64,000 nucleotides of DNA from Antarctobacter albus (lineage in GTDB: Bacteria; Pseudomonadota; Alphaproteobacteria; Rhodobacterales; Rhodobacteraceae), in contig NZ_FMZI01000007.1 of the NCBI RefSeq assembly GCF_900101505.1, forward strand, positions 62,001-126,000, written 5' to 3'. Below, one piece after another: positions 1 through 64,000 of this stretch (position 1 is its first letter; each line of letters opens with the position of its first letter). The notes below the pieces were generated by a model. The model saw only the letters and a list, made by a program, of their open reading frames with translations. It searched no databases and had not been told where the DNA came from. The position numbers and the translations under genes were made by a program.

Positions 1-1
1 C

Positions 2-562
2 GAACCGGACGGCGGCATCTACGATGCGATCAACAAGGGCATCGCCCGCTGCACCGGCGACGTGATCGGGCTGATGCATTCGGATGATTTCTTTGCCAGC
101 GACCGGGTTCTGGAGCAGGTGGCCCGGGCGATGGAAGACCCGGCGATAGAGGGCGTCTACGGCGACCTCGACTATGTTTCCGGCACGGACACCGGACGGA
201 TCATCCGCAAGTGGCGCTCTGGCAGCTACACGATGGATTCGCTCAAAAGGGGCTGGATGCCGCCGCACCCCACGCTTTACCTGCGGCGTGAGGTTTTTGA
301 TCGCTGGGGCGTCTACGACACCAGTTTTCGCATCGCCGCGGACTACGACGCCATGCTGCGCTACATGGTCAAGGGCTCTGTGCGCCTGGTCCATGTGCCC
401 GAGGTCTTCGTCAAGATGCGGGTCGGCGGCGAAAGCAACAAGTCGATCGGAAAGATCCTGCGCAAGAGCCGCGAGGACTACCGGGCGCTGCGGGCCAACG
501 GGGTCGGTGGCATGGGGGCGCTGGCGATGAAGAACCTCTCCAAGGTCAAGCAGTTCCTCTGA
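2..562 (+). CDS. Family 2 glycosyltransferase, 5'-truncated by the window edge
   Basis: The frame is open from the first bases and begins inside the conserved EPDGGIYDAINKG stretch of WcaA-like GT-A transferases, followed by DVIGLMHSDDFF, whose DD is the nucleotide-sugar/metal-binding acidic pair. About the first 80-90 residues of a normal enzyme lie outside the window. The later segment MPPHPTLYLRREVFDRWG is typical of this subfamily, in which the residue pair after the acidic motif is followed by a PxHxT/S element. It probably adds one sugar to the lipid-linked EPS repeat unit at the cytoplasmic membrane face. It is convergent with the tyrosine-kinase gene and shares a terminator with it. 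The GTG at 62 is internal, not the start. The sugar donor cannot be named. Confidence 0.9.
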   Translation, partial: EPDGGIYDAINKGIARCTGDVIGLMHSDDFFASDRVLEQVARAMEDPAIEGVYGDLDYVSGTDTGRIIRKWRSGSYTMDSLKRGWMPPHPTLYLRREVFDRWGVYDTSFRIAADYDAMLRYMVKGSVRLVHVPEVFVKMRVGGESNKSIGKILRKSREDYRALRANGVGGMGALAMKNLSKVKQFL

Positions 563-581
563 CGAGGTCCTCCCGACAATG

Positions 582-617
582 AAAAGGCGCTGTCCCTTGC
601 CGGGGACAGCGCCTTTT
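582..617. terminator. Bidirectional intrinsic terminator
   Basis: A perfect 15-bp stem (582-596 with 603-617) closes a 6-base loop. The stem ends in A4 on one side and T4 on the other, so it can end transcription of both the glycosyltransferase on the plus strand and the kinase gene on the minus strand. It sits exactly between the two convergent stop codons. Confidence 0.9.
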
Positions 618-646
618 GCGTTTTGTCGGGCCGCTTGGCCCAAGAG

Positions 647-2851
647 TCAGGAGTCGTAATAGCCCTTGGCGTATTTGCCATAGCTGCCGTAGCCATAGCC
701 GTAGCGGCTCATGCCCTTGTGGTTGATCTGCGTCAGGATCAGGCCCGAGGGGCGCAGGTTGACCGTTTCCAGCAGGCGCAGGCCCTCGATCACCGTGGCA
801 TTGGGCGTGCGGTTCCATGCAACGCACATCAGCAGGCAATCGGCCAGCTGGCCATAAAGACGCGCGTCAGGAACGATCAGGACCGGCGGCGTGTCGATGA
901 TGATGTAGTCGAACTCCTGCCGCAGCATGGCGATCAGGTTGTGGAACTTCTCGGACGAGATGATGTCGGCGGCGTTCTTGGTCGCCTTCTCGGACCGCAG
1001 GACGTAGATGCCGTTCTGATCGTCGTAGTAGATGATCTCTTCCAGTGTGGCATCGCCGATGAGCGCGGTCATCAATCCGGGCTGTTCCTGCGGGAAGCCG
1101 AAGTAGTCGATGAAGTTGCGGCGCCGCATGTCGCCTTCGATGATCAGGACCTTCTTGTCGAGACCGGCAAAGTTCTGTGCCAGGGCAATGGCGGTCGTGG
1201 TCTTGCCTTCGCCGGGCAGGCAGGAGGTTGCCATGATGACCTGTGGCGGCGTGTCGATGTCGGAGAGCAGCACCGAGGTCCGCAGGTTCCGGATCGATTC
1301 CGCCCCTTCCGATGTCGGCTTGTCCCTCAGGTAGGGCAACAGCTGGTTGCGGCGCCGGATCGCCATCTTGGGGATCTGGCCCAGGATGGTGTGACCGGTG
1401 GCTGCCTCCAGCTCGTTCGTGGTGAGGAAACCCTTGCGGGTGAACTGGCCAATCAGGATCAGCACGGTGCCCGCGACAAAGCCCAGAATGGCCGAAACCA
1501 GCACCATCCGGAAACGGCGCGGCTCGACCTGCACACCGGGCACGGCGTTCGACAGCACGCGGCTGTCGGCCTGCTGCAGCCCGCGCTGGACAGAGGTTTC
1601 CTTGAGGCGGGTCAGGAACGTCTCATAAAGCGTCCGGGTCGCCTGGGTTTCGCGTTCCAGCTGCTGAAGCTCGATCAGCTTGGCGGATTCGGTTTCGATC
1701 TCCTGCTCGATCCGAGCCAGCGAGGCTTCCAGCGCATCGGCCTGGACCTGTGCGCGGTCCCGGTTGGACTGGACCTGCGAGATCAGCTGCTCGAACTGAG
1801 AGAGGATCAGGGCGCGTGCATTGGGGTCGTTGTTCTGCTGGAACTGGTTGTAGAGCCGGCGGATCGTGGGGCTGTCGGCCTCATCGACCATCCGGTCGAG
1901 ATCGCCGCTGTCGCGCAGGGTTTCCAGCTGGCTGATACGGGCCTGGGAGTCCACGACGGTCTGGCGGGTCTCGCTCAACCGCCCGCGCACCTCGCGGGCT
2001 TGCTGGTTGATCGCCTCCAGCGCCTCGGGGCTGGCCAGCCCCAGGGCGGCACGCCGGTCCTTCAGCGTCTGTTCGCGTTCTTCCAGCTCGTCCTCGAGCT
2101 CGGCCACGCGTTCGGACAGCCAGAGCGAGGCGTTTTCCGTGGCCTGGAATTTGACGTCGATCTGGTCCTGGATATAGGCCTGCGCGATGGCATTGGCGAT
2201 CCGGGTCGACTTCATCTTGCCTTCGGTGGTGACGCGGATGTTGAACACATAGGTGTCACGCATGTTCGAGGCGTCGATCTTGCGGCGCAGACGGTTGACC
2301 GCCTCGATGATGTCCGCCTCTTCCTGGGTCAGATCGCCGGGGCCGCTGGTCGGGTCATCGGGGCGCGTGGGGCGACCGATCAGGCTCTTGGCCGCCGATT
2401 TCGCCTTGTTGATGATGGTTCCCACCGAAAACGCCGGTTCGGGACGCAGCGAGCTGTTGAACTCGGGATCCTGGGTCAGGTCGAGGCTTGTCACCACCTT
2501 GGACAGGAGGCCCATCGATTCCATCACCTCAAGCTCGGTGTTGATGGTGTAATAGTCGGTTGAGATGCCGGAAAACACGTTCTGGATGTCGACGACCTGC
2601 TGTTTCTGCGGGCGCAGGACCAGGGTCGTGGTCGCCGCGTATTTCGGCACGGCCACAAGGAAGGCCTGGTAGCCGCCGATGGCCACGCCGACGACGACGC
2701 AAAGCAGGATCAACAGTTTGCGCGACCACATGACCCGCAGCAACTGGCCGATATCGAGACCGTCGGGAATGGAGGCCACGGAAAGCGCGGCGGCGAAACG
2801 TGGGTTCATCGAGGAATCTTGTGACGTATCATTCATTTCGGTGAATCCCAT
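647..2851 (-). CDS. Polysaccharide co-polymerase with tyrosine autokinase domain (Wzc/ExoP type)
   Basis: This inner-membrane protein sets EPS chain length and cycles by autophosphorylation. The 734 residues match the fused (proteobacterial) form. An N-terminal Wzz domain has a transmembrane helix near residues 45-67. A long periplasmic coiled coil (about 230-430) is rich in E, R and Q. A second helix lies near 455-475. The cytoplasmic BY-kinase domain shows Walker A CLPGEGKTTT (lysine about 549), Walker A' VLIIEGDMRR and Walker B DYIIIDTPPV. The tail SRYGYGYGSYGKYAKGYYDS is a tyrosine cluster, the usual autophosphorylation site. The start is uncertain: ATG codons at 2851, 2836 and 2806 are all possible and none has a strong ribosome-binding site. 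It lies 76 bp downstream of the glycosyltransferase run on the same strand. Confidence 0.93.
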   Translation of the reverse strand: MGFTEMNDTSQDSSMNPRFAAALSVASIPDGLDIGQLLRVMWSRKLLILLCVVVGVAIGGYQAFLVAVPKYAATTTLVLRPQKQQVVDIQNVFSGISTDYYTINTELEVMESMGLLSKVVTSLDLTQDPEFNSSLRPEPAFSVGTIINKAKSAAKSLIGRPTRPDDPTSGPGDLTQEEADIIEAVNRLRRKIDASNMRDTYVFNIRVTTEGKMKSTRIANAIAQAYIQDQIDVKFQATENASLWLSERVAELEDELEEREQTLKDRRAALGLASPEALEAINQQAREVRGRLSETRQTVVDSQARISQLETLRDSGDLDRMVDEADSPTIRRLYNQFQQNNDPNARALILSQFEQLISQVQSNRDRAQVQADALEASLARIEQEIETESAKLIELQQLERETQATRTLYETFLTRLKETSVQRGLQQADSRVLSNAVPGVQVEPRRFRMVLVSAILGFVAGTVLILIGQFTRKGFLTTNELEAATGHTILGQIPKMAIRRRNQLLPYLRDKPTSEGAESIRNLRTSVLLSDIDTPPQVIMATSCLPGEGKTTTAIALAQNFAGLDKKVLIIEGDMRRRNFIDYFGFPQEQPGLMTALIGDATLEEIIYYDDQNGIYVLRSEKATKNAADIISSEKFHNLIAMLRQEFDYIIIDTPPVLIVPDARLYGQLADCLLMCVAWNRTPNATVIEGLRLLETVNLRPSGLILTQINHKGMSRYGYGYGSYGKYAKGYYDS

Positions 2852-2927
2852 TCCGGGCCGGACATGTCAGTGATCCCATATCGCCCTGTGCATAACAATG
2901 ATGATGATTACGGTTCATAACGGTGTA

Positions 2928-3878
2928 TCAGCCCAGCTTCGCCGGTTTGGCGGGGCTTGCGGGCGGTTGCGGCTGCAACTGGATGCCCAGAACGTCCCGG
3001 ATGGCGGTTTCCACGTCCGCGCCGGTCCGCTCCATGTGGCGTTTGACCTCAAATAACTTCATGTCGACCAAGTATCGATACCAGAAGCCCTGGAGAAAGT
3101 GAAACGCGGCGCCTTCTCGCCCATCGAGAAAGCCAAGCCGCAGGACATAGCGATACAGGAAATAGGCCAGCGCGCGACTGCCCGTGGGCATGTTGGCATA
3201 GACCTTCTCCTTGAGCCAGCGTTTGACCCCCGCCTGCTGCCCGCCCTTCAGGTCGGCCACGGTTTCATGCGGCATGAAGCCGTATTCGAGGTTCAACAGG
3301 TCCACCACCTCGCGGTTGGAATAGCCGTTGTGCTTTTCCGTCCACCAGGCCAGCGAGTTGTGGTTGTCGTCGATCAGCTCGCCGTCGAAATCGGCGGTCT
3401 GGCCGGGGACAAGGATATGTTCGTCCATCCAACGGTTCTCGCAGCGTCCGCGCCCGTTGCGGAACAGGCGCAGCACGCGCACCGGAAAGATGCCGCCAAA
3501 GCGGATGCGCTTGCGAAGGAATGTCATCCGGCGCGAGACATAGACGCCGTCGATCTCCTCGCCCAGGCCGCCCAGCTTCTGCACGATCTCCTGCGCCAGC
3601 GGTTCGGTGATGTATTCATCCGCGTCCAGCCGCATGACCCAGTCGGCCTCTGCAGGCACCCGGTCGATGCCCCAGTTCATCTGGGTGGCGTAATTGATCC
3701 AGGGGTTCTCCAGCACGGTGGCGCCCTTTTCGCGGGCGATCTCCCTGGTGCGGTCGGTCGATCCGCTGTCCACCACCAGGCATTGCGTCGCAAAAGACGC
3801 GACGGAGTCGAGGCAGCGCGCGATATGGCGTTCCTCGTTCTTGGTCAGGATGACGACGGTGACGTTCGGCTTGGTCAT
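2928..3878 (-). CDS. Family 2 glycosyltransferase, WaaE/KdtX-like
   Basis: The 316 residues begin with the GT-A signature VVILTKNEERHIARCLDSV (about 8-26), then VVDSGSTDRT (35-44) and the metal-binding RLDADE (83-88). The region around QMNWGID and the later LHRxYLR-like segment match the WaaE/KdtX group (lipopolysaccharide-core and EPS glucosyl- or related transferases). The start ATG overlaps the acetyltransferase stop by 4 bases, so translation is probably coupled. It is the last gene of the overlapping run before the 76-bp gap to the kinase gene. Role in EPS repeat-unit assembly is inferred from context; donor and acceptor are unknown. Confidence 0.9.
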   Translation of the reverse strand: MTKPNVTVVILTKNEERHIARCLDSVASFATQCLVVDSGSTDRTREIAREKGATVLENPWINYATQMNWGIDRVPAEADWVMRLDADEYITEPLAQEIVQKLGGLGEEIDGVYVSRRMTFLRKRIRFGGIFPVRVLRLFRNGRGRCENRWMDEHILVPGQTADFDGELIDDNHNSLAWWTEKHNGYSNREVVDLLNLEYGFMPHETVADLKGGQQAGVKRWLKEKVYANMPTGSRALAYFLYRYVLRLGFLDGREGAAFHFLQGFWYRYLVDMKLFEVKRHMERTGADVETAIRDVLGIQLQPQPPASPAKPAKLG

Positions 3879-4453
3879 GCTGTGGCGTCCTCGGTCAGGG
3901 TGCGAAGCGGTTTCGCCGGGTTGCCGACGACGATGGTGCGGGGCGGGACATCCTTCATCGCCACGGCACGGGCGCCGACGATGGCGCGCGGGCCGACGGT
4001 GACACCGGGGCCGATGAAGGCATCCGCCGCCACCCAGGCATCGGCACCCACCTCGATCGGCGGTTTGACCAGCGGGCGGTCGGGCAGGGCGATGTCATGG
4101 CTGCCGGCGCAAAGATGCGCCCCCTGTGAGACGGTCGCGCGGGCGCCGATATGGATCGGGCCAAGCGCATAGAGGATCGCGCCGTCGCCCACGGCGGCAT
4201 AATCGTCGATGGTCAGGTTCCAGGGCATGGTGATCCGCACGCTGGGATAGACATGCACCTGCTGGCCGATCCGCGCCCCAAAGCTGCGCAGCAGGAACCG
4301 CCGCCAGCCCCAGAAGGGGCGCGGCACGATACGGAAGGCTGGCAGCACCAGCGCCCAGAGCACACGGCGGATCTGTTCGGCGCGGCTCCATTTCGTGCCG
4401 GCGCGGTTCTTGGCGATGTCCAGTTCGCTCATCTCGGGCCGCTCAATCCTCAT
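3875..4453 (-). CDS. WcaF-like O-acetyltransferase (left-handed beta-helix)
   Basis: A 192-residue hexapeptide-repeat acetyltransferase. The N-terminal WALVLPAFRIVPRPFWGWRR followed by LLRSFGARIGQQVHVYPS is characteristic of the WcaF/maltose-O-acetyltransferase-like family, and the C-terminal half shows successive [LIV]-G-x4 turns (VGDGAI, HIGARATVSQ, VGADAWVAADAFIGPGV, VGARAVAMKD) ending in VVGNPAKPLR. SQGAHLCAGSHD carries the catalytic histidine region. It should acetylate a sugar of the EPS using acetyl-CoA in the cytoplasm. The reading frame opens at 4453, overlapping the sulfotransferase stop by 11 bases; an ATG at 4432 (MSELDIAK) is an equally good start. Confidence 0.88.
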   Translation of the reverse strand: MRIERPEMSELDIAKNRAGTKWSRAEQIRRVLWALVLPAFRIVPRPFWGWRRFLLRSFGARIGQQVHVYPSVRITMPWNLTIDDYAAVGDGAILYALGPIHIGARATVSQGAHLCAGSHDIALPDRPLVKPPIEVGADAWVAADAFIGPGVTVGPRAIVGARAVAMKDVPPRTIVVGNPAKPLRTLTEDATA

Positions 4454-5267
4454 ATCCCCAGCGCGTCAGATGCGGCGCTAGGGTCTCGTTGATCTCGGCG
4501 ACAAGCTCGGCGTTATCCAGCTCCTTGCTGCGCTTGCTGCGTCCCTTGTTGAAGGTCAGCGTGCCGCCATAGATGTTTTCCAGCTTCACCTCGCTCAGCG
4601 GTTTCACCGGGCGGGTATGGGCGTGCAGCGCGTCCACCATGCCCTGCTGTGCGGCGGCGTCGCCGCCACCCTGCGCGCCGATCAGCTCCTCGAACGACAC
4701 TTGCAGCACGTCCGGCGCGGTCCGCCAGCCATAGGCCCGGTCCAGCACCGTGGTGAAGGGGTACAGCGTGTAGCCCGTGCCCGGCCCGCCGCGCAGCAGC
4801 CGCGCGATGCGGGCGTCGCGGGAGAGGCCCGCGAAGTCCTTGTGCATGTAGAAATCCGGACGCGAGCCGATCCAGTCCGCGAAGGACACCAGGATGTCAC
4901 GCGGATCGCGCCGGATGCAGATCATCCGCGCGCCGGCCTCGCGCAGCACGCCCTCCAGTTCCTGGGTATGCGCGGCGTGTCCGCCCATGATCTTGCCCGA
5001 CAGTTTCCCTGCCGATGCGGCGATGTATTTCCGCGATACCAGCGCGTCGGTCTCCAGGCCCACCTGCACCGCGTCCGACTGTCCGCGCGGGCGGCGCAGG
5101 ATGCGTTTCAGCCACTGGTGTTTGCCGAACAAAAGGTGGGCAGAAATGCCGTTGAAGGGCCCTTCGATGCCCAGCTCGTTCAAGGCGGAATAGACAAGGT
5201 GATTGCCCGATTTCCAGATGCCGGTGACAAAGATACAGGCGGTGCCGTCAGGGGCGGTTCGGGTCAT
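4443..5267 (-). CDS. Sulfotransferase 1 of the EPS locus
   Basis: A 274-residue PAPS-dependent sulfotransferase. The 5'-phosphosulfate loop TGIWKSGNHLV is at about 15-25, the 3'-phosphate motif RRDPRDILVSF near 120-130, and a C-terminal GGTLTFNKGRSKR corresponds to the basic nucleotide-binding loop of Sulfotransfer_1 enzymes. The frame is open further upstream, but the ATG at 5267 has a good AGGA site six or so bases ahead and the extension is arginine/proline-rich noise. The gene begins 4 bases after the neighbouring glycosyltransferase stop and overlaps the acetyltransferase start. Likely transfers sulfate to an EPS sugar; whether it acts on lipid-linked precursors in the cytoplasm is inference. 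Confidence 0.87.
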   Translation of the reverse strand: MTRTAPDGTACIFVTGIWKSGNHLVYSALNELGIEGPFNGISAHLLFGKHQWLKRILRRPRGQSDAVQVGLETDALVSRKYIAASAGKLSGKIMGGHAAHTQELEGVLREAGARMICIRRDPRDILVSFADWIGSRPDFYMHKDFAGLSRDARIARLLRGGPGTGYTLYPFTTVLDRAYGWRTAPDVLQVSFEELIGAQGGGDAAAQQGMVDALHAHTRPVKPLSEVKLENIYGGTLTFNKGRSKRSKELDNAELVAEINETLAPHLTRWGYED

Positions 5268-5271
5268 TCCG

Positions 5272-6390
5272 TCATCCTTGTGCAACACGTTCATAGTCCA
5301 CCTCGATCCGTTCCGCGATCTTGTCCCAGTCGAATTCCTGACGCGCCCAGGCCCGGCCCCTTGCGCCCATTGCGCGCCGCTCTGCCTCGGGCAGCGACAT
5401 GCCCTCTGCCAGGGCCCCGGCCAGCGCGCTCTCGTCCCTAGGCACCGACCAGCCCGCGCCCTCGGCGGGCAGCATCGACCAGGGCGCACCATCGGTCGAG
5501 ATCACCGGCAATTCCGCCAGCAGGGCCTCGGGCACGGTCAGGGCAAAGTTCTCGCTGTCCGTGGGCAGGGCAAACAGTTCTGCCGACTGCAGAGCGCGCC
5601 ACTTGTCGTCGCCAAAGAGCGGGCCGGGGAAAGCAACCCTTTCCAGGCCCAGGTCCCGCGCCAGCGATTGCAGCATCTCCAGGTGACCGTCCTTCGGGTC
5701 CGGGCCGATGATCCGCAGGTCCCAGCCGGGGAAATTTGGTTCCAGCTGCGCCCAGGCGCGCAACAGCCGGTCGATGCGTTTTTTCTTGTGCATCCGGCCC
5801 AGGGTGACAACGGTCTTTTGACGCAACGGCGGCGTCGCGCGCAGCGCGCCCGGCATGTCGGGCACGCCGATGGGTACCACGGCGACAGGCGCCGTCAGGC
5901 CATAGGCGCGGATCTCTGCCTCTTCCTCGGGGACGGTGGCGTGGTACAGCGCGGCGGCGCGGAAACAGCGATCCTGATACAGCGCCGAAACCACGCGTTT
6001 GCGCCCCCTGGAATAACTCAGCGCCACGTCGGACAGCATCCCGTGCGGCGAAATCACCAGCGGCTTGCCGGACCTTGTGGCCCAGCCCGCGGCGACGGCC
6101 GAACTGGCCATCCATATGCCGTGCAGGTGCAACACGTCCGGATCGAAGGCGCGGATCGCCCCGGCCCAACCCGGCGCATAGCCCAGGCTGCGCGGTCCCA
6201 GCGGCGGTTTCACCGTGGCGGGCGCGCCGTGCCAGTTGTCCTTGTCCCCCTTCTGCCATGCCGCGTCTTCGAGGCCGAAGACACGCACGTCATGGCCCCG
6301 GCGCGCCAGCGCGGCGGACAGATGTTCAGCCACTTCGCGCACGCCGGAGGCACGGCGCGACAGGTGTCCGGCAAGAAAGGCGATCTTCAT
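5272..6390 (-). CDS. Family 4 (GT-B) glycosyltransferase
   Basis: The 372-residue enzyme has a GT-B fold. The N-terminal domain starts MKIAFLAGHLSRRASGVREV and contains the conserved LHLHGIWM and PHGMLS. The C-terminal donor-binding domain shows VVTLGRMHKKKRID and the retaining-enzyme signature SENFALTVPEALLAELPVIS, with the two glutamates of the E-x7-E motif (the first in SEN, the second in PEA). This is a typical capsule/EPS transferase. Its start overlaps the upstream glycosyltransferase stop by 4 bases (ATGA). Sugar specificity cannot be inferred. Confidence 0.92.
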   Translation of the reverse strand: MKIAFLAGHLSRRASGVREVAEHLSAALARRGHDVRVFGLEDAAWQKGDKDNWHGAPATVKPPLGPRSLGYAPGWAGAIRAFDPDVLHLHGIWMASSAVAAGWATRSGKPLVISPHGMLSDVALSYSRGRKRVVSALYQDRCFRAAALYHATVPEEEAEIRAYGLTAPVAVVPIGVPDMPGALRATPPLRQKTVVTLGRMHKKKRIDRLLRAWAQLEPNFPGWDLRIIGPDPKDGHLEMLQSLARDLGLERVAFPGPLFGDDKWRALQSAELFALPTDSENFALTVPEALLAELPVISTDGAPWSMLPAEGAGWSVPRDESALAGALAEGMSLPEAERRAMGARGRAWARQEFDWDKIAERIEVDYERVAQG

Positions 6391-7508
6391 GCGGGTCCCC
6401 CGGTCTGTTGCGCACCGGCGGTGGCCCGGACCCAGTCGCAGAACCTTGCCGCCATTGCCTGCGTGTTGAACCGTGTCGCGACCGTGTCCAGCGCTGCCCG
6501 CGAATAGGCGTTCAGTCTCTCGGGGTCGTCGGTCAGCGCCGCCAGTTGGCGGGCAAGGTCGGTGACGTCCTCTCGGGCGAAGGTGACGCCCGTCGTTCCG
6601 GCGGCAAAGGCCGCGATTTCGGGCATGTGGTCGGCGCGGCTGTCATGGACCATGACCGGCAGCCCGTAGGCCATCGCATGGACCAGCGACAGACCCACTG
6701 CGCCCGGATAGACGAAGACCCGCGCGTCATTGGCGATGGGGGCGATCTCGGCCTCGGTGAAACGGGGGCCGTGCCACAGGACCCGGTCTGCGCAGCCGAG
6801 CGTTTCGGCCCGGGCGCGGATCGCGTCTGGCGCGTCGCCGATCACGCTCAGTTCGACCGATGCCGCCTCGGGGCGGGCAAGCGCCTGCAACAGCAGGTCA
6901 AACCGCGATTTTTCGGTCAGGCGGCCGATGAACATGGCGCGGCGCGGGCGCGTCGCGGCATCATAGGGGGTGCGCAGGCCGACGATCTCGCGCGTGTCGA
7001 TGCCGTTGTTCAGCGCCGAAGCGGGCAGGGTGCCGCCATCGGCGCCGTATTGGCCGGCCTCGTCATCGGTGTAGAACAGAACAGCAGCGCCCAACCGGTA
7101 CATGATCCGGCGCAAGCCCTTGGCCAGCCCCCGGCTGCCAGCGCTATGGTAATGGCCCCACCAGATCACGGGGATGCCCCGCTTGCGCGCCCGGCGGGCC
7201 AGCACAAGGTTCGAGGCGGTGCGGATCGTGGCGCTGAGCACGAGCACGTCGACGCTCGACAGGTCCAGCGCCGTGGCGCCCTCCTGCCAGTCGATGCCCT
7301 TGGCGACGCTGCGCGTCTCGCCAAGGCGGCGGAACCAGTCCGGATCGCAGCCATCGGCGCGCGGGGTCACGCGGGCGGCATGGACGTTGAGGTCAATCCC
7401 CGGTGTCGCGGCGATCGAGTCGAAAAAGGCGATGCGGTAGTGCGGCACATGGTTCTGCAGAACCGCGACGCGCAGGTCGTTGCTGGTGGGAATGCCGGTT
7501 TCGATCAT
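6387..7508 (-). CDS. GT-B glycosyltransferase
   Basis: A 373-residue GT-B protein. The N-terminal half has VAVLQNHVPHYRIAFFDSI, seen in transferases of EPS loci, and VIWWGHYHSAGS. The C-terminal domain has AMFIGRLTEKSRFDLLLQAL and YPGAVGLSLVHAMAYGLPVM, in which the usual E-x7-E is replaced by G-L-S-L-V-H-A: the signature acidic residues are not both obvious, so the active-site assignment is less certain than for its neighbours. Overlaps both flanking genes by 4 bases. Confidence 0.87.
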   Translation of the reverse strand: MIETGIPTSNDLRVAVLQNHVPHYRIAFFDSIAATPGIDLNVHAARVTPRADGCDPDWFRRLGETRSVAKGIDWQEGATALDLSSVDVLVLSATIRTASNLVLARRARKRGIPVIWWGHYHSAGSRGLAKGLRRIMYRLGAAVLFYTDDEAGQYGADGGTLPASALNNGIDTREIVGLRTPYDAATRPRRAMFIGRLTEKSRFDLLLQALARPEAASVELSVIGDAPDAIRARAETLGCADRVLWHGPRFTEAEIAPIANDARVFVYPGAVGLSLVHAMAYGLPVMVHDSRADHMPEIAAFAAGTTGVTFAREDVTDLARQLAALTDDPERLNAYSRAALDTVATRFNTQAMAARFCDWVRATAGAQQTGGPA

Positions 7509-8278
7509 GCCGTCACCCCGTCCCCCGCGGCGGCGGGCGTGCCCCGCTCTGCCGCCTGGTCAAGGACATAGGCCCGCAAGTCGGCCTTTTGGGCGTCCGT
7601 CAGGTGATCCTTGCGCCGGGGCGAGGACATGGGCACCTCGTCGAACTGCCCATCGAACCCGGCACGCCGCCCGGCGTTTATCGCGACCCCCAGCCGGTCG
7701 AGCGCAGAGACAAGCGCCTGCCCCTTGCTGTCCAGAACCGTGTTCAGATCCAGGATGGCCACGTCATCCGGCGCCTGCGCCGCCATACCGTGCCAGAAGG
7801 TGTTGTAGTGGTGGTATTCCTCGAAGATGCGCTGCCGGTCGGCCAGCGCGGTTTCCACGTCGGGCCACCAGCGGCAGAACAGCCCCCAGTTCACGATCGA
7901 GACCGCCCAGCCGTCGATCCGCTTCTGCATCACCAGGTGGCGGGTTCCCCCGGGGTAGCCGGCGGTGCGGTTCAACTCGGCCAGTGTCCCGGCGGTCAGC
8001 CTGTTGGCAAAGCGCGGTTCCAGCGTGATGCTGGTCTTGTCCGGCTGCCAGCGAAAATGCTTGTGCGTGGGGGCGTTGCGGGCGCCGTCGAACATGTTGA
8101 CCGGCAGCGTGCCAAGCGCGCGCAGGGACTTCAGGCAGTAGTTGGTGCCGGACCGCTGGATGCCGTGATAGGCAAAGGGGCGCCCGCCGCTGGCGCGCGC
8201 CCGCAGGCGCGGCCAGAGGTTGGCGCGCGGCCCCATCCGGGCGAGGATCTTGTCCGTGGTGCGGCCCAGGCTGCTCAT
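7505..8278 (-). CDS. Sulfotransferase-like protein 2 of the EPS locus
   Basis: 257 residues. AYHGIQRSGTNYCLKSL (about 36-52) is a clear 5'-phosphosulfate-binding loop of the sulfotransferase superfamily. VMQKRIDGWAVSIVNWG occupies the place of the 3'-phosphate motif but is divergent, so catalytic competence is less certain. The ATG at 8278 directly follows the stop of sulfotransferase 3 (TGA, one base, ATG). The frame is open upstream to 8461 but that part runs inside the neighbouring coding sequence and is not credible. Overlaps the next glycosyltransferase by 4 bases. Confidence 0.78.
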   Translation of the reverse strand: MSSLGRTTDKILARMGPRANLWPRLRARASGGRPFAYHGIQRSGTNYCLKSLRALGTLPVNMFDGARNAPTHKHFRWQPDKTSITLEPRFANRLTAGTLAELNRTAGYPGGTRHLVMQKRIDGWAVSIVNWGLFCRWWPDVETALADRQRIFEEYHHYNTFWHGMAAQAPDDVAILDLNTVLDSKGQALVSALDRLGVAINAGRRAGFDGQFDEVPMSSPRRKDHLTDAQKADLRAYVLDQAAERGTPAAAGDGVTA

Positions 8279-8279
8279 C

Positions 8280-9242
8280 TCAACCGGCCTTTCCGGGCGA
8301 GGCGACGCGGGCGCGGCGCAGCTTGGACCGCAGGGTCCTGAGCGGTGCCGCCTTGATTCGCACCGGCCATTCGCCAAAGGCGAGCTTTTCGCGCCGCGAG
8401 GCGTGTTTGGCATGGGGGTAAAGCCGTTCGTACCCCAGCGGATCCAGCAGGCTGTTGGCATTGGCCTCGAAGATCTCGATTTCGCGCCCGCTCAGCTCGG
8501 TCTTCCAGGCCTCGGTGCGCACGGAGGCGATCCCGGCGCCGACCAGCGAATGCTGGTGTCTCGTGAACTCGGGGACGTCGTAATTGCCCTGGGCATTGAT
8601 CTCGGCCTCGGTCAGGGTCAGGTCGGGATCGTCGCGCAGGAACCGCATCAACCGTGTCCATTCGGCCAGATCGCCGCTGGCCAGCCGCTCGTAGGTGACG
8701 GTGATGCAGGTGTCGGGGAACATCTGGCTGGCGGCCAGCCCGGCGGAGACCTGCGCCCGCCACCACCAGGCGCCCTCGACCGGGTTGTTCGGACCCCAGC
8801 TGAGTTTCTGGACCGAGGCATAGACCGCGCGGCCGTCGCGGACGATATGCACGAAACGCGCCAGCGGAAAGCTGTCGCGCAGGATGTTGAACAGGCTGAA
8901 GTTGACCGGCGTGTGATCGACCCAGATGCCGGTCGGATGGGTGTCGATCCCCTCGGTAAAGACCAGCCGCGCGAAATAGGGTTCGACCCCTTCGGCAGCG
9001 GCGGCGTCCAGCGCCGCCTGGTCGGGGCGGTCGGTCCAGAGCCGGTAGTAAAAGCTCTTGTCGAGGATGCCTTGCAGCTTGTCCGTGCGGCCCTTGGCAA
9101 AGGCGGCCAGCAGGTCCCGCTTGAACTGGGACTCCGGGGTGACACGACCGTTCAGCAGCGCGCCAAGGCGTTCGCCCAGAAAGGTCGTGCCGCTGCGCGG
9201 GCAGGCGCCGATAAAGACGGGGCGAAGCGGGCAGGCTGTCAT
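8280..9242 (-). CDS. Sulfotransferase 3 of the EPS locus
   Basis: 320 residues, starting MTACPLRPVFIGACPRSGTT. The P-loop-like GACPRSGTTFLGERL and the FVHIVRDGRAVYASV motif (3'-phosphate-binding arginine and serine) are canonical for the Sulfotransfer_3/1 group. The ATG at 9242 overlaps the upstream glycosyltransferase stop as ATGA; an in-frame upstream start at 9290 would overlap 50 bases and is less likely. Arginine/lysine-rich C-terminus. Presumed PAPS-dependent sulfation of EPS intermediate. Confidence 0.88.
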   Translation of the reverse strand: MTACPLRPVFIGACPRSGTTFLGERLGALLNGRVTPESQFKRDLLAAFAKGRTDKLQGILDKSFYYRLWTDRPDQAALDAAAAEGVEPYFARLVFTEGIDTHPTGIWVDHTPVNFSLFNILRDSFPLARFVHIVRDGRAVYASVQKLSWGPNNPVEGAWWWRAQVSAGLAASQMFPDTCITVTYERLASGDLAEWTRLMRFLRDDPDLTLTEAEINAQGNYDVPEFTRHQHSLVGAGIASVRTEAWKTELSGREIEIFEANANSLLDPLGYERLYPHAKHASRREKLAFGEWPVRIKAAPLRTLRSKLRRARVASPGKAG

Positions 9243-10426
9243 GCGCAGACCTTTTCGGATGGGGACCGGTCCAGGGTCGTGGCGATCCATTTCAGCACCT
9301 GCATGCTGCGCCCGTCGCCATCGGTGAGGGCCGCCCGGTCTGCCAGCGCCCGGCGCATCCCCGCCAGGCGGTCGCTGTCAGAGGCGAGGTCGTCCAGCGC
9401 GGCGGCAATCGCGGCGGGGTCGCGCGGATCGACCAGCACCACGCCCTCCGCGGGCACCTGCCAGCGGATGTCGTCGATGTCGGAACTGACCACCGGCAGC
9501 CCGCAGGCCATCGCCTCGGCGATCACGTTGCAGCAGCCCTCGGCCAGTGTCGGCAGGACAAGCACATCCGCCGCGTTCATCCACAGGGGCAGTTGATCGT
9601 GACCGACACTGCCCTGAAACACCTTGCCCGCGAAATCCGGCTTCAGCTCTCCGCTGCCCAGGTAGGCGACCTGCACCGGCGTGCGCATCTGCTTGAGCGC
9701 CGCGTCGACGCGCAGCACGCCCTTGCGGTCCGAAAACCGCCCGACGTAAAGCGCCAGGAATGCCTCGGGATCGAGCCCCAGCTCTGCCCGGCAGGCGGCG
9801 CGGTCGCGCGGGCGAAACAGTGCCGGATCGGGCGCGTTGGGCATCAGTTGCACCTTGTCCGGATCGGCGCCCAGCTCGATGGCCTCGTCCCGCAGGCGCG
9901 GCGAAACGCAGACCACGCCCGTCGCGTCGGCCATGACCGCGCGCCGCTCGGCCAGGATGTGTTTCGGCCCGGTCAGCAAGGTCTTGCTCTCGCCCAGGTC
10001 GACGAAATACGGCTCTCCGGTGATTTTCGAAACCTTGCGCGCCATCGCCCCGGCCGAGATGAACTTGGCATAGATGAAGGCGCCGCGCTCGGCGCCGGTC
10101 ATGGCGGCGACGACGCGCCCGTGGTTGTAACGTCGCATCCTGCGGCGGACCCGTTGCGGCAAGACCCCGCCGAACGGCTGCCCAAGGGTCGGGGCCCAGG
10201 TGACCTTGATGCCGGGCTGAGAGACATCCTGCGCGGGGCGCAACGCGCGCTTGATCCGAAAGCCAAGGGTTTCCACGCTGAAGACGTCGATCTGGCGGGC
10301 CGTCGCGCGCCAGGCGTCGGTCAGGTTGGCCAGGAAACGGCCACGTTCGGGGTGCCGGGGATGCGGGAAAACGGGGGTCACGACCCGTATACGGTCGAAG
10401 CCCGATATGCTCTCGAATTGGCTCAT
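9239..10426 (-). CDS. Family 4 (GT-B) glycosyltransferase
   Basis: 395 residues. N-terminal RIRVVTPVFPHPRHPERGRF is typical of teichuronic-acid/EPS type transferases; the donor domain has LYVGRFSDRKGV and LPTLAEGCCNVIAEAMACGL, with both signature glutamates (AEG and AEA). It is followed downstream (minus strand) by an overlapping sulfotransferase and preceded by a 49-bp gap after the flippase stop, with only a weak ribosome-binding site. Probably one of the repeat-unit assembly enzymes. Confidence 0.92.
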   Translation of the reverse strand: MSQFESISGFDRIRVVTPVFPHPRHPERGRFLANLTDAWRATARQIDVFSVETLGFRIKRALRPAQDVSQPGIKVTWAPTLGQPFGGVLPQRVRRRMRRYNHGRVVAAMTGAERGAFIYAKFISAGAMARKVSKITGEPYFVDLGESKTLLTGPKHILAERRAVMADATGVVCVSPRLRDEAIELGADPDKVQLMPNAPDPALFRPRDRAACRAELGLDPEAFLALYVGRFSDRKGVLRVDAALKQMRTPVQVAYLGSGELKPDFAGKVFQGSVGHDQLPLWMNAADVLVLPTLAEGCCNVIAEAMACGLPVVSSDIDDIRWQVPAEGVVLVDPRDPAAIAAALDDLASDSDRLAGMRRALADRAALTDGDGRSMQVLKWIATTLDRSPSEKVCA

Positions 10427-10475
10427 CTAATACACTTTCGTTCTGGCGCCCCTATACTGGCGCGGGCATGGGGCA

Positions 10476-11717
10476 TCAACCGGACTGGCGGCGCAGGTAA
10501 CCGAAAAAACTGAACGTGTTCACGAGCTTCATGGTGGACATGGAGGCGGCGACACCGATCACCGCGTAGATGGGATCGGCCATGACTGCCGCCAACCCGA
10601 TGGCCAGCACGGCGACCGCGAAACCGGCGAGATTTGCGATCAGGTTCTTCTTTTCGTTGCCGCTCATGGCCAGCATGGCGCCGACCGGCCCGGCAAAGAC
10701 ATGCACCGCGGCCCCGACCATGATGATGGTCGCGAACAGTTCGAACGGCGGGTCCGTCGGAAAGGGCAGCGGCACCAGCGCATAGGCCAGCAGCAGGAAG
10801 GCCACACCGGCCAATCCCAGCGCCAGGCTGAACACCAGCATCCGGCGGTAGAGATTGCGCAGCTGGCGTGCGTTCTTGCCCGGCACGATGGGCATGACGT
10901 AGACGCGGCCCGGTTCGTTGAGATAGGTCAACAGGCTGCCAAATCGGTTGGCCAAGGCAAAGACGCCGGTGACCGTGGGTCCAAACAGCGCCGCGATGGC
11001 CAGTGTCGTGCCGTGCCCGTTGAAGGAGCTCAGCGTCTGGTAACCCAGGACGTGCCACTGGTCGCTGCCCAGCAACAGCCGGTAGCGGAACCCGGGCGCC
11101 CGTGCGGCGCGGCACTCGGCCAGGAAGGGGCGCAGCAGCAGGGCAAAGACCACGGACGAGGCCACGTAGCCCAGCGTCAGGAAGGCCAGCGCCGCGAAAT
11201 GGCCGGTTTCGCCGAACTTGCTTTCGAACAGGACCGAAAGCCCGAAGAGCGCCACGCTGATGCCCACCGGCAGCGCATTGGCAAAAAGCGAGACCTGCAC
11301 CTGTTTCTTTTGCGCCAGCAGGATACGCGACAGGATCATCGAACAGTTGAAGGCGGTGACAAAACCCAGGAAGATCAGGCTTTCCAGCGGCGGCCAGCTG
11401 CGCAGGATCAACACGCCGATCAGCGCCAGCGCCACGCCCCCCGCCAGGACAGAGGTCAACAGCGCCGACAGCAGGTAGTCTAGGAACTTCTCGCGCAGGA
11501 TCTCGGGGCTGACCTTGTAGTAGCGCACCAGGATATTGTCCGCGGCCAGCCGCGCGATCAGGCAGGTAAAGACCTGCGCGCTGAGATAGGTCGAGACGAG
11601 ACCGAAGCTGGTGGTGCCCAAGGCCGTTGCCCAGAGCGTCGTCTGGGCCAGCGACAGGGTGATGATGACCAGGCGCAACGACAGGATCCGCGTCGCGAAA
11701 CCAATCATTTTCTTCAT
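10476..11717 (-). CDS. Polysaccharide flippase (Wzx-like, MOP superfamily)
   Basis: 413 residues, almost entirely hydrophobic, with about 12 predicted membrane helices spaced along the chain, beginning MKKMIGFATRILSLRLVIIT. The pattern (helices joined by short basic loops such as LLRPFLAECRAARAPGFRYR and NARQLRNLYRR) fits the oligosaccharide flippase family that moves undecaprenyl-linked repeat units across the inner membrane. The ATG at 11717 overlaps the polymerase stop as ATGA; the frame is open upstream but only as the wrong frame of the polymerase gene. With the neighbouring polymerase and the Wzc-type protein it makes a Wzx/Wzy-dependent export pathway. Confidence 0.85.
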   Translation of the reverse strand: MKKMIGFATRILSLRLVIITLSLAQTTLWATALGTTSFGLVSTYLSAQVFTCLIARLAADNILVRYYKVSPEILREKFLDYLLSALLTSVLAGGVALALIGVLILRSWPPLESLIFLGFVTAFNCSMILSRILLAQKKQVQVSLFANALPVGISVALFGLSVLFESKFGETGHFAALAFLTLGYVASSVVFALLLRPFLAECRAARAPGFRYRLLLGSDQWHVLGYQTLSSFNGHGTTLAIAALFGPTVTGVFALANRFGSLLTYLNEPGRVYVMPIVPGKNARQLRNLYRRMLVFSLALGLAGVAFLLLAYALVPLPFPTDPPFELFATIIMVGAAVHVFAGPVGAMLAMSGNEKKNLIANLAGFAVAVLAIGLAAVMADPIYAVIGVAASMSTMKLVNTFSFFGYLRRQSG

Positions 11718-12946
11718 GCGGAATATCCCTGCCCGACGACGCGGGATGGCGCGGGGACGGGTCTGTCCCTCGGGCTGGTCTGCCCCGGCATGACCGCGAT
11801 CACGAGGAAGATGAAGACGGCCTGCGGAAAGTAGAAGGTACTGCGCAGCAGCAGCAGGACCATCGCCAGGGCAAGGCCCCGGCGGCCCAGCCGCCGCCAG
11901 GCGATCAGCGTGATCAGAAACACTGCCAGCGCGCCGGTCAGCCCGCCGTGGAACACCATGTAGAACGCAAAGCCAAGCGACTGGGCATAACCGCAATAGT
12001 CGCAGACGTCATGGCGGTTGCCGATGAGCGTATCGACCACATTGCGCCCGGTCACGTCACCGATCAGGCGCCCCTTGGACAGGATGCTGCCGTCCGAGGC
12101 GCCCTGCGTGTCCAGCCGGTAGATCAGGTAATCCAGCGTCGGCAGCCCGATCATCGGCCCCACCTGGATCAGCAGGAAAGCGGCGCCGACCAGGGCCAGG
12201 ACCGAGATGATCAGGTTCTTGGCGTTCAGCCGGTTGGCCAGCAGGATCGAGATGGTCAGGATCATCGCCATCACCACCGAGGTCAGCGACAGCGTGCTGG
12301 TCAGCGTGACCACTGTCAGCCAGTGGAACCAGTTGGGCTTGCGGTCGCCCAGCATGGACAGCACCGCCAGCGCGGCGAGATTGGCGGCAAAGTTGCCGGG
12401 CTCTGCCTGGTGCCCTGCGTAGCGGGCAAAGCCCCAGGTATAGGTCGTCTCGTCCCGGCCGGCGCCGCCATAGTTGAACACCGTGGGATCGAAGGGCAGA
12501 CCCAGCTGCCCGGCAAGGATGATCTCGCCATAGTAGAGCCCGACGTTCAAGATCGCCGCGTAATAGGCATATTTTGGCAGGTTTCGGATCAGCGGCTCGA
12601 TCGGGATGAGCAGGAAGAGTGCCGCGAAAAGGGTAAAGACCACCGCGTATTGCAACCCGTTGATCGACAGGCAGGCAAGGAACACCACGGTGCAGATCAC
12701 CACGTAGGCGTCCTTCCGCAGCCGCATCCGGCGTGGCGGATCGGCCAGGTTCAGCAGCACCAGGCAGATCAGCGCCAACGGCGTGTAATACAGAAGATAC
12801 CCGGTGGCGCCGCCCAGGACCGACTGGGTGAAGGTGATGAACAGAAAGGCGGTGCCAAAGATGTCGGCCGCCAGGTTGCGGTTGCGGCCGTCCGGTCGTG
12901 GGGCGGGGCCGTCACCGGGGCCGGCTATCGCGGCCGGAGGTCTCAT
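11714..12946 (-). CDS. O-antigen/EPS polymerase-like membrane protein (Wzy-like)
   Basis: 410 residues with about ten hydrophobic helices and a large loop (about residues 260-310, GASDGSILSKGRLIGDVTGR) between late helices, as in Wzy and O-antigen ligase families. The loop contains conserved-looking arginine residues, but primary sequence in this family is poorly conserved, so the call rests on topology and position between the flippase and a sulfotransferase. It would polymerise repeat units on the periplasmic side. Four-base overlaps on both sides (12943-12946 and 11714-11717). Confidence 0.72.
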   Translation of the reverse strand: MRPPAAIAGPGDGPAPRPDGRNRNLAADIFGTAFLFITFTQSVLGGATGYLLYYTPLALICLVLLNLADPPRRMRLRKDAYVVICTVVFLACLSINGLQYAVVFTLFAALFLLIPIEPLIRNLPKYAYYAAILNVGLYYGEIILAGQLGLPFDPTVFNYGGAGRDETTYTWGFARYAGHQAEPGNFAANLAALAVLSMLGDRKPNWFHWLTVVTLTSTLSLTSVVMAMILTISILLANRLNAKNLIISVLALVGAAFLLIQVGPMIGLPTLDYLIYRLDTQGASDGSILSKGRLIGDVTGRNVVDTLIGNRHDVCDYCGYAQSLGFAFYMVFHGGLTGALAVFLITLIAWRRLGRRGLALAMVLLLLRSTFYFPQAVFIFLVIAVMPGQTSPRDRPVPAPSRVVGQGYSA

Positions 12947-13716
12947 GATTGCGCTGCGGCGGGTTCGGCCCGCGCCGGTTCGGGATCGTCCCAGGGCCAG
13001 CGCCGGGTGCGCAGACCGCTTTCGAAGTCATAGCCGAAAAAGGCGATGTCCTCGCCAAAGGCCGCCTCAAAAAGTTCGCGCGCCTCGGCGTCGAAATAAT
13101 CGCGGTAGTCGCGCCGTTTCTTGTTCATGTTGGTCTTGGGCATTTCCTGCCTGGGCAGGCCAAGATGGTCGAGAAGCGCGGCAAGCCCCTGGTCCAGTTC
13201 CTCGTAGAACAGGATGCGGTCCACCGCCAGGCGTCCGTCCTCATGCGCGATCAGGCTGTGCTGCTGACGGACGATATGAACGAAGTCATGCCCCAGCCAG
13301 TCACGCCGCTGCGCGGACACGCCCTTGAGCGCCCAGGACAGGTTGCGGGCCCAGCGGCTGCCGAATTCCACAGCATGCGCGCGGCGTGCGGCCATGCTCT
13401 GATCCGGCAGAAAGACGTTGCGCAGGCTGATCGTTTCCTGCGGCAGGCAGCGCAGGACATCCTTGATCGGGCGGTGTTTCGAACGCTTGCAGTAAAGCCA
13501 GCCGGAAACGAACCGGTCCCAGGGATTCCGCACGATGGTGAACTTGAAATACTCCCGAACCTCGGGCGCGGTGTTCCACTCCTTCGACAGCAGGCCGTCG
13601 CTCAGGTAGGAACTGTTCCGGCTGCCCAGCTCGAAGTCCGGGAACACCCGTTTGACCGAGGTCCCGGCGGCCTTTTTCTGGTGGACGAAAATGCAGCGCG
13701 CTTCGTGCGAAATCAT
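12943..13716 (-). CDS. Sulfotransferase 4 of the EPS locus (Sulfotransfer_2 type)
   Basis: 257 residues from the ATG at 13716. CIFVHQKKAAGTSVKRVF (about 8-25) is the FxHxxKxAGTS loop of carbohydrate sulfotransferases, and KFTIVRNPWDRFVSGWLYC is the 3'-phosphate motif RNPxDR...S; FVHIVRQQHSL and the later FYEELDQGL also fit the family. The frame is open to 13815 with no good alternative ribosome-binding site; the added residues are low complexity, so the shorter form is preferred. It is the first gene of the overlapping run that extends down to 2928. Confidence 0.87.
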   Translation of the reverse strand: MISHEARCIFVHQKKAAGTSVKRVFPDFELGSRNSSYLSDGLLSKEWNTAPEVREYFKFTIVRNPWDRFVSGWLYCKRSKHRPIKDVLRCLPQETISLRNVFLPDQSMAARRAHAVEFGSRWARNLSWALKGVSAQRRDWLGHDFVHIVRQQHSLIAHEDGRLAVDRILFYEELDQGLAALLDHLGLPRQEMPKTNMNKKRRDYRDYFDAEARELFEAAFGEDIAFFGYDFESGLRTRRWPWDDPEPARAEPAAAQS

Positions 13717-13962
13717 CTTGGCGAACAAAGCCTCTTGGTTGTCAAAACCCGAAACCGGTGTTGCGGTCGATGCCTGTCCGCCGCCCTGCCGGCCCGGGTC
13801 GAATCGTCCCGGCAATTATTTCTTTTCCAGCGTCACTCAACACGGATCGAATGGCCCGGCAAGCTGCCGCAACGTCGCTGGCGCCCCACTCCGCGGCTCG
13901 CGGCTCCCGGCGCCCAAGAGTTTGGCAGAGCAGGCCGCCAACCGGCAAGCCCTTGCCGATCT

Positions 13963-15897
13963 TCAGTTCACCGGCAGCCAGTTCCGCTCGGCCGCGACAC
14001 GGCCGAAATGCTGTGCGCCTTCGATCGTCCAGTGGCCGTAATCATACATGGTTTTCATGCCCTCAGGTGTCGCGATGGCGCAGGTCTTGGCCGCGTCCTC
14101 GCAGATAAGGTCATGACGTGACAGGTAGGTGACACCAAGCGCGCCGGCCAGGTCCCGCAGCCGCGCGTTCCGGTCCCGCACCTGGGTGGCCTGGGCCCCG
14201 AAAGCGATCTCGTTGGCCCGGTCGAGGTTGCCCTTGCCGTGGTACTGCAGCATGTACCAGTCAAAGATCGGCTGCTCCCCCGGAGAGATGAACTCGACCG
14301 TGTTGCCGACCACGATCACCTCCTTGCCATCGGCCTTCATCCGCTCGATCACCGGCGGCAGCAGGGTCTCGAACTCGGTGTTGTAGCGCGGCGCCAGCAG
14401 GATGATGTCGGCGGCCTTGTAGTTCGGCGCATCGGTCAGCTCCTGCATCTGCTCCGCCGGGAACTGACCGTCGAGGCCAAAGCGGGCGAATTCGTACCCA
14501 GGGAACAGGGCGCGGTTCAGGTAGAGCGCGTTGAACATGTCCTTGCTGTGAGAGTTCCCGACCACCAGCACGTTGCGCCGCGCGTCGTCGCCGAACCACA
14601 GCTGCGTGGCCTCGTTGCGTGACGGTTCATGTGCGTTCCAGGCGCCGATCTCTTCACCGCCGGCAAGCTGTGCAAGCGGCGTCCAGGACACGTCGCGCAG
14701 GCGTTCGTTGTCGAAATCGTTGGGCCCGTAGATCTCTGCCAGCTCGGCGGCGCGGCCCTGGGTCAGCAGGGTCGTGCGCTCGCTCAGCCCGTAAAAGCCC
14801 GCGACCAGGGCCACCGCGCCGGTCATCGACAGCGCAAAGGCCCGCGATCCCAGCGTCCGGCGAAACGGGGTTTCTACGATGTGATAACCGATCCAGGACA
14901 GCGCAAAGGTCAGTGCGATCCACAGGGCCATGTCGGCGGCGCCGGGTGTTTCGACGCTGCTCAGCCGCCCGAAGGCGAAGATCGGGAAATGCCAGAGGTA
15001 CAAGGAGTAGGACAGGCGTCCAACCCAGACCATCGGTCCGCTGGACAGCAGGCGGGTGACGATCAGGCCGGGCCCCGCGCAGTAGATCAACGCGCAGGTC
15101 GCCAGCACCACGGGCACCGTCGGCAGACCCGGATGGGCCAGGCCCGCCAGGTCGAATGTCAGCATGCACCCGACCAGAAAGACCAGCGCCAGCGGTTGCA
15201 CGATCCGCGCCACGGATCCGCGCCCGTCCTGCTGGCGGGCCGGGATCATGGCCATGATCGCCCCGGCCAGCAGTTCCCAGGCCCGGCTGACCGGAGAAAA
15301 GAACGAGAAATCGGCCCGGAGCTGAGTGGTTGCCACGGACAGCGCCAGGCTGACGACGAAAAGCGCGACAAGGACGCTCAACAGCCCCCTGCGCGACATG
15401 CGCGGCAGAACCAGCGCCATGAAGGCGGGAAAGAACAGGTAGAACTGCTCCTCGATCGACAGGCTCCAGGTGTGCAGGAAGGGCTGTAGCAGCCCGGATT
15501 GCGCGCCGTATTCTTTCAGCTCGAAGAACCAGAAGAAATTGCTGAAGAACAGAAGGGCCGCCATCAGCGACTGGGCAAAGCGCTCGATCTCGCTGGGCAG
15601 GAGCAGAAAGAAGGCGACCGGCAGGCTGCAGATCATGACCAGCAGCAGGGGCGGCATGATCCTGCGGACCCGGCGCAGGTAGAACCCGGCCAGAGAGACG
15701 CGCCGCTCGCGCTCGAACTCGGCGATCAGGATGCGGGTGATCAGGAACCCGGAGATCACGAAGAAGATGTCCACGCCAAGAAAGCCGCCCTTGAACAGCA
15801 CCTCGCCGCCCAGCGAAATCTTGAGGTGGTAGACAAGCACGCTCAACACGGCCAGGGCGCGCAGGCCGTCGATCTCGGGGCGGTATCTGATGCTCAT
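13963..15897 (-). CDS. O-acyltransferase, OafA type, with C-terminal SGNH domain (first copy)
   Basis: 644 residues. The Acyltransferase_3 domain begins YRPEIDGLRALAV (R/K-x10-H region with VLVYH) and has GVDIFFVISGFLITRIL, then LHTWSLSIEEQFYLFFP, with about ten membrane helices. The C-terminal periplasmic SGNH domain shows VVGNSHSKDM near residue 443 (the nucleophile-serine block) and a terminal HWTIEGAQHFG carrying the catalytic-histidine region. These enzymes acylate, usually acetylate, sugars of surface polysaccharides. It lies 246 bp upstream of sulfotransferase 4 and 33 bp downstream of a second copy. Confidence 0.92.
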   Translation of the reverse strand: MSIRYRPEIDGLRALAVLSVLVYHLKISLGGEVLFKGGFLGVDIFFVISGFLITRILIAEFERERRVSLAGFYLRRVRRIMPPLLLVMICSLPVAFFLLLPSEIERFAQSLMAALLFFSNFFWFFELKEYGAQSGLLQPFLHTWSLSIEEQFYLFFPAFMALVLPRMSRRGLLSVLVALFVVSLALSVATTQLRADFSFFSPVSRAWELLAGAIMAMIPARQQDGRGSVARIVQPLALVFLVGCMLTFDLAGLAHPGLPTVPVVLATCALIYCAGPGLIVTRLLSSGPMVWVGRLSYSLYLWHFPIFAFGRLSSVETPGAADMALWIALTFALSWIGYHIVETPFRRTLGSRAFALSMTGAVALVAGFYGLSERTTLLTQGRAAELAEIYGPNDFDNERLRDVSWTPLAQLAGGEEIGAWNAHEPSRNEATQLWFGDDARRNVLVVGNSHSKDMFNALYLNRALFPGYEFARFGLDGQFPAEQMQELTDAPNYKAADIILLAPRYNTEFETLLPPVIERMKADGKEVIVVGNTVEFISPGEQPIFDWYMLQYHGKGNLDRANEIAFGAQATQVRDRNARLRDLAGALGVTYLSRHDLICEDAAKTCAIATPEGMKTMYDYGHWTIEGAQHFGRVAAERNWLPVN

Positions 15898-15930
15898 ACC
15901 TGCAGTCCTGTCGTCATGTGCTGGCCCGTG

Positions 15931-17796
15931 TCAGTCGGCGACCCGGGCGGTCTTTGCGCGAGCCGCATCGGTCAGACCCTGTCGGTAGGCCGCTTCGATC
16001 CGGTTGCGCAGCCGGGTTGTGGCAAGATCGGACAGGTGCCGTTCGTCCCGGAACATCTGGTTGCCCTGGGCGTCCAGGAACAGGACCTCGCCGGTTTCGC
16101 GGACAAAGGGGCTGGCCACGTCGACATAGGTGACACGCTCGCCGGCCAGGCCCGAGAGATGTGCATTGACCTCGGACCGGCGCAGGCGGTCGGCCTCCGG
16201 CTCGGCAAAGGGCGGGCGGGCGCCGTCGCGCATTGCCGCGCGCGTGGCGTCGGGCGGCAGCGCGGGCAACTGTCCCAGGATCACCACATGTCCGGCATGG
16301 GGCAGCAGCTTTTGCAGGGCCAGGTCGGCGCGGCCTTCCTGCCCGCCGGACAGCTTGCCCGACCAGTGGTTCGCCAGGATCACGACATCGGGCCGCGTCC
16401 GTTCGATGAACCCCAGGCTGTTGCGCCAGAGCGCGGGGTCCTTGCCCTCGGTCACCGGCAGGCTGTTCTTGCCCGCGACGCTCAGAACATGCAGCGTGCA
16501 GCCAAGGTCATGGCACATGTCGCGCAGCGTACGGCCAAAGTTCGACCCGATGCTGTCCCCGGCCAGCACCACAATGGGCGCGCCCTGCGGACCCGGGTAA
16601 AGCTTGCCACCCTCGGCGGCCTCGGTCACGCTGCTGTTGACGTAGAATTCCTTGCGGATCCACAGCCCGGCAGGCACCGACAGCGCCAGCACCACGGCAA
16701 ACCCGGCAAAGACCGGCAGCCGCAGGTCCGGCCGGTTCAGGGTCCGCCGCGCAGGCGTTTCCAGCAGCGCGTAGGTCGCCAGTGTCAGGGCCAGCGTAAC
16801 GACCACTTTCAGCCCGTGGCGCAACAGGTCGCTTTCGGCAAAAAGCGCATAGTCGACAAGGCTGAAGACCGGCCAGTGCCAGAGGTAGAGCGAATAGGAA
16901 ATCTTGCCGATGGCCACCATTGGGCCCGAGGCCAGCAACCGCTGGCCGGGATAGGCGCCCCGGGTGCCGGCCAGCAGCAGCGCCGCGGTTCCGGCGACCG
17001 GCAGCAGGGCAACATAGCCCGGAAAGGCCAAGCCCTCGTGCAGGACCACAAGGCTGGCGGCGACCGCGGCCAGCCCCGCCAGCGCCAGGCCGGGTCGCAG
17101 AGCTGGCGGCAGGTGGCCCATCCGCCCGTTGGCGACAAAGGCGGCAAGGCCGCCAAGCCCCAGCTCCCAGGCCCGGAACGGCAGCAGGAAGAAAGCCGCC
17201 TTCGCGTTGACGAAGGTCATGGCGATGCAGGCCGCCAGGCTCAGTGCCGTGATCGCCAACAGGACGCGCGCGATGACCCTTGCTCCGAACCGGCCCAGCA
17301 TCATCAGCATCAGCGGGTAGATCAGGTAGTATTGTTCCTCGACCGAGAGCGACCAGAAATGCAGGAAGGGCTGCGAGTCGGGCGAGATGTCGAAGTAGTT
17401 GCCCTGGAAATAGAACTTGATGTTGGCGACGGACAGCAGGGCGGCGGCGGAATTGACCCCGGCCGAGGCGTATTCCTGCGCGATGTAGATGAACCGGGCG
17501 GCGATCAGCGTCGCCACGACGACGACGATCATCGCCGGGAACAGGCGCGCGACCCGCCTTTGATAGAACGTGCCCAGGCGGATGCCGTCGCGTTCCAGGT
17601 CGTTCATCAGGATGCTGGTGATCAGGAATCCCGAGATCACAAAGAAGATGTCGACCCCGATGAAACCGCCCGGCAACCAATGCGGATCGAGATGGAAGAC
17701 AAAGACCGATCCGACGGCGATTGCGCGCAGGCCGTCAATGTCACGGCGATAGGAAACCGAAAACCCGCCCGTTCCGGGGCTACTGTCCGTGCTCAT
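15931..17796 (-). CDS. O-acyltransferase, OafA type, with C-terminal SGNH domain (second copy)
   Basis: 621 residues from the ATG at 17796, which has GAGG about 12 bases ahead; a GTG at 17814 is an alternative. YRRDIDGLRAIAVGSVFVFH, GVDIFFVISGFLITSILM and LHFWSLSVEEQYYLIYP are the Acyltransferase_3 landmarks, and VVLAGDSIGSNFGRTL near residue 412 is the SGNH nucleophile block; HLSDLATTRL carries the terminal histidine. It has the same architecture as the adjacent gene but is clearly diverged from it, so the two probably modify different positions or sugars. Confidence 0.92.
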   Translation of the reverse strand: MSTDSSPGTGGFSVSYRRDIDGLRAIAVGSVFVFHLDPHWLPGGFIGVDIFFVISGFLITSILMNDLERDGIRLGTFYQRRVARLFPAMIVVVVATLIAARFIYIAQEYASAGVNSAAALLSVANIKFYFQGNYFDISPDSQPFLHFWSLSVEEQYYLIYPLMLMMLGRFGARVIARVLLAITALSLAACIAMTFVNAKAAFFLLPFRAWELGLGGLAAFVANGRMGHLPPALRPGLALAGLAAVAASLVVLHEGLAFPGYVALLPVAGTAALLLAGTRGAYPGQRLLASGPMVAIGKISYSLYLWHWPVFSLVDYALFAESDLLRHGLKVVVTLALTLATYALLETPARRTLNRPDLRLPVFAGFAVVLALSVPAGLWIRKEFYVNSSVTEAAEGGKLYPGPQGAPIVVLAGDSIGSNFGRTLRDMCHDLGCTLHVLSVAGKNSLPVTEGKDPALWRNSLGFIERTRPDVVILANHWSGKLSGGQEGRADLALQKLLPHAGHVVILGQLPALPPDATRAAMRDGARPPFAEPEADRLRRSEVNAHLSGLAGERVTYVDVASPFVRETGEVLFLDAQGNQMFRDERHLSDLATTRLRNRIEAAYRQGLTDAARAKTARVAD

Positions 17797-18004
17797 GTTG
17801 GGCGCCAACCTCACTGACGGTCAATAACTTGCTCTTCGAGTCGATAGGTGGAAGCAAAATCAATTAGTTGCGCAGAAACTTGCGCGGAAACCCACCGCGC
17901 TTTCCCTACCAGTTGCCCTTGCAGCGATCAATACCTGCACTGCCGACCCAGGGGAACGGAAACTTGGTCCGCTCAGGGGGGCAGGCGGGCAGTTGCACAA
18001 GAAA

Positions 18005-18030
18005 GGGGCGGATGGAAATCCATCCGCCCC
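18005..18030 (-). terminator. Hairpin after the tailspike-like gene
   Basis: Perfect 11-bp G+C-rich stem (18005-18015 with 18020-18030) with a 4-base loop, 50 bases beyond the stop codon on the minus strand. On that strand the stem is followed by TTTC, a short T run, so it is a reasonable intrinsic terminator. Confidence 0.75.
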
Positions 18031-18080
18031 AAGGCCCCGGTCAGCTCCGTCGCCGGATAGGCATCGCCCGGCGCGTTCGG

Positions 18081-20408
18081 TCAGATCTCGGCCCGCCAGG
18101 ACAGGGTGACGGGCGTGCTGGCCAGCGGCAGGTCGGCTCCGTCCTTGACCACGACCGTCATGTTTTGCGCGTCAAAGAGCTTGGTCTTGGCGCGGTAGTC
18201 GTTGTCGCCGGTGATCTGCGCCGCGGTAAAGTCCGGCTGGCTCAGCAGGCCATGCGCAAAGGTGATCTCGCCATTGGCGTCGGTGCTGGTCTGCAGGGTG
18301 CCGCGTCGGTTGATGCCGCCGCGCGGATCGCGGCCCAGGGCCGCCACCGCGTTTGTCCGCAACTCGACCAGGGCCATGATCTCGTCCGGGGACAGCAGCC
18401 GATCATAGACCAGCACCTCGTCGATCACCACGGTCGAATTCTGCCCGCCGTTCAGCTTCCAGTCGGTGTATCCGCCAGAGGTCAGGGCCGGGGGCACCGC
18501 GCGCGTCACCTCGTTGATCGCCTCGCCATTGGGGGCGTGGAAACGGATCGTCCCGGCGGTGGCATCGTGGCTGATGACGTACCAGACCGGTTGCCGCAGG
18601 TAGTTGTCCTGCACGTTGCCCAGGTCGTCGCTCACCCGGCCGCCGCCGTTGTCCTCGGTGCGCACGCGCAGGTAGCCGGGGCGGGGCGACAGGTCCAGCG
18701 AGCTGTCCGTGACGCTGTCCTCGATGCTGAAGGCCAGGTGGTTGCCGTTGGTGGTGTTGTAGCACAGAAAGCCCACGGTCCAGTCCGCGGTCCAGTCGAT
18801 GCTGGTGTCGTTGATGATCACCCCGCCGCCGGATCCGTCACCCGCGACACCATCGCCGTAACGGGTGTGCGTGCCGGTCTTGCTGCCGCCGCCGATCACC
18901 TCGGCCCGTGCGCCGCTGATCGGACAGTGGAAATGGTCGTCACCCTCATCGACGAAGGACCAGGCGCGCACCAGCCCGCGCGAGGTGAAGCCGGTGAAAT
19001 GGATCGAGTAATCCTCGAAGGCGGCGCGGCCCAGCGGGATCAGGCGGCCGCCGTTCTGGATGAAGCCGCCGCTGACGTTGCTGTCCTGCTGGGTGATGTC
19101 GCCCGAGACATAGAGCGTCCCGGCATTCAGCACGATGTTGCCGTTGGTGTTGTGTTCGAACCAGGCCTGGCCGTCGATCTGCCACGTCAGGCGTTTGCCG
19201 CCGCTGTCGCCATCCACCAGGATTCCGATGTCACAAGCGCCCAGTTCGGCCGCGCGCAGCTCGATCCGGCTGTGGTTCTGCTGTCCGCCGCCCAGGCGGA
19301 TTCCGGTGCCGCAGCCGTTGATTTCCCGCACCCCCAGGTGCAGCGCCTGGATAAAGGGCGAAACCTGTCCCAGCGGCGTCGGGCATTCGATCTCGACACC
19401 TTTGACACAGTCGTAGGCATTCAGGTTGTCGGTGTCGACATAGGCCACGGCCCCGCCTTCTCCGGTAAAGCAGAAGGCCGTCTCCGCCCCTTCGATATAG
19501 ATGTTGCGAAGGTGCGACTTCCGGAAGTCATACGCCAGGATGCCGACGAAGTTGCGGTAGTTCGGATAGCCCGGCTCCGACACGATCGCCAATCCCTCGA
19601 CCGCCGCCGACACGCAGGTGACGGCCCCGGTGCCCAGCTGGATCGCCGCGCCCGTGCCGGTGTAGTTCAGCGTCACCGCGTGGTTCGACGTCCCGCCACC
19701 ACGGGTGCCGCCGGTTCGCGCCGACCCGATCAGAGAGACCGAGGGCGGCACGATCAGCGTCTGTGTCGTCAACCAGCGTTTGGGCGCGACCGGCAGGATC
19801 ACGCAGCCGCCCCCGTCGACAGAGGCGGCATCCAGCGCCTTCTGGATGGCGGGGCCGTCATCGGCCTCGTTGTCGCCCACTGCGCCAAAGGCACGCACGT
19901 CGAACCCGTTTCCGGTCGCGACCACCTTCAGCTTGACCCCGCCTGCGGTGATGACGTCCGGGGCAGATGCGCTGGGCGACAGCACGCGGTAGGTAAAGCC
20001 GCACTCGTTGACGGTGATGTTCTCGCCCAGCGACACCCGTCTGCGGCCCAGTGCAACCCCGTAGCCCAGAACCCGGTCCGCAAGCAGTTGCGAGACGGTG
20101 TTGAAGGTCTTGGCCGTGCCAAAGGAGAGCGGCGAGGTGACCGAGATGTCATCCTGGCTGAACAGGATCTTGTCCCGGTCGGTCGTGATGACGACCTTGT
20201 AGTCGCCGTCGACCAGGAAACACAGCTCGAACTGCCCGTTCTCGTCCGCCACCAACGGGTTGGCCATCATCGTGGTCAGCCCCACGTCGCTGTAGACCGG
20301 GCAGGCCTGGTCGGTGCCGGCCCACATGATGTATTTCTTGGCGTGGGCGACCGGGGTGCTGTTGTGGTCAAGGGCGATGCTCGCCGATTCCAGGTTCAGG
20401 AGTCCCAT
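18081..20408 (-). CDS. Tailspike-like protein: pectate-lyase-3 beta-helix plus LamG-like domain (candidate EPS depolymerase)
   Basis: 775 residues, ATG with GAGGT seven bases ahead. Three parts are visible. (1) Residues 1-95 resemble head-binding N-termini of phage tail proteins: PVYSDVGLTTMMANPLVADE (38-57) is the recurring VYSD-x-L-x-TP/M-LANPVVAD element. (2) Residues 168-460 start with FDVRAFGAVGDNEADDGPAI, the signature opening of Pectate_lyase_3 parallel beta-helices, followed by glycine-rich coils. (3) Residues about 475-690 look like a LamG/concanavalin-like jelly roll (WTADWTVGFLCY, VIDEVLVYDRLLSPDEIMAL). A last 80 residues form a small domain. There is no signal peptide. No other phage genes lie nearby, and it sits between acyltransferase and sulfotransferase genes of the EPS locus, so it may cleave or bind the locus's own polymer. 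Catalytic residues cannot be assigned. Confidence 0.8.
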   Translation of the reverse strand: MGLLNLESASIALDHNSTPVAHAKKYIMWAGTDQACPVYSDVGLTTMMANPLVADENGQFELCFLVDGDYKVVITTDRDKILFSQDDISVTSPLSFGTAKTFNTVSQLLADRVLGYGVALGRRRVSLGENITVNECGFTYRVLSPSASAPDVITAGGVKLKVVATGNGFDVRAFGAVGDNEADDGPAIQKALDAASVDGGGCVILPVAPKRWLTTQTLIVPPSVSLIGSARTGGTRGGGTSNHAVTLNYTGTGAAIQLGTGAVTCVSAAVEGLAIVSEPGYPNYRNFVGILAYDFRKSHLRNIYIEGAETAFCFTGEGGAVAYVDTDNLNAYDCVKGVEIECPTPLGQVSPFIQALHLGVREINGCGTGIRLGGGQQNHSRIELRAAELGACDIGILVDGDSGGKRLTWQIDGQAWFEHNTNGNIVLNAGTLYVSGDITQQDSNVSGGFIQNGGRLIPLGRAAFEDYSIHFTGFTSRGLVRAWSFVDEGDDHFHCPISGARAEVIGGGSKTGTHTRYGDGVAGDGSGGGVIINDTSIDWTADWTVGFLCYNTTNGNHLAFSIEDSVTDSSLDLSPRPGYLRVRTEDNGGGRVSDDLGNVQDNYLRQPVWYVISHDATAGTIRFHAPNGEAINEVTRAVPPALTSGGYTDWKLNGGQNSTVVIDEVLVYDRLLSPDEIMALVELRTNAVAALGRDPRGGINRRGTLQTSTDANGEITFAHGLLSQPDFTAAQITGDNDYRAKTKLFDAQNMTVVVKDGADLPLASTPVTLSWRAEI

Positions 20409-20428
20409 TGAATTACCTCGTCTGAGCG

Positions 20429-20444
20429 TGACTGTTCAAAGTCA
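20429..20444. promoter_or_regulatory. Inverted repeat ahead of the tailspike-like gene
   Basis: TGACT-N6-AGTCA lies about 20-36 bases upstream of the start codon at 20408. It could be an operator or a 5'-UTR stem; five-base arms are short enough to be chance. Confidence 0.3.
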
Positions 20445-20638
20445 GCGTTTCCTAGGGGAAGCCGAGGCCGGACAGGCGCCAGTCACCCGCACTGCGTTCA
20501 ACAGCGCTTCAGTGGCGTGGCCCGTCCTTCGGTCTTCCCGAGAGCGACAAGGTTATTGGCTGGTCCGGTAAACAGCGGCCTGCGCCACAGTCCGGTGCCC
20601 GGGCGTTCCGGCAACGGCTGGCGGCGTGTCACGGCCCG

Positions 20639-20656
20639 GCCGGTCACGTGACCGGC
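20639..20656. repeat. 18-bp perfect palindrome after sulfotransferase 5
   Basis: GCCGGTCACGTGACCGGC lies seven bases beyond the sulfotransferase stop on the minus strand. It has no loop and no T run, so it is a poor terminator; a protein-binding site is possible but unsupported. Confidence 0.45.
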
Positions 20657-20662
20657 GCTGGG

Positions 20663-21322
20663 TCAGAAGTCCTTGAGGTAGTTCTTCCAGCGGTTCGGGA
20701 CGACCTTGACCAACCCCTTGGGCAGCGCTTTCTGCGCCCATTTTGCCAGCGGCCCGTTGATCGACTTGTTCCGGCGGCGAAAGGCCGATCCCGCGTCGAA
20801 GTCAAAGAAGGCGTTGACCGCCTCCGGGTCCGGCGCGTCGATATCCATGATCAAAAGCCGCTCCGCCGGGATCTCGGCGCGGACGGCGGCAAGATGCGTA
20901 TCCCAGTCACGCTCCCACTTCTCGATCACCTGTTCACGCGTCAGGCCATAGCAGGCGGCATAGCGTTCGGGGTAATTCGCAAAGCCCAGCCGGGACTTGA
21001 TCCAGTCGTCGCGCTTGCGGATGTTGAGGATGAACTTCATCTCGGGATAGGCGGCGGCGATCTCGCGGAAATGCTTGTAGCCTTCGACGATCCGCTCTTC
21101 CGAGGTGTATTCCACGTCCGTGAAGGCGTCGATATCGTCCATTCCGTCCAGCGGCGGCCGTCCTTGTTCCAGGTTGTCGGCGATGGTCAGGGCGATATTC
21201 CGCTTCTCGCCGTCGCGCAGGTAGGAATGGTGAACCGCCGTCAGGCCCTGGCGTTCCAGCATGTCGGCAATGGATGTCGTCCCGCAACGGTTGAACCCAA
21301 CTTGGAAAAATCGCGGCTTCAT
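20663..21322 (-). CDS. Sulfotransferase family protein 5
   Basis: 219 residues from the ATG at 21322 (MKPRFFQVGFNRCGTTSIAD). VGFNRCGTTSI is the phosphosulfate loop of the small Sulfotransfer_4-like group, common in Rhodobacterales; KFILNIRKRDDWIKSRL stands where the 3'-phosphate motif is expected. The frame is open to 21367 but the extra residues are unconvincing. It is separated from the tailspike-like gene by 254 bp and faces away from gmd, so it may have its own promoter. Role in EPS sulfation is inferred from location. Confidence 0.82.
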   Translation of the reverse strand: MKPRFFQVGFNRCGTTSIADMLERQGLTAVHHSYLRDGEKRNIALTIADNLEQGRPPLDGMDDIDAFTDVEYTSEERIVEGYKHFREIAAAYPEMKFILNIRKRDDWIKSRLGFANYPERYAACYGLTREQVIEKWERDWDTHLAAVRAEIPAERLLIMDIDAPDPEAVNAFFDFDAGSAFRRRNKSINGPLAKWAQKALPKGLVKVVPNRWKNYLKDF

Positions 21323-21755
21323 AGAATGTTCCAGTCTGTTTCCGGGAGGGCGGGCCATGCCTGGCATCGTCCGTTTTTCCGGGTCACGTGCGTCAATTCA
21401 CGGGCGCCTGTTACCCGACTCGGCGGGATCGGTCCAGCGATCATGACGGCGCGGAAACCGCGCGGAGGGTCATCGCCGGGCGGCTGCCTCTTTGATGGTC
21501 GTTTCCACGCCGCGACGCCCGTCACAGGTGGCTGTGCAGGTCATTCCGGGCTCGCCGACATCCCTGCCGGGAGCGCAGGAACGCCTTGCCCGAACAGCGC
21601 CCGCGTGCAAATTTTTGGCGCTTTTTCGCCCGTCTTCCGGCCCCCCGGCCAGGTGGCCGCTTTCAAGTTGCGCCTCCGTGGGAAACTACGATATGCGGAC
21701 GCCGACGCGGACACCGGTCGATTATGCGGCCGCCTCAGCAAAGAATGGTTGATTG
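21323..21755. other. 433-bp divergent intergenic region between sulfotransferase 5 and gmd
   Basis: No credible reading frame: the frames here are short and lack ribosome-binding sites and family motifs. It must hold promoters for both divergent genes. The A+T-richer stretch at about 21607-21630 contains a small GGCG/CGCC stem-loop. I cannot assign a promoter with confidence. Confidence 0.5.
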
Positions 21756-22877
21756 ATGAAGAAAGCTCTTATCACGGGTGTGACTGGTCAGGATGGCTCT
21801 TACCTGGCGGAACTGCTTCTTGAGAAAGGCTACGAAGTGCACGGCATCAAGCGCCGCGCCTCGCTTTTCAACACCGAGCGTGTCGACCATATCTACCACG
21901 ATCCGCACACCAGCGGTAAGAACTTCACCCTGCATTACGGCGACCTGACCGACACCTCGAACCTGACGCGTATCCTGTCCGAGGTGCGCCCCGACGAGGT
22001 CTACAACCTCGGCGCCCAAAGCCATGTGGCGGTCAGCTTCGAGGCCCCGGAATACACCGCCGACGTGGACGCCACCGGCACCCTGCGCCTGCTGGAATCG
22101 ATCCGCTTCCTGGGCATGGAAAAGACCACCCGGTTCTACCAGGCCTCGACCTCGGAACTCTACGGCCTGGTGCAGGAAATCCCGCAGACCGAAAAGACGC
22201 CTTTCCACCCGCGCAGCCCCTACGCGGTGGCCAAGATGTACGCCTACTGGATCACGGTGAACTACCGTGAGGCCTATGGCATGTACGCCTGCAACGGCAT
22301 CCTGTTTAACCACGAAAGCCCGCGCCGCGGCGAAACCTTCGTGACCCGCAAGATCACCCGCGGCATGGCCAATATCGCACTGGGCCTGCAGGACTGCCTC
22401 TACATGGGCAACATCGACGCGCTGCGCGACTGGGGCCATGCCAAGGACTATGTCCGGATGCAGTGGATGATGCTGCAACAGGAGGTGGCCGACGATTTCG
22501 TCATCGCCACCGGCGTTCAATACTCCGTGCGCGAGTTCATCCAGTGGACCGCCAAGGAACTGGGGATCGAGCTGGAATTCTCCGGCGAGGGCGTGAACGA
22601 GATCGCCACCGTCGCAGCCGTGACCGGTGACCTGGCCCCGGCGGTCAAGCCGGGCGACGTGGTGCTGCGCATCGATCCGCGCTATTTCCGTCCCGCCGAG
22701 GTGGAAACCCTGCTGGGCGATCCGACCAAGGCCAAGGAAAAGCTGGGCTGGGTCCCCGAGATCACGGCCCAGGAAATGTGCGCCGAAATGGTCGCCGCCG
22801 ACCACAAGGTCGCGCGTCGCCATGCACTTCTGAAAGAACACGGTTACGATATTCCCGTCGCGCTGGAAAACGGCTGA
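21756..22877 (+). CDS. gmd: GDP-mannose 4,6-dehydratase
   Basis: Converts GDP-D-mannose to GDP-4-keto-6-deoxy-D-mannose, the first step to GDP-L-fucose. The 373 residues are the normal length. The NAD(P)-binding [19 protein letters not shown] opens the protein, [16 protein letters not shown] and [12 protein letters not shown] follow, STSELYG carries the active-site threonine/serine-glutamate, and [20 protein letters not shown] holds the catalytic Tyr-x3-Lys (Tyr about 156). [19 protein letters not shown] is diagnostic for Gmd rather than other SDR epimerases. ATG at 21756 is preferred over the adjacent TTG at 21753. fcl follows 43 bp later, probably in the same transcript. Confidence 0.97.
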
Positions 22878-22920
22878 GTTCCCTCCCGCGCGATCGCCAT
22901 TCGAAGTCAGGAGGCACATT

Positions 22921-23892
22921 ATGCCCAAGATCTACGTCGCAGGCCATCGCGGTATGGTGGGCGGGGCCATCACCCGCAAGCTTAAGCAGCGCCAGGAGGC
23001 GGGGGAGGACATCACCCTCGTCACCCGCACCCATGCCGAGCTGGAACTGACGAACCAGGCGGCGGTCAAGGCCTTCATGCAAGAGGAAAAGCCCGACATC
23101 GTCGTGCTGGCCGCGGCCAAGGTCGGCGGTATCCTGGCCAACAACAGCTACCCGGCAGAGTTCATCTACGACAACCTGATGGTGCAGTGTAACGTCATCC
23201 ACGCCGCCTGGGAGGCGGGGGTGGAGCGGCTGCTGCAACTGGGGTCGTCCTGCATCTACCCCAAGGCCGTGCCGCAGCCCATGCGCGAGGCCGCGCTGCT
23301 GACCGGCCCGCTGGAACCCACCAACGAACCTTATGCCGTCGCCAAGATCGCCGGCATCAAGATCTGCGAAAGCTACAACCGCCAGTACGGCGTGGATTAT
23401 CGCTCGGTCATGCCGACCAACCTCTATGGGCCCGGGGACAACTTCCACCCGGAAAACAGCCACGTCCTGCCCGCCCTGATCCGACGCTTCCACGAGGCCG
23501 CGCAAGAGGGCAAGGACGAGGTGGTGATCTGGGGCAGCGGCAAGCCCCGGCGCGAATTCCTGCACGTCGACGACATGGCAGAGGCCTCGCTTTTCGTGTT
23601 GGACCTGGACAAGGCCACTTACGATGCCAACACCCAGCCGCAGCTGAGCCATATCAACGTGGGTTCCGGCGTCGATGTCTCGATCCTGGAACTGGCGCAG
23701 ATGGTGGCCGAAGTGACGGGTTTCCAGGGCAAGATCGAACTGGACCGGACCAAGCCCGACGGCACCATGCGCAAGCTGATGGATGTCAGCCGCCTGGCCG
23801 ACATGGGGTGGAAAGCCTCGATCGACCTGGAAAACGGCGTGCGCGAGACCTACCAGTGGTTCCTTGACAACCAGGACAGCTTCCGCCGCTGA
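22921..23892 (+). CDS. fcl: GDP-L-fucose synthase
   Basis: NADPH-dependent 3,5-epimerase/4-reductase that finishes GDP-L-fucose. 323 residues with the expected [20 protein letters not shown], the SSCIYPK active-site block, [20 protein letters not shown] with the Tyr-x3-Lys pair, and the Gmd-partner signature [20 protein letters not shown], including the active-site histidine. Strong AGGAGG site eight bases before the ATG. Paired with gmd, it gives the EPS locus its own fucose donor. A terminator follows directly. Confidence 0.97.
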
Positions 23893-23911
23893 TCCGCTGA
23901 CCAATCTGCCG

Positions 23912-23937
23912 ACGCGCCGGGCCGTTGCCCGGCGCGT
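23912..23937 (+). terminator. Intrinsic terminator after fcl
   Basis: Perfect 11-bp stem (23912-23922 with 23927-23937), CGTT loop, followed by TTGGGTTTT. It marks the right end of the EPS locus and lies just before the convergent peroxidase gene. Confidence 0.88.
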
Positions 23938-23952
23938 TTGGGTTTTCGGGGC

Positions 23953-25266
23953 TCAATCCACCGGCAGCCCCGAGGGCACCCGCTCCGGCCGCCCCATTGG
24001 CCGCCGATCCACGCCGGCCCCGGTCAGGGACTCAAGGAAGGCCAGCAGATCCGCGACTTCGGCATCGCTCAGCGCCACCGGCACGATGTCCAGCGCCCGC
24101 GCCTGCCGCGCCATCTCGATCCGGTCCTGCCGGATCGCGAAGTCCCCGGCGGCCAGCCAGGGCACCCGGGGCAGGCGGGCCTCGGCCTCCTGCCAGGCCG
24201 CCCGGCTGGCGTCCGGGTCCAGGTGGTGCCGCACGATCCCCTCCAGTGTGGCAAAGGCGCCGTTGTGCCCATAGGGCGCGGTCAGCGCCACGTTGCGCAG
24301 GGATGGTGTGCGAAAGCGATAGGCGTCCTCCAGCAGGTCGGTCTCTCCCATCCGGCCCACGTCGCGCGGCATCGGATCGAAGACCCGCGTGCGCCCCGGC
24401 CCGAAGGCCGGCAGGCCAAGGGCGTGGAACCCCTGATCAGTGAACAGCGGCCCGGAATGACAGGTGCCGCAGCGGGCCTTGCCAAAGAACAACTGGCGCC
24501 CCCGTTCGGCCGGGGCGGGCAGGGGCCTGCCGTCGCGCAGCCAGTCGTCCCAGGGGCTGTCGATGCTGATCCACTCGGCGGCGATGAACGCCCCCAGAGC
24601 ATTGCCGATCTCGACGATCGTGACCTCGCTTGGATGGTCGATGTGATCGAAGGCTTCGACGAACAGCGCGCCATACTCGGGAATCGTCCGTACGCGTTTC
24701 GCTAGCACCGGCCAGCCCAGGTCGATCCGGTCATGCACGGCGCCCGTCACCGCGTTCTCGCCCACGTTTCCCGCCATCTCGAACTGTGCCGTCAGCGGGA
24801 AAAGCGCCTGTGCGGCCAGTATGTTGTCCAGCCCCTGCGGCAGCCATTCCTCGGCCGGGCTGTCAAACCCGTTGCCGAACTGTTCCGACACTTCCAATCG
24901 CCCGTCGTGGAACATCACCCGCACCGACCTGTGCCCGAGGTTCCACAACGCCGGTGCGTTGCGGGGGATGCGCTTGCGGATCATGTCAGCGCCGGTGCCG
25001 GGACTGCGCTTTGGCCCCAGCCCCTCGCCGCCCTCGCCGATCCCCAGGCTCAGCCCGTCGCCGCTGGACAGACTGTGATGGTGGCAGGTGCCGCAGGAAA
25101 TGTTGCGGTTGCCGCTGAGGATGGGATCGTAGAACAGCAACTGGCCCAGCCGGGCTTGCGCGGGGGCCGTGTCGATGAAATCCTCCATCGACACCGGCTC
25201 GGCGCGGGCCGCGACAGCAAGCCAGAGGAGGCAGAGCACATGCAGGGCAGGGCGAAAGGCGCGCAT
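23953..25266 (-). CDS. Di-heme cytochrome c peroxidase/MauG-family protein
   Basis: 437 residues with a cleavable signal peptide (RPALHVLCLLWLAVAARA), so periplasmic. Two covalent c-heme motifs CGTCH are present: ISCGTCHHHSLSSGDG near residue 58 and ARCGTCHSGPLFTDQGFH near 264. RFRTPSLRNVALTAPYGHNG and FATLEGIVRHH are typical of the C-terminal high-potential domain of bacterial CCP/MauG proteins. The protein is longer than classical CcpA (about 330) and closer to methanol/amine-oxidation MauG relatives or di-heme oxidoreductases of unknown substrate. Its 5' end overlaps that of the divergent Sel1 gene by 27 bases. Confidence 0.9.
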   Translation of the reverse strand: MRAFRPALHVLCLLWLAVAARAEPVSMEDFIDTAPAQARLGQLLFYDPILSGNRNISCGTCHHHSLSSGDGLSLGIGEGGEGLGPKRSPGTGADMIRKRIPRNAPALWNLGHRSVRVMFHDGRLEVSEQFGNGFDSPAEEWLPQGLDNILAAQALFPLTAQFEMAGNVGENAVTGAVHDRIDLGWPVLAKRVRTIPEYGALFVEAFDHIDHPSEVTIVEIGNALGAFIAAEWISIDSPWDDWLRDGRPLPAPAERGRQLFFGKARCGTCHSGPLFTDQGFHALGLPAFGPGRTRVFDPMPRDVGRMGETDLLEDAYRFRTPSLRNVALTAPYGHNGAFATLEGIVRHHLDPDASRAAWQEAEARLPRVPWLAAGDFAIRQDRIEMARQARALDIVPVALSDAEVADLLAFLESLTGAGVDRRPMGRPERVPSGLPVD

Positions 25267-25737
25267 GCGGTCATTCTGGCAGGCTTGCTGGGCTTCTCAA
25301 ACCCCGTTCTTGCCGCCGACCTCGAAGAGGCGCGCGACCTGATGGAGGCGGGCGACTTTCCCGCTGCGATGGACCAGTTTCGCGTTCTTGCCCGGTCGGG
25401 CAACGCCGATGCCGAAGAACTGATCGGCGTCATGTATGCGCTTGGTCTCGGGGTGGAAAAAGATCCCGAACGGGCCTTTGAATGGTATCTGCGCGCCTCG
25501 CTCAAGGGCCATCCGGGCGCCCAGTCGGGCCTGGGCTGGTATTATGAACTGGGGCAGGGCCTGCCCGCGCCGGATCTTGTCCGGGCCTACCTCTGGTACG
25601 CGCTGTCGGCCATCGGCGGCGACGTGGACGCACCGGATTCGCTGGAGGAACTGACCCCGCGCATGACCCGCGAACAGCGCAAGCGGGCCGAGGTCCTGGT
25701 CGAGGACTACCGCGTCTGGATGTACCCGTTCAGGTAA
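25240..25737 (+). CDS. Exported Sel1-repeat protein
   Basis: 165 residues: a signal peptide (GAHAVILAGLLGFSNPVLA) then TPR-like Sel1 units, ADAEELIGVMYALGLGVEKD and HPGAQSGLGWYYELGQGL. Sel1 proteins are scaffolds for protein interactions; no enzymatic motif. ATG at 25240 has an excellent AGAGGAGG site eight bases ahead, which lies inside the signal-peptide codons of the divergent peroxidase gene. The frame is open far upstream but only as the antisense of that gene. Its 3' end overlaps the convergent regulator gene by 8 bases. Confidence 0.87.
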   Translation: MQGRAKGAHAVILAGLLGFSNPVLAADLEEARDLMEAGDFPAAMDQFRVLARSGNADAEELIGVMYALGLGVEKDPERAFEWYLRASLKGHPGAQSGLGWYYELGQGLPAPDLVRAYLWYALSAIGGDVDAPDSLEELTPRMTREQRKRAEVLVEDYRVWMYPFR

Positions 25738-27205
25738 GGCCGGTCCCGCTGTCCAGCATCCCGGCAATGCGGCTCACCCCGTCTCCGATCCGCTCCGAGG
25801 GAATCGAGCTGTAACCCAGCCGGTAAAACCGTTGCGACGCGCGGTCGCCGGCGAAGAAATGCGCGCCGGGTTCGATCAGCACGCTTTCGGCGCGCAGCCG
25901 TTCGGCCAGTTTGCCGCTGTCCACACCTTCGGGCGCCTCCATCCACAGGCTTGACCCGCCATGCGCGCCACGCCCGGCCACCCGCAGCCCATGCCGCGCA
26001 ACCGCCTCTTCCATGACGGCCCGGCGTGCCGCCAGCGCCTTGCCGATGCGCCGCACCAGCGCATCGTAGTGGCCAAGGCTCAGAAAGTGCGCGGCGGTGC
26101 GCTGCACATGTCCGGGCGGATGGCGCAGAACGCTGGCCCTCAGCGCCCGCGCCTCGCGGATAAAGGGCTCGGACCCCACGAGATAGCCCAGCCGCAGCCC
26201 CGGAAAGAGCGACTTGGAAAACGAGCCGACGTAAATCACCCGCCCGTCTTCGTCGAGGCTTTTCAAAGCCGGGCTGGGGGGCGTCAGGTAGGACATCTCG
26301 AACTCGTAGTCATCCTCCACGATCAGTGCCCCCAGTTCCGCCGCCCGGTCCAGCAGGGCCTTGCGGCGCGGCAGGGGCAGCGTGGCCGAGGTCGGGCACT
26401 GGTGGCTGGGCGTGGTGAAAATCACCCGCGTGCCGCGCGGCACCGCCTCGGGCGGCAGCCCCTCCTCGTCCACCGGCACCGGCGACAGGCGGCTGCGTGC
26501 CTGCCGCAGGATCTGCCGCAGCGCCGGGTAACAGGGGTTCTCGACCGCGACGTCGCGCCCGGTGGCCAGGATCTGCGCCGCCAGCCACAGCGCGTTCTGC
26601 GCGCCCAGCGTGACCAGGATTTCCGACGGGCGGGCCAGGATTCCGCGGCGGGGCAGGGTGTGGCGCGCAATGAAACTGACCAGTTGCGGGTCGTCCGCGT
26701 CGAACTGGTCCTGCGTCAGCGCGTCGAAGTTCCGCGCCCCCAGCGCCTGCATCGCACACAGCCGCCAGTTGGCATGATCGAATAGCGTCGGGTCAGCCTG
26801 CCCGTAGATGAAGGGGTACTTGTAGCGCGTCCAGTCGGCGGGTTTGCCCATGCCCAGAGGCGGCCCGTCGGCGAATCTCTGCGCCAGTGCCTCGCCCCAG
26901 TCGACCCTGTCTGCCCGGTCCGGCGGCGTGCCGAAATCCGGCGGCTCTGGCGCGTTGTCAGAGACGAAATACCCTGATCGCCCGCGCGAGGCGAGATAGT
27001 CGTTCGCCAGCAGCTCGGTATAGGCCAGCGTGACCGTGATCCGGCTGACGCCCAGGTGCCGGGCGAGCTTGCGGGTTGAGGGCAGCTTTTCGCCCCGTTG
27101 GAACCGTCCGTCCAGGATGCCCTCGGCCACCATTTGTTGAATGCGCGCCTGCAGCGTGCCCTGCGCGCTGGGGGACAGGTGAAAGGTCTCGACCGGGATT
27201 GCCAT
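25730..27205 (-). CDS. MocR-type regulator (GntR winged helix fused to aminotransferase-like domain)
   Basis: 491 residues from the ATG at 27205. N-terminal GntR helix-turn-helix: KLPSTRKLARHLGVSRITVT, followed by LLANDYLASRGRSGYFVSD. A linker leads to a type I PLP fold: LVTLGAQNALWLAAQILA, VENPCYPALRQIL, LIVEDDYEFEMSYL and the lysine motif VGSFSKSLFPGLRLGYLVGS, so PLP should bind. MocR proteins activate or repress nearby amine, GABA, taurine or PLP-synthesis genes. No such target is adjacent, but the PLP-homeostasis gene yggS lies directly upstream. Two CTGGAC direct repeats, like those bound by Rhodobacter TauR, precede its start. Confidence 0.93.
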   Translation of the reverse strand: MAIPVETFHLSPSAQGTLQARIQQMVAEGILDGRFQRGEKLPSTRKLARHLGVSRITVTLAYTELLANDYLASRGRSGYFVSDNAPEPPDFGTPPDRADRVDWGEALAQRFADGPPLGMGKPADWTRYKYPFIYGQADPTLFDHANWRLCAMQALGARNFDALTQDQFDADDPQLVSFIARHTLPRRGILARPSEILVTLGAQNALWLAAQILATGRDVAVENPCYPALRQILRQARSRLSPVPVDEEGLPPEAVPRGTRVIFTTPSHQCPTSATLPLPRRKALLDRAAELGALIVEDDYEFEMSYLTPPSPALKSLDEDGRVIYVGSFSKSLFPGLRLGYLVGSEPFIREARALRASVLRHPPGHVQRTAAHFLSLGHYDALVRRIGKALAARRAVMEEAVARHGLRVAGRGAHGGSSLWMEAPEGVDSGKLAERLRAESVLIEPGAHFFAGDRASQRFYRLGYSSIPSERIGDGVSRIAGMLDSGTGLT

Positions 27206-27220
27206 GCGGCGCAGAGTAGG

Positions 27221-27252
27221 CTGGACCGATGCGGGGTGCAATCTGGACTTAG
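27221..27252. promoter_or_regulatory. Two CTGGAC direct repeats, candidate autoregulatory MocR operator
   Basis: CTGGACCGAT (27221-27230) and CTGGACTTAG (27243-27252) are spaced 22 bases start to start, just upstream of the MocR gene. The TauR regulator of Rhodobacter is described as binding CTGGACYTAA direct repeats about 10 bp apart; the second copy here matches nine of ten bases. Confidence 0.55.
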
Positions 27253-27348
27253 CCGCGACTTCGGGCGCATGTTGCTCGTTTCCGGACCGGAAACAACAAT
27301 GGCGCGCACAGTCCCGAAAAGGCCCGGGTTAACAAGACCCTGACGGCT

Positions 27349-27394
27349 TGTACAAAATGCTGGAAAGCCCGTACGTTTTGTACAGAACGTACAA
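27349..27394. promoter_or_regulatory. Cluster of four GTAC sites including a 22-bp inverted repeat
   Basis: GTAC occurs at 27350, 27371, 27380 and 27389. GTACGTT (27371-27377) and AACGTAC (27386-27392) form a perfect inverted repeat around TTGTACAG. The cluster sits between the yggS stop and the MocR gene; it could be an operator of the regulator promoter or a weak terminator of yggS. Confidence 0.4.
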
Positions 27395-27411
27395 ACTGCC
27401 GGTGCCCCGGT

Positions 27412-28065
27412 TCAGGTCTTGACCCGGTCCCCGAAGATGGCCGAACCGACCCGCACATGGGTCGCCCCCAGCGCGATGGCCTGTTCGAAATCGCTGCTCA
27501 TCCCCATCGACAAGCCGCTCAGCCCGTTGCGTTCCGCAATCTTCCTCAGCAGCGAGAAATGCAGGCTCGGCGTCTCTTCGACCGGGGGAATGCACATCAG
27601 CCCGCGCAGCGGCAGGTCCATCTCGCGGCATTCCGCGATGAACCCATCCGCATCGGCAGGCAGCACCCCGGCCTTCTGCTCCTCTTCGCCGGTGTTCACC
27701 TGGATGAACAGCTCGGGACAATGCCCCTCTTCCTGCGCGATGCGCGCGATCGTGCGGGCCAGCTTGGGCCGGTCCACGGAATGAATCGCGTCAAATAATT
27801 CAAAGGCTTGACGTGCCTTGTTGGTCTGCAGCGGCCCGATCAGATGGACCGAGACTCCGCCGAAGCGGGCCTTGAAATCCGGCCATTTTCCTGCCGCCTC
27901 CTGCACGCGGTTCTCACCGAACAGGCGGTGGCCCTCTTCCAGCACGGCCTCGACCCGGTCCAGCGGCTGAACCTTGGAAACCGCGATCAGCTGGACCTCG
28001 CTCGTATCGCGCCCTGCCTCGGTACAGGCCTTGGCGATCCTGTCCTGTATCTCGCTCAATCCCAC
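27412..28065 (-). CDS. YggS-family PLP homeostasis protein
   Basis: 217 residues of a single TIM-barrel PLP-binding protein (PLPBP/ProSC family). VQLIAVSKVQPLDRVEAVLEEG contains the PLP-lysine motif AVSK; FGENRVQEAAGKW, HLIGPLQTNKARQAFELFD, SLSMGMSSDFEQAIALGATH and VRVGSAIFGDR are the family's successive conserved blocks. It buffers free PLP and affects amino-acid balance; no enzymatic activity is known for the family. GTG at 28065 has GGGGAG eight bases ahead and overlaps the upstream sulfotransferase stop by 10 bases, so the two are co-transcribed. Confidence 0.95.
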   Translation of the reverse strand: MGLSEIQDRIAKACTEAGRDTSEVQLIAVSKVQPLDRVEAVLEEGHRLFGENRVQEAAGKWPDFKARFGGVSVHLIGPLQTNKARQAFELFDAIHSVDRPKLARTIARIAQEEGHCPELFIQVNTGEEEQKAGVLPADADGFIAECREMDLPLRGLMCIPPVEETPSLHFSLLRKIAERNGLSGLSMGMSSDFEQAIALGATHVRVGSAIFGDRVKT

Positions 28066-29516
28066 GGTTCGTCTCCCCAGGCTTCGATGAAGGGCGCCAA
28101 TTCGCGCTCGTACTTGCGCCACGCCTCGCGCCGCCCGGCGTGAATCGGCTGCCGGACCTGCATCAGGCTCAGCGTCTTCACCCCGGATTTCGAGTTGTGG
28201 AAGTTCAGGCAGGCCTCTTCCCAGTCCAGTCCGGCAGCATCCACCAGCGCCCACGCGTTGGGTTCGGGATCAGAGACCAGGTCGTCGTAGCGCACTTCGT
28301 GGATTCGATCTGGAATCCTTTGCTTCCAATGCTCTACGGACCGGCGGAACATCTTGATCGCATCGGCGATGTCGGCCAGGTCGGTGGCATAGCGGTGCGT
28401 GCCCAGCTTGAAATGATTCTTGTAGATCGACAGCGCGGTGTCCCGCGGATCACGATGCACCACGATGATCCGTGCGCCGGGCAAGCCGCGCGCGATCAGG
28501 CCAAAGACCATGTGCGTCTGGATCGACTTGTCGGTCACGACGCCGCCTGTCTGCCCCGTGTCGCGGCGCACCAGCCGCGTGTAGGCCTCGGCCCAGTGGG
28601 ACAGCTTGGCCTCGGACAGCTTGGCCAGCGGCGACATTTTCTGTGCCGGTCCGAATTGCGCCACCGCCTGTTTCAGGGCATGGCCCATTTCGCCGCCCGC
28701 ATGGGCCTGGCTGTGGCTGGCGATGATCTGTTCGACAAGGGTTGTCCCCGAACGCGGCATCCCGGTGACAAAGACCGCGCGCGGCGCCTGATCATGGCCC
28801 AGCGTCGTGTAGTCGTCGCTTTCCTGGGCGTCCAGGTAGGCGCGCCATTCCGCCTCCCGTTCCGCCGGGTCGTATGGGGCCTGTTGGCGCTGCAACGCAT
28901 TCGCCCGGTTGAGGTAGACAAAGACCTTTTCGGTCGCGCCGATATCCTCCATTGCCTTGGCCAGGGCGAAGCCCAGGTGCATGCGCGACATCTCGGGCAG
29001 TTGGTCATCCTTCCAGAGCGACAGCATCTGCTCCAGCAGCGGGTCGCCCTTGGGCATCTTGCGGCCAGAGCCGAGCACGCGGTAGATTTCGCCGTTTCGG
29101 GGGACGCGCTTCACGAGAGAGCGCAGGATCTTTTCTGCCTCGTCAAAGCGGCCGAGATGCTGAAGGTAGACGGCTTTTTCACCGCGCGGTTGATTGGATT
29201 TCGGGTCTGCCGAGATCAGGCGGTCATACAGGCCCAGGACCTTGTCCGATTCCTCCAGGCGCGAATAGGCCTCGATCGCGGACTTGAGCAGCGTCTTTTC
29301 GTAGGGCTTCTTGGCAAGCGCTCGATCCAGTTCAAGGACCTGCGCCTTGGTGTCTCCCCGCGCCTCCGCGATGCGGGACAGGTGGAAATGCACCTCCGGT
29401 GCGCCCTTCGTGGGCAGCAGAAGGGACTTCAGAGTGACCTCTGCGGGGTCGAGTTGCCCCTTGCTGATTTGCGAAAGCGCGCGACCGAACTGCGTCTTGA
29501 TCTGCTGGGGCGTCAT
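28056..29516 (-). CDS. TPR-containing sulfotransferase
   Basis: 486 residues. About residues 1-190 form tetratricopeptide helices (repeating aGxxxxAe pattern: KGQLDPAEVTLKSLLL, LGRFDEAEKILRSLVK). The C-terminal half is a sulfotransferase with VFVTGMPRSGTTLVEQIIAS (about 247-266) and VVHRDPRDTALSIYKNHF (about 352-369), plus GVKTLSLMQVRQPIHAGR near the end. The same TPR plus sulfotransferase architecture occurs in tyrosylprotein-sulfotransferase-like bacterial proteins of unknown substrate. ATG at 29516 has GAGAG six bases ahead. It is outside the EPS locus and linked to yggS, so whether it modifies the EPS is open. Confidence 0.9.
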   Translation of the reverse strand: MTPQQIKTQFGRALSQISKGQLDPAEVTLKSLLLPTKGAPEVHFHLSRIAEARGDTKAQVLELDRALAKKPYEKTLLKSAIEAYSRLEESDKVLGLYDRLISADPKSNQPRGEKAVYLQHLGRFDEAEKILRSLVKRVPRNGEIYRVLGSGRKMPKGDPLLEQMLSLWKDDQLPEMSRMHLGFALAKAMEDIGATEKVFVYLNRANALQRQQAPYDPAEREAEWRAYLDAQESDDYTTLGHDQAPRAVFVTGMPRSGTTLVEQIIASHSQAHAGGEMGHALKQAVAQFGPAQKMSPLAKLSEAKLSHWAEAYTRLVRRDTGQTGGVVTDKSIQTHMVFGLIARGLPGARIIVVHRDPRDTALSIYKNHFKLGTHRYATDLADIADAIKMFRRSVEHWKQRIPDRIHEVRYDDLVSDPEPNAWALVDAAGLDWEEACLNFHNSKSGVKTLSLMQVRQPIHAGRREAWRKYERELAPFIEAWGDEPWD

Positions 29517-29560
29517 CACATGCTCTCTTGTCCGCTACGAAGGTCGTTCAACCAAAAGAA

Positions 29561-29586
29561 AAGAGCGGACGCAAGCGCCCGCTCTT
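29561..29586 (-). terminator. Terminator after the porin gene
   Basis: A 12-base imperfect stem (29561-29572 with 29575-29586, one A:C mismatch) followed on the minus strand by TTTTCTTTTGG. It separates the porin gene from the downstream sulfotransferase-yggS pair. Confidence 0.8.
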
Positions 29587-29610
29587 CCCTAAGCCAGTTG
29601 GCTGGTGTCC

Positions 29611-30612
29611 TTAGAAGGACATTGCCAGACCCAGCGAGTAGCTGTCGTAGTCGCCAGCCGGCATGCCAGCGAAGCGACCGCCACCGATGCCGAACGCCGA
29701 CGGGCCGACGTCGATGTCGCTCGAGCCGTAGCCGAACTGAACGACGAGGCCGCCACCCAGGTCATAGTTGGCTGCGAGGCCGAAGCCGCTGTCCTTGGCC
29801 GAACCCGGGAAGCTGTACTCACCGTAGTTTGCCGACAGGGTCAGGGCGTTCATGGTGTAGCCCAGGCCCAGGCCCCAGTGGTCAACGTCGGTGCCGGCGA
29901 TGTCCCACTGCGAGTAGTTCACGATGGCCTGCAGGCCGTTGTCGAAGGTGGTGTCGACCGACAGGCCAACCACGTCGACGTCTGCGCCGAGGTCAACGGT
30001 CTGGTAGCCGAGGCCAACGCCGAGGTCCAGGCCGGCCAGCTCGCCGGAGTAACGGAAGCCGATGCCCCAAACCGGGTCAAAGGTGCCGGTGTCGTCGATT
30101 TCGGTCGAGATGGCGACCGAGAATGCGTCGAAGGCATAGTCGAAACGAACGACTTGACCGTCAAAGGTTCCGTCCAGGCCGCTGTTGAAGTTGAAGCCGG
30201 CGTGGGTGGTGTGGTCGTCAGCGATCGCGCCGCCGATGCCCACTTCGGTCAGGGCCCAGTCGAACGCACCGTCGGTGTCGCCCATGGTCAGGCGTGCGCC
30301 GCCGTAGGCGATGAAGACCGACATGTCGGACTCGCCGCACGGACCACCGGTGCTGGTGCCGCCTGCGGTCGGGCTCGAGCAGTAGTTCGGGTCGATTGCT
30401 TCGTCCAGGTCGATGGTGGCGCCGAAGGTCAGGCCGTTGTCAGCTTCGCCCGACAGGGTGAAGGTGACGTCGATGTCGCTGTGGAACTGGGCGGTGGACA
30501 GGTGGTCACCGTCGACCACACCCATTTCAGCGAAGCCGGTGACGGCAACTTCTGCCGCGGCGACGCCTGCGGTTGCAACCAGTGCGGTGGTCGCGAACAG
30601 GATCTTTTTCAT
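29611..30612 (-). CDS. Outer-membrane porin, Rhodobacter type
   Basis: 333 residues: signal peptide KKILFATTALVATAGVAAA, then alternating amphipathic beta-strands rich in G, D, Y and F, and a C-terminal phenylalanine (YSLGLAMSF), the outer-membrane insertion signal. The start EVAVTGFAEMGV and the repeated FDYAFDAFSVAIS, GFRYSGELAGLDLGVGLGYQ segments match gram-negative porin family 4 (PF13609). One acidic loop holds a cysteine pair (NYCSSPTAGGTSTGGPCGES), unusual for porins and possibly a disulfide. ATG at 30612 has GAGGG six bases ahead. Expected to be highly expressed. Confidence 0.9.
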   Translation of the reverse strand: MKKILFATTALVATAGVAAAEVAVTGFAEMGVVDGDHLSTAQFHSDIDVTFTLSGEADNGLTFGATIDLDEAIDPNYCSSPTAGGTSTGGPCGESDMSVFIAYGGARLTMGDTDGAFDWALTEVGIGGAIADDHTTHAGFNFNSGLDGTFDGQVVRFDYAFDAFSVAISTEIDDTGTFDPVWGIGFRYSGELAGLDLGVGLGYQTVDLGADVDVVGLSVDTTFDNGLQAIVNYSQWDIAGTDVDHWGLGLGYTMNALTLSANYGEYSFPGSAKDSGFGLAANYDLGGGLVVQFGYGSSDIDVGPSAFGIGGGRFAGMPAGDYDSYSLGLAMSF

Positions 30613-30902
30613 TGTTTCCCTCATGTGTTCAAAGGCACGTACCAAGCCGATTGCCCGGCCTTGATGGGGTTTCTATGCGCTTTGGGGGGGCGGCAATGCA
30701 AGCCATCGGGAAAGCTACTCGGCAACAAGCAATCCAGTGATGCGATATTGCCACAAGGGTTTTTACCCAGCCCCATCTTTATGCGCTATTGCAGCGTCTT
30801 GCGCAGAATGTTGGGCAGAATCCCGCTCATGATCCGTGCTTGCCGCAGGTCCGTACCGCTTGTATGGAGGGCGGCAGTGTTGTTGACGCAAGAGGGACTG
30901 CC

Positions 30903-31415
30903 ATGACCACGTCGCGAATCCTTATCGGCTCCTCGCTGTGTGCGGTGATGCTGGCGACGTCCGGTTGCGGATCCCTCGGGGGCAACGGTCAACCGCGCCA
31001 GCCGGTCGATACGCCGCCCGCCGAAGAGATCTTTCGGGATCTAGAAGCGGAAAAGGGCCGAGTGCGGTCTGAAAGCTCGGTCTGGGACATCTTCAAGAAG
31101 CGTGAGGATCCGGGCCGCGTCGGTGCGGTGAACCGGTACTTGTGGAATGCCTCGCTGGATGTGCTGGATTTCCTGCCGGTGCAGACGGTCGATCCCTTCT
31201 CGGGCGTCATCACCACGGGGTATGGCACACCGCCGGGCGGTGGTCGGGCCTACCGGGCAACGATTCTCATCAGCGACCCGGCGCTGGACGCGCGGTCGCT
31301 GAACCTGGCGCTGCACACCCGGTCCGGTCCGGTCGATCCGGCCACCGTGCGCGCGATCGAGGATGCGATCCTGACCCGCGCCCGCCAGCTTCGCAGGCAG
31401 GACAGCCGGCTCTGA
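30903..31415 (+). CDS. DUF3576 lipoprotein
   Basis: 170 residues. MTTSRILIGSSLCAVMLATS precedes GCGSLG, a lipoprotein signal ending in Ser-Gly-Cys. The body, SSVWDIFKKREDPGRVGAVN and RYLWNASLDVLDFLPVQTVD, then PFSGVITTGYGTPPGGGRAY, is the DUF3576 family, whose function is unknown. In Rhodobacterales it is, to my recollection, normally next to leuS-lptE-holA, which suggests an envelope role. Here a reverse-oriented glycosyltransferase lies in between. An in-frame ATG at 30789 is rejected because the added residues are not signal-like. Confidence 0.9.
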   Translation: MTTSRILIGSSLCAVMLATSGCGSLGGNGQPRQPVDTPPAEEIFRDLEAEKGRVRSESSVWDIFKKREDPGRVGAVNRYLWNASLDVLDFLPVQTVDPFSGVITTGYGTPPGGGRAYRATILISDPALDARSLNLALHTRSGPVDPATVRAIEDAILTRARQLRRQDSRL

Positions 31416-31445
31416 TCTTGATGCTCTGACCGCCACCGAATATCG

Positions 31446-31475
31446 GGCCGGCCCCTCGGGTGCCGGCCTTTTTCT
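31446..31475 (+). terminator. Terminator after the DUF3576 gene
   Basis: GGCCGGC (31446-31452) pairs with GCCGGCC (31462-31468), followed by TTTTTCTTT. A clear intrinsic terminator between convergent genes. Confidence 0.88.
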
Positions 31476-31510
31476 TTGGAATTCTCCGGCGTTGGCCGAG
31501 GGCTCGGCGT

Positions 31511-32770
31511 TCAGTCGCGTGGCGGCCGCGCGGGCAGGTCTCCGAGGTGCCGCACCCAGTCCAGGTGGCGGGGCAGGCAGACGCTGTGCAGGTCGTACTG
31601 TTCCCGCACCAGCGCCCGCGCATTCGCCCCAAGGCGCGCTCGCGTGTCGGGGTCGTCCAGCAGGGCGTCGATCCGGTCCACCAGCGCGGCGCGGTCGAAG
31701 AAATCCACCATCAGGCCGGTTTCCCCCTCGGTCATGACCTCGCGCACCGGCGCGGTGTCGCTGGCCACGATCGCGGCCTCGGCGCTCATCGCCTCCAGCA
31801 GCGACCACGACAGGACGAAGGGGTAGGTCAGGTAGACATGCACGCGGCTGACCTGCATCATCGCCAGGAAGCGGTCGTAGGGGACGCGCCCCAGGAAATG
31901 CACGCGGTTCCAGTGCGGCGTGGGGATTCGTCCACGGACCTCGTCGATGAAGATCTGTTTCCAGGTCTTTCCCTGGGGCGGTTTCGACCCGTAGGAGGTG
32001 CTGTCGCCGCCCAGCATCACAACATGCGCGTTCTTGCGGCGCTTCAGCAGGTCGGGCAGGGCGCGCATGAAGACGTGGTAGCCGCGATAGGGTTCGAGGT
32101 TGCGGTTGATGAAGGTGATGACCTCGTCGTCGCGGGTCAGTGTCGGGCCATTCTCGATCTCCAGCCGTGCACCCGGATTCGGGCGCACCAGGTTGGTGTC
32201 GATCCCGTCATGCGCCACGGTCAGCCGGTCCTGCCAGTGATCCGGGAACGTCGCGGCCTGGAAGCGGGTGGGAGAGATTCCGGCGTCCATGACCTCTTCG
32301 TGCAGCCGGTTGTTGAGGTTCTTCATCCGGATTCGCAGCTTGTCGCCAGCCGGGTTCTGGCTGGGAAATTCGGGATCGAAGTCCACGAAGGGATGCGTGG
32401 TCAGGTGGTAGAGCTCGCAGTAGAGCCCCAGTCGCGCCTTGGGCCAGACGTCCTTGAGGAACATGCTCTCGCCCCATCCGTGGTGGGCGCAGATCACGTC
32501 CGGCTCGAATCCCTGTTCCTTCAGTCCCAATGCGCCCCGATAGCAGGAGGTGCCGCGCAGGATCTTGGTCTCGAAGTCCGCCAGCCAGGGGTGGATGCCC
32601 TTGGTCGAGGCGCCCTTGATCTCGTAGGGGATGATGCGGACGCCCTGCCAGGTCTGTGCCTCCTTCACCTTGCAGGTCAGCGCAACAACCTGGTGGCCCT
32701 GCGCGGCAAGCGCGGGGGCAAGGTGCTTGTACTGGCCCGGAAAGTTCTGGTGAATCAGGAGAATCTTCAT
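31511..32770 (-). CDS. Family 4 (GT-B) glycosyltransferase
   Basis: 419 residues from the ATG at 32770 (AGAGGA eight bases ahead): [20 protein letters not shown] is the typical N-terminus of a GT4 subgroup found in many Roseobacters (Glyco_trans_4_3 type), with [20 protein letters not shown] and LYCELYH. The donor domain has [20 protein letters not shown] and [20 protein letters not shown]. The gene sits between the DUF3576 gene and leuS on the opposite strand. Target polymer unknown; not obviously part of the EPS locus 8 kb away. Confidence 0.88.
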
Positions 32771-32951
32771 CTGCGCGTCCTCTTGCGGCCTCTGGCGGGC
32801 AGCCTTCGGGGGCATCCTAGACGGCGGGTGCGTAAAAGGGAATCACTCGCGTTCCGGGCACCGCGGCCCGACCCATCTTGCGCTGGCACTGGACCTTGAC
32901 CGCTCAGCACCCTATCACGCGGCCCGACAGCCGCCCGCCGGAGAGAGACAC

Positions 32952-35507
32952 ATGTCGCGTTACGACCCCGCTACGATCGAGCCGAAATGGCAAGAGGCCT
33001 GGGATCAGGCCGAGACCTTCAAGGCGCGCCGCACCGGCGACAAGCCGAAATACTACGTGCTGGAGATGTTCCCCTATCCTTCGGGTCGCATCCACATCGG
33101 CCACGTCCGCAACTATACGATGGGCGACGTGATCGCGCGGTACAAACTGTCGACGGGACACAACGTCCTGCATCCGATGGGGTTCGATGCCTTCGGGATG
33201 CCGGCGGAAAACGCGGCGATGAAATCCGGCGGTCACCCCAAGACTTGGACCTACGACAACATCGACACGATGGTCGGCCAGATGAAGCCGCTTGGCTTTG
33301 GCCTCGACTGGTCGCGCATGTTCGCAACCTGCGATCCGGAATATTACGGTCAGCAGCAGGCGTTGTTTCTCGATTTCCTTGAACAGGGGTTCGTCTATCG
33401 CAAGAACGCGGTGGTGAACTGGGACCCGGTCGACATGACGGTTCTGGCCAACGAACAGGTGATTGACGGCAAGGGCTGGCGCTCTGGCGCAGAGGTCGAG
33501 CGGCGCGAGCTGACGCAATGGTTCTTCAAGATCTCCGACATGGCCGGAGAGCTGCTGGACGCCATCGACGGGCTGGATGAATGGCCCGCCAAGGTCAAGC
33601 TGATGCAGCAGAACTGGATCGGCAAGTCGCGCGGGTTGCAGTTCTCTTGGCAGCTGGGCACGCCCACGCACGGGTTTGACAGCCTCGAGGTCTACACCAC
33701 CCGCCCCGACACGCTGATGGGCGCGTCCTTCCTTGGCGTGTCTCCGGATCACCCGCTGGTCAAGGCGCTGGAAAAGGACGATCCGAAGCTGGCCGCCGCC
33801 GTGGCCGAGATGCGGAAGGGCGGCACCACTGCCGAGGCGTTGGAAAAGGCCGAAAAGCTGGGCTACGACACCGGGCTGACAGTCAAGCACCCGCTTGACC
33901 CCAGCTGGGAAATCCCGGTCTGGGTCGCGAATTTCATCCTGATGGACTATGGCACCGGCGCGATCTTTGCCTGCCCGGCACATGATCAGCGTGACCTCGA
34001 TTTCTGCCGCAAGTACGATCTGCCGGTGATCGACACCTTTGTCGCGCTCGATGATCCCAAGCCCGTCGAGACCGAGGCCTTTGTGCCGCCCAAGACGGAA
34101 AAGGTGAAATGGATCAACCATTTCGCGGGCCTCGACGAGGCGACAGGCGAAACCGCCATCGAGGCCACCATCGACTTCATGGAAGGCAAGGGCCTGGGCA
34201 AGGGGGTCGAGAAATTCCGCCTGCGCGACTGGGGCCTTTCGCGGCAACGCTACTGGGGCTGCCCGATTCCGGTGGTGCATTGCGACGATTGCGGCGTGGT
34301 GCCCGAGAAAAAGGAAAACCTGCCGATCGAATTGCCCGACGATGTCAGCTTTGACATTCCGGGTAACCCGCTCGACCGCCACCTGACGTGGCGCGACTGT
34401 GCCTGCCCGTCCTGCGGCAAGCCCGCGAAACGTGAAACCGACACGATGGACACCTTCGTCGATTCGTCCTGGTACTACGCACGCTTCACGGCTCCGCGCG
34501 CGACCACGCCGACGGACATGGAGGAAGCCGCCTACTGGATGAACGTCGATCAGTACATCGGCGGCATCGAGCACGCGATCCTGCACCTGCTCTACTCGCG
34601 CTTCTTCGCCCGCGCGATGATCGAGTGCGGACATCTGCCGGAGAGCGCCGCCGAGCCTTTCAACGCGCTGTTCACGCAGGGCATGGTCACGCACGCGATT
34701 TACCAGACCCGCGATGAAAACGACCGCCCGGTCTACCACTACCCCGAGGACGTGCGGCTGGAAGGTGACAAGGGCTATCTGGCGGACGGCTCGGAGGTCG
34801 AGATCATCCCGTCGGCCAAGATGTCGAAGTCCAAGAGCAACGTGGTGGACCCGATGAACATCATCGCCACCTACGGCGCCGATACGGCCCGTTGGTTCGT
34901 GCTGTCGGACTCGCCCCCCGAACGGGACGTGGAATGGACCGCCAGCGGGGCCGAGGCGGCCAACAAGCACCTTGGCCGTGTCTTTCGTATCGCCGCCGAG
35001 ATCGCCGCCAACGAGGCGCCCGAGACCGCCGAGGATGCCGCTCTGCTGAAAGAGACGCACAAGTGCATCCATGATGTCACGATGGGTGTCGAAAGCTTTG
35101 GCTTCAACGCGGCCATCGCACGCCTTTACGCCTTTACCAACGCGCTGTCGAAATCGCGTGCCGGCAAGGAGACGCGCACCTTTGCGGCCAGGACGCTGGC
35201 GCAGCTCATGTCGCCCATGACGCCGCACCTGTCAGAGGAAATCTGGCAGATGCTGGGCGGCGAGGGGCTGATCGCAGACGCCCCCTGGCCCAAGGCGGAC
35301 GAGGCGCTGCTGGTCGAGGACACGGTGACCCTGCCGATCCAGGTCAACGGCAAGCGCCGGGGCGAGATCGAGGTGCCCAAGGACCTGCCCAAGGAAGAGG
35401 TTGAAAAGCTGGCGCTGGCACACGAAGCTGTGGTGAGGGCCCTCGACGGGGGCCAGCCGAAAAAGCTGATCGTGGTGCCGGGGCGGATCGTGAATGTGGT
35501 TGTATGA
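32952..35507 (+). CDS. leuS: Leucyl-tRNA synthetase
   Basis: 851 residues, the normal bacterial class I enzyme. [20 protein letters not shown] contains the HIGH motif (48-51); the editing domain spans roughly 225-420 and includes [20 protein letters not shown]; a zinc-finger-like insert has two cysteine pairs (CDDCG and CPSCG); [13 protein letters not shown] holds KMSKS near residue 623. GGAGAGAG ribosome-binding site. It starts a compact leuS-lptE-holA operon. Confidence 0.98.
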
Positions 35508-35982
35508 CAGGCGAATGATCCTGCTGGGGGCGACAGCCCTCGGCGCCTGCGGGTTCACCCCGGTCTACGGACCGCAGGGGGGCGGTGGGGCGCTGCTGAA
35601 CGCGGTGGCGCTGCCGGACCCGAACGATAACAGGGGCTATCACTTCAATAGCCGGTTCGAGGAGCGGTTGGGCCGCGGCGGCCCGTCTGCCCCCTACCGG
35701 TTGGATATCCGCATCCAGACGGATGAACAGGACATGGGGTCGACCTCGGCCGGGACAACGACACGATATCGCCTGATCGGTCGCGTCTTTTACACGCTGG
35801 TCGAGGCCGGAACCGCCAAGACCTTGCTGCAGGGCCGGACAAATGCCTTTACCGGCTATTCCAGCACCGGCTCGACCGTGGCGACCCGCGCGGCGGAAAC
35901 CGACGCACTGAAACGCCTGATGTTCCTGCTGGCGGACCAGGTGATCGACGACCTGCTGCTCTCGGACATCACCGCTTCATGA
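35494..35982 (+). CDS. lptE: LPS-assembly lipoprotein LptE
   Basis: 162 residues. The short signal [20 protein letters not shown] ends at a lipoprotein cysteine followed by [12 protein letters not shown], the hallmark of alphaproteobacterial LptE, then [20 protein letters not shown]. LptE plugs the LptD barrel and helps insert LPS in the outer membrane. The ATG at 35494 overlaps the leuS end by 14 bases; an internal ATG at 35515 would drop the basic n-region, so the longer form is preferred. The stop overlaps holA by 4 bases. Confidence 0.9.
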
Positions 35983-37004
35983 AGCTTTCGCCGCGCGATG
36001 CGAATGCGTTTTTCCGCAAGCCCGATCCGGGTGTTGCGGGCTTGCTGATCTATGGCGAGGACGTGATGCGCGTGGCGATGAAACGGCAGGAGGTCGTCGC
36101 CGCCATCGTCGGCCCCGAGGGCGAGGCCGAAATGCGCCTGACCCGGCTGGTGGGTGGCGATCTGCGCCGCGATCCGGCGCAACTGCTGGATGCGGTCAAG
36201 GCGCAGGGCTTCTTTCCCGGCCCCCGTGCGGTGCTGGTCGAAGAGGCGGCTGACGGTATCAGCGCAGCAATGAAATCGGCGCTTGGCGACTGGCGCGAAG
36301 GCGATGCGCAGATCATCGCGACGGCCGGGCAACTGACAGCGCGCTCGTCCTTGCGGAAGCTGTTCGAAGGCGCCAAAAACGCTTATGCGGCGGCCCTTTA
36401 CAACGATCCGATGGGGCGGGCAGAGATCGAGGCCGAACTGGCCCGCGCCGGTCTCAAGAACATCGACCGCGAGGCGATGGGAGCGCTGGAACATCTTGCG
36501 CGCGACCTGACGCCGGGCGATTTCCGCCAGACACTTGAAAAGATCGCGCTCTACAAGTTCGGGGACGAGGCGCCGCTGACCCCGGACGAGGTCACGCTGA
36601 ATGCGCCCGCCTCGATCGAGGCACAGATGGACGAGATTTTTCATGTCCTTGCCGAAGGGCGTACTGGCGACATTGCCCCGGTCATGCAGCGGCTGACGGC
36701 ACAGGGCGTGGCGCCGGTGACCCTGCTCATCATGGGGATGCGGCATTTCCGGACGCTGTTCGCCATCGCCTCGGCACCGGGCGGTCCGGCCCAGGGGATC
36801 GGAAAACTGCGTCCGCCGATCTTTGGTCCGCGCCGCGACCGGATGCTGCGCCAGGCACAAAGCTGGTCGTCCGCGCGACTGGAAGAGGCGCTGAAACTGC
36901 TCATGGATACGGATCTTACGCTGCGGTCTGCCGGTCAGAAGGCGCCGCAGATGGCGCTGGTCGAACGCGCCTTCGTCCGGCTTGCCTATCTTGGCCGGCG
37001 CTGA
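35979..37004 (+). CDS. holA: DNA polymerase III delta subunit
   Basis: 341 residues. The start [20 protein letters not shown] leads to LLIYGEDVMRVAMKRQEVVA, the degenerate nucleotide-fold opening of clamp-loader delta; FPGPRAVLVEEAADG, IIATAGQLTARSSLRKLFEG and the C-terminal LLIMGMRHFRTLFAIAS complete the family profile. Delta opens the beta clamp as part of the DnaX complex. Translationally coupled to lptE through an ATGA overlap. Confidence 0.93.
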   Translation: MKLSPRDANAFFRKPDPGVAGLLIYGEDVMRVAMKRQEVVAAIVGPEGEAEMRLTRLVGGDLRRDPAQLLDAVKAQGFFPGPRAVLVEEAADGISAAMKSALGDWREGDAQIIATAGQLTARSSLRKLFEGAKNAYAAALYNDPMGRAEIEAELARAGLKNIDREAMGALEHLARDLTPGDFRQTLEKIALYKFGDEAPLTPDEVTLNAPASIEAQMDEIFHVLAEGRTGDIAPVMQRLTAQGVAPVTLLIMGMRHFRTLFAIASAPGGPAQGIGKLRPPIFGPRRDRMLRQAQSWSSARLEEALKLLMDTDLTLRSAGQKAPQMALVERAFVRLAYLGRR

Positions 37005-37026
37005 TCGAGACAGGGGAGATAAACAG

Positions 37027-37614
37027 ATGACGTATACGGTCTACGGGGCGGTTCGCAGTCGGGCCTTCCGGGTTCTCTGGTTGCTGGAGGAACTTGGCCT
37101 CGACTATTCGCATGTGCCCGCCGGTCCCCAATCCGAGGAGATCCGCAAAATCAGCCCGTTGGGCAAGATCCCGGTCCTGGTCGAGGGGGACGCCGTGTTG
37201 CGCGATTCCACCGCGATCCTGACCTATCTCGCGGACAAGCACGGCGGGTTCACCCATCCGGCCGGTACGATCGCGCGGGCGCAGCAGGATGCCTGGACCT
37301 TCCGCATCCTGGACGAGGTGGAATCACTGCTCTGGACCGCGTCCAAGCACACCTTCGTCCTGCCCGAGGCAGAGCGCGTCCCCGAGGTCAAACCGGCCTG
37401 TGCGGCGGAATATGCCCGCAATATCACACGCATCATGGAAGAGGCCGAGGGGCCTTACCTGATGGGTGACTCGCCGTTGGTGCCGGACATCATCCTTGGC
37501 CATTGCGGGACCTGGGCGCAGGTGGCGAAATTCCCTGACGGAGGCGCGGCCTTTGCGGACTACCTTGCGCGTTTGCGGGCGCGTCCGGCCTTTCAGGTGG
37601 CTGCGGCATCCTAG
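37027..37614 (+). CDS. Glutathione S-transferase family protein
   Basis: 195 residues: a thioredoxin-fold N-terminal domain (TYTVYGAVRSRAFRVLWLLE, then ISPLGKIPVLVEGDAVLRDS with the cis-proline and the glutathione-binding D/E-S pair) and an alpha-helical C-terminal domain. The catalytic Ser/Tyr/Cys position is not clear; the serine in AVRSRA is a candidate. AGGGGAG site seven bases before the ATG at 37027; 22 bases downstream of holA, so probably the last gene of that operon. Substrate unknown. Confidence 0.9.
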   Translation: MTYTVYGAVRSRAFRVLWLLEELGLDYSHVPAGPQSEEIRKISPLGKIPVLVEGDAVLRDSTAILTYLADKHGGFTHPAGTIARAQQDAWTFRILDEVESLLWTASKHTFVLPEAERVPEVKPACAAEYARNITRIMEEAEGPYLMGDSPLVPDIILGHCGTWAQVAKFPDGGAAFADYLARLRARPAFQVAAAS

Positions 37615-37663
37615 TGCCGGTCCGTGCAGTCGGTCGTTCCGATCGCGAGGTCTGACCCTCGGC

Positions 37664-38566
37664 CTAGCCTGCCGCGTGTTGCAGAGGCGCGGGCGCGAAA
37701 GTGAAACCGCCGGTTTCCGCAGGCCCCGAAATGCTTTCGACCACCTTGTTGCGGCCACAGTCCTTGGCCGCATACAGCGCCTCGTCCGCCCGATCCAGCA
37801 GCGCCTTGATCGCTGTGGGGCCTTCGCCGACGGCAAGCCCAACGGAGGCGGTCACCGGTTGCCCGCCGGCTTCCAGCGTTTCGGAAATTACCGCGCGGAC
37901 ACGTTCGCCCACCCGCCATGCATCCTCTGAATTTGCCTCGGGCAGCCAGATCACGAACTCTTCGCCGCCGAAACGGGCCAGCACGTCGCGCTGGCGTACC
38001 TCGCCCGCGATCACGCGAGCGGTTTCCTTCAGCACCGCGTCGCCGGTGGCATGGCCCAGCGTGTCGTTGATCCGCTTGAAATGGTCCAAGTCGATAAAGA
38101 CGACGGCCCCGGTGCCGGTGTCCGGAACATGCGCGTCAAAGCCACGTCGATTGGCAACCCCTGTAAGCGGATCGGTCAGGATGGCGACCTGGTCCTGTGC
38201 CTGACGGCGTTCGATGCTCGCGGCCATCGCGTTGGTGCCCCGCATCAACAGCCCTATCTCGTCCCGGATGTCTTCGCGCAGGGGCGCGCGTGCCTCTCCA
38301 CGTTCGATGGCGGTCAGGGTGGCGTGAATGCGCCGCGTCGGAGTGAGGAGGGCCCAGAGACCAGCCAGCGTAGCGCCGCATCCAACCAGTGTTGCGGTCA
38401 GCAAGAGGCCCAGCACATCCAGATGAGCCGCCAGCCCGCCGGTGCGTGCCAACGCATAGAAGACTGCCGCGATCAGCGGCACATGGGTGCCGATGAAGGC
38501 GACGAAAAAGACCTTTGCCGTGAAGCTGTTGGGGAACAGGCGGTTCAGCCACAGATAGAAAAACAT
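37664..38566 (-). CDS. Membrane-bound diguanylate cyclase (GGDEF)
   Basis: 300 residues. Two membrane helices (about 16-38 and 48-70) flank a very short periplasmic loop; a HAMP-like linker (TPTRRIHATLTAIERGEARA) follows, then a GGDEF domain: DPLTGVANRRGFDAHV, VVFIDLDHFKRINDTLGHAT and RFGGEEF, an active-site variant (GGEEF) that is catalytically competent in known enzymes. RQRD five residues earlier is the RxxD inhibitory site, so product feedback is expected. Makes c-di-GMP, which commonly promotes EPS and represses motility; both EPS and flagellin genes are in this window, though no direct link is visible. ATG at 38566 has AAGGGA eight bases ahead. Confidence 0.93.
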   Translation of the reverse strand: MFFYLWLNRLFPNSFTAKVFFVAFIGTHVPLIAAVFYALARTGGLAAHLDVLGLLLTATLVGCGATLAGLWALLTPTRRIHATLTAIERGEARAPLREDIRDEIGLLMRGTNAMAASIERRQAQDQVAILTDPLTGVANRRGFDAHVPDTGTGAVVFIDLDHFKRINDTLGHATGDAVLKETARVIAGEVRQRDVLARFGGEEFVIWLPEANSEDAWRVGERVRAVISETLEAGGQPVTASVGLAVGEGPTAIKALLDRADEALYAAKDCGRNKVVESISGPAETGGFTFAPAPLQHAAG

Positions 38567-38686
38567 GAAACGTCCCTTGTTGGGTTTCAAATAAGTATCC
38601 TTAATAGATGTTAACAGCTGGTTACTGCCCCTGGGGGGAAGATCCTGGAAATGGACAGCGGATCGCACGGTCCCGGAATATCAAAA

Positions 38687-38711
38687 GGGCCGGGCATTGC
38701 CTGCCCGGCCC
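38687..38711 (-). terminator. Terminator of the TRAP/monooxygenase operon
   Basis: A perfect 10-bp stem (38687-38696 with 38702-38711) with a 5-base loop, followed on the minus strand by TTTTGATATT. It lies 20 bases beyond the dctP stop. Confidence 0.88.
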
Positions 38712-38731
38712 GTGTTCAGGAAAATGCCTGC

Positions 38732-39790
38732 TCAGTTCAGATCGGCATCATAGGCGGCCTGAAGGTCGGCCTCTGCCTTTTCGACCGCTTCGATAAGCGC
38801 ATCGAGGATCTTGTCTCCGCCGTCGACGTTCTCGCGGAACCAGTCCTGCACCGGCTTTGCGGCCTCGGCAAAAGCGGCCTTTTCCTCGGGAGAGGGCACG
38901 TAGATGTCACCGCCGCCTTCGACGAAATCCGCATAAGCCTGGATGGCGCCGCGTTTCGGTGCGGCAAAGGTGGCCTGTTGCAGCGCATAGAATCCATCAA
39001 CCACGACGCGCTTCATCGCCGGGTCCATATTCAGGAACTTCTCGTTGTTCATCCACCAAAGGGCGCCCATGTAGGCGTGCCCGTCCAGCGTGATGTACTG
39101 CAGGCCAGCATCGGGGAACTTCATGCCCATGATGTCGGTGATGCCGTTCTTGGAGCCGTCCACGACCCCGGTCTGGAACGAGGTGAACAGCTCGGGCCAC
39201 GGGATCGGAGTCGGCGCGGCCCCCAGTGCCTTGACCAGCTCCTGCGGCAGATCGGCGACCACGGTCCGGATCTTCAGGCCCTCCATGTCGGCGGGCGAGG
39301 TGATCCGGCGTTGGGTATTGGCGAAGTTGCGCCAGCCGCCGGTGTTGCCGATGGTCATCAGGCGCACGGTGTTGTCGCTGTCGTCCAGCGCCATGTCCCG
39401 CATGGTGCGCACGAAATCGCCCGACAGGACATGTTCGGCCACGCGGTCGTTGGCCATCAGGTAGGGCAGGTCCAGCACCTGGACATAGGGAAAGATCCCC
39501 GCCGCGCCGCCGGAGGTCGAGATGTAGATGTCGATCGAGCCTTCGGCCACGCCCTCGATGCATTCCGCCCCGGTCGAGCACAGCTGGGTGCCCATGTAGA
39601 TTTCGACCTCGATGGCGCCGTTCGACGCGGCCTCGACGAAGTCCTTGAAGACGATCAGGCCGGCATAGTCTTCATCCGCCTCGTTCGAGTTGGCGGTGGC
39701 GACCAGCTTGATCGGGTCCTGGGCGAGGGCAGTGCCCCCGGTCAGGGTGACGGCGGCGAAGGCGGCCGCGGAGAATAGGTGTTTCAGCAT
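38732..39790 (-). CDS. TRAP transporter substrate-binding protein (DctP family)
   Basis: 352 residues with signal peptide HLFSAAAFAAVTLTGGTALA. IKLVATANSNEADEDYAGLI opens the binding protein; GLKIRTVVADLPQELVKALGAAPTPIPWPELF carries the arginine that in DctP proteins usually pairs with a substrate carboxylate (KIRTV), followed by FQTGVVDGSKNGITDI. The motif predicts an organic-acid-type ligand, but the exact substrate cannot be inferred. Last gene of a six-gene minus-strand operon beginning with the monooxygenase. Confidence 0.93.
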   Translation of the reverse strand: MLKHLFSAAAFAAVTLTGGTALAQDPIKLVATANSNEADEDYAGLIVFKDFVEAASNGAIEVEIYMGTQLCSTGAECIEGVAEGSIDIYISTSGGAAGIFPYVQVLDLPYLMANDRVAEHVLSGDFVRTMRDMALDDSDNTVRLMTIGNTGGWRNFANTQRRITSPADMEGLKIRTVVADLPQELVKALGAAPTPIPWPELFTSFQTGVVDGSKNGITDIMGMKFPDAGLQYITLDGHAYMGALWWMNNEKFLNMDPAMKRVVVDGFYALQQATFAAPKRGAIQAYADFVEGGGDIYVPSPEEKAAFAEAAKPVQDWFRENVDGGDKILDALIEAVEKAEADLQAAYDADLN

Positions 39791-39820
39791 TTGGTTCCTC
39801 CCGTTTGCTGGTGTCTGTCG

Positions 39821-41338
39821 TTATCGCGGCTCCGGACTGATGCAGGCCAGGTAGCCTGTATCGGGCGGGCAGCGGATGAAATCGGTCAGGTAGGGGACGG
39901 TCATCGAGATCTGCGGCACGTAGGTGATCAGGAAGATCACCAGGATCTCCACCGCGAGGAAGGGCAGAATGGCGCGGGCGATGGTTTCCACCCGCTCGCG
40001 GCTGACTGTCGAGGCCACGAAAAGCACCAGTCCCATCGGCGGTGTGGCCAGGCCCACGGTCAGGTTGACGCTCATGATGATGGCGAAATGCACCGGGTGC
40101 ACGCCCAGTTCGACAAAGATAGGGCCCAGGATCGGGCCGAGGATGATGATCGCCGGGCCCGCGTCCAGGAACATACCCACGATGAACAGCAGGATGTTGA
40201 TGAGAAACAGCAGGATCAGCGGGTTTTCCGACAGGCCGAGGATGATCTCTGTCAGGATCTGCGGCGCGTGGGAGAGCGAGACCACGGTCTTGAAGGCCAC
40301 CGCCGCGCCGACCAGCAAAAGCACGGCCGAGGTAGACAGGGCCGAGCGGGCCAGCACCTCGTAGAGGTCCTTCAACGTCATGGACCTCAGCACCAGGAAG
40401 CTGACCACCAGCGCATAGGCCACGGCGACCGCGCTGGCCTCTGTCGGGGTCATGACGCCGATAAGGATGCCGCCGAGGATGATGATCGGCGTCTGCAGAG
40501 GCGCGACGGCCTTCTTGCAGACGATGCGGAAATCATGGCTGACCTGCCGGCGCCAGTACATCAGCAGGAAGTGCGCCGGAACCAGCATGGCAAGGTAGAC
40601 CGCCCAGCCGCCGGAATTGCCGGGGATCGCGGCCGCCACGGCGTAGAACAGACCCGCAAGATTGATGCGAACGAGGATCAGGCTGACCCAGTATTCCGTT
40701 GTGCTGATCGTCTGGCCCTTGACCACGATGCGTTCCGCCTTGGGCAGGTCATAGCGGTCGGCCATGAGGCGAACCATGACCATCAGGCCGACACCCACCA
40801 GGATGCCCGGTACGATGCCGGCAAGGAACAATGCGGCCACGCTTTCGCCCATGACATAGGCATAGATGATCATGATCCCCGAGGGCGGGATGATAGGGCC
40901 GATGACGGAACTGGCAGCGGTGATCGCGGCTGCGAAGCGGCGGGAATAGCCGTTTTTCTCCATCGCCGGTATCAGGGTCGATCCCAGCGCCGAGGTGTCG
41001 GCCACCGCCGACCCGGAAAGCCCGGCAAAGAGGATCGAGGAGAGGATGTTGACCTGCGCCAGCCCGCCGCGCAGGTGGCCCATGATGGCCTGGCTGAACT
41101 CGACCAGGCGGATGGTGATGCCGCCGCGGTTCATGATCTCGCCCGCCAGCATGAAGAAGGGCAGCGCCATCAGCGGAAAGCTGTCCATGCCGTTGTAGAG
41201 GTTGCGGTACAGGACCGAGAGCTGGCGGCTCTGGTCGTCCATGACCAAGAGGCCAAAGGGCGCGGCGAGCAGGGCAAAGACCACCGGCAGCCCGATCAGA
41301 ATGAGCACCAGGAAGACGGGCAGGAACCAGATCAGCAT
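39821..41338 (-). CDS. TRAP transporter large permease (DctM family)
   Basis: 505 residues with about 12-14 membrane helices. LSSILFAGLSGSAVADTSAL followed by GSTLIPAMEKNGYSRRFAAA and AAITAASSVIGPIIPPSGIM are the diagnostic DctM blocks; VGMFLDAGPAIIILGPILGP also fits. It carries the Na+-coupled translocation path. The family is usually about 430 residues; the extra length comes from a central insert (ADRYDLPKAERIVVKGQTIS...) seen in some marine TRAP permeases. The start is one base after the small-permease stop. Confidence 0.95.
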   Translation of the reverse strand: MLIWFLPVFLVLILIGLPVVFALLAAPFGLLVMDDQSRQLSVLYRNLYNGMDSFPLMALPFFMLAGEIMNRGGITIRLVEFSQAIMGHLRGGLAQVNILSSILFAGLSGSAVADTSALGSTLIPAMEKNGYSRRFAAAITAASSVIGPIIPPSGIMIIYAYVMGESVAALFLAGIVPGILVGVGLMVMVRLMADRYDLPKAERIVVKGQTISTTEYWVSLILVRINLAGLFYAVAAAIPGNSGGWAVYLAMLVPAHFLLMYWRRQVSHDFRIVCKKAVAPLQTPIIILGGILIGVMTPTEASAVAVAYALVVSFLVLRSMTLKDLYEVLARSALSTSAVLLLVGAAVAFKTVVSLSHAPQILTEIILGLSENPLILLFLINILLFIVGMFLDAGPAIIILGPILGPIFVELGVHPVHFAIIMSVNLTVGLATPPMGLVLFVASTVSRERVETIARAILPFLAVEILVIFLITYVPQISMTVPYLTDFIRCPPDTGYLACISPEPR

Positions 41339-41339
41339 C

Positions 41340-41936
41340 TCAGTCCGCCCCCGCCATCGTGTCGTGGTGCAGCGGTTTCAGCCGGTCGCCGCCGCCCAGA
41401 AGCGTAATGACCTGCCGCAGGATCAGCTCGACGTTGACGAGGATCAGCAGGTTCACACCAACCCAGAGCGCGGCATACTGGTACTGGTTGGCGAACTTGG
41501 CCTTGCACTTGCCGATCTCGATCCCGAAGGGCCAGCGCAGCGACGAGGAACAGCCGCGCCCGGACAGGCTGTCGACGTGGTTGTTCAGCCCCTTGTCCCA
41601 GGCGATCAGCAGCACCCAGAGCGAGAGTCCCAGCAGCAAGAGCGACAGGAGCACGGCGACGATCCGGGGCAGGGCGCGTTCGACGATGTCGATGGCGACG
41701 AAACCGCCCTGCCGGTAGGCCAACGGCGCCATCAGGCCCACCAGCCACAGCATCCCGAAGCGGGCGGCCTCTTCTGTCCAGTTGGGAGCGTCATTCAGGA
41801 CGTAGCGCCAGAAGATCTGGCCGAGGATCAGGCAGACCATCACCGCCAGCGCAAGCACCGCGATGACGCGGCCCACGGCAAGCAGGCCGGAGTTCAGCCG
41901 CTCCAGCGGCCAAAGCAGTGTCAGCAGCACCGGCAT
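41340..41936 (-). CDS. TRAP transporter small permease (DctQ family)
   Basis: 198 residues with four membrane helices; VMVCLILGQIFWRYVLNDAPNW followed by TEEAARFGMLWLVGLMAPLA is the typical DctQ signature (RY-x-L-N-x6-EE). GGGAGGAG nine bases before the ATG. It joins the large permease and binding protein in one TRAP system; a longer-than-usual loop (NHVDSLSGRGCSSSLRWPFG) lies between helices 3 and 4. Confidence 0.92.
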   Translation of the reverse strand: MPVLLTLLWPLERLNSGLLAVGRVIAVLALAVMVCLILGQIFWRYVLNDAPNWTEEAARFGMLWLVGLMAPLAYRQGGFVAIDIVERALPRIVAVLLSLLLLGLSLWVLLIAWDKGLNNHVDSLSGRGCSSSLRWPFGIEIGKCKAKFANQYQYAALWVGVNLLILVNVELILRQVITLLGGGDRLKPLHHDTMAGAD

Positions 41937-42013
41937 GGCGCTCCTCCCTATGATGGGGCTTTTTGCCCCTTGTTCTTCAGGCCGGGATCTTGGGCGCCCC
42001 GGTCCCTGTGGTC

Positions 42014-42523
42014 TCAGCCCTTGAGGCTGACGAACCGGCCGCCCTGGAACAGCAGGGGCAGGCCGGGCCGGAAAGCCGCGCTGGTCACGCGGCCAATGAT
42101 GATGAGGTGATCGCCCGCGTCATGGGTGATCTCTTGCGTACAGTCGTAGCGGGCAAGGCATCCGGCGATCTGCGGCACGCCGTTTGCGTCCTCGGCCCAG
42201 TCGCAGGCGTGAAAGGCATTGGCTTCGCGCGTGAAGGCCCGGCATATGTCTTGCTGGTGGCCATCGAGCACGTGGATCGCGTAGTGGCGCGCATCGCGAA
42301 ACAGTGGAAAGCGGCGCGAGGATTTCTGCGGCGACCACAGCACCAGCGGCGGGTCCAGCGAAACACTGGCAAAGCTGGAGGCGGTAATGCCTACCGGGCC
42401 ATCGGGCCCCTGCGCCGTCACCACGGTCACGCCGGTGGCAAAGCTGCCAAGCGCCTCGCGAAAGGCGCGGCTGTCCTCGGCCGGGTCGAATGTCTGCATG
42501 GAATGGCTCAGGTCCCCGTCCAT
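42014..42523 (-). CDS. Flavin reductase-domain protein (NAD(P)H:FMN reductase)
   Basis: 169 residues of the Flavin_Reduct split-barrel family: RAFREALGSFATGVTVVTAQ, GITASSFASVSLDPPLVLWS (flavin-binding TxxSFxSxSLDPP block) and HVLDGHQQDICRAF. Such small proteins supply reduced FMN to partner monooxygenases. The partner is evidently the SsuD-like enzyme two genes upstream. The start overlaps the aldo/keto reductase stop by one base (TGATG). Confidence 0.93.
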   Translation of the reverse strand: MDGDLSHSMQTFDPAEDSRAFREALGSFATGVTVVTAQGPDGPVGITASSFASVSLDPPLVLWSPQKSSRRFPLFRDARHYAIHVLDGHQQDICRAFTREANAFHACDWAEDANGVPQIAGCLARYDCTQEITHDAGDHLIIIGRVTSAAFRPGLPLLFQGGRFVSLKG

Positions 42524-43407
42524 CAGGGCACCTCGTGGCCCAGTGCGGCGGTGTAAAGCTCGAACCAGAGTTCGCGGCTCATCTCGATGTCGAAGGCTTT
42601 GGAAAACGTCTTGATCCGCTCGATCGTGTTGGTGCCCATGACCGGCAGGATGCCCGAAGGGTGCGCCAGCAGCCAGGCCACGGCCACCGCCGCGCGATCG
42701 GCCAGGAAATCGTCGGCCACGCGGTCCATGAGCTGCGTCAGGTGCGTGTCCTCTGTCATCAGCGCGCCACCGCCCAGCGGCGACCAGGCCATCGGCGGAA
42801 TGCCCCGTTCCTGCAGAAAGGCCACGTCGCCGTTGGTAAAGCCCTCGTGCGCCGACAGGCTCAGTTCGATCTGATTGGTCACAAGCGGCGTCTTCATCGC
42901 CGATTGCAGCAGGGTCCAGTCATGCAGCTTGAAGTTCGACACACCCACGGCGCGGACCTTGCCCGAGCCGACCAGCTCATCCAGCACCTCGCCCGTTTCA
43001 CGGTGATCCATCAGCGGATCGGGGCGGTGGATCAGCAGCAGGTCGATCTCGTTGATGCCCATGAGGCTGAGCGAATGATCGACAGAGGCCAGGATATGCG
43101 CGCGGCTGGTGTCATAGTATTTCACTCGCGCGTCCGCGTAGCGGCCCACCGGGGCCACGATGTCGCATTTGGTGACGATCTCGACCTGTTTGCGCAGGTC
43201 CGGTGTCATCGCGGCCCCAAGGATTTCCTCGGCCATGTAGCCGCCGTAGATGTCGGCCTGGTCCAGCGTGGTGATGCCCTGATCCAGGCAGGCGGCGATC
43301 TTGTTGCGAACGTGGTCGGGGGCGGTGTTGGCATCGTCGCCCAGGCGCCACATGCCATAGACGATGCGGCTGAGGCTCAGCCCCTCTTGAAGATCTACGC
43401 GGTCCAT
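42523..43407 (-). CDS. Aldo/keto reductase, YdhF-like
   Basis: 294 residues from the ATG at 43407, which overlaps the monooxygenase stop (TAATG). TTLDQADIYGGYMAEEILGA contains the catalytic Asp and Tyr, VTKCDI the Lys, and LLIHRPDPLMD the His of the AKR tetrad; VGSGKVRAVGVSNFKLHDW and MGTNTIERIKTFSKAFDIE (NADPH-phosphate side) complete the barrel. Probably reduces an aldehyde or ketone released by the monooxygenase, but the order of reactions is inference. The frame is open to 43527; that extension is not needed. Confidence 0.93.
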   Translation of the reverse strand: MDRVDLQEGLSLSRIVYGMWRLGDDANTAPDHVRNKIAACLDQGITTLDQADIYGGYMAEEILGAAMTPDLRKQVEIVTKCDIVAPVGRYADARVKYYDTSRAHILASVDHSLSLMGINEIDLLLIHRPDPLMDHRETGEVLDELVGSGKVRAVGVSNFKLHDWTLLQSAMKTPLVTNQIELSLSAHEGFTNGDVAFLQERGIPPMAWSPLGGGALMTEDTHLTQLMDRVADDFLADRAAVAVAWLLAHPSGILPVMGTNTIERIKTFSKAFDIEMSRELWFELYTAALGHEVP

Positions 43408-44561
43408 TACTTGCGCTCTCCCACGCCAAGGGGCGTTGCCGGTGTTTCGTCGGGGACGCGGCCGTATGCATGTGGCAGCGAACAGGTTTTCAGCTCCGGC
43501 ATGACCAGCTTGCCGAAATGGCGGCATTCGTCAATGTGCGGGTAGCCGGAGAAGATGAAGGCGCGGATGCCCATCTTGCGGTACTCTTCGATCTGGCTCA
43601 GGACCTGGTCGGCAGAGCCCACCAGCGCCGCGCCGCAGCCCGAGCGCGCCCGCCCGATCCCGGTCCAGAGATGCGGCTCGACATAGCCGAACTGGTCGGC
43701 CAACTCGCGGGCGCGGGACTGGTGAGAGACGCCCAGGGAGCCGCTGTCATGCGCGCGGTCGCGAATCAGGCGCCCATATTCGTCGTCCAGTTTCGACACC
43801 AGGCTTTCGGCGTATTCGCGTGCCTCGGCCTCTGTGTCGCGGACGATCATGTGCACCCGCAACCCGTAATCCAGCGTGCGGCCATAGCGTTCGGCCACGG
43901 CGTTCACGTCGGTCATGCGCTGGGTCAGCTGGTCCTTGGGTTCCGGCCACATCAGGTAGACGTCGCAGTGTTCGCCGCAAAGCTCCAGCGCGGCAGGGGA
44001 ATACCCGCCGAAGTACAGCAGCGGTCCGCCGGTCTGGTAGGGTTTCGCAGGATCGGTGGTCAGGCCCGCGAAATCGTAGACCTCGCCGCTGAAATTGATC
44101 TCGTCCTGCGTCCAGGCCTGTTTCAGGATCTGCACCACCTCGCGCGAGCGCTGGTAGCGATAGGCGCTGTCGGCCTTTTCGCCGGGGAAGTCCGACGAGA
44201 TCACGTTCAGCGTCAGCCGTCCCTTCATCATGTGATCCAGCGTGGCGACGGTGCGGGCCAGCATGATCGGATGCATCTCGCCACAGCGGATGGCGGCCAG
44301 CATGTTGATCCGGTCTGTCAGCGGCGCCATGCCCGCGACAAAGCTCAGCGTGTCCTGACCCACCTGGTAGGAGGAGGGCGCCAGGATGTTGCGAAAGCCC
44401 TGCTTTTCCGCCTCCAGTACGATGTCGCGGCAATGTTCGAAAGAAGAGCGCAGATCGCCTTCGGGCACGCCCAGGTAACGGTAGTCATCCGAACAGAGGG
44501 CCGAGAACCAGCTGACCTCGGACGCATCGAGATCGCGGGATGTGACGGGCACGACGGTCAT
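43407..44561 (-). CDS. SsuD-like flavin-dependent monooxygenase (luciferase family)
   Basis: 384 residues, close to the 380 of alkanesulfonate monooxygenase SsuD. RNILAPSSYQVGQDTLSFVA, AAIRCGEMHPIMLARTVATL, GRLTLNVISSDFPGEKADSA and YRYQRSREVVQILKQAW are the successive LLM blocks; in SsuD the equivalent motif is INVVTGG, so the pocket differs. GPLLYFGGYSPAALELCGEH and GIRAFIFSGYPHIDECRHFG are as in the SsuD/NtaA group. It uses FMNH2 from the co-encoded reductase to oxygenate an unknown substrate. The ATG at 44561 has GGGAGG seven bases ahead; the longer open frame crosses the divergent promoter region. First gene of the operon ending at dctP. Confidence 0.93.
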   Translation of the reverse strand: MTVVPVTSRDLDASEVSWFSALCSDDYRYLGVPEGDLRSSFEHCRDIVLEAEKQGFRNILAPSSYQVGQDTLSFVAGMAPLTDRINMLAAIRCGEMHPIMLARTVATLDHMMKGRLTLNVISSDFPGEKADSAYRYQRSREVVQILKQAWTQDEINFSGEVYDFAGLTTDPAKPYQTGGPLLYFGGYSPAALELCGEHCDVYLMWPEPKDQLTQRMTDVNAVAERYGRTLDYGLRVHMIVRDTEAEAREYAESLVSKLDDEYGRLIRDRAHDSGSLGVSHQSRARELADQFGYVEPHLWTGIGRARSGCGAALVGSADQVLSQIEEYRKMGIRAFIFSGYPHIDECRHFGKLVMPELKTCSLPHAYGRVPDETPATPLGVGERK

Positions 44562-44634
44562 TTCAGGGCCTCCCGGAAGTGCGCCGGATTCGGCGTCGAT
44601 TTCCCCTTGCGTAGCATTCGGAAATTCATGCATC

Positions 44635-44645
44635 AATAGTGTATT
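44635..44645. promoter_or_regulatory. Candidate GntR operator in the divergent promoter region
   Basis: AATA-GTG-TATT, a short palindrome in the only A+T-rich stretch between the divergent monooxygenase and GntR genes. GntR-family sites are usually short palindromes in such positions; the assignment is positional. Confidence 0.35.
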
Positions 44646-44691
44646 AATTTTTGCCGCGACAGGAACGGGACCGCGGCGGGAGGAGGCCGAC

Positions 44692-45408
44692 TTGGCGCGG
44701 GGAAGAAGCTCGGCGGCGTTGCCCAAGCACGCCCAGATCAGCGAAATGCTGATCCGTGACATCGCGGCCGGCAGGCTGGCGGATGGGGCGCGACTGCCGC
44801 CGGAACGTGAGATGGCCGAACAGCTGGGCATTGCCGTGGGCACCCTGCGCAAGGCGCTGGAGGCGCTGGCGACCAAGGGGCTGCTGGACCGGGTGCAGGG
44901 CTCTGGCAACTACGTCCGCGCACGGGACGGCGTGGCCTCGATCTATTCCATGCTGCGGCTGGAACTGAAGGCCGGCGGCGGGCTGCCCACGGCGGAGCTG
45001 CTGGGGGTGGAGCGGCTGACGAAACCGACGGATGCGCCGGCTTTCGGTCCCTCGCCCGAGGGGTGGCGGTTCCGGCGCCTGCGGTTCCTTGGCGGCGTTC
45101 CGGCAGCGATGGAAGAGATCTGGCTGGACGGGGCGCAGGCCGCGCATGTCGCGGCGCAGGACGTGCTTGAATCGCTCTACCTCTTCTATCGCGAGCGGCT
45201 GGGGCTGGTGATCCTCTCGGCAGAGGATCGGGTCGGCTTTGCGCCGGTGCCTGCGTGGCGCGACCCCCGGTTTCCGCCGGAGGTGGGCGATACGGCGGGG
45301 TATGTCGAACGTATCGCCCGGGACAAGGCAGGCACGCCGGTCGAATACTCGCGGACTTGGTTCGACGCGGAAACCGTCACTTATATCAACAGGATCGGCA
45401 GGGGATGA
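44692..45408 (+). CDS. GntR-family regulator with UTRA domain (HutC type)
   Basis: 238 residues. ISEMLIRDIAAGRLADGARL, PPEREMAEQLGIAVGTLRKA and LLDRVQGSGNYVRARD form the GntR winged helix; the rest is a UTRA effector domain (LGVERLTKPTDAPAFGPS, FRRLRFLGGVPAAMEEIWLD, VPVEYSRTWFDAETVTYINR-like end). I chose the TTG at 44692 because AGGAGG lies five bases ahead and it gives the right family N-terminus; an open frame continues upstream without a ribosome-binding site. Divergent from the monooxygenase/TRAP operon and overlapping the dehydrogenase gene by 4 bases; probably controls both. Confidence 0.9.
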   Translation: MARGRSSAALPKHAQISEMLIRDIAAGRLADGARLPPEREMAEQLGIAVGTLRKALEALATKGLLDRVQGSGNYVRARDGVASIYSMLRLELKAGGGLPTAELLGVERLTKPTDAPAFGPSPEGWRFRRLRFLGGVPAAMEEIWLDGAQAAHVAAQDVLESLYLFYRERLGLVILSAEDRVGFAPVPAWRDPRFPPEVGDTAGYVERIARDKAGTPVEYSRTWFDAETVTYINRIGRG

Positions 45409-46493
45409 GCGTGGTCAGATACGGCGTGATCGGCTGCGGCATGATGGGCCGCGAGCATATCCAGAACATCAACCTTCTGCCGCAGGGCAGGGTGGTCGCG
45501 GTCTTTGATCCGGTCACCGACCTGGCGCAGAGCGCGGCAGAGCTGGCGGGCGGCGCGCAGGTCTGCACCACGCTGGACGATCTGCTGGCGGTCGAGGGGC
45601 TGGACGCGTTGGTGGTGGTCAGTCCGAACGATTGCCACGTCCCGCAGCTGCGCCAGATCGCGGCGACCCGTCCGCTGCCCGTGCTGTGCGAAAAGCCGCT
45701 TTATACCACGCCGGAAGACGAGGTTTTCCTGGCCGAACTCGCGCGCAGCTATCCGGCGCCGGTCTGGGTGGCGATGGAATATCGCTACATGCCGCCCGTG
45801 GCATTGTTGCGGCAGGAAGTGATCGGGGCGACGGGCGGGATTTCCATGTTGTCGATCCGCGAACACCGTTTTCCCTTTCTGCCCAAGGTCGGCGCCTGGA
45901 ACCGGTTCAACGCGCGCAGCGGTGGCACGCTGGTCGAGAAATGCTGTCATTTCTTCGATCTCATGCGCTTGATCCTGCGGGACGAACCGGTGCGCGTCAT
46001 GGCCAGCGCCGGGCAGGCGGTGAACCACAAGGACGAAACCTATGACGGGCGCGCGCCGGACATCTGGGACAACGGCTATGTGATCCTGGATTTCGCGGGC
46101 GGGGCCCGGGCGATGCTGGAGCTTTGCATGTTCGCCGAGGGGGCGCGCTACCAGGAAGAGATCTGCGCCCTTGGGCCCAGAGGCAAGATCGAGGCGCTGG
46201 TGCCTGGACCTGGCCGGTTCTGGCCCGCACACCTGGGCGAGGCGCCGGTGCCGCAGGTGATCGTCTCTCCGCGCGTTCCCAAGGGGCCGCGCGTGATCGA
46301 GGTGCCGGTGGAGGCCGAGTTGCTGGCGGCGGGCGATCACAACGGGTCGACCTTTTACCAACATGAGGGGTTCAATGCCGTGGTCCGCGGCGAAGGCACG
46401 CCAGAGGTGACGCTGGCCGACGGCATGGCCGCCGTGCGAATCGGGCTGGCGGCGCAGGAAAGCGCGCGGACCGGGCGGGCTGTGCTGCTGTAA
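45405..46493 (+). CDS. Gfo/Idh/MocA-family dehydrogenase
   Basis: 362 residues. RYGVIGCGMMGREHIQNINL is the Rossmann NAD(P) site; VVVSPNDCHVPQLRQIAAT and PLPVLCEKPLYTTPEDE carry the EKP motif; GTLVEKCCHFFDLMRLIL is the C-terminal substrate-domain block with the His. Members oxidise sugars, inositols or related polyols. It overlaps the regulator by 4 bases (ATGA), so it belongs to the same locus as the TRAP and monooxygenase genes, hinting at a sugar-like or hydroxylated substrate. Confidence 0.92.
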   Translation: MSVVRYGVIGCGMMGREHIQNINLLPQGRVVAVFDPVTDLAQSAAELAGGAQVCTTLDDLLAVEGLDALVVVSPNDCHVPQLRQIAATRPLPVLCEKPLYTTPEDEVFLAELARSYPAPVWVAMEYRYMPPVALLRQEVIGATGGISMLSIREHRFPFLPKVGAWNRFNARSGGTLVEKCCHFFDLMRLILRDEPVRVMASAGQAVNHKDETYDGRAPDIWDNGYVILDFAGGARAMLELCMFAEGARYQEEICALGPRGKIEALVPGPGRFWPAHLGEAPVPQVIVSPRVPKGPRVIEVPVEAELLAAGDHNGSTFYQHEGFNAVVRGEGTPEVTLADGMAAVRIGLAAQESARTGRAVLL

Positions 46494-46575
46494 CAACGCC
46501 TATGCGGCAGGCAGCCCGAGACATTCCGCAAGGTTATTTGCCGGACCTTGATACGGATCATGACGCCTGAGACAC

Positions 46576-46598
46576 TTCCCGCGCAGTTTGCGCGGGAA
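46576..46598. other. Perfect hairpin upstream of the ABC exporter genes
   Basis: TTCCCGCGCA (46576-46585) pairs with TGCGCGGGAA (46589-46598) around a 3-base loop. No T run follows on the plus strand, so it is either a weak terminator of the dehydrogenase gene or a 5'-leader stem of the exporter operon, 15 bases before its ATG. Confidence 0.55.
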
Positions 46599-46612
46599 AC
46601 GCGGAGAGGCTC

Positions 46613-47341
46613 ATGGCGCGACTCGATGACAGGACCCGCGAGGTGGTGTTTCGCACCCAGGGGCTGACCAAGACATATGACACCGGCGAGGTGCAGGTGC
46701 ATGCGCTGGCGGGTGTCGACCTGGAATTGTTCGGGTCGGAGTTGACCGTGCTGCTGGGCCCGTCCGGGTCCGGCAAGTCGACGCTGCTGAACATCCTGGG
46801 CGGTTTGGACCGGCCCAGCGGAGGGCGGTTCTGGTTCCGTGAAACGGAGCTGACCCGCGCCAGCGACCGACAGCTGACGCGCTACCGGCGCGATCACGTC
46901 GGCTTTGTCTTCCAGTTCTACAACCTCGTCCCCTCGCTGAACGCGCGCGAGAACGTGCAGCTGGTCACGGACGTGGCGAAACGCCCGATGAAGCCCGCCG
47001 AGGCGCTGGAGCTGGTGGGGCTTGGCCACCGGATGGATCATTTTCCGGCGCAGATGTCCGGCGGGGAACAGCAGCGGGTCGCCATCGCGCGGGCCATCGC
47101 CAAACGGCCCGACGTGTTGTTGTGCGATGAACCGACCGGCGCGCTGGACAGCCACACCGGCACGCAGGTCCTGTCGACCCTGCAGCGGATCAACGATGAG
47201 TTCGGCACCACAACGGCGGTCATCACCCACAATGCCGCCATCCGGCTGATGGCGCATCGGGTGATCCGCTTTCAGGACGGGCGTATCGACCGGATCGAGG
47301 AGAACGACAGTCGCCTTGCCGCATCAGAGATCCATTGGTGA
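46613..47341 (+). CDS. ABC transporter ATP-binding protein (MacB/LolD type)
   Basis: 242 residues. Walker [22 protein letters not shown]-loop [20 protein letters not shown], signature [20 protein letters not shown] and Walker [17 protein letters not shown] are canonical for the MacB/LolD/FtsE branch. GAGAGG lies four bases before the ATG. It forms a three-gene set with the FtsX permease and an adaptor protein, an efflux or envelope-transport machine whose substrate cannot be told from sequence. Confidence 0.95.
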
Positions 47342-47345
47342 TCCG

Positions 47346-49706
47346 ATGCATGCGATGGATCTCAAGCTGTTTCGCGACTTTCGCCGGCTCTGGGTACAGG
47401 GCGTGGCGATCGCCCTTGTGCTGGCGGCGGGCATCGCGGTCATCATCATGTCGGTGGGGATGAGCCGGGCCCTGAACGAGACCCGCAGCGCCTATTACGA
47501 CAGCAACCGCTTTGCCCATGTCTTTGCCTCGGCCCGCCGGGCGCCTGACAGCCTGATTTCGCAGTTGCGCGACATCGAGGGGGTGGCGCAGGTGGAAACA
47601 CAGGTCCGGTCCTATGCGATCCTGGATATTCCCGGGCGGGCCAAACCGGCGACGGGGCTGCTGATCTCTCGTCCTGAACTGGGCGAGCCGCTGTTGAACG
47701 TGCCGCTGCTGCGCCGGGGGCGCTGGCCCGAAGGCGCGGGTGAGGCGGTGGTGAACGAACCCTTTGCAGAGGCCAACGGGTTCCTTCCCGGCGACACGAT
47801 CTCTGTCAACCTGAACGGACGCAAGCGCGCGGTGACGATCACCGGCACGGCCCTGTCACCCGAATTCGTCTATACCATCGGCCCCGGCGCCCTGATGCCG
47901 CAGAACGAGACATTCGGCATCCTGTGGATGCAGGCCGAGGTGCTGGACGCGGGGTTCGGCATGGCGGGCGCCTTCAACACGGTGGCCTTGACCGTGCTGC
48001 CGCGCACGCCGCTGGAGCCGGTCAAGGACGCGGTCAAGGCCTTGCTGGACCCTTACGGCGCGGCGACGCCGGTGGGGCGCGATGCGCAGCAGTCGAACGC
48101 CTTTCTGGATGCCGAGATCCAGTCGCTGGAGGTGATGGCCTGGGTGCTGCCGCCGGTCTTCCTGGGGATCACCGTCTTTCTGGTGAACATGGTCATGGGC
48201 CGGATCGTGCAGCTGGAACGGTCCGAGATCGGCCTGATGAAGGCCGTGGGCTACACCAACTGGGAAATCGGGCTGCACTACCTGATGCTGGCCGCGCTGA
48301 TCGCCTTCCTGGGGGTCGGTATCGGCTGGGGCGTGGGGTCCTGGTTGGCGCAGGCCATGTCAAAGCTCTACGCCAAGTATTTCGACTTTCCCTTCCTCGT
48401 TTTCGGCGTGCCGCTCAGCATCTATGCGCTCTCGGCGATGCTGGGGCTGGCGGCGACCAGCGCGGGGGCGTTGAGCAGCGCCATGCGCGCGGCGCGGCTG
48501 GCGCCGGCGGTGGCGATGGCCCCGCCGGCCCCGCCGAGTTTCCACGGGTCCACGCTTGACCGGCTGGCGGATCTGCTGCGGTTGGGACAGCCGACACGGA
48601 TGATCCTGCGCAGCCTGCTGCGCTGGCCGCTGCGCGCCGGAATGACCATGCTGGGCATGGCACTGGCGGTTTCCGTGCTGGTGGCGTCGAACTTCTTTCC
48701 CGACGCGATGGACGAGATCATCGATACCGCCTTTTACCAGTCGAACCGGCAAGACATGCTGCTGCTCTTCGATCCGGACGCGCCTGAAACCGCGCTGGAA
48801 GAGGTCAGGCGCCTGCCCGGGGTCCTGCAGGTGGAGCCGCAGCAGTACCACGCCGCCCGCCTGATCTATGGCTCCTACGAAAAGCAGGTCCCGGTCTCGA
48901 CCGTGGCCAATGCGGCGGATCTGGCGCGGGTTGTGGATGGCAACGGGCAGGTGATCGCGCCAGATCCCTTTGGCATCCTGTTGTCGGACCGGCTGGCCGC
49001 GGCGCTGCATGTCGAGGTGGGCGATACCCTGACCGTCAGCTTCGAGAGCGGTCGCCGAGAGACCTTTGAGGTGCCCGTGACCGGCATCGTCACCCAGTTC
49101 TTTGGCCTGGGCGCCTATTTCGCCCATGACACGCTGAACGCCATGTTCCGGCAAAGCCCGCGCGTATCCAATGTCAACGTGACGCTGGCCGACCCACAGG
49201 CGGCAGAGGCCTTTCAGGAGCGGATCAAGGACGTGCCCCGGCTGATGGGCACGATCAACATGACCGAGAACCGCCTCAGCTTTATGGAGACGTTGAGCCA
49301 GAACATCCTGATCGCCACCACTGTCTACGGCATTCTTGGCATGATCATCACGGTCGGCGTCGCCTACAATGCCGCACGGGTGCAGCTGTCGGAACGGGCG
49401 CGAGAGCTGGCCTGCCTGCGTATCCTGGGCTTTGGCAAGGGCGAGGTCGCCTATATCCTGGCCGGCGAGGTATTGTTGCTGGCGGTCCTGGCGCAGCCGG
49501 TGGGCTGGGTGATCGGCTATGGCGTGGCGCGGCTGATGACCGAAGGCTTCACCAGCGATCTCTACGCCATTCCGCTGGTGCTGGAGCCGGCAACCTTTGC
49601 CCGGGCCAGCCTGATCGTGCTGGGGGCCGCGGCGGTCTCGGTGGCGCTGGTGGCGCGCCGGCTGGGGCGTCTCGACCTGATTGCCGTCATGAAAACGAGG
49701 GAGTGA
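47346..49706 (+). CDS. FtsX-like ABC transporter permease (two FtsX domains)
   Basis: 786 residues. An N-terminal helix (WVQGVAIALVLAAGIAVIIM) and large periplasmic domain are followed by the first FtsX block (EVMAWVLPPVFLGITVFLVN, then MGRIVQLERSEIGLMKAVGY), then a second helix-periplasmic domain-FtsX repeat (LIATTVYGILGMIITVGVAY, ARVQLSERARELACLRILGF). Duplicated FtsX architecture of this size is typical of the DUF214-type permeases that act with MacB-like ATPases and HlyD adaptors. ATG at 47346 is five bases after the ATPase stop; ATG at 47355 is an alternative. Confidence 0.92.
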   Translation: MHAMDLKLFRDFRRLWVQGVAIALVLAAGIAVIIMSVGMSRALNETRSAYYDSNRFAHVFASARRAPDSLISQLRDIEGVAQVETQVRSYAILDIPGRAKPATGLLISRPELGEPLLNVPLLRRGRWPEGAGEAVVNEPFAEANGFLPGDTISVNLNGRKRAVTITGTALSPEFVYTIGPGALMPQNETFGILWMQAEVLDAGFGMAGAFNTVALTVLPRTPLEPVKDAVKALLDPYGAATPVGRDAQQSNAFLDAEIQSLEVMAWVLPPVFLGITVFLVNMVMGRIVQLERSEIGLMKAVGYTNWEIGLHYLMLAALIAFLGVGIGWGVGSWLAQAMSKLYAKYFDFPFLVFGVPLSIYALSAMLGLAATSAGALSSAMRAARLAPAVAMAPPAPPSFHGSTLDRLADLLRLGQPTRMILRSLLRWPLRAGMTMLGMALAVSVLVASNFFPDAMDEIIDTAFYQSNRQDMLLLFDPDAPETALEEVRRLPGVLQVEPQQYHAARLIYGSYEKQVPVSTVANAADLARVVDGNGQVIAPDPFGILLSDRLAAALHVEVGDTLTVSFESGRRETFEVPVTGIVTQFFGLGAYFAHDTLNAMFRQSPRVSNVNVTLADPQAAEAFQERIKDVPRLMGTINMTENRLSFMETLSQNILIATTVYGILGMIITVGVAYNAARVQLSERARELACLRILGFGKGEVAYILAGEVLLLAVLAQPVGWVIGYGVARLMTEGFTSDLYAIPLVLEPATFARASLIVLGAAAVSVALVARRLGRLDLIAVMKTRE

Positions 49707-49710
49707 GGAC

Positions 49711-50916
49711 ATGTGGTCCCTGCGTACCATAGGACTTTCGGCTGTCGGCCTCGCCCTGGTGGGCGGGCTGGCGATCACCGCCTTTCGCACCGATCCGATC
49801 CCGGTGGATACCGCGCCATTGGTGCGCGGCGCGCTGAGCGTGACGGTGGACGCGGATGGCAAGACACGGATCAGGGAGGTCTACGAGGTCTCCTCTCCCA
49901 TCGCGGGCACGGTCTTGCGCCTGCCGGTTGCGGTGGGCGATCCGGTCGCCAAGGGGGTGACCGTGGTGGCGCAGGTGCAGCCCGCCGTGCCCACGCTGCT
50001 GGATGCGCGCAGCCGGGCGCAGGCGGTCGCGGCCCTGCACGAGGCCGAGGCCAGCGTGAAATTCGCCGAGGCCGAGGTGGCCCGGACAGAGGCGCAGCGC
50101 GCCTATGCCCAGTCGCAGTTCGACCGGGCCAAGGCCTTGGCGGATCGGGGCACCGCCTCGTTGACCGCGCTGGAGACGGCGGCCCAGCAGCTGCAACTGG
50201 CCGAGGCGGACAAGCTGAGCGCCGAGGCGCGCCTGGCGATGTCGCGGGCGGCGCTGGAAAGCGCGCAGGCGGTGCTGGCGGAACCCGAGCAGGCGCCCGG
50301 CGACGGCGATTGTTGCCTGCCGATCCTGGCGCCCGCCGATGGCGTTGTCCTTTCGGTCGAGGGGGAAAGCGCGCGCCCCGTGATGGCCGGTGCGCCGCTG
50401 CTCAGCATCGGCGATCCGGACGATTTGGAAATCGTTGTCGATCTTTTGTCCTCTCAGGCGACCCGCCTTGCGCCCGGCGCCTCCGTCGAGGTGGGCCGCT
50501 GGGGCGGCGAGGGTACGCTGGCGGCGGAATTGCGGCTGATCGAACCGGCGGCGCGCACGGTGGTCTCTGCCCTGGGGATCGAAGAACAGCGCGTGGACGC
50601 GGTGCTGGATTTCACCTCGCCGCCCGAGATGCGCGCAGGGCTGGGTCAGGCCTATGCGGTCTTTGTCCGGATCGAGGAATGGCGCACCGAGGACGCGCTG
50701 CTGATCCCCCTGTCGGCGATCTTTCGGCGTGAAGGGCAATGGTTCACCTATGTCCTGGCCGATGGCACCGCGCATGAGATCTCGATCGAGATCGGCCGCC
50801 GCGACGGGCGCAGCGCCGAGGTTCTGGCGGGCGTCAAAGCGGGCGACCGGGTGATCCTGCACCCGCCGGACACGGTGGGGGACGGTGTCGAAGTGGTCGA
50901 GCGCGACTGGCAATAG
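49711..50916 (+). CDS. Periplasmic adaptor (HlyD/membrane fusion) protein
   Basis: 401 residues. One N-terminal anchor helix (IGLSAVGLALVGGLAITAF), then the split barrel-sandwich domain (VYEVSSPIAGTVLRLPVAVG ... PILAPADGVVLSVEGE) interrupted by an alpha-helical hairpin of about 130 residues (ARSRAQAVAALHEAEASVKF to SAQAVLAEPE), and a C-terminal beta-barrel domain. It would link the FtsX permease to an outer-membrane channel; no TolC-like gene is next to it. Starts four bases after the permease stop with GTGAGG upstream. Confidence 0.93.
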   Translation: MWSLRTIGLSAVGLALVGGLAITAFRTDPIPVDTAPLVRGALSVTVDADGKTRIREVYEVSSPIAGTVLRLPVAVGDPVAKGVTVVAQVQPAVPTLLDARSRAQAVAALHEAEASVKFAEAEVARTEAQRAYAQSQFDRAKALADRGTASLTALETAAQQLQLAEADKLSAEARLAMSRAALESAQAVLAEPEQAPGDGDCCLPILAPADGVVLSVEGESARPVMAGAPLLSIGDPDDLEIVVDLLSSQATRLAPGASVEVGRWGGEGTLAAELRLIEPAARTVVSALGIEEQRVDAVLDFTSPPEMRAGLGQAYAVFVRIEEWRTEDALLIPLSAIFRREGQWFTYVLADGTAHEISIEIGRRDGRSAEVLAGVKAGDRVILHPPDTVGDGVEVVERDWQ

Positions 50917-51033
50917 GCGCGGCCCTCTCGCGACCAATCCCGAAAACCTCCCGACCGGGGCTTGTGATTTGACGCGCGTCCAACTTAATCTTGACGAATG
51001 CGGGCGCGGCACCCAGCTTGATAATATTGCGCG

Positions 51034-51045
51034 CGTAAAGTTTAT
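51034..51045. promoter_or_regulatory. Candidate LacI-family operator, copy 1
   Basis: CGTAAAGTTTAT lies about 50-60 bases before the LacI-family gene. The 10-mer CGTAAAGTTT recurs exactly upstream of smoE (52165-52174). TAAA-G-TTTA is a small palindrome, as expected for a LacI-family half-site pair. Confidence 0.6.
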
Positions 51046-51096
51046 CTGCGGGTGCGGCGGGCGTGGCGTCCGATGCCGGAGGGGGAGACAGGGTTC

Positions 51097-52128
51097 ATGA
51101 CCGGCCGTAAGATCCGGAACATGGAGGAGTTCGCCGAGGTCAGCGGGATCTCGCGTCCGACCGTGTCCAAGTATTTCAACGATCCTGACAGCGTGCGCAA
51201 ATCGACCCGCGCGCGGATCGAAAGCGCGTTGGAACAATACGACTATCGCCCCAACATCTTTGCCATCAACCAGAACCGCAAGCTGACCAAGAACATCGGC
51301 ATCGTGGTGCCCTATCTTGCCGACCCCTTCTTTGCCGAGATCGCGCGGAACCTGGAAATGCTGGTGATCGCGGCAGGCTATCATCCGATCCTTCTCAGCT
51401 CGCACGGGTCCACCGCGCAGGAGAATGACAACTTCGAGAGCCTGCGCGCGATCAAACCCGCAGGCGCCTTGCTGGCGCCGCTTGGGCGGGCCTCGGACAA
51501 GGCGGCTGTCGAGAGGTTCTGCAAGGCCGTGCCTTCGGTTCTTTTTGACAGTCATATCAGTGGGATGGGTGAGGCGTTTGTGGGGCATGACAACATCCAG
51601 GCCACCAAGCTGATCTGCGAATACCTCTGTCGCACGGGCCAACCCCCGGCGTTTTTCGAAATGCGCACGCCGACCAACCCGAACGCCTATCGCCGCCGCA
51701 ACGCCTATTGCGAAGCGATGGAGCGCATGGGCCACCCCGTTCACCTGTTGCAGGCCGAAGGGGGCGGCTGGGACTTCGAGAAGATCGGGCTGGAAGGCGG
51801 CACGAAAGTCATCGAGGAGCACAGCCTGCCGACCGACACGATCCTGTGTTCGAACGACCGCCTGGCCATCGGTTTCCTGGCGGCAGCCTATCAGAAAGGG
51901 CTGCGAGTCGGGCTGGGCGCCGGCGCCGCCCTGCGGGTTGCCGGGCATGACGACCACCCGTTCTCGCGCTATACCTGCCCGCCGCTGACCACGGTTTCGC
52001 AGGACTACACTGCAATCGCAGAACGCAGTGTCGAGCGCCTGTTCAGCCTTGTCGAAAGCGGGGAACGTGCTGAAAACCGCGATGAAATCTTTTTCGAAGG
52101 AAAATTGGTGATGCGGCAGTCAGCCTAG
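51097..52128 (+). CDS. LacI-family transcriptional regulator of the polyol locus
   Basis: 343 residues. MEEFAEVSGISRPTVSKYFN is the helix-turn-helix, ESALEQYDYRPNIFAINQNR the hinge region; the periplasmic-binding-protein-like effector domain has IGIVVPYLADPFFAEIARNL, TDTILCSNDRLAIGFLAAAY and LTTVSQDYTAIAERSVERLF. ATG at 51097 has a GGGGGAGACAGG stretch ahead. Located 116 bp upstream of smoE on the same strand, it most likely represses the sorbitol/mannitol genes, with a polyol or derived ligand as inducer (inference). Confidence 0.92.
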   Translation: MTGRKIRNMEEFAEVSGISRPTVSKYFNDPDSVRKSTRARIESALEQYDYRPNIFAINQNRKLTKNIGIVVPYLADPFFAEIARNLEMLVIAAGYHPILLSSHGSTAQENDNFESLRAIKPAGALLAPLGRASDKAAVERFCKAVPSVLFDSHISGMGEAFVGHDNIQATKLICEYLCRTGQPPAFFEMRTPTNPNAYRRRNAYCEAMERMGHPVHLLQAEGGGWDFEKIGLEGGTKVIEEHSLPTDTILCSNDRLAIGFLAAAYQKGLRVGLGAGAALRVAGHDDHPFSRYTCPPLTTVSQDYTAIAERSVERLFSLVESGERAENRDEIFFEGKLVMRQSA

Positions 52129-52153
52129 AATTTTCTGCGTCGCGGCAATTTTA

Positions 52154-52184
52154 AATTTTACCCCCGTAAAGTTTTTGATTGACT
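52154..52184 (+). promoter_or_regulatory. Candidate LacI operator (copy 2) and promoter of the smo operon
   Basis: TTTTAC-CCCC-GTAAAG (52157-52171) is an inverted repeat containing the shared CGTAAAGTTT (52165-52174); a TTGACT hexamer that could be a -35 box follows at 52179-52184. A repressor bound here would overlap the promoter of smoE. The -10 element is not obvious. Confidence 0.55.
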
Positions 52185-52244
52185 CGCCTGGAGGTCTTGC
52201 GCAGTCTCTGACCGTGCAACGAGCACTCCAAGGGAGGAAATTGG

Positions 52245-53549
52245 ATGACTTTGAAAGGCGCATTCTTTGCGGCTTCTGCACTTGTATCGGTGAGTGCGAG
52301 CGCGCTTTCCGCCGAGGTCCTGACCATCGCCACGGTGAACAACGGCGACATGATCCGGATGCAGAAGCTGACCGACGACTTTACCGCCAAGACCGGCCAC
52401 GAGGTGAACTGGGTCACGCTGGAGGAGAACGTGCTGCGGCAGCGCGTGACCACCGACATCACCACCAAGGGCGGTGCCTTCGACATCATGACCATCGGCA
52501 TGTACGAAACGCCGATCTGGGCCGCCAACGGCTGGCTGGTGCCGCTGGACGACCTGTCGGCGGACTACGACGCCGACGACATCCTGCCAGCGATGCGCGG
52601 CGGCCTGAGCCATGACGGCACGCTTTATGCGGCGCCGTTCTACGGCGAAAGCTCGATGATCATGTACCGGACAGACCTGTTCGAGGCCGCAGGGCTGGAA
52701 ATGCCCGAGGCGCCGACCTGGGATTTCGTCGCCGACGCGGCCCGGAAGATCACCGACAGGGAAAACGAGATCTACGGTATCTGCCTGCGCGGCAAGGCCG
52801 GCTGGGGCGAGAACATGGCCTTCCTGACGGCCACCGCCAACTCCTTTGGTGCGCGTTGGTTCGACGAGAACTGGACCCCGCAGTTCGACAGTGCCGCCTG
52901 GGAAGAGACGCTGACCTTCTACCTGGACCTGATGAATGACGCGGGCCCTCCGGGCGCCTCGACCAACGGGTTCAACGAGAACCTGTCGCTGTTCCAGCAG
53001 GGCAAGTGCGGCATGTGGATCGACGCCACCGTGGCGGCCTCTTTCGTGACCAACCCCGACGATTCCACCGTGGCCGACAAGGTCGGTTTCGCGCTGGCGC
53101 CGGACACCGGCAAGGGCAAGCGCGGCAACTGGCTCTGGGCCTGGGCGCTGGGCATCCCGGCGGGCACCCAGAAAGAGGACGCCGCCAAGGAGTTCATCGA
53201 GTGGGCGACCTCGAAGGCCTATATCGAGTTGGTCGCGGCGAACGAGGGCTGGGCCAACGTGCCGCCGGGTGCGCGCACCTCGCTCTACCAGAACGAGACC
53301 TACCTGTCCGAGGCGCCTTTTGCCGAAATGACGCTGAAGTCGATCAACTCGGCTGACCCGCTGAACCCGACCGTGGACCCGGTTCCCTATGTCGGCGTGC
53401 AGTTCGTGGCGATCCCGGAATTCGCGGGCTTTGCCACCGATGTGGGCCAGGAATTCTCGGCCGCGCTGGCCGGGCAGCAGACCGCGCAGCAGGCCCTTGC
53501 CAAGGCGCAGGCGCTGGTCGTCGACGCAATGGAAGCCGCAGGATACTGA
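52245..53549 (+). CDS. smoE: Sorbitol/mannitol ABC transporter substrate-binding protein
   Basis: 434 residues with signal peptide MTLKGAFFAASALVSVSASA|LSAEV region, then LTIATVNNGDMIRMQKLTDD, WVTLEENVLRQRVTTDITTK, FDIMTIGMYETPIWAANGWL and GKGKRGNWLWAWALGIPAGT, which match the SmoE/MtlE binding protein of Rhodobacter and Pseudomonas polyol transporters. GGGAGGA site before the ATG. First gene of smoE-F-G-K-smoS-mtlK; a strong hairpin after its stop probably raises its expression over the permeases. Confidence 0.95.
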   Translation: MTLKGAFFAASALVSVSASALSAEVLTIATVNNGDMIRMQKLTDDFTAKTGHEVNWVTLEENVLRQRVTTDITTKGGAFDIMTIGMYETPIWAANGWLVPLDDLSADYDADDILPAMRGGLSHDGTLYAAPFYGESSMIMYRTDLFEAAGLEMPEAPTWDFVADAARKITDRENEIYGICLRGKAGWGENMAFLTATANSFGARWFDENWTPQFDSAAWEETLTFYLDLMNDAGPPGASTNGFNENLSLFQQGKCGMWIDATVAASFVTNPDDSTVADKVGFALAPDTGKGKRGNWLWAWALGIPAGTQKEDAAKEFIEWATSKAYIELVAANEGWANVPPGARTSLYQNETYLSEAPFAEMTLKSINSADPLNPTVDPVPYVGVQFVAIPEFAGFATDVGQEFSAALAGQQTAQQALAKAQALVVDAMEAAGY

Positions 53550-53563
53550 GGCCTCCTCCCAGG

Positions 53564-53591
53564 CCGGAGGGCGGGGGCAACCGCCCTCCGG
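53564..53591 (+). other. Strong hairpin between smoE and smoF
   Basis: A perfect 11-bp stem (53564-53574 with 53581-53591), 6-base loop, no T run. Such intercistronic hairpins behind binding-protein genes usually protect the upstream mRNA or partly attenuate, giving an excess of binding protein over permease. Confidence 0.75.
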
Positions 53592-53654
53592 TTCCTGAAT
53601 TTCCAACAGACATGAACACGGCGGCCCCGCAGCCGCCAAGGGAGGAGACGCGTC

Positions 53655-54521
53655 ATGGCGACCCAGCATTCGCGATCCGCAGCCCGTCTTATGATGGCCC
53701 CCGCGGTTTTCCTGCTTCTGGTCTGGATGCTTGTTCCGCTGTCCATGACCCTCTGGTTTTCCTTCCGCAAGTACCTGCCGCTGCGCGGCGGGGACCTGGG
53801 GTGGGCAGGCTTCGACAACTACGTCCGTTTCGTGACCTCCAGTGCCTTCTGGCCCAGCGTGATGACGACGTTGCTGATCGTCGGCGGCGTGCTGGTCGTG
53901 ACGGTGGTTCTGGGCGTGCTGCTGGCGATCCTCCTGGATCAGCCGATGTGGGGGCAGGGGGTGGTGCGCATCCTTGTCATCGCGCCCTTCTTCGTGATGC
54001 CCACCGTGTCGGCGCTGGTCTGGAAGAACATGTTCATGGACCCGGTGAACGGCCTCTTCGCGCATCTATGGAAGTTCTTCGGGGCCGAGCCGATTTCCTG
54101 GCTGTCAGAGGCGTCGATGCAGTCGCTGATCATGATCGTCAGCTGGCAATGGCTGCCCTTTGCGACGTTGATCCTTCTGACGGCGATCCAGTCGCTGGAC
54201 AGCGAACAACTGGAAGCCGCCGAGATGGACGGCGCCCCGCCGCTGGCACGTTTCTTCCACATCATCCTGCCGCACCTGAGCCGGGCCATCACCGTGGTGA
54301 TCCTGATCCAGACGATCTTCCTGCTGTCGATCTTTGCCGAGATCTTCGTCACCACCCAGGGTTCGTTCGGGACCAAGACGCTGACCTACCTGATCTTCCA
54401 GCGCGTGCTGGAAAGCCAGAACGTCGGACTGGGGTCCGCGGGCGGGGTCTATGCGATCATCCTGGCCAATATCGTCGCGCTGTTCCTGATGCGCATCGTC
54501 GGGAAGAACCTCGATGCCTGA
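53655..54521 (+). CDS. smoF: Sorbitol/mannitol ABC transporter permease
   Basis: 288 residues with six membrane helices. The start AARLMMAPAVFLLLVWMLVP is typical of MalF-like CUT1 permeases, and EAAEMDGAPPLARFFHIILP is the EAA loop that contacts the ATPase. GGGAGGAG site before the ATG. The protein pairs with SmoG in the inner membrane. Confidence 0.95.
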   Translation: MATQHSRSAARLMMAPAVFLLLVWMLVPLSMTLWFSFRKYLPLRGGDLGWAGFDNYVRFVTSSAFWPSVMTTLLIVGGVLVVTVVLGVLLAILLDQPMWGQGVVRILVIAPFFVMPTVSALVWKNMFMDPVNGLFAHLWKFFGAEPISWLSEASMQSLIMIVSWQWLPFATLILLTAIQSLDSEQLEAAEMDGAPPLARFFHIILPHLSRAITVVILIQTIFLLSIFAEIFVTTQGSFGTKTLTYLIFQRVLESQNVGLGSAGGVYAIILANIVALFLMRIVGKNLDA

Positions 54522-54540
54522 CCTTCATCTCCGCCGCGCC

Positions 54541-54594
54541 CCGGGCTTGACCCGGGGCCCCATCCCAACCGCAGAGGTTCCGGGGCAAGCCCGG
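54541..54594. repeat. Palindromic intergenic repeat between smoF and smoG
   Basis: Arms CCGGGCTTGACCCGG (54541-54555) and the reverse complement 54580-54594 pair over 15 bases with one mismatch around a loop of about 24 bases. The CCCGGGCTT...AAGCCCGGG core resembles dispersed palindromes seen in many alphaproteobacterial genomes; a related hairpin begins at 63970 in this window. Confidence 0.65.
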
Positions 54595-54611
54595 AACGGG
54601 AGGCTCTGAAC

Positions 54612-55442
54612 ATGGCACGCGCCGTCACGACACAACGCAAGGCGATCAACACCACGCTGGCCTGGGCCGTCGGTCTGCTGATCTTCTTTCCGATCCTCTG
54701 GACCATCCTGACCAGCTTCAAGACAGAGGCCCAGGCCATCAGCGATCCGCCGGTCTTCCTGTTCTTCGACTGGACGCTGGAAAACTACGCGGTGGTGCAG
54801 GAACGGTCGGACTACATGCGCTTCCTGTGGAACTCGGTGATCATCGCCGGTGGGTCCACGATCCTCGGCACGATCATCGCCATTCCCGCCGCCTGGTCGA
54901 TGGCCTTCGTACCGTCGCGCCGGACCAAGGACATCCTGCTGTGGATGCTGTCCACCAAGATGCTGCCCGCGGTCGGCGTGCTGTACCCGATCTACCTGCT
55001 CTTCATCAAGCTGGGCTGGCTGGACTCGCGGATCGGGCTGGTCATCGTGCTGATGCTCATCAACCTGCCGATCATCGTCTGGATGCTTTACACCTACTTC
55101 CGCGAAATTCCCGGAGAAATCCTGGAAGCGGCGCGGATGGACGGCGCCAGCCTGCGTGAGGAAATCCTCTACGTGCTGACCCCGATGGCGGTGCCGGGCA
55201 TCGCCTCGACCATCCTGCTCAACATCATCCTGGCGTGGAACGAGGCCTTCTGGACGCTCAATCTGACCGCCGCCAAGGCGGCCCCGCTGACCGCGTTCAT
55301 CGCCAGCTATTCCAGCCCCGAAGGGCTGTTCTACGCGAAACTTTCGGCGGCGTCGGTCATGGCCATCGCGCCGATCCTGATCATGGGCTGGTTCAGCCAG
55401 AAACAACTCGTCCGCGGCCTGACCTTCGGCGCGGTGAAATAA
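54612..55442 (+). CDS. smoG: Sorbitol/mannitol ABC transporter permease
   Basis: 276 residues, six helices, MalG-like. [20 protein letters not shown] and [20 protein letters not shown] (EAA loop) fit CUT1 permeases; [20 protein letters not shown] precedes the last helices and resembles SmoG/MtlG. GGGAGG nine bases before the ATG. Separated from smoF by a 90-bp spacer that is mostly the palindromic repeat. Confidence 0.95.
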
Positions 55443-55455
55443 GGGGGAGAGACCC

Positions 55456-56460
55456 GTGGGACGTATTCAACTCAAGCAGGTCAAGAAGTCCTTTGGCGAC
55501 GTGACCGTGATCCCGCCCTTGGACCTGACCATCGAGGACGGAGAGTTCACCGTCTTCGTCGGCCCCTCGGGCTGCGGCAAGTCCACATTGCTGCGGCTGA
55601 TCGCAGGGCTGGAGGACACCACCGACGGCGTGATCGAGATCGACGGCAAGGATGCCACAGCGCTGCCGCCGGCCAAGCGCAGCCTGGCGATGGTGTTCCA
55701 GTCCTATGCGCTCTACCCTCACATGTCGGTGCGCAAGAACATTGCCTTCCCGATGAAGATGGCGGGCATGGACAAGGCCGAGCAGGAGCGCCGCATCGCC
55801 TCTGCCGCGAAAGCCCTGAACCTGACCGACTACCTGGACCGCCGTCCGGGCCAGCTGTCCGGCGGCCAGCGCCAGCGTGTCGCCATCGGGCGGGCCATCG
55901 TGCGGGAACCGGCGGCCTTCCTCTTCGACGAGCCGCTGTCCAACCTCGACGCTGCCCTGCGCGTGGGGATGCGGATGGAAATCAGCGAACTGCACAAGAA
56001 GCTGGACACGACGATGATCTACGTCACCCACGACCAGGTCGAGGCGATGACGATGGCCGACAAGATCGTGGTCCTGCAGGCGGGCGTGATCGAGCAGGTG
56101 GGCAGCCCTCTGGAGCTGTACCGCAGCCCCCGCAACAAGTTCGTCGCTGGTTTCATCGGCTCACCCAAGATGAATTTCATCGAAGGCCCCGAGGCGGCCA
56201 AGCACGACGCGCAGACCATCGGCATCCGTCCCGAACATATCGAGGTCTCGACCTCCGAGGGGTTGTGGCAGGGCAAGGTTGGCGTGGCCGAACACCTGGG
56301 GTCCGACACTTTCATCCATGTCCACGGCGTACCGGGCTGTGACCCGATGACCGTCCGCGTGGGGGGTGAAATCCCGGTGCATCACGGCGACACGGTCTTT
56401 CTGAACCCGAACCTGGATCACCTGCACCGCTTTGATGCCGAGGGGCTGCGCATCCAATGA
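55456..56460 (+). CDS. smoK: Sorbitol/mannitol ABC transporter ATP-binding protein
   Basis: 334 residues starting at GTG with GGGGGAGAG ahead. Walker [11 protein letters not shown] (36-44), Q-loop [40 protein letters not shown], Walker [16 protein letters not shown] and H-loop [15 protein letters not shown] are complete; the C-terminal 100 residues are the TOBE/OB region of MalK-type subunits ([10 protein letters not shown]). Energises SmoEFG. The stop overlaps smoS by 4 bases. Confidence 0.96.
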
Positions 56461-57227
56461 CACGGCTGACGGGAAAGGTGGCGCTGGTCACCGGCGGCGC
56501 GCGCGGCATAGGCCGCGCGATCTGCCAGGCCTATGCGCGCGAGGGGGCGCGGGTCGCCGTGGCCGACCTGATGGCAGACGAGGCCCGCGATTGTGCCGCG
56601 ACGCTGGCCGACACTGGCATGGCGCTGGGCATGGACGTGACTGACCCTGCCTCCATCGCCAAGGGGGTTGCACAGGTCGAGGCCGAATGGGGCGGGATCG
56701 ACGTGCTGGTGAACAACGCCGGTATCTTCAACATGGCCTCGATCGACCGGATCACCCCAGAGGACTATCGCCGCCAGTTCGCCGTCAATGTCGGCGGCAC
56801 GCTCTTTGCGATTCAGGCCGTTGTGCCGGGGATGAAGGCACGCGGTGGCGGGGCGATCATCAACTTTTCCTCGCAGGCCGGACGCCGCGGAGAGCCGAAC
56901 ATCGCCGTCTACTGTGCCACCAAGGCGGCGGTGATCTCGGTCACGCAGTCGCTGGCGCTGGAACTGGCCGGGAGCGGCATCCGGGTCAACGCCATCGCGC
57001 CCGGCGTCATCGACACCCCCATGTGGGAGGTCGTCGACGGGCTGTTCGCCGAATACGAGAACAAGCCCAGGGGCCAGAAGAAACGCGAAGTGGGCGAGGC
57101 GGTGCCGCTGGGCCATATGGGCACACCCGAAGAGGTGGCCGACCCCTGCGTCTTCCTGGCCTCAGACGAGGCCCGCTACATCACCGCGCAATGCCTGAAT
57201 GTCGATGGCGGGAACTGGATGAGCTGA
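56457..57227 (+). CDS. smoS: Sorbitol dehydrogenase (L-iditol 2-dehydrogenase), SDR family
   Basis: 256 residues of a classical short-chain dehydrogenase. [20 protein letters not shown] is the NAD-binding TGxxxGx[12 protein letters not shown] the NAG motif, [20 protein letters not shown] holds the catalytic Ser, Tyr (about 153) and Lys (157). FNM and RRGE around the active site and the ending [11 protein letters not shown] match SmoS of Rhodobacter, which oxidises D-sorbitol to D-fructose. Overlaps smoK by 4 bases and mtlK by one. Confidence 0.95.
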
Positions 57228-58705
57228 TGACCGGGAGCCTTGTCAAACTGAGCAATGCGGCACTGGTGGACTTGCCTGGGGGCGTGTCCGCGCCCACCTA
57301 CGACCGTGACGCGCTGACGCCCGGGATCGTGCATATCGGTCTGGGCAACTTTCACCGGGCGCACCAGGCCTGGTATCTGCACCGGTTGATGCAACAGGGC
57401 CTGGCGCAAGACTGGGCCATCGTAGGGGCGGGTGTCCGCCCCTACGATGAGGCGCAGCGGTTGAAGATGGCAGAGCAGGATTACCTGACCACGCTGATCG
57501 AACTGGACCCCAAGGGGACATCGGCCGAGGTGGTCGGCTCGATGATCGACTATGTGCCCATCGTCGAGGGCAACGGCCCCCTGATCGAGCGCATGGCCGA
57601 TCCGGCGATCCGGATTGTCGCGCTGACCGTTACCGAAGGCGGGTACTACCTGGATCCGGCGACAAAGGCCTTTGATCCTGCGCACCCCGACATGCGCTAT
57701 GACGCCGCCAACCTGGATGCGCCGCGCACCGCCTTTGGCGCCATGATTGCCGCATTGAGGCGCCGTCGCGACAGCGGCGCCGGTCCGTTCACTTGCCAGA
57801 GCTGCGACAATCTCCCCGGCAACGGGACCAAGCTGGAGGAGGTCATCCTGGGCCTTGCCCGCCTCGCGGATCCGGCGCTGGCCGACTGGATCGCAGCGGA
57901 ATGCAGCTTTCCCAACTCGATGGTGGATTGCATCGTCCCGGCGACCGGCCCGCGCGAACTGGCGCTGGTGCGGGATTTCGGCATCGACGACGCCGTGCCC
58001 GTCACCCATGAGAATTTCCGCCAATGGGTGATCGAGGATCGCTTTTGCGCCGGGCGCCCGCCCTGGGAAGAGGTGGGGGCGACCATTTCGGACGATGTGC
58101 ACGCCTATGAGGCGATGAAACTGCGCATCCTGAACGGTGGCCACCAGGTGATTGCCGATCCGGCCGAGATCCTGGGGATCGAGACGATCCACGACACGAT
58201 GGCCCACCCGCTGATCCGGGGCCTGTTCCGCAAGGTAGCGTTGGAGGAAATGGCGCCGCATGTGCATCCGGTTCCGGGAATGACGCCAGAGGCCTATGTC
58301 GACCTGATCGATACGCGGTTTTCCAACCCGAAGATCGCCGACACCGTGCGCCGCGTGGCCTTTGATGGCTCGTCGCGTCATACCGGCGCGGTCCTGCCGG
58401 TGATCCGCGACGCGGTGGCGGCAGGAACACCGCTGGCCGGGCTGGCCCTGTCGCAGGCGCTTTGGGCCAGGATGTGTGCCGGCACCCGCGAGGACGGGTC
58501 GGAGATCGTGCCCAACGATCCGGTTTGGGGCGACCTGGTGCAGGCGGCGCGCGCCGCGAAAGACAGGCCGCAGGCCTGGCTGGACCAGCGACAGTTCTAT
58601 GGCGCGCTGGCAGATGACGCGGGTTTCGCGGCGGCTTTTGCCGAGGCACTGGCCCGGGTCTGGGCCGAAGGAACAGAGGCAGCGATCCGCGCCTACCTGG
58701 ACTGA
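57227..58705 (+). CDS. mtlK: Mannitol 2-dehydrogenase (long-chain polyol dehydrogenase)
   Basis: 492 residues, normal for the PSLDR family. GIVHIGLGNFHRAHQAWYLH is the NAD-binding N-terminus, SCDNLPGNGTKLEEVILGLA the next conserved block, and AYEAMKLRILNGGHQVIADP holds the catalytic lysine and the N/H pair. It oxidises D-mannitol to D-fructose. The family signature VDRIxP reads FPNSMVDCIVPAT here: cysteine in place of the usual arginine. The ATG overlaps the smoS stop (TGATG). Ends the smo operon. Confidence 0.94.
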   Translation: MTGSLVKLSNAALVDLPGGVSAPTYDRDALTPGIVHIGLGNFHRAHQAWYLHRLMQQGLAQDWAIVGAGVRPYDEAQRLKMAEQDYLTTLIELDPKGTSAEVVGSMIDYVPIVEGNGPLIERMADPAIRIVALTVTEGGYYLDPATKAFDPAHPDMRYDAANLDAPRTAFGAMIAALRRRRDSGAGPFTCQSCDNLPGNGTKLEEVILGLARLADPALADWIAAECSFPNSMVDCIVPATGPRELALVRDFGIDDAVPVTHENFRQWVIEDRFCAGRPPWEEVGATISDDVHAYEAMKLRILNGGHQVIADPAEILGIETIHDTMAHPLIRGLFRKVALEEMAPHVHPVPGMTPEAYVDLIDTRFSNPKIADTVRRVAFDGSSRHTGAVLPVIRDAVAAGTPLAGLALSQALWARMCAGTREDGSEIVPNDPVWGDLVQAARAAKDRPQAWLDQRQFYGALADDAGFAAAFAEALARVWAEGTEAAIRAYLD

Positions 58706-59052
58706 TGGCGCAGTGTAGTTCTTGATTTTTGAATTGAAATCAAGGTGGTAAGGCGAGGTTTGGTGATGCCTCATCTCATGAGACCTGGTGCCTGTGCGCC
58801 GGGTTTCCTCGTTTTCGGCACCTTTGTCCTACCCCTTGCTTCAACAACATTTCGGGTTTCAGACAAATTATAGGCAAGCAAGAAGAGGGTTTTAGCCTTC
58901 TGTTCATCCGCAGCGGTGAGGTTGGCGGCGCACCTGAAGCGGTGGCGCAGACCGATACCAAGGCCTGCATCCGTCAGAACGACGTCAGCAAAGCCGATCG
59001 CGGCAAATGAAACCGGCGCCAAAATGCGCTTTCGAACAGCAAGGGCAAGAAT
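58706..59052. other. 347-bp intergenic region between mtlK and the flagellin gene
   Basis: No supportable gene. It starts with an A+T-rich hairpin, CTTGATTT (58721-58728) with AAATCAAG (58737-58744), that may end the smo transcript, and contains a TCTCATGAGA palindrome (58774-58783). The stretch 58840-58900 is A+T-richer than the surroundings and probably holds the flagellin promoter; I could not match a FliA or sigma-54 consensus with confidence. Confidence 0.5.
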
Positions 59053-60384
59053 ATGTCTAGCATCCTGACGAACAATGGCGCGATGGTCGCGCTGCAAACC
59101 CTCAAATCCATCAACTCCAACCTTCTGGACACGCAGTCGGAAATCTCGACGGGCAAGCGTGTCGCGACCTCCAAGGACAACTCGGCTGTCTGGGCCATCT
59201 CCAAGGTGATGGAAGCGGACGTAAAGGGCTTCAAGGGGATTTCCGACAGCCTCAACCTGGGCCAGTCCACCGTCGCCGTCGCACGCCAGGCGGCGGAAAC
59301 GACGACTGAACTGCTGACCGAGATCAAGGCCCGCATCGTCGCCGCGCAAGAGGAAAACGTCGACCGCGACAAGATCCAGGCGGACATCGACGCCCTGCGC
59401 AACCAGATCGTCGGCGTCGTCGGCGCGGCGCAGTTCAACGGTCTGAACCTGCTGTCGAACACGGACACCACCGCAGGCACCGGGTCGGTCAACATCCTGG
59501 CCTCGCTGGATCGGTCGGGCACCGGCGTGACCGCATCGGACATCACGGTGCAGAAACAGGACCTTGGGCTTGGCGCGGCCTCGATCGACGTGGCCTCGGC
59601 CGCGGCAACTGCGGCGGCCTCTGACGTTCTGTCGGGTGCGGCCAACACCTCTGCCGTTGCCCTGACCGGCAACGCGACACAGCCGACCACCGCCGCGGTC
59701 GTCGGTCAGACCGCGGGTGCGGGCACTGCGACCGTGGCCGCCGGAACCGGCTTCTCGATCGAAATCACGGGCGGCGCGGCGGGTCTGGCGACGTTCAACA
59801 CCACGGCCACCGCCGGCGCGCAGGAAATCACCTATGTCGCCCGTGACGGCGATACCGAGGCGGATGTCACGGCCGGACTTGTCGCAGCTTTCAACAAGTA
59901 TGTGGCAGACAATTCCGACATCACCGATGGCCTCGGCATCGCGGCTGCGGTGAACGCCACAAACGCGAACCAGATCGACTTTACCGGTGCCAACAACGCT
60001 GGCGACAACTTCTCGGTCCAGGTCCGCAGCTATGACCTGGGCGACGCGACCATCGGTGGCCGTCTCGAGGCCTTGGCGGATATCGACGTGACAACGCAGG
60101 AAGGCGCCGATGCCGCCCTGCTGGAGGTCGAGACACTGATCCAGATCGCCATCGACTCGGCATCGGCCTTTGGTTCGGCCCAGGGCCGGATCGAGACCCA
60201 GGCGGATTTCGTCTCGCAGCTGACCGATGCGCTGAAATCCGGCATCGGTGCGCTGGTCGATGCCGACATGGAAGAGGCTTCGGCCCGCCTGCAGGCGCTC
60301 CAGGTCCAGCAACAGCTGGGTGTCCAGGCGCTGTCGATTGCCAACCAGGCGCCGCAGTCGCTGCTGTCGCTGTTCCAGGGCTGA
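59053..60384 (+). CDS. Flagellin
   Basis: 443 residues. The N-terminal D0/D1 helices (MSSILTNNGAMVALQTLKSI and NLLDTQSEISTGKRVATSKD) and C-terminal helix (LQALQVQQQLGVQALSIANQ, then APQSLLSLFQG) are typical of alphaproteobacterial flagellins; the alanine/threonine-rich middle (about 170-320) is the variable surface domain. No secretion signal, as expected for type III export. No other flagellar gene is in the window, so it is either a solitary fliC or at the edge of a cluster elsewhere. Weak AAGGG site 10 bases before the ATG. Confidence 0.96.
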   Translation: MSSILTNNGAMVALQTLKSINSNLLDTQSEISTGKRVATSKDNSAVWAISKVMEADVKGFKGISDSLNLGQSTVAVARQAAETTTELLTEIKARIVAAQEENVDRDKIQADIDALRNQIVGVVGAAQFNGLNLLSNTDTTAGTGSVNILASLDRSGTGVTASDITVQKQDLGLGAASIDVASAAATAAASDVLSGAANTSAVALTGNATQPTTAAVVGQTAGAGTATVAAGTGFSIEITGGAAGLATFNTTATAGAQEITYVARDGDTEADVTAGLVAAFNKYVADNSDITDGLGIAAAVNATNANQIDFTGANNAGDNFSVQVRSYDLGDATIGGRLEALADIDVTTQEGADAALLEVETLIQIAIDSASAFGSAQGRIETQADFVSQLTDALKSGIGALVDADMEEASARLQALQVQQQLGVQALSIANQAPQSLLSLFQG

Positions 60385-60427
60385 CCCGCCCCTGAGGCCC
60401 TTGGGGGCCGCAAAGGCCTTGCTCTCG

Positions 60428-60455
60428 AAGGGGCGGCGCATCTGCGCCGCCCCTT
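60428..60455 (+). terminator. Intrinsic terminator after flagellin
   Basis: A perfect 13-bp G+C-rich stem (60428-60440 with 60443-60455); the innermost pairs must open to form the loop. TTTGCCGTTTT follows. Confidence 0.88.
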
Positions 60456-60482
60456 TGCCGTTTTCGGATGAGCGCAAAAGGT

Positions 60483-60499
60483 TGCCCAATTTTTGGGCA
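60483..60499. promoter_or_regulatory. 17-bp palindrome resembling an NtrC site, upstream of nasT
   Basis: TGCCCAATTTTTGGGCA is a perfect palindrome with the TGC-N11-GCA geometry of NtrC sites (enteric consensus TGCACC-N5-GGTGCA), about 80 bases before the nasT start. NtrC control of nitrate-assimilation genes is well established in related bacteria; binding here is inference. Confidence 0.45.
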
Positions 60500-60570
60500 T
60501 CATGCCGGGTTGGCGGGCATCCGGGGGCGCCCGCGCTTGCCCTGCGCCGCGCCAGTGGTGAAAAGACCTC

Positions 60571-61155
60571 ATGTCGGATCGGATCACCATCGTCGTCGTC
60601 GAGGAAGACCGCGAGCGCGCGATCTCGATCGTCGATGCGCTGCGCGCCTCGGGCCCTTATGACGTGCATGTCATAGGCAATGCGTCCAGCCTGGCGCGCC
60701 GGATCGGCGCTCTGGCCCCCGATGTCGTGCTGATCGACATCGACAACCCGACCCGTGACATGCTTGAGGAACTGACGTTGGCCTCCGGCCCGCTGGAACG
60801 TCCTGTTGCCATGTTCGTCTCGGGAGCCGCAAGCGGTCTGGCGCGAGAGGCGGTCGAGGCGGGCCTGTCGGCCTATGTCGTCGACGGGATGCAGCCGGAT
60901 CGGCTCAAACCTGTTCTCGACGCCGCCATCGCCCGGTTCCAGATGATGCGCCAGATGCGCCGGGAACTGGCCGAGACCCGCCGTGCGCTGGAGGAACGCA
61001 AGGTTATCGACCGCGCAAAGGGGCTGCTGATGAAGGCCCGCGGCATCGAAGAGGAAGAGGCCTATGCCCTGTTGCGCAAGGCCGCGATGGACCAGGGGCG
61101 CCGCGTGGCCGACGTGGCCGAGGCTCTGGTCACGGCATCGGGGCTCTTGTCATGA
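60571..61155 (+). CDS. nasT: ANTAR-domain antiterminator NasT
   Basis: 194 residues. An N-terminal receiver-like domain (TIVVVEEDRERAISIVDALR, DVVLIDIDNPTRD with Asp56 or 58 at the phospho-acceptor position) is joined by a coiled coil to a C-terminal ANTAR RNA-binding domain (RRALEERKVIDRAKGLLMKA, IEEEEAYALLRKAAMDQGRR). NasT binds two-hairpin RNA leaders and prevents termination; NasS holds it inactive when nitrate is absent. It overlaps nasS by 4 bases, and a candidate target RNA lies upstream of nrtA. Confidence 0.95.
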   Translation: MSDRITIVVVEEDRERAISIVDALRASGPYDVHVIGNASSLARRIGALAPDVVLIDIDNPTRDMLEELTLASGPLERPVAMFVSGAASGLAREAVEAGLSAYVVDGMQPDRLKPVLDAAIARFQMMRQMRRELAETRRALEERKVIDRAKGLLMKARGIEEEEAYALLRKAAMDQGRRVADVAEALVTASGLLS

Positions 61156-62324
61156 AGATGGTCAGGCTGCCCACGGCATTTGTGCCGCTGGTTGACGCGG
61201 CACCACTGATCGTGGCCGAGGAGATGGGGTTTGCCCGCGAAGAAGGAATCGCGCTGGATCTGATCGCGGCGCCCTCGTGGTCGTCGGTGCGCGACATGCT
61301 GGCCTTTGGCCGCGTGGATGCGGCGCAGTTGCTGTCCCCTGTGCCCGTCGCGATGGCTCTGGGGCTGGGCGGGGTGACACAGCCGGTGTCGGCGGTCTCT
61401 GTCCTGTCGGTCAATGGCAACGTGATCGGCGTCAGCCGCGCGCTGGAGGATCGGTTGCGCGCCTCGGGGTACGGGTTCGATTTCCATGATGCGGCAGGCG
61501 CGGCCCGCGCCCTTGTCGCCGTTGCGGATCGGCCGCTTGTCTTCGGCGTGCCTTTCCCCTTCTCCATGCACGTCGAACTGCTGCACTACTGGCTGGAGTC
61601 CTCCGGCCTCGCCGAAAAGGGGTTTGAGGTGCGCACCGTGCCGCCGCCGCTCATGGTGCGCGCCCTCGCCGAGGGGGACGTGGATGCCTTTTGCGTGGGC
61701 GAGCCCTGGGGGTCGGCTGCGGTCGAGGCCGGGGCCGGGGCGCTCTTGCTGCCGGGCAAGGCGGTCTGGTCCTTTGCGCCGGAAAAGGTGCTGGCCGTGC
61801 GCACCGACTGGGCCGAGACAGAACCTCACCTGCTGGGCAAGCTGATGCGCGCGGTCTGGCGGGCGGGGCGCTGGCTGGATGCGCCGGGGCACCGCACCTC
61901 GGCGGCAGAGATCCTGGCTCAGAAACCCTATCTCGACCTGCCGTCCGAGGTGGTCGATCGCGCCCTTTCCGGGCGGCTGACGATTTCGAGCCATGCCGAA
62001 CAGCGCCTTGTCGATGGTTTCGTCGCCTTCCACGAAGGGGCTGCGAATTTTCCCTGGCGCAGCCAAGCCAAGTGGATCGCGCATCGGCTTGCCGGGCGCC
62101 TGGGGCTGGACGAGGCCCAGGCGCGCGCGCGGGCGGCAGAGGTCTTTCGCAGCGATATCTACCGCGCACAGATGGCTTCCACGGGGGCCGATCTGCCCGG
62201 TGCGTCCGAGAAACTCGAAGGCGCGATTCGCGAGGAAACCGCCGTCGCTTCGCGGAAAGGTGGTCTGATGCTGCCGCCAGATGCGTTCTTTGATGGGCGC
62301 GTTTTTGACCCTGACCGCATATGA
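61152..62324 (+). CDS. nasS: Cytoplasmic nitrate/nitrite sensor NasS
   Basis: 390 residues of the NrtA/CmpA-like nitrate-binding fold. It has no signal peptide (MKMVRLPTAFVPLVDAAPLI), which distinguishes the cytoplasmic sensor from the periplasmic NrtA at 62603. EEMGFAREEGIALDLIAAPS, GVPFPFSMHVELLHYWLESS and DAFCVGEPWGSAAVEAGAGA are conserved with NrtA (CVGEPW appears in both). NasS binds NasT and releases it on nitrate binding. ATGA overlap with nasT indicates a coupled pair. Confidence 0.94.
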   Translation: MKMVRLPTAFVPLVDAAPLIVAEEMGFAREEGIALDLIAAPSWSSVRDMLAFGRVDAAQLLSPVPVAMALGLGGVTQPVSAVSVLSVNGNVIGVSRALEDRLRASGYGFDFHDAAGAARALVAVADRPLVFGVPFPFSMHVELLHYWLESSGLAEKGFEVRTVPPPLMVRALAEGDVDAFCVGEPWGSAAVEAGAGALLLPGKAVWSFAPEKVLAVRTDWAETEPHLLGKLMRAVWRAGRWLDAPGHRTSAAEILAQKPYLDLPSEVVDRALSGRLTISSHAEQRLVDGFVAFHEGAANFPWRSQAKWIAHRLAGRLGLDEAQARARAAEVFRSDIYRAQMASTGADLPGASEKLEGAIREETAVASRKGGLMLPPDAFFDGRVFDPDRI

Positions 62325-62438
62325 TGCACAATTATGCGGCAGTGCAGCGTGCCAGTTCGGGTGATTTCCGAATCTGGCGCCGCAGTGCAGCAGAAAAACG
62401 TTGCCGCGCCCCGGATCGCTGACGCAGGATAAACCCAT

Positions 62439-62486
62439 CGACGTGCAATGGCGTACGTCGCGCGAAATACCTCCCATAGACCGGGA
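62439..62486 (+). promoter_or_regulatory. Candidate two-hairpin NasT (ANTAR) RNA target in the nrtA leader
   Basis: Hairpin 1 (62439-62460) has an 8-bp stem (one G-U pair) closing the hexaloop AAUGGC, with A at loop position 1 and G at position 4, as required of ANTAR RNA targets. After an 11-base linker, TCCC (62472-62475) pairs with GGGA (62483-62486) around AUAGACC, again A1/G4 but seven bases. The second hairpin is less certain. Directly upstream of a terminator-like structure and nrtA. Confidence 0.7.
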
Positions 62487-62499
62487 TCATCCGAGCAAC

Positions 62500-62551
62500 G
62501 CCGCTCACTCTTTGTCTGTCACCGGACAAAGCGTGTTTGCGGCATTTTGTC
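62500..62551 (+). terminator. Leader terminator (attenuator) before nrtA
   Basis: GCCGC (62500-62504) pairs with GCGGC (62539-62543), CAC (62506-62508) with GTG (62533-62535) and CTTTGTC (62510-62516) with GACAAAG (62525-62531), giving one long interrupted hairpin followed by ATTTTGTCTT. It lies between the ANTAR-type hairpins and the nrtA start and would stop transcription unless NasT acts. Confidence 0.68.
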
Positions 62552-62602
62552 TTGCCCGGCGTTTCGTGAAGGACCCGGGCCCCTGGAAAAGGAACCGACC
62601 TC

Positions 62603-63967
62603 ATGAAGTCTTTCCTCCTCGGCCTCGCGGCCACCACCGCCCTTGTCAGCCCCGCGCTGGCGCAGATGCTCGAGCTTGAAAAGGACGAGCTGACCTTCGG
62701 CTTCATAAAGCTGACCGACATGGCGCCGCTCGCCGTGGCCTATGAACAGGGCTATTTCCTCGACGAGGGTCTTTTCGTCACGCTGGAGGCGCAGGCCAAC
62801 TGGAAGGTGCTGCTGGACGGCGTGATCGGCGGGCAACTGGATGGCGCGCACATGCTGGCCGGTCAGCCGTTGGCGGCGACCATCGGCTTCGGCACCGAGG
62901 CGCATATCATCACCCCGTTCTCGATGGACCTGAACGGAAACGGCATCACCGTCTCGAACGAGATCTGGGACCAGATGAAGCCGAACATTCCCCACGAGGA
63001 CGGCAAGCCCGTCCACCCGATTTCCGCCGAGGCGCTGGCGCCGGTGGTCGAAAAGTACAAGGCTGAAGGCAAGCCCTTCAACATGGGCATGGTCTTCCCG
63101 GTTTCGACACACAACTACGAGCTGCGCTACTGGCTGGCTGCGGGCGGCCTGCACCCTGGCTACTACAGCCCCGAAAACATCACCGGCCAGATCGGCGCTG
63201 ACGTCCTGCTGTCAGTGACGCCGCCACCGCAGATGCCTGCCACGTTGGAGGCCGGCACAATCTACGGCTACTGCGTCGGTGAGCCGTGGAACCAGCAGGC
63301 GGTGTTCAAGGGCATCGGCGTGCCGGTCATCACCGACTACGAGCTGTGGAAGAACAACCCCGAAAAGGTATTCGGCATCACCGCCGAGTTCGCCGAGGAA
63401 TACCCCAACACCACGCTGGCCGTGACCAAGGCGCTGATCCGTGCCGCCATGTGGCTGGACGAGAACGACAACGCCAACCGTCCCGACGCGGTCGAGATCC
63501 TGTCGCGGCCCGAATACGTCGGCGCCGATTATGACGTGATCGCCAACTCGATGACCGGCACCTTCGAATACGAGAAGGGCGACAAGCGCGACGTTCCGGA
63601 CTTCAACGTCTTTTTCCGCTACAACGCCACCTATCCTTTCTACTCGGACGCGGTCTGGTACCTGACCCAGATGCGCCGCTGGGGTCAGATCGCCGAAGCG
63701 AAGCCGGACAGCTGGTACGACGAGGTCGCGCGGTCGGTCTATCGTCCGGACATCTACCTGGAAGCCGCGCGCATTCTGGTCGACGAGGGGCTGGCGAACG
63801 AGGCGGATTTCCCTTGGGACAGCGATGGTTACAAGGCGCCGACCCCGGCCGCCGACATCATCGACGGCATCCCCTACGACGGCCGCACGCCCAATGCCTA
63901 TCTCGACAGCCTGCCCATCGGTCTGAAGGACGGCCAGACCGTCGTCGGAACCGAGGTCAAGGGCTGA
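62603..63967 (+). CDS. nrtA: Nitrate ABC transporter substrate-binding protein
   Basis: 454 residues with signal peptide [19 protein letters not shown], so exported; mature start about [71 protein letters not shown] and [20 protein letters not shown] are the NrtA/CmpA blocks. Delivers nitrate (or nitrite) to an NrtBCD permease, whose genes should follow outside the window. AAGGAA 10 bases before the ATG. Expression probably controlled by NasT through the leader. Confidence 0.95.
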
Positions 63968-63969
63968 CG

Positions 63970-63993
63970 CCCGGGCTTCGGACCTAGCCCGGG
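63970..63993. repeat. Palindromic hairpin after nrtA
   Basis: CCCGGGCT (63970-63977) pairs with AGCCCGGG (63986-63993) around an 8-base loop, just after the nrtA stop. Same CCCGGGCT core as the smoF-smoG repeat; like the smoE hairpin it may protect the binding-protein mRNA. The window ends seven bases later. Confidence 0.6.
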
Positions 63994-64000
63994 GCGCGTC

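Follow-up and report, generated by a model that had tools for sequence, protein, structure and literature searches.

A probable Wzx/Wzy-type exopolysaccharide locus of Antarctobacter albus carrying sulfotransferase and GDP-fucose genes

The 64-kb stretch of DNA analysed here, referred to as the window, carries what is probably a Wzx/Wzy-type exopolysaccharide (EPS) locus, and its likely product is a heteropolysaccharide that includes fucose and bears sulfate and O-acyl groups. An EPS with sulfate, O-acyl groups and fucose had been predicted from the letters of the window, and it is still the best reading: the fucose link has gained backing from other genomes, and the chemistry is deduced from the genes. 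The locus is of a known kind in a new variant form, since comparable loci exist.

Gene content and proposed route

The genes predicted between 2928 and 23937 are present, and the locus extends left of them to wzc, a GT2 gene, wza and a priming transferase gene, reaching about 26.6 kb. Every gene named there corresponds to an open reading frame at its stated position (Table 1), although the likely starts of the five sulfotransferases, A–E, lie inside the frames first listed. Positions 2928–13716 form an 11-gene run in which 8 of 10 junctions overlap. Four of the five sulfotransferases (A–D) sit within this run, interleaved with glycosyltransferases, so their clustering is not chance; E lies close to the run, on the strand that it shares with A–D. 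The gmd–fcl pair is divergent, on the strand opposite the run and 0.4 kb from E.

Table 1. Features of the locus; positions are those of the window unless stated.
Feature	Position	Strand	Evidence or remark
Priming polyprenyl-phosphate sugar transferase	L007 17290–17952 (adjoining stretch, left of window)		PF02397 182.3 bits
Wza-type outer-membrane exporter	L007 18195–19640 (adjoining stretch, left of window)		Poly_export 56.1 bits
GT2 glycosyltransferase, 3' part, frame open to left edge	1..562	+	PF00535 38.1 bits
Wzc-type polysaccharide co-polymerase / tyrosine kinase	647..2851	-	Wzz 47.5, AAA_31 54.8, GNVR 33.8 bits; TIGR01007 118.9 (cut-off 108.05)
GT2 glycosyltransferase	2928..3878	-	PF00535 64.8 bits; relatives often near gmd-fcl in other genera
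WcaF-like O-acetyltransferase	3875..4453	-	NF007797 181.2 bits (cut-off 192, just under); PF00132 36.1 bits
Sulfotransferase A, 283 aa, alternative start 5267 possible	4443..5294	-	PF00685 (Sulfotransfer_1) 17.2 bits, under cut-off 22
GT4 glycosyltransferase	5272..6390	-	PF13692, PF13439; relatives in L042, L054, L061, L062
GT4 glycosyltransferase	6387..7508	-	PF13692 70.7 bits; 47% relative in L062
Probable sulfotransferase B, 257 aa	7505..8278	-	no Pfam/NCBIfam match; weak Foldseek matches
Sulfotransferase C, 320 aa	8280..9242	-	PF13469 (Sulfotransfer_3) 79.0 bits (cut-off 27)
GT4 glycosyltransferase	9239..10426	-	PF13692 79.2 bits
Probable Wzx flippase	10476..11717	-	~10 hydrophobic segments and position
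Probable Wzy polymerase	11714..12946	-	~8 hydrophobic segments and position
Sulfotransferase D, 257 aa	12943..13716	-	PF03567 (Sulfotransfer_2) 48.3 bits (cut-off 22)
OafA-type acyltransferase (AT3 + SGNH)	13963..15897	-	PF01757 106.4, PF19040 48.2 bits
OafA-type acyltransferase (AT3 + SGNH)	15931..17814	-	PF01757 106.4, PF19040 58.9 bits
Tailspike-type protein: head-binding-like N-terminus, beta-helix start, LamG-like C-terminal part	18081..20408	-	
Sulfotransferase E, 219 aa	20663..21322	-	PF17784 (Sulfotransfer_4) 54.7 bits (cut-off 22.8); PF13469 32.2 bits
gmd, GDP-mannose 4,6-dehydratase	21753..22877	+	TIGR01472 573.3 bits (cut-off 415)
fcl, GDP-L-fucose synthase	22921..23892	+	NF047922 521.2 bits (cut-off 500)

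A priming transferase (PF02397), a Wza-type exporter and a Wzc co-polymerase are present, as in Wzx/Wzy-dependent EPS loci. The Wzx/Wzy pair is probable from hydrophobic segments and position; neither protein matches a Pfam or NCBIfam family or has a tblastn match in the loci compared; Wzy, with zero matches in five other genomes of the genus, was dropped as a marker of relatives. Sugars are added by six enzymes: the priming transferase, which handles hexose-1-phosphate, and five of GT2/GT4 type. Both OafA acyltransferases were borne out, with AT3 and SGNH domains over their cut-offs. The claimed WcaF acetyltransferase is better called WcaF-like: it matches PF00132 and comes near the NF007797 cut-off, but falls below the WcaF equivalog cut-off (161 vs 326).

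From these genes we infer the chemistry of the polymer, the order of events and the sites of sulfation. A PssY/WcaJ-type transferase would place hexose-1-phosphate on undecaprenyl phosphate, and the five GT2/GT4 enzymes would lengthen the unit, with one of the five drawing on the GDP-fucose that Gmd and Fcl supply. In the cytoplasm, before export, the lipid-linked repeat unit would receive sulfate from PAPS through soluble A–D and E, and the WcaF-like enzyme would acetylate in the same compartment. Wzx would then flip the unit, Wzy polymerise it, and Wzc and Wza export the polymer, with the two membrane OafA-type enzymes acylating on the outer side. A possible role of the tailspike-type protein is to bind the polymer or trim it.

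Identity of the sulfotransferases

Sulfotransferases C, D and E exceed Pfam sulfotransferase cut-offs, A scores below and B has no match. All five are short soluble proteins with zero hydrophobic segments. A motif script located both the P-loop and the 3'-PB in B, C and E, the P-loop alone in A and neither in D; the P-loop is the 5'-PSB motif of sulfotransferases. By eye, RRDPRDILVS was spotted in A and both KKAAGTS and VRNPWDRFVS in D. When all five are aligned, the other four proteins share 16–22% identity with B, and recent duplication of one sulfotransferase is therefore unlikely. The best solved relative of C is a tyrosylprotein sulfotransferase (E 6.6e-5), and its sole NCBIfam match is NoeE at 25.3 bits against a cut-off of 500.

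A is rescued as an apparent sulfotransferase by a relative and by profile matching. This relative, in L043, passes the Pfam cut-off at 30.4 bits, another reaches 18.7 bits and one from Pseudosulfitobacter has no Pfam sulfotransferase match. A three-member profile of A matches solved sulfotransferases (best E 2.1e-6), where single-sequence searches of solved structures with A or B gave nothing useful.

B, with the P-loop GIQRSGTN and zero matches to Pfam or NCBIfam families, is only a probable sulfotransferase. For its model, with a pLDDT of 73, the best 50 of 459 Foldseek rows (E<=10) are all of the sulfotransferase fold, though weak, with none of these 50 at E<=0.001 and TM values of 0.33–0.48. 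The profile of B gave chance matches alone against solved structures. A thin profile comparison against A brings both cofactor motifs into register, with E 0.0058 but a probability of 6%, and comparing B with E gives E 0.04. The predicted count of five sulfotransferases thus stands directly for C, D and E, through a relative and profile for A, and as probable at most for B. Several defined sulfation positions, also predicted, are plausible given five enzymes of different families.

Matches to B occur in 6 of 295 genomes of the family, including the source genome, and two of these are short, weak and broken by stops. A scan of named genomes returned Frigidibacter albus, Pseudoroseicyclus tamaricis and one MAG. 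By reading, the P. tamaricis relative is flanked by Wzx-like and Wzy-like genes, and that of the MAG adjoins fcl. The neighbours in F. albus are unrelated genes, which argues against a fixed EPS role for B. With so few matches, B was rejected as a marker of related loci.

The genome has a single APS kinase match, and the protein concerned can also be read as an ATP sulfurylase. The one PAPS_reduct match has the sequence CC...CxxC, the APS-reductase motif, and sulfate assimilation here therefore probably does without PAPS.

The fucose link, known loci and rival readings

Both gmd and fcl read as genuine, passing the curated TIGR01472 and NF047922 cut-offs, in agreement with the claim that they make GDP-L-fucose. 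No manC was found in the window or in seven further stretches of the source genome, and no GT10/GT11-type fucosyltransferase among the proteins scanned. Relatives of A at E<1e-8 occur in three genomes besides the source (198 searched), all less than 12 kb from fcl; weaker matches in G149 (5.4e-5) and G156 (1.2e-4) land on other, PF13469-type genes. For the GT2 gene at 2928, relatives at E<=1e-40 are found in six other genomes, four of which have fcl within 20 kb, with none at that distance in G007 and G092. On a Pseudosulfitobacter plasmid, Wzx, relatives of A and of this GT2, gmd, fcl and manC fall within about 12.2 kb. The relatives of A on Pseudosulfitobacter plasmids, missed by Pfam, are annotated 'hypothetical protein'. 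Pfam sulfotransferases are enriched near fcl: 18 lie no more than 15 kb from one of 35 fcl places, against 1.81 expected, and 14 when the source genome is removed. These genome comparisons support a fucose link of the locus.

The position of gmd–fcl on the other strand, divergent from the run, means that the pair may serve another glycan (LPS or a second EPS), leaving a sulfated polymer without fucose. A 23-kb stretch of Sagittula sp. P11 fits this, with two annotated sulfotransferases and rfbC and no gmd in view. We regard it as unlikely, because in other genera relatives of GT2 2928 and of A are often beside gmd–fcl. It is more doubtful still that some or all of A–E act on a lipid, a small metabolite or a protein, or are inactive. 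The sulfotransferase families are broad and common in the bacterial family (PF03567 in 175 of 198 genomes), B lacks family placement, the nearest solved relatives of C are tyrosylprotein sulfotransferases and the G148 relative of A is broken by a stop. However, A–D are interleaved with glycosyltransferases in a mostly overlapping run, and sulfotransferases are enriched near fcl.

Another genome, G152, keeps GT2–WcaF–GT4–GT4, with a tailspike-type relative and gmd–fcl nearby, and similar loci lie on plasmids; no sulfotransferase was recognised among the open reading frames scanned in G152, suggesting that sulfation is not needed for this backbone. The colanic acid locus likewise has gmd–fcl, a WcaF-type acetyltransferase, Wzc/Wza and a GT4/GT2 set, but is not known to carry sulfotransferases. 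The Sagittula stellata E-37 plasmid NZ_CP155733.1 has four annotated sulfotransferases, an acyltransferase, a sugar transferase, and gmd and fcl that are 86% and 80% identical to those of the window; it differs in its setting, a plasmid of 84 kb, and in having other glycosyltransferases along with ABC transporter genes and genes of the O-antigen-ligase type.

Sulfated bacterial EPS is less rare than first claimed, having been published with sulfotransferase clusters for Synechocystis, Vibrio and Cobetia, and sulfotransferase-rich gmd–fcl loci recur in the source's family. According to excerpts of the synechan paper, the Synechocystis xss cluster is also Wzx/Wzy-type with sulfotransferases among glycosyltransferases, but it is cyanobacterial, has two sulfotransferases, with a sulfate ratio of two per repeat composition, and its sugars are rhamnose, mannose, galactose and glucose (PMC8205485). 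In Vibrio KMM 8419 and Cobetia KMM 1449, according to the excerpts seen, the cluster for a sulfated polysaccharide of defined structure includes sulfotransferase genes; unlike here, the products are rhamnose-containing ABC-transporter capsules with PAPS genes in the cluster, and one of three Vibrio sulfotransferase genes is assigned to the O-antigen part (PMC11641403, PMC11766843). Among the matches listed in CC-licensed PubMed Central (titles and abstract starts), no paper describes a multi-sulfotransferase EPS locus in Rhodobacterales; one listed Roseobacter paper names a sulfotransferase once (PMC3230580).

The closest measured chemistry, in excerpts of its description, is that of Salipiger mucosus A3T, from the same order: a heteropolysaccharide with fucose (13.4% of sugars), acetyl (0.9% w/w) and a low sulfate content (0.9% w/w), likened by chemistry alone (PMC2953402). 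The word 'sulfotransferase' is absent from the main text of the S. mucosus genome paper (PMC4148975). This nearest EPS being a heteropolymer speaks against the likeness to algal fucans first drawn from gmd–fcl and five sulfotransferases, one of them probable. A fucose backbone is very improbable: no gene points to one, and six sugar-adding enzymes (GT2, GT4 and priming) suggest a mixed repeat unit. The fucan-mimic reading was set aside for want of any hint of such a backbone; the priming transferase and five GT2/GT4 enzymes favour a heteropolysaccharide in which fucose is one residue.

A tailspike-type protein and implications

By sequence profile, the protein at 18081–20408 has a head-binding domain of phage type at its N-terminus and continues into a right-handed beta-helix. 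Its N-terminal profile matches phage tail spike chains (E 9.5e-13) and beta-helix enzymes (E 8.2e-10), and PHROG tail proteins were matched; PF12708 (25.1 bits) and PF13385 (19.8 bits) are both under cut-off. Its neighbours are acyltransferase and sulfotransferase genes, not phage genes, and no phage genes are annotated beside its plasmid relatives in the stretches shown. In other Rhodobacterales the N-terminal part turns up again close to polysaccharide genes, and a scan of viral contigs with its alignment gave no relative. The gene transfer agent (GTA) tailspike TspA, compared by description only, instead has a beta-sandwich N-terminal domain, its gene adjoining lysS and under GafA control (PMC13420450).

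Speculatively, Rhodobacterales EPS loci might be lock-and-key cassettes. Interchangeable sulfotransferases, joined to a common fucose-linked core (GT2, WcaF, GT4, GT4), would set a strain-specific sulfate pattern, and a domesticated phage tailspike, with a constant N-terminus and swapped beta-helix, would read or cut the same polymer, perhaps on a phage-like or gene-transfer particle. We rate the odds of this idea as low.

Sulfated, fucose-containing coat chemistry is better known in seaweeds and animals than in bacteria, and the source group is largely marine. The Pfam-missed 'hypothetical' relatives of A on Pseudosulfitobacter plasmids suggest that such loci are under-counted. If the proposed heteropolysaccharide is correct, having five sulfotransferases from different families in one locus would make it possible to link sulfation positions to individual genes. 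Multi-sulfated, fucose-bearing polymers would then also be products of heterotrophic bacteria, including some that live with diatoms, and marine sulfated fucose material would no longer be a marker of algae alone.

The EPS locus and its tailspike-type protein

The window covers C15:62001-126000 in a genome of 5.26 Mb. The exopolysaccharide (EPS) locus spans ~26.6 kb from a priming sugar transferase to the end of fcl at window position 23892. The original prediction, which opened the locus at the glycosyltransferase gene GT2 2928, placed the left edge too far right and cut off wza, a GT2 gene and wzc. The minus strand carries a run of eleven genes: sulfotransferase gene D (start 13716), Wzy, Wzx, GT4, C, B, GT4, GT4, A, WcaF and GT2 2928. 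With the start codons chosen, neighbouring genes share 4 to 23 bases at eight of the ten junctions, and the remaining two have gaps of 1 and 49. Upstream on the same strand are two OafA-type acyltransferase genes, a tailspike-type gene and E, with gaps of 33–266 bases; gmd and fcl occupy the plus strand. Outside the locus, the RTX/DUF4214 protein (1104 aa) has a relative at 23% in a MAG contig (L023), adjoining a B relative and fcl, and a TPR + Sulfotransfer_3 protein (121 bits) has a relative at 32% elsewhere in the genome (L011).

Coordinates of features in the window, in L007 (same genome, left of the window) and in other compared stretches (L numbers)
Feature	Position	Strand	Remark
RTX/DUF4214 protein	L007 11301-14615	-	left of EPS locus
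Priming sugar transferase	L007 17290-17952 = C15:59290-59952		left end of EPS locus
Wza	L007 18195-19640		EPS locus, left part
GT2 2928	2928-3878	-	glycosyltransferase
WcaF	3875-4453	-	O-acetyltransferase-like
A, B, C, D, E	4443, 7505, 8280, 12943, 20663	-	sulfotransferase(-like)
Phage-tailspike-type protein	18081-20408	-	inside EPS locus
gmd	21753-22877	+	GDP-L-fucose pathway
fcl	22921-23892	+	GDP-L-fucose pathway
TPR + Sulfotransfer_3 protein	28056-29519	-	~4 kb right of fcl, outside EPS locus
DUF2793 protein	L027 6968-8149		Leisingera plasmid
DUF2793 protein	L028 9386-10642		Phaeobacter plasmid
CysH-like and UDP-sulfoquinovose synthase-like genes	L047 4749-6793	-	G099

The product encoded between the acyltransferase genes and E looks, from its sequence, like a phage tailspike. 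Its N-terminal part (160–250 residues) is common to proteins of G152, G047 (two family genomes), Sagittula P11 and Antarctobacter at 31–46% identity, and the rest has no match to those proteins at E≤1e-3. Compared with solved structures, the N-terminal profile reached the N-terminal domain of phage tail spikes (E 9.5e-13), followed by beta-helix enzymes. Tail spike proteins account for both phage records matching the G152 N-terminal part and for the one matching the full window protein. The N-terminal part recurs near polysaccharide genes in several Rhodobacterales, with differing C-terminal parts. The EPS neighbourhood itself led to the examples in G152 and G047, so only the three plasmid records carrying this part (Sagittula P11, Antarctobacter, Pseudooceanicola algae) give an unbiased count; in all three, a glycosyltransferase and other polysaccharide genes adjoin the gene, and the stretches viewed hold no annotated phage gene near it. 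The Antarctobacter stretch also carries lasso-peptide-type genes, and a fourth plasmid, from Priestia, matches the C-terminal part only. The window protein is unlike the GTA tailspike TspA, as the latter is described (PMC13420450), in N-terminal domain and genomic place. Proteins annotated as DUF2793, the family to which one report assigns the GTA tail fibre (PMC10883770), occur on Leisingera and Phaeobacter gmd-fcl plasmids.

Five sulfotransferases, one of them probable, and their likely donor

Of the five sulfotransferases originally predicted, C, D and E were confirmed, each passing the Pfam cut-off of a different family. A, at 17.2 bits, falls short of its cut-off of 22; the relatives in L043 and L041 score 30.4 and 18.7, and that of Pseudosulfitobacter has no Pfam match. 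A three-member A profile reached sulfotransferases among solved structures (E 2.1e-6). A is read as a sulfotransferase with high confidence. B matched nothing in the Pfam and NCBIfam searches. Its AlphaFold model, built on four sequences, has a mean pLDDT of 73 and gave 459 Foldseek matches at E≤10 and none at E≤0.001; the best 50 of the 459 consist entirely of sulfotransferases and retinol dehydratase, a protein with the sulfotransferase fold. A thin profile comparison of B with A paired both cofactor motifs (E 0.0058, probability 6%), and the E-value was 0.04 against E versus 0.15 against a glycosyltransferase control. B is a probable sulfotransferase.

The single NCBIfam match of C is NoeE, which sulfates fucose in Nod factors, at 25.3 bits and thus far below the cut-off of 500; this likeness gives a hint and no proof. 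A simple hydropathy scan found no hydrophobic segment in any of the five, so A–E are expected to be cytoplasmic enzymes that act on the lipid-linked unit.

APS kinase is matched once in the genome, by a protein whose sequence reads as ATP sulfurylase as well. The genome's single PAPS_reduct protein carries the double-cysteine motif typical of APS reductases; some such enzymes accept PAPS too. It follows that PAPS is probably produced for sulfation. On a Pseudooceanicola algae EPS plasmid, gmd-fcl are accompanied by cysQ and an SLC13 permease gene, consistent with recycling of PAP and uptake of sulfate beside such loci; its annotated genes in the stretches viewed include no sulfotransferase.

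Placement near fcl and a proposed common core

Sulfotransferases as such are ordinary in the family, with PF03567 matches in 175 and PF13469 matches in 181 of 198 genomes; fcl exceeds its cut-off in 49. Positions were compared in 34 of these 49 (35 fcl places), using matches at E≤0.001, some under the family cut-off, and expected counts derived from each genome's own sulfotransferase density. Within 15 kb of fcl, 18 sulfotransferases were observed against 1.81 expected (14 without the source genome, which counts as 4 since both families are blind to A and B). Because clustered genes are not independent, the place count is fairer: 11 of 35 places have a sulfotransferase within this distance, against 1.76 expected, and 24 have none. 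The placement is not chance. Five in one locus is high, yet not unique, given six within 35 kb at fcl in G099, three in G005, four annotated in a Sagittula stellata plasmid locus and at least two on each gmd plasmid of Leisingera and Phaeobacter in the stretches viewed. Near fcl and its six sulfotransferases, G099 also has genes that read as CysH-like and UDP-sulfoquinovose synthase-like.

Apart from the source genome, three of the 198 searched carry a relative of A at E<1e-8, all <12 kb from fcl; another two, weaker matches map to different genes. Relatives of GT2 2928 (E≤1e-40) occur in six besides the source, four of them <20 kb from fcl, counting G152, whose fcl scores 480 bits against a cut-off of 500. 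The relative lies ~67 kb from fcl on the same contig in G092, and on a different contig in G007.

G148 conserves the order GT2-WcaF-A-GT4, with several genes split over more than one frame, and this stretch (L042) appears to be a decaying copy. Genes that read as transposase-like flank it. The order in G110 is Wzx, A relative, GT2, Wzy-like, GT2 2928 relative, gmd, fcl. The A relative is also present in 30 Pseudosulfitobacter pseudonitzschiae plasmid records, where the G110 order is joined by some intervening genes, two of them sulfotransferase-like by reading and matching no Pfam family. G007 conserves GT4-WcaF-GT2 along with four genes resembling sulfotransferases, of which two exceed their Pfam cut-offs and two fall short, and G152 conserves GT2-WcaF-GT4-GT4 near gmd-fcl, with no sulfotransferase recognised among the ORFs scanned. 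We read these arrangements as a backbone core common to the relatives, with a variable sulfation layer.

Sulfated bacterial polysaccharide loci are already known. Published reports describe an EPS of Salipiger mucosus, of the same order, with fucose and sulfate both measured (PMC2953402), and synechan, which combines two sulfotransferases with a sulfate ratio of two; in 2021 the authors of the synechan study were aware of no such genes elsewhere among bacterial EPS clusters (PMC8205485). Vibrio and Cobetia capsules with both structures and clusters followed (PMC11641403, PMC11766843). The present case adds a new variant: a single Wzx/Wzy-type, fucose-linked locus with five sulfotransferases drawn from different families, of which one is probable.
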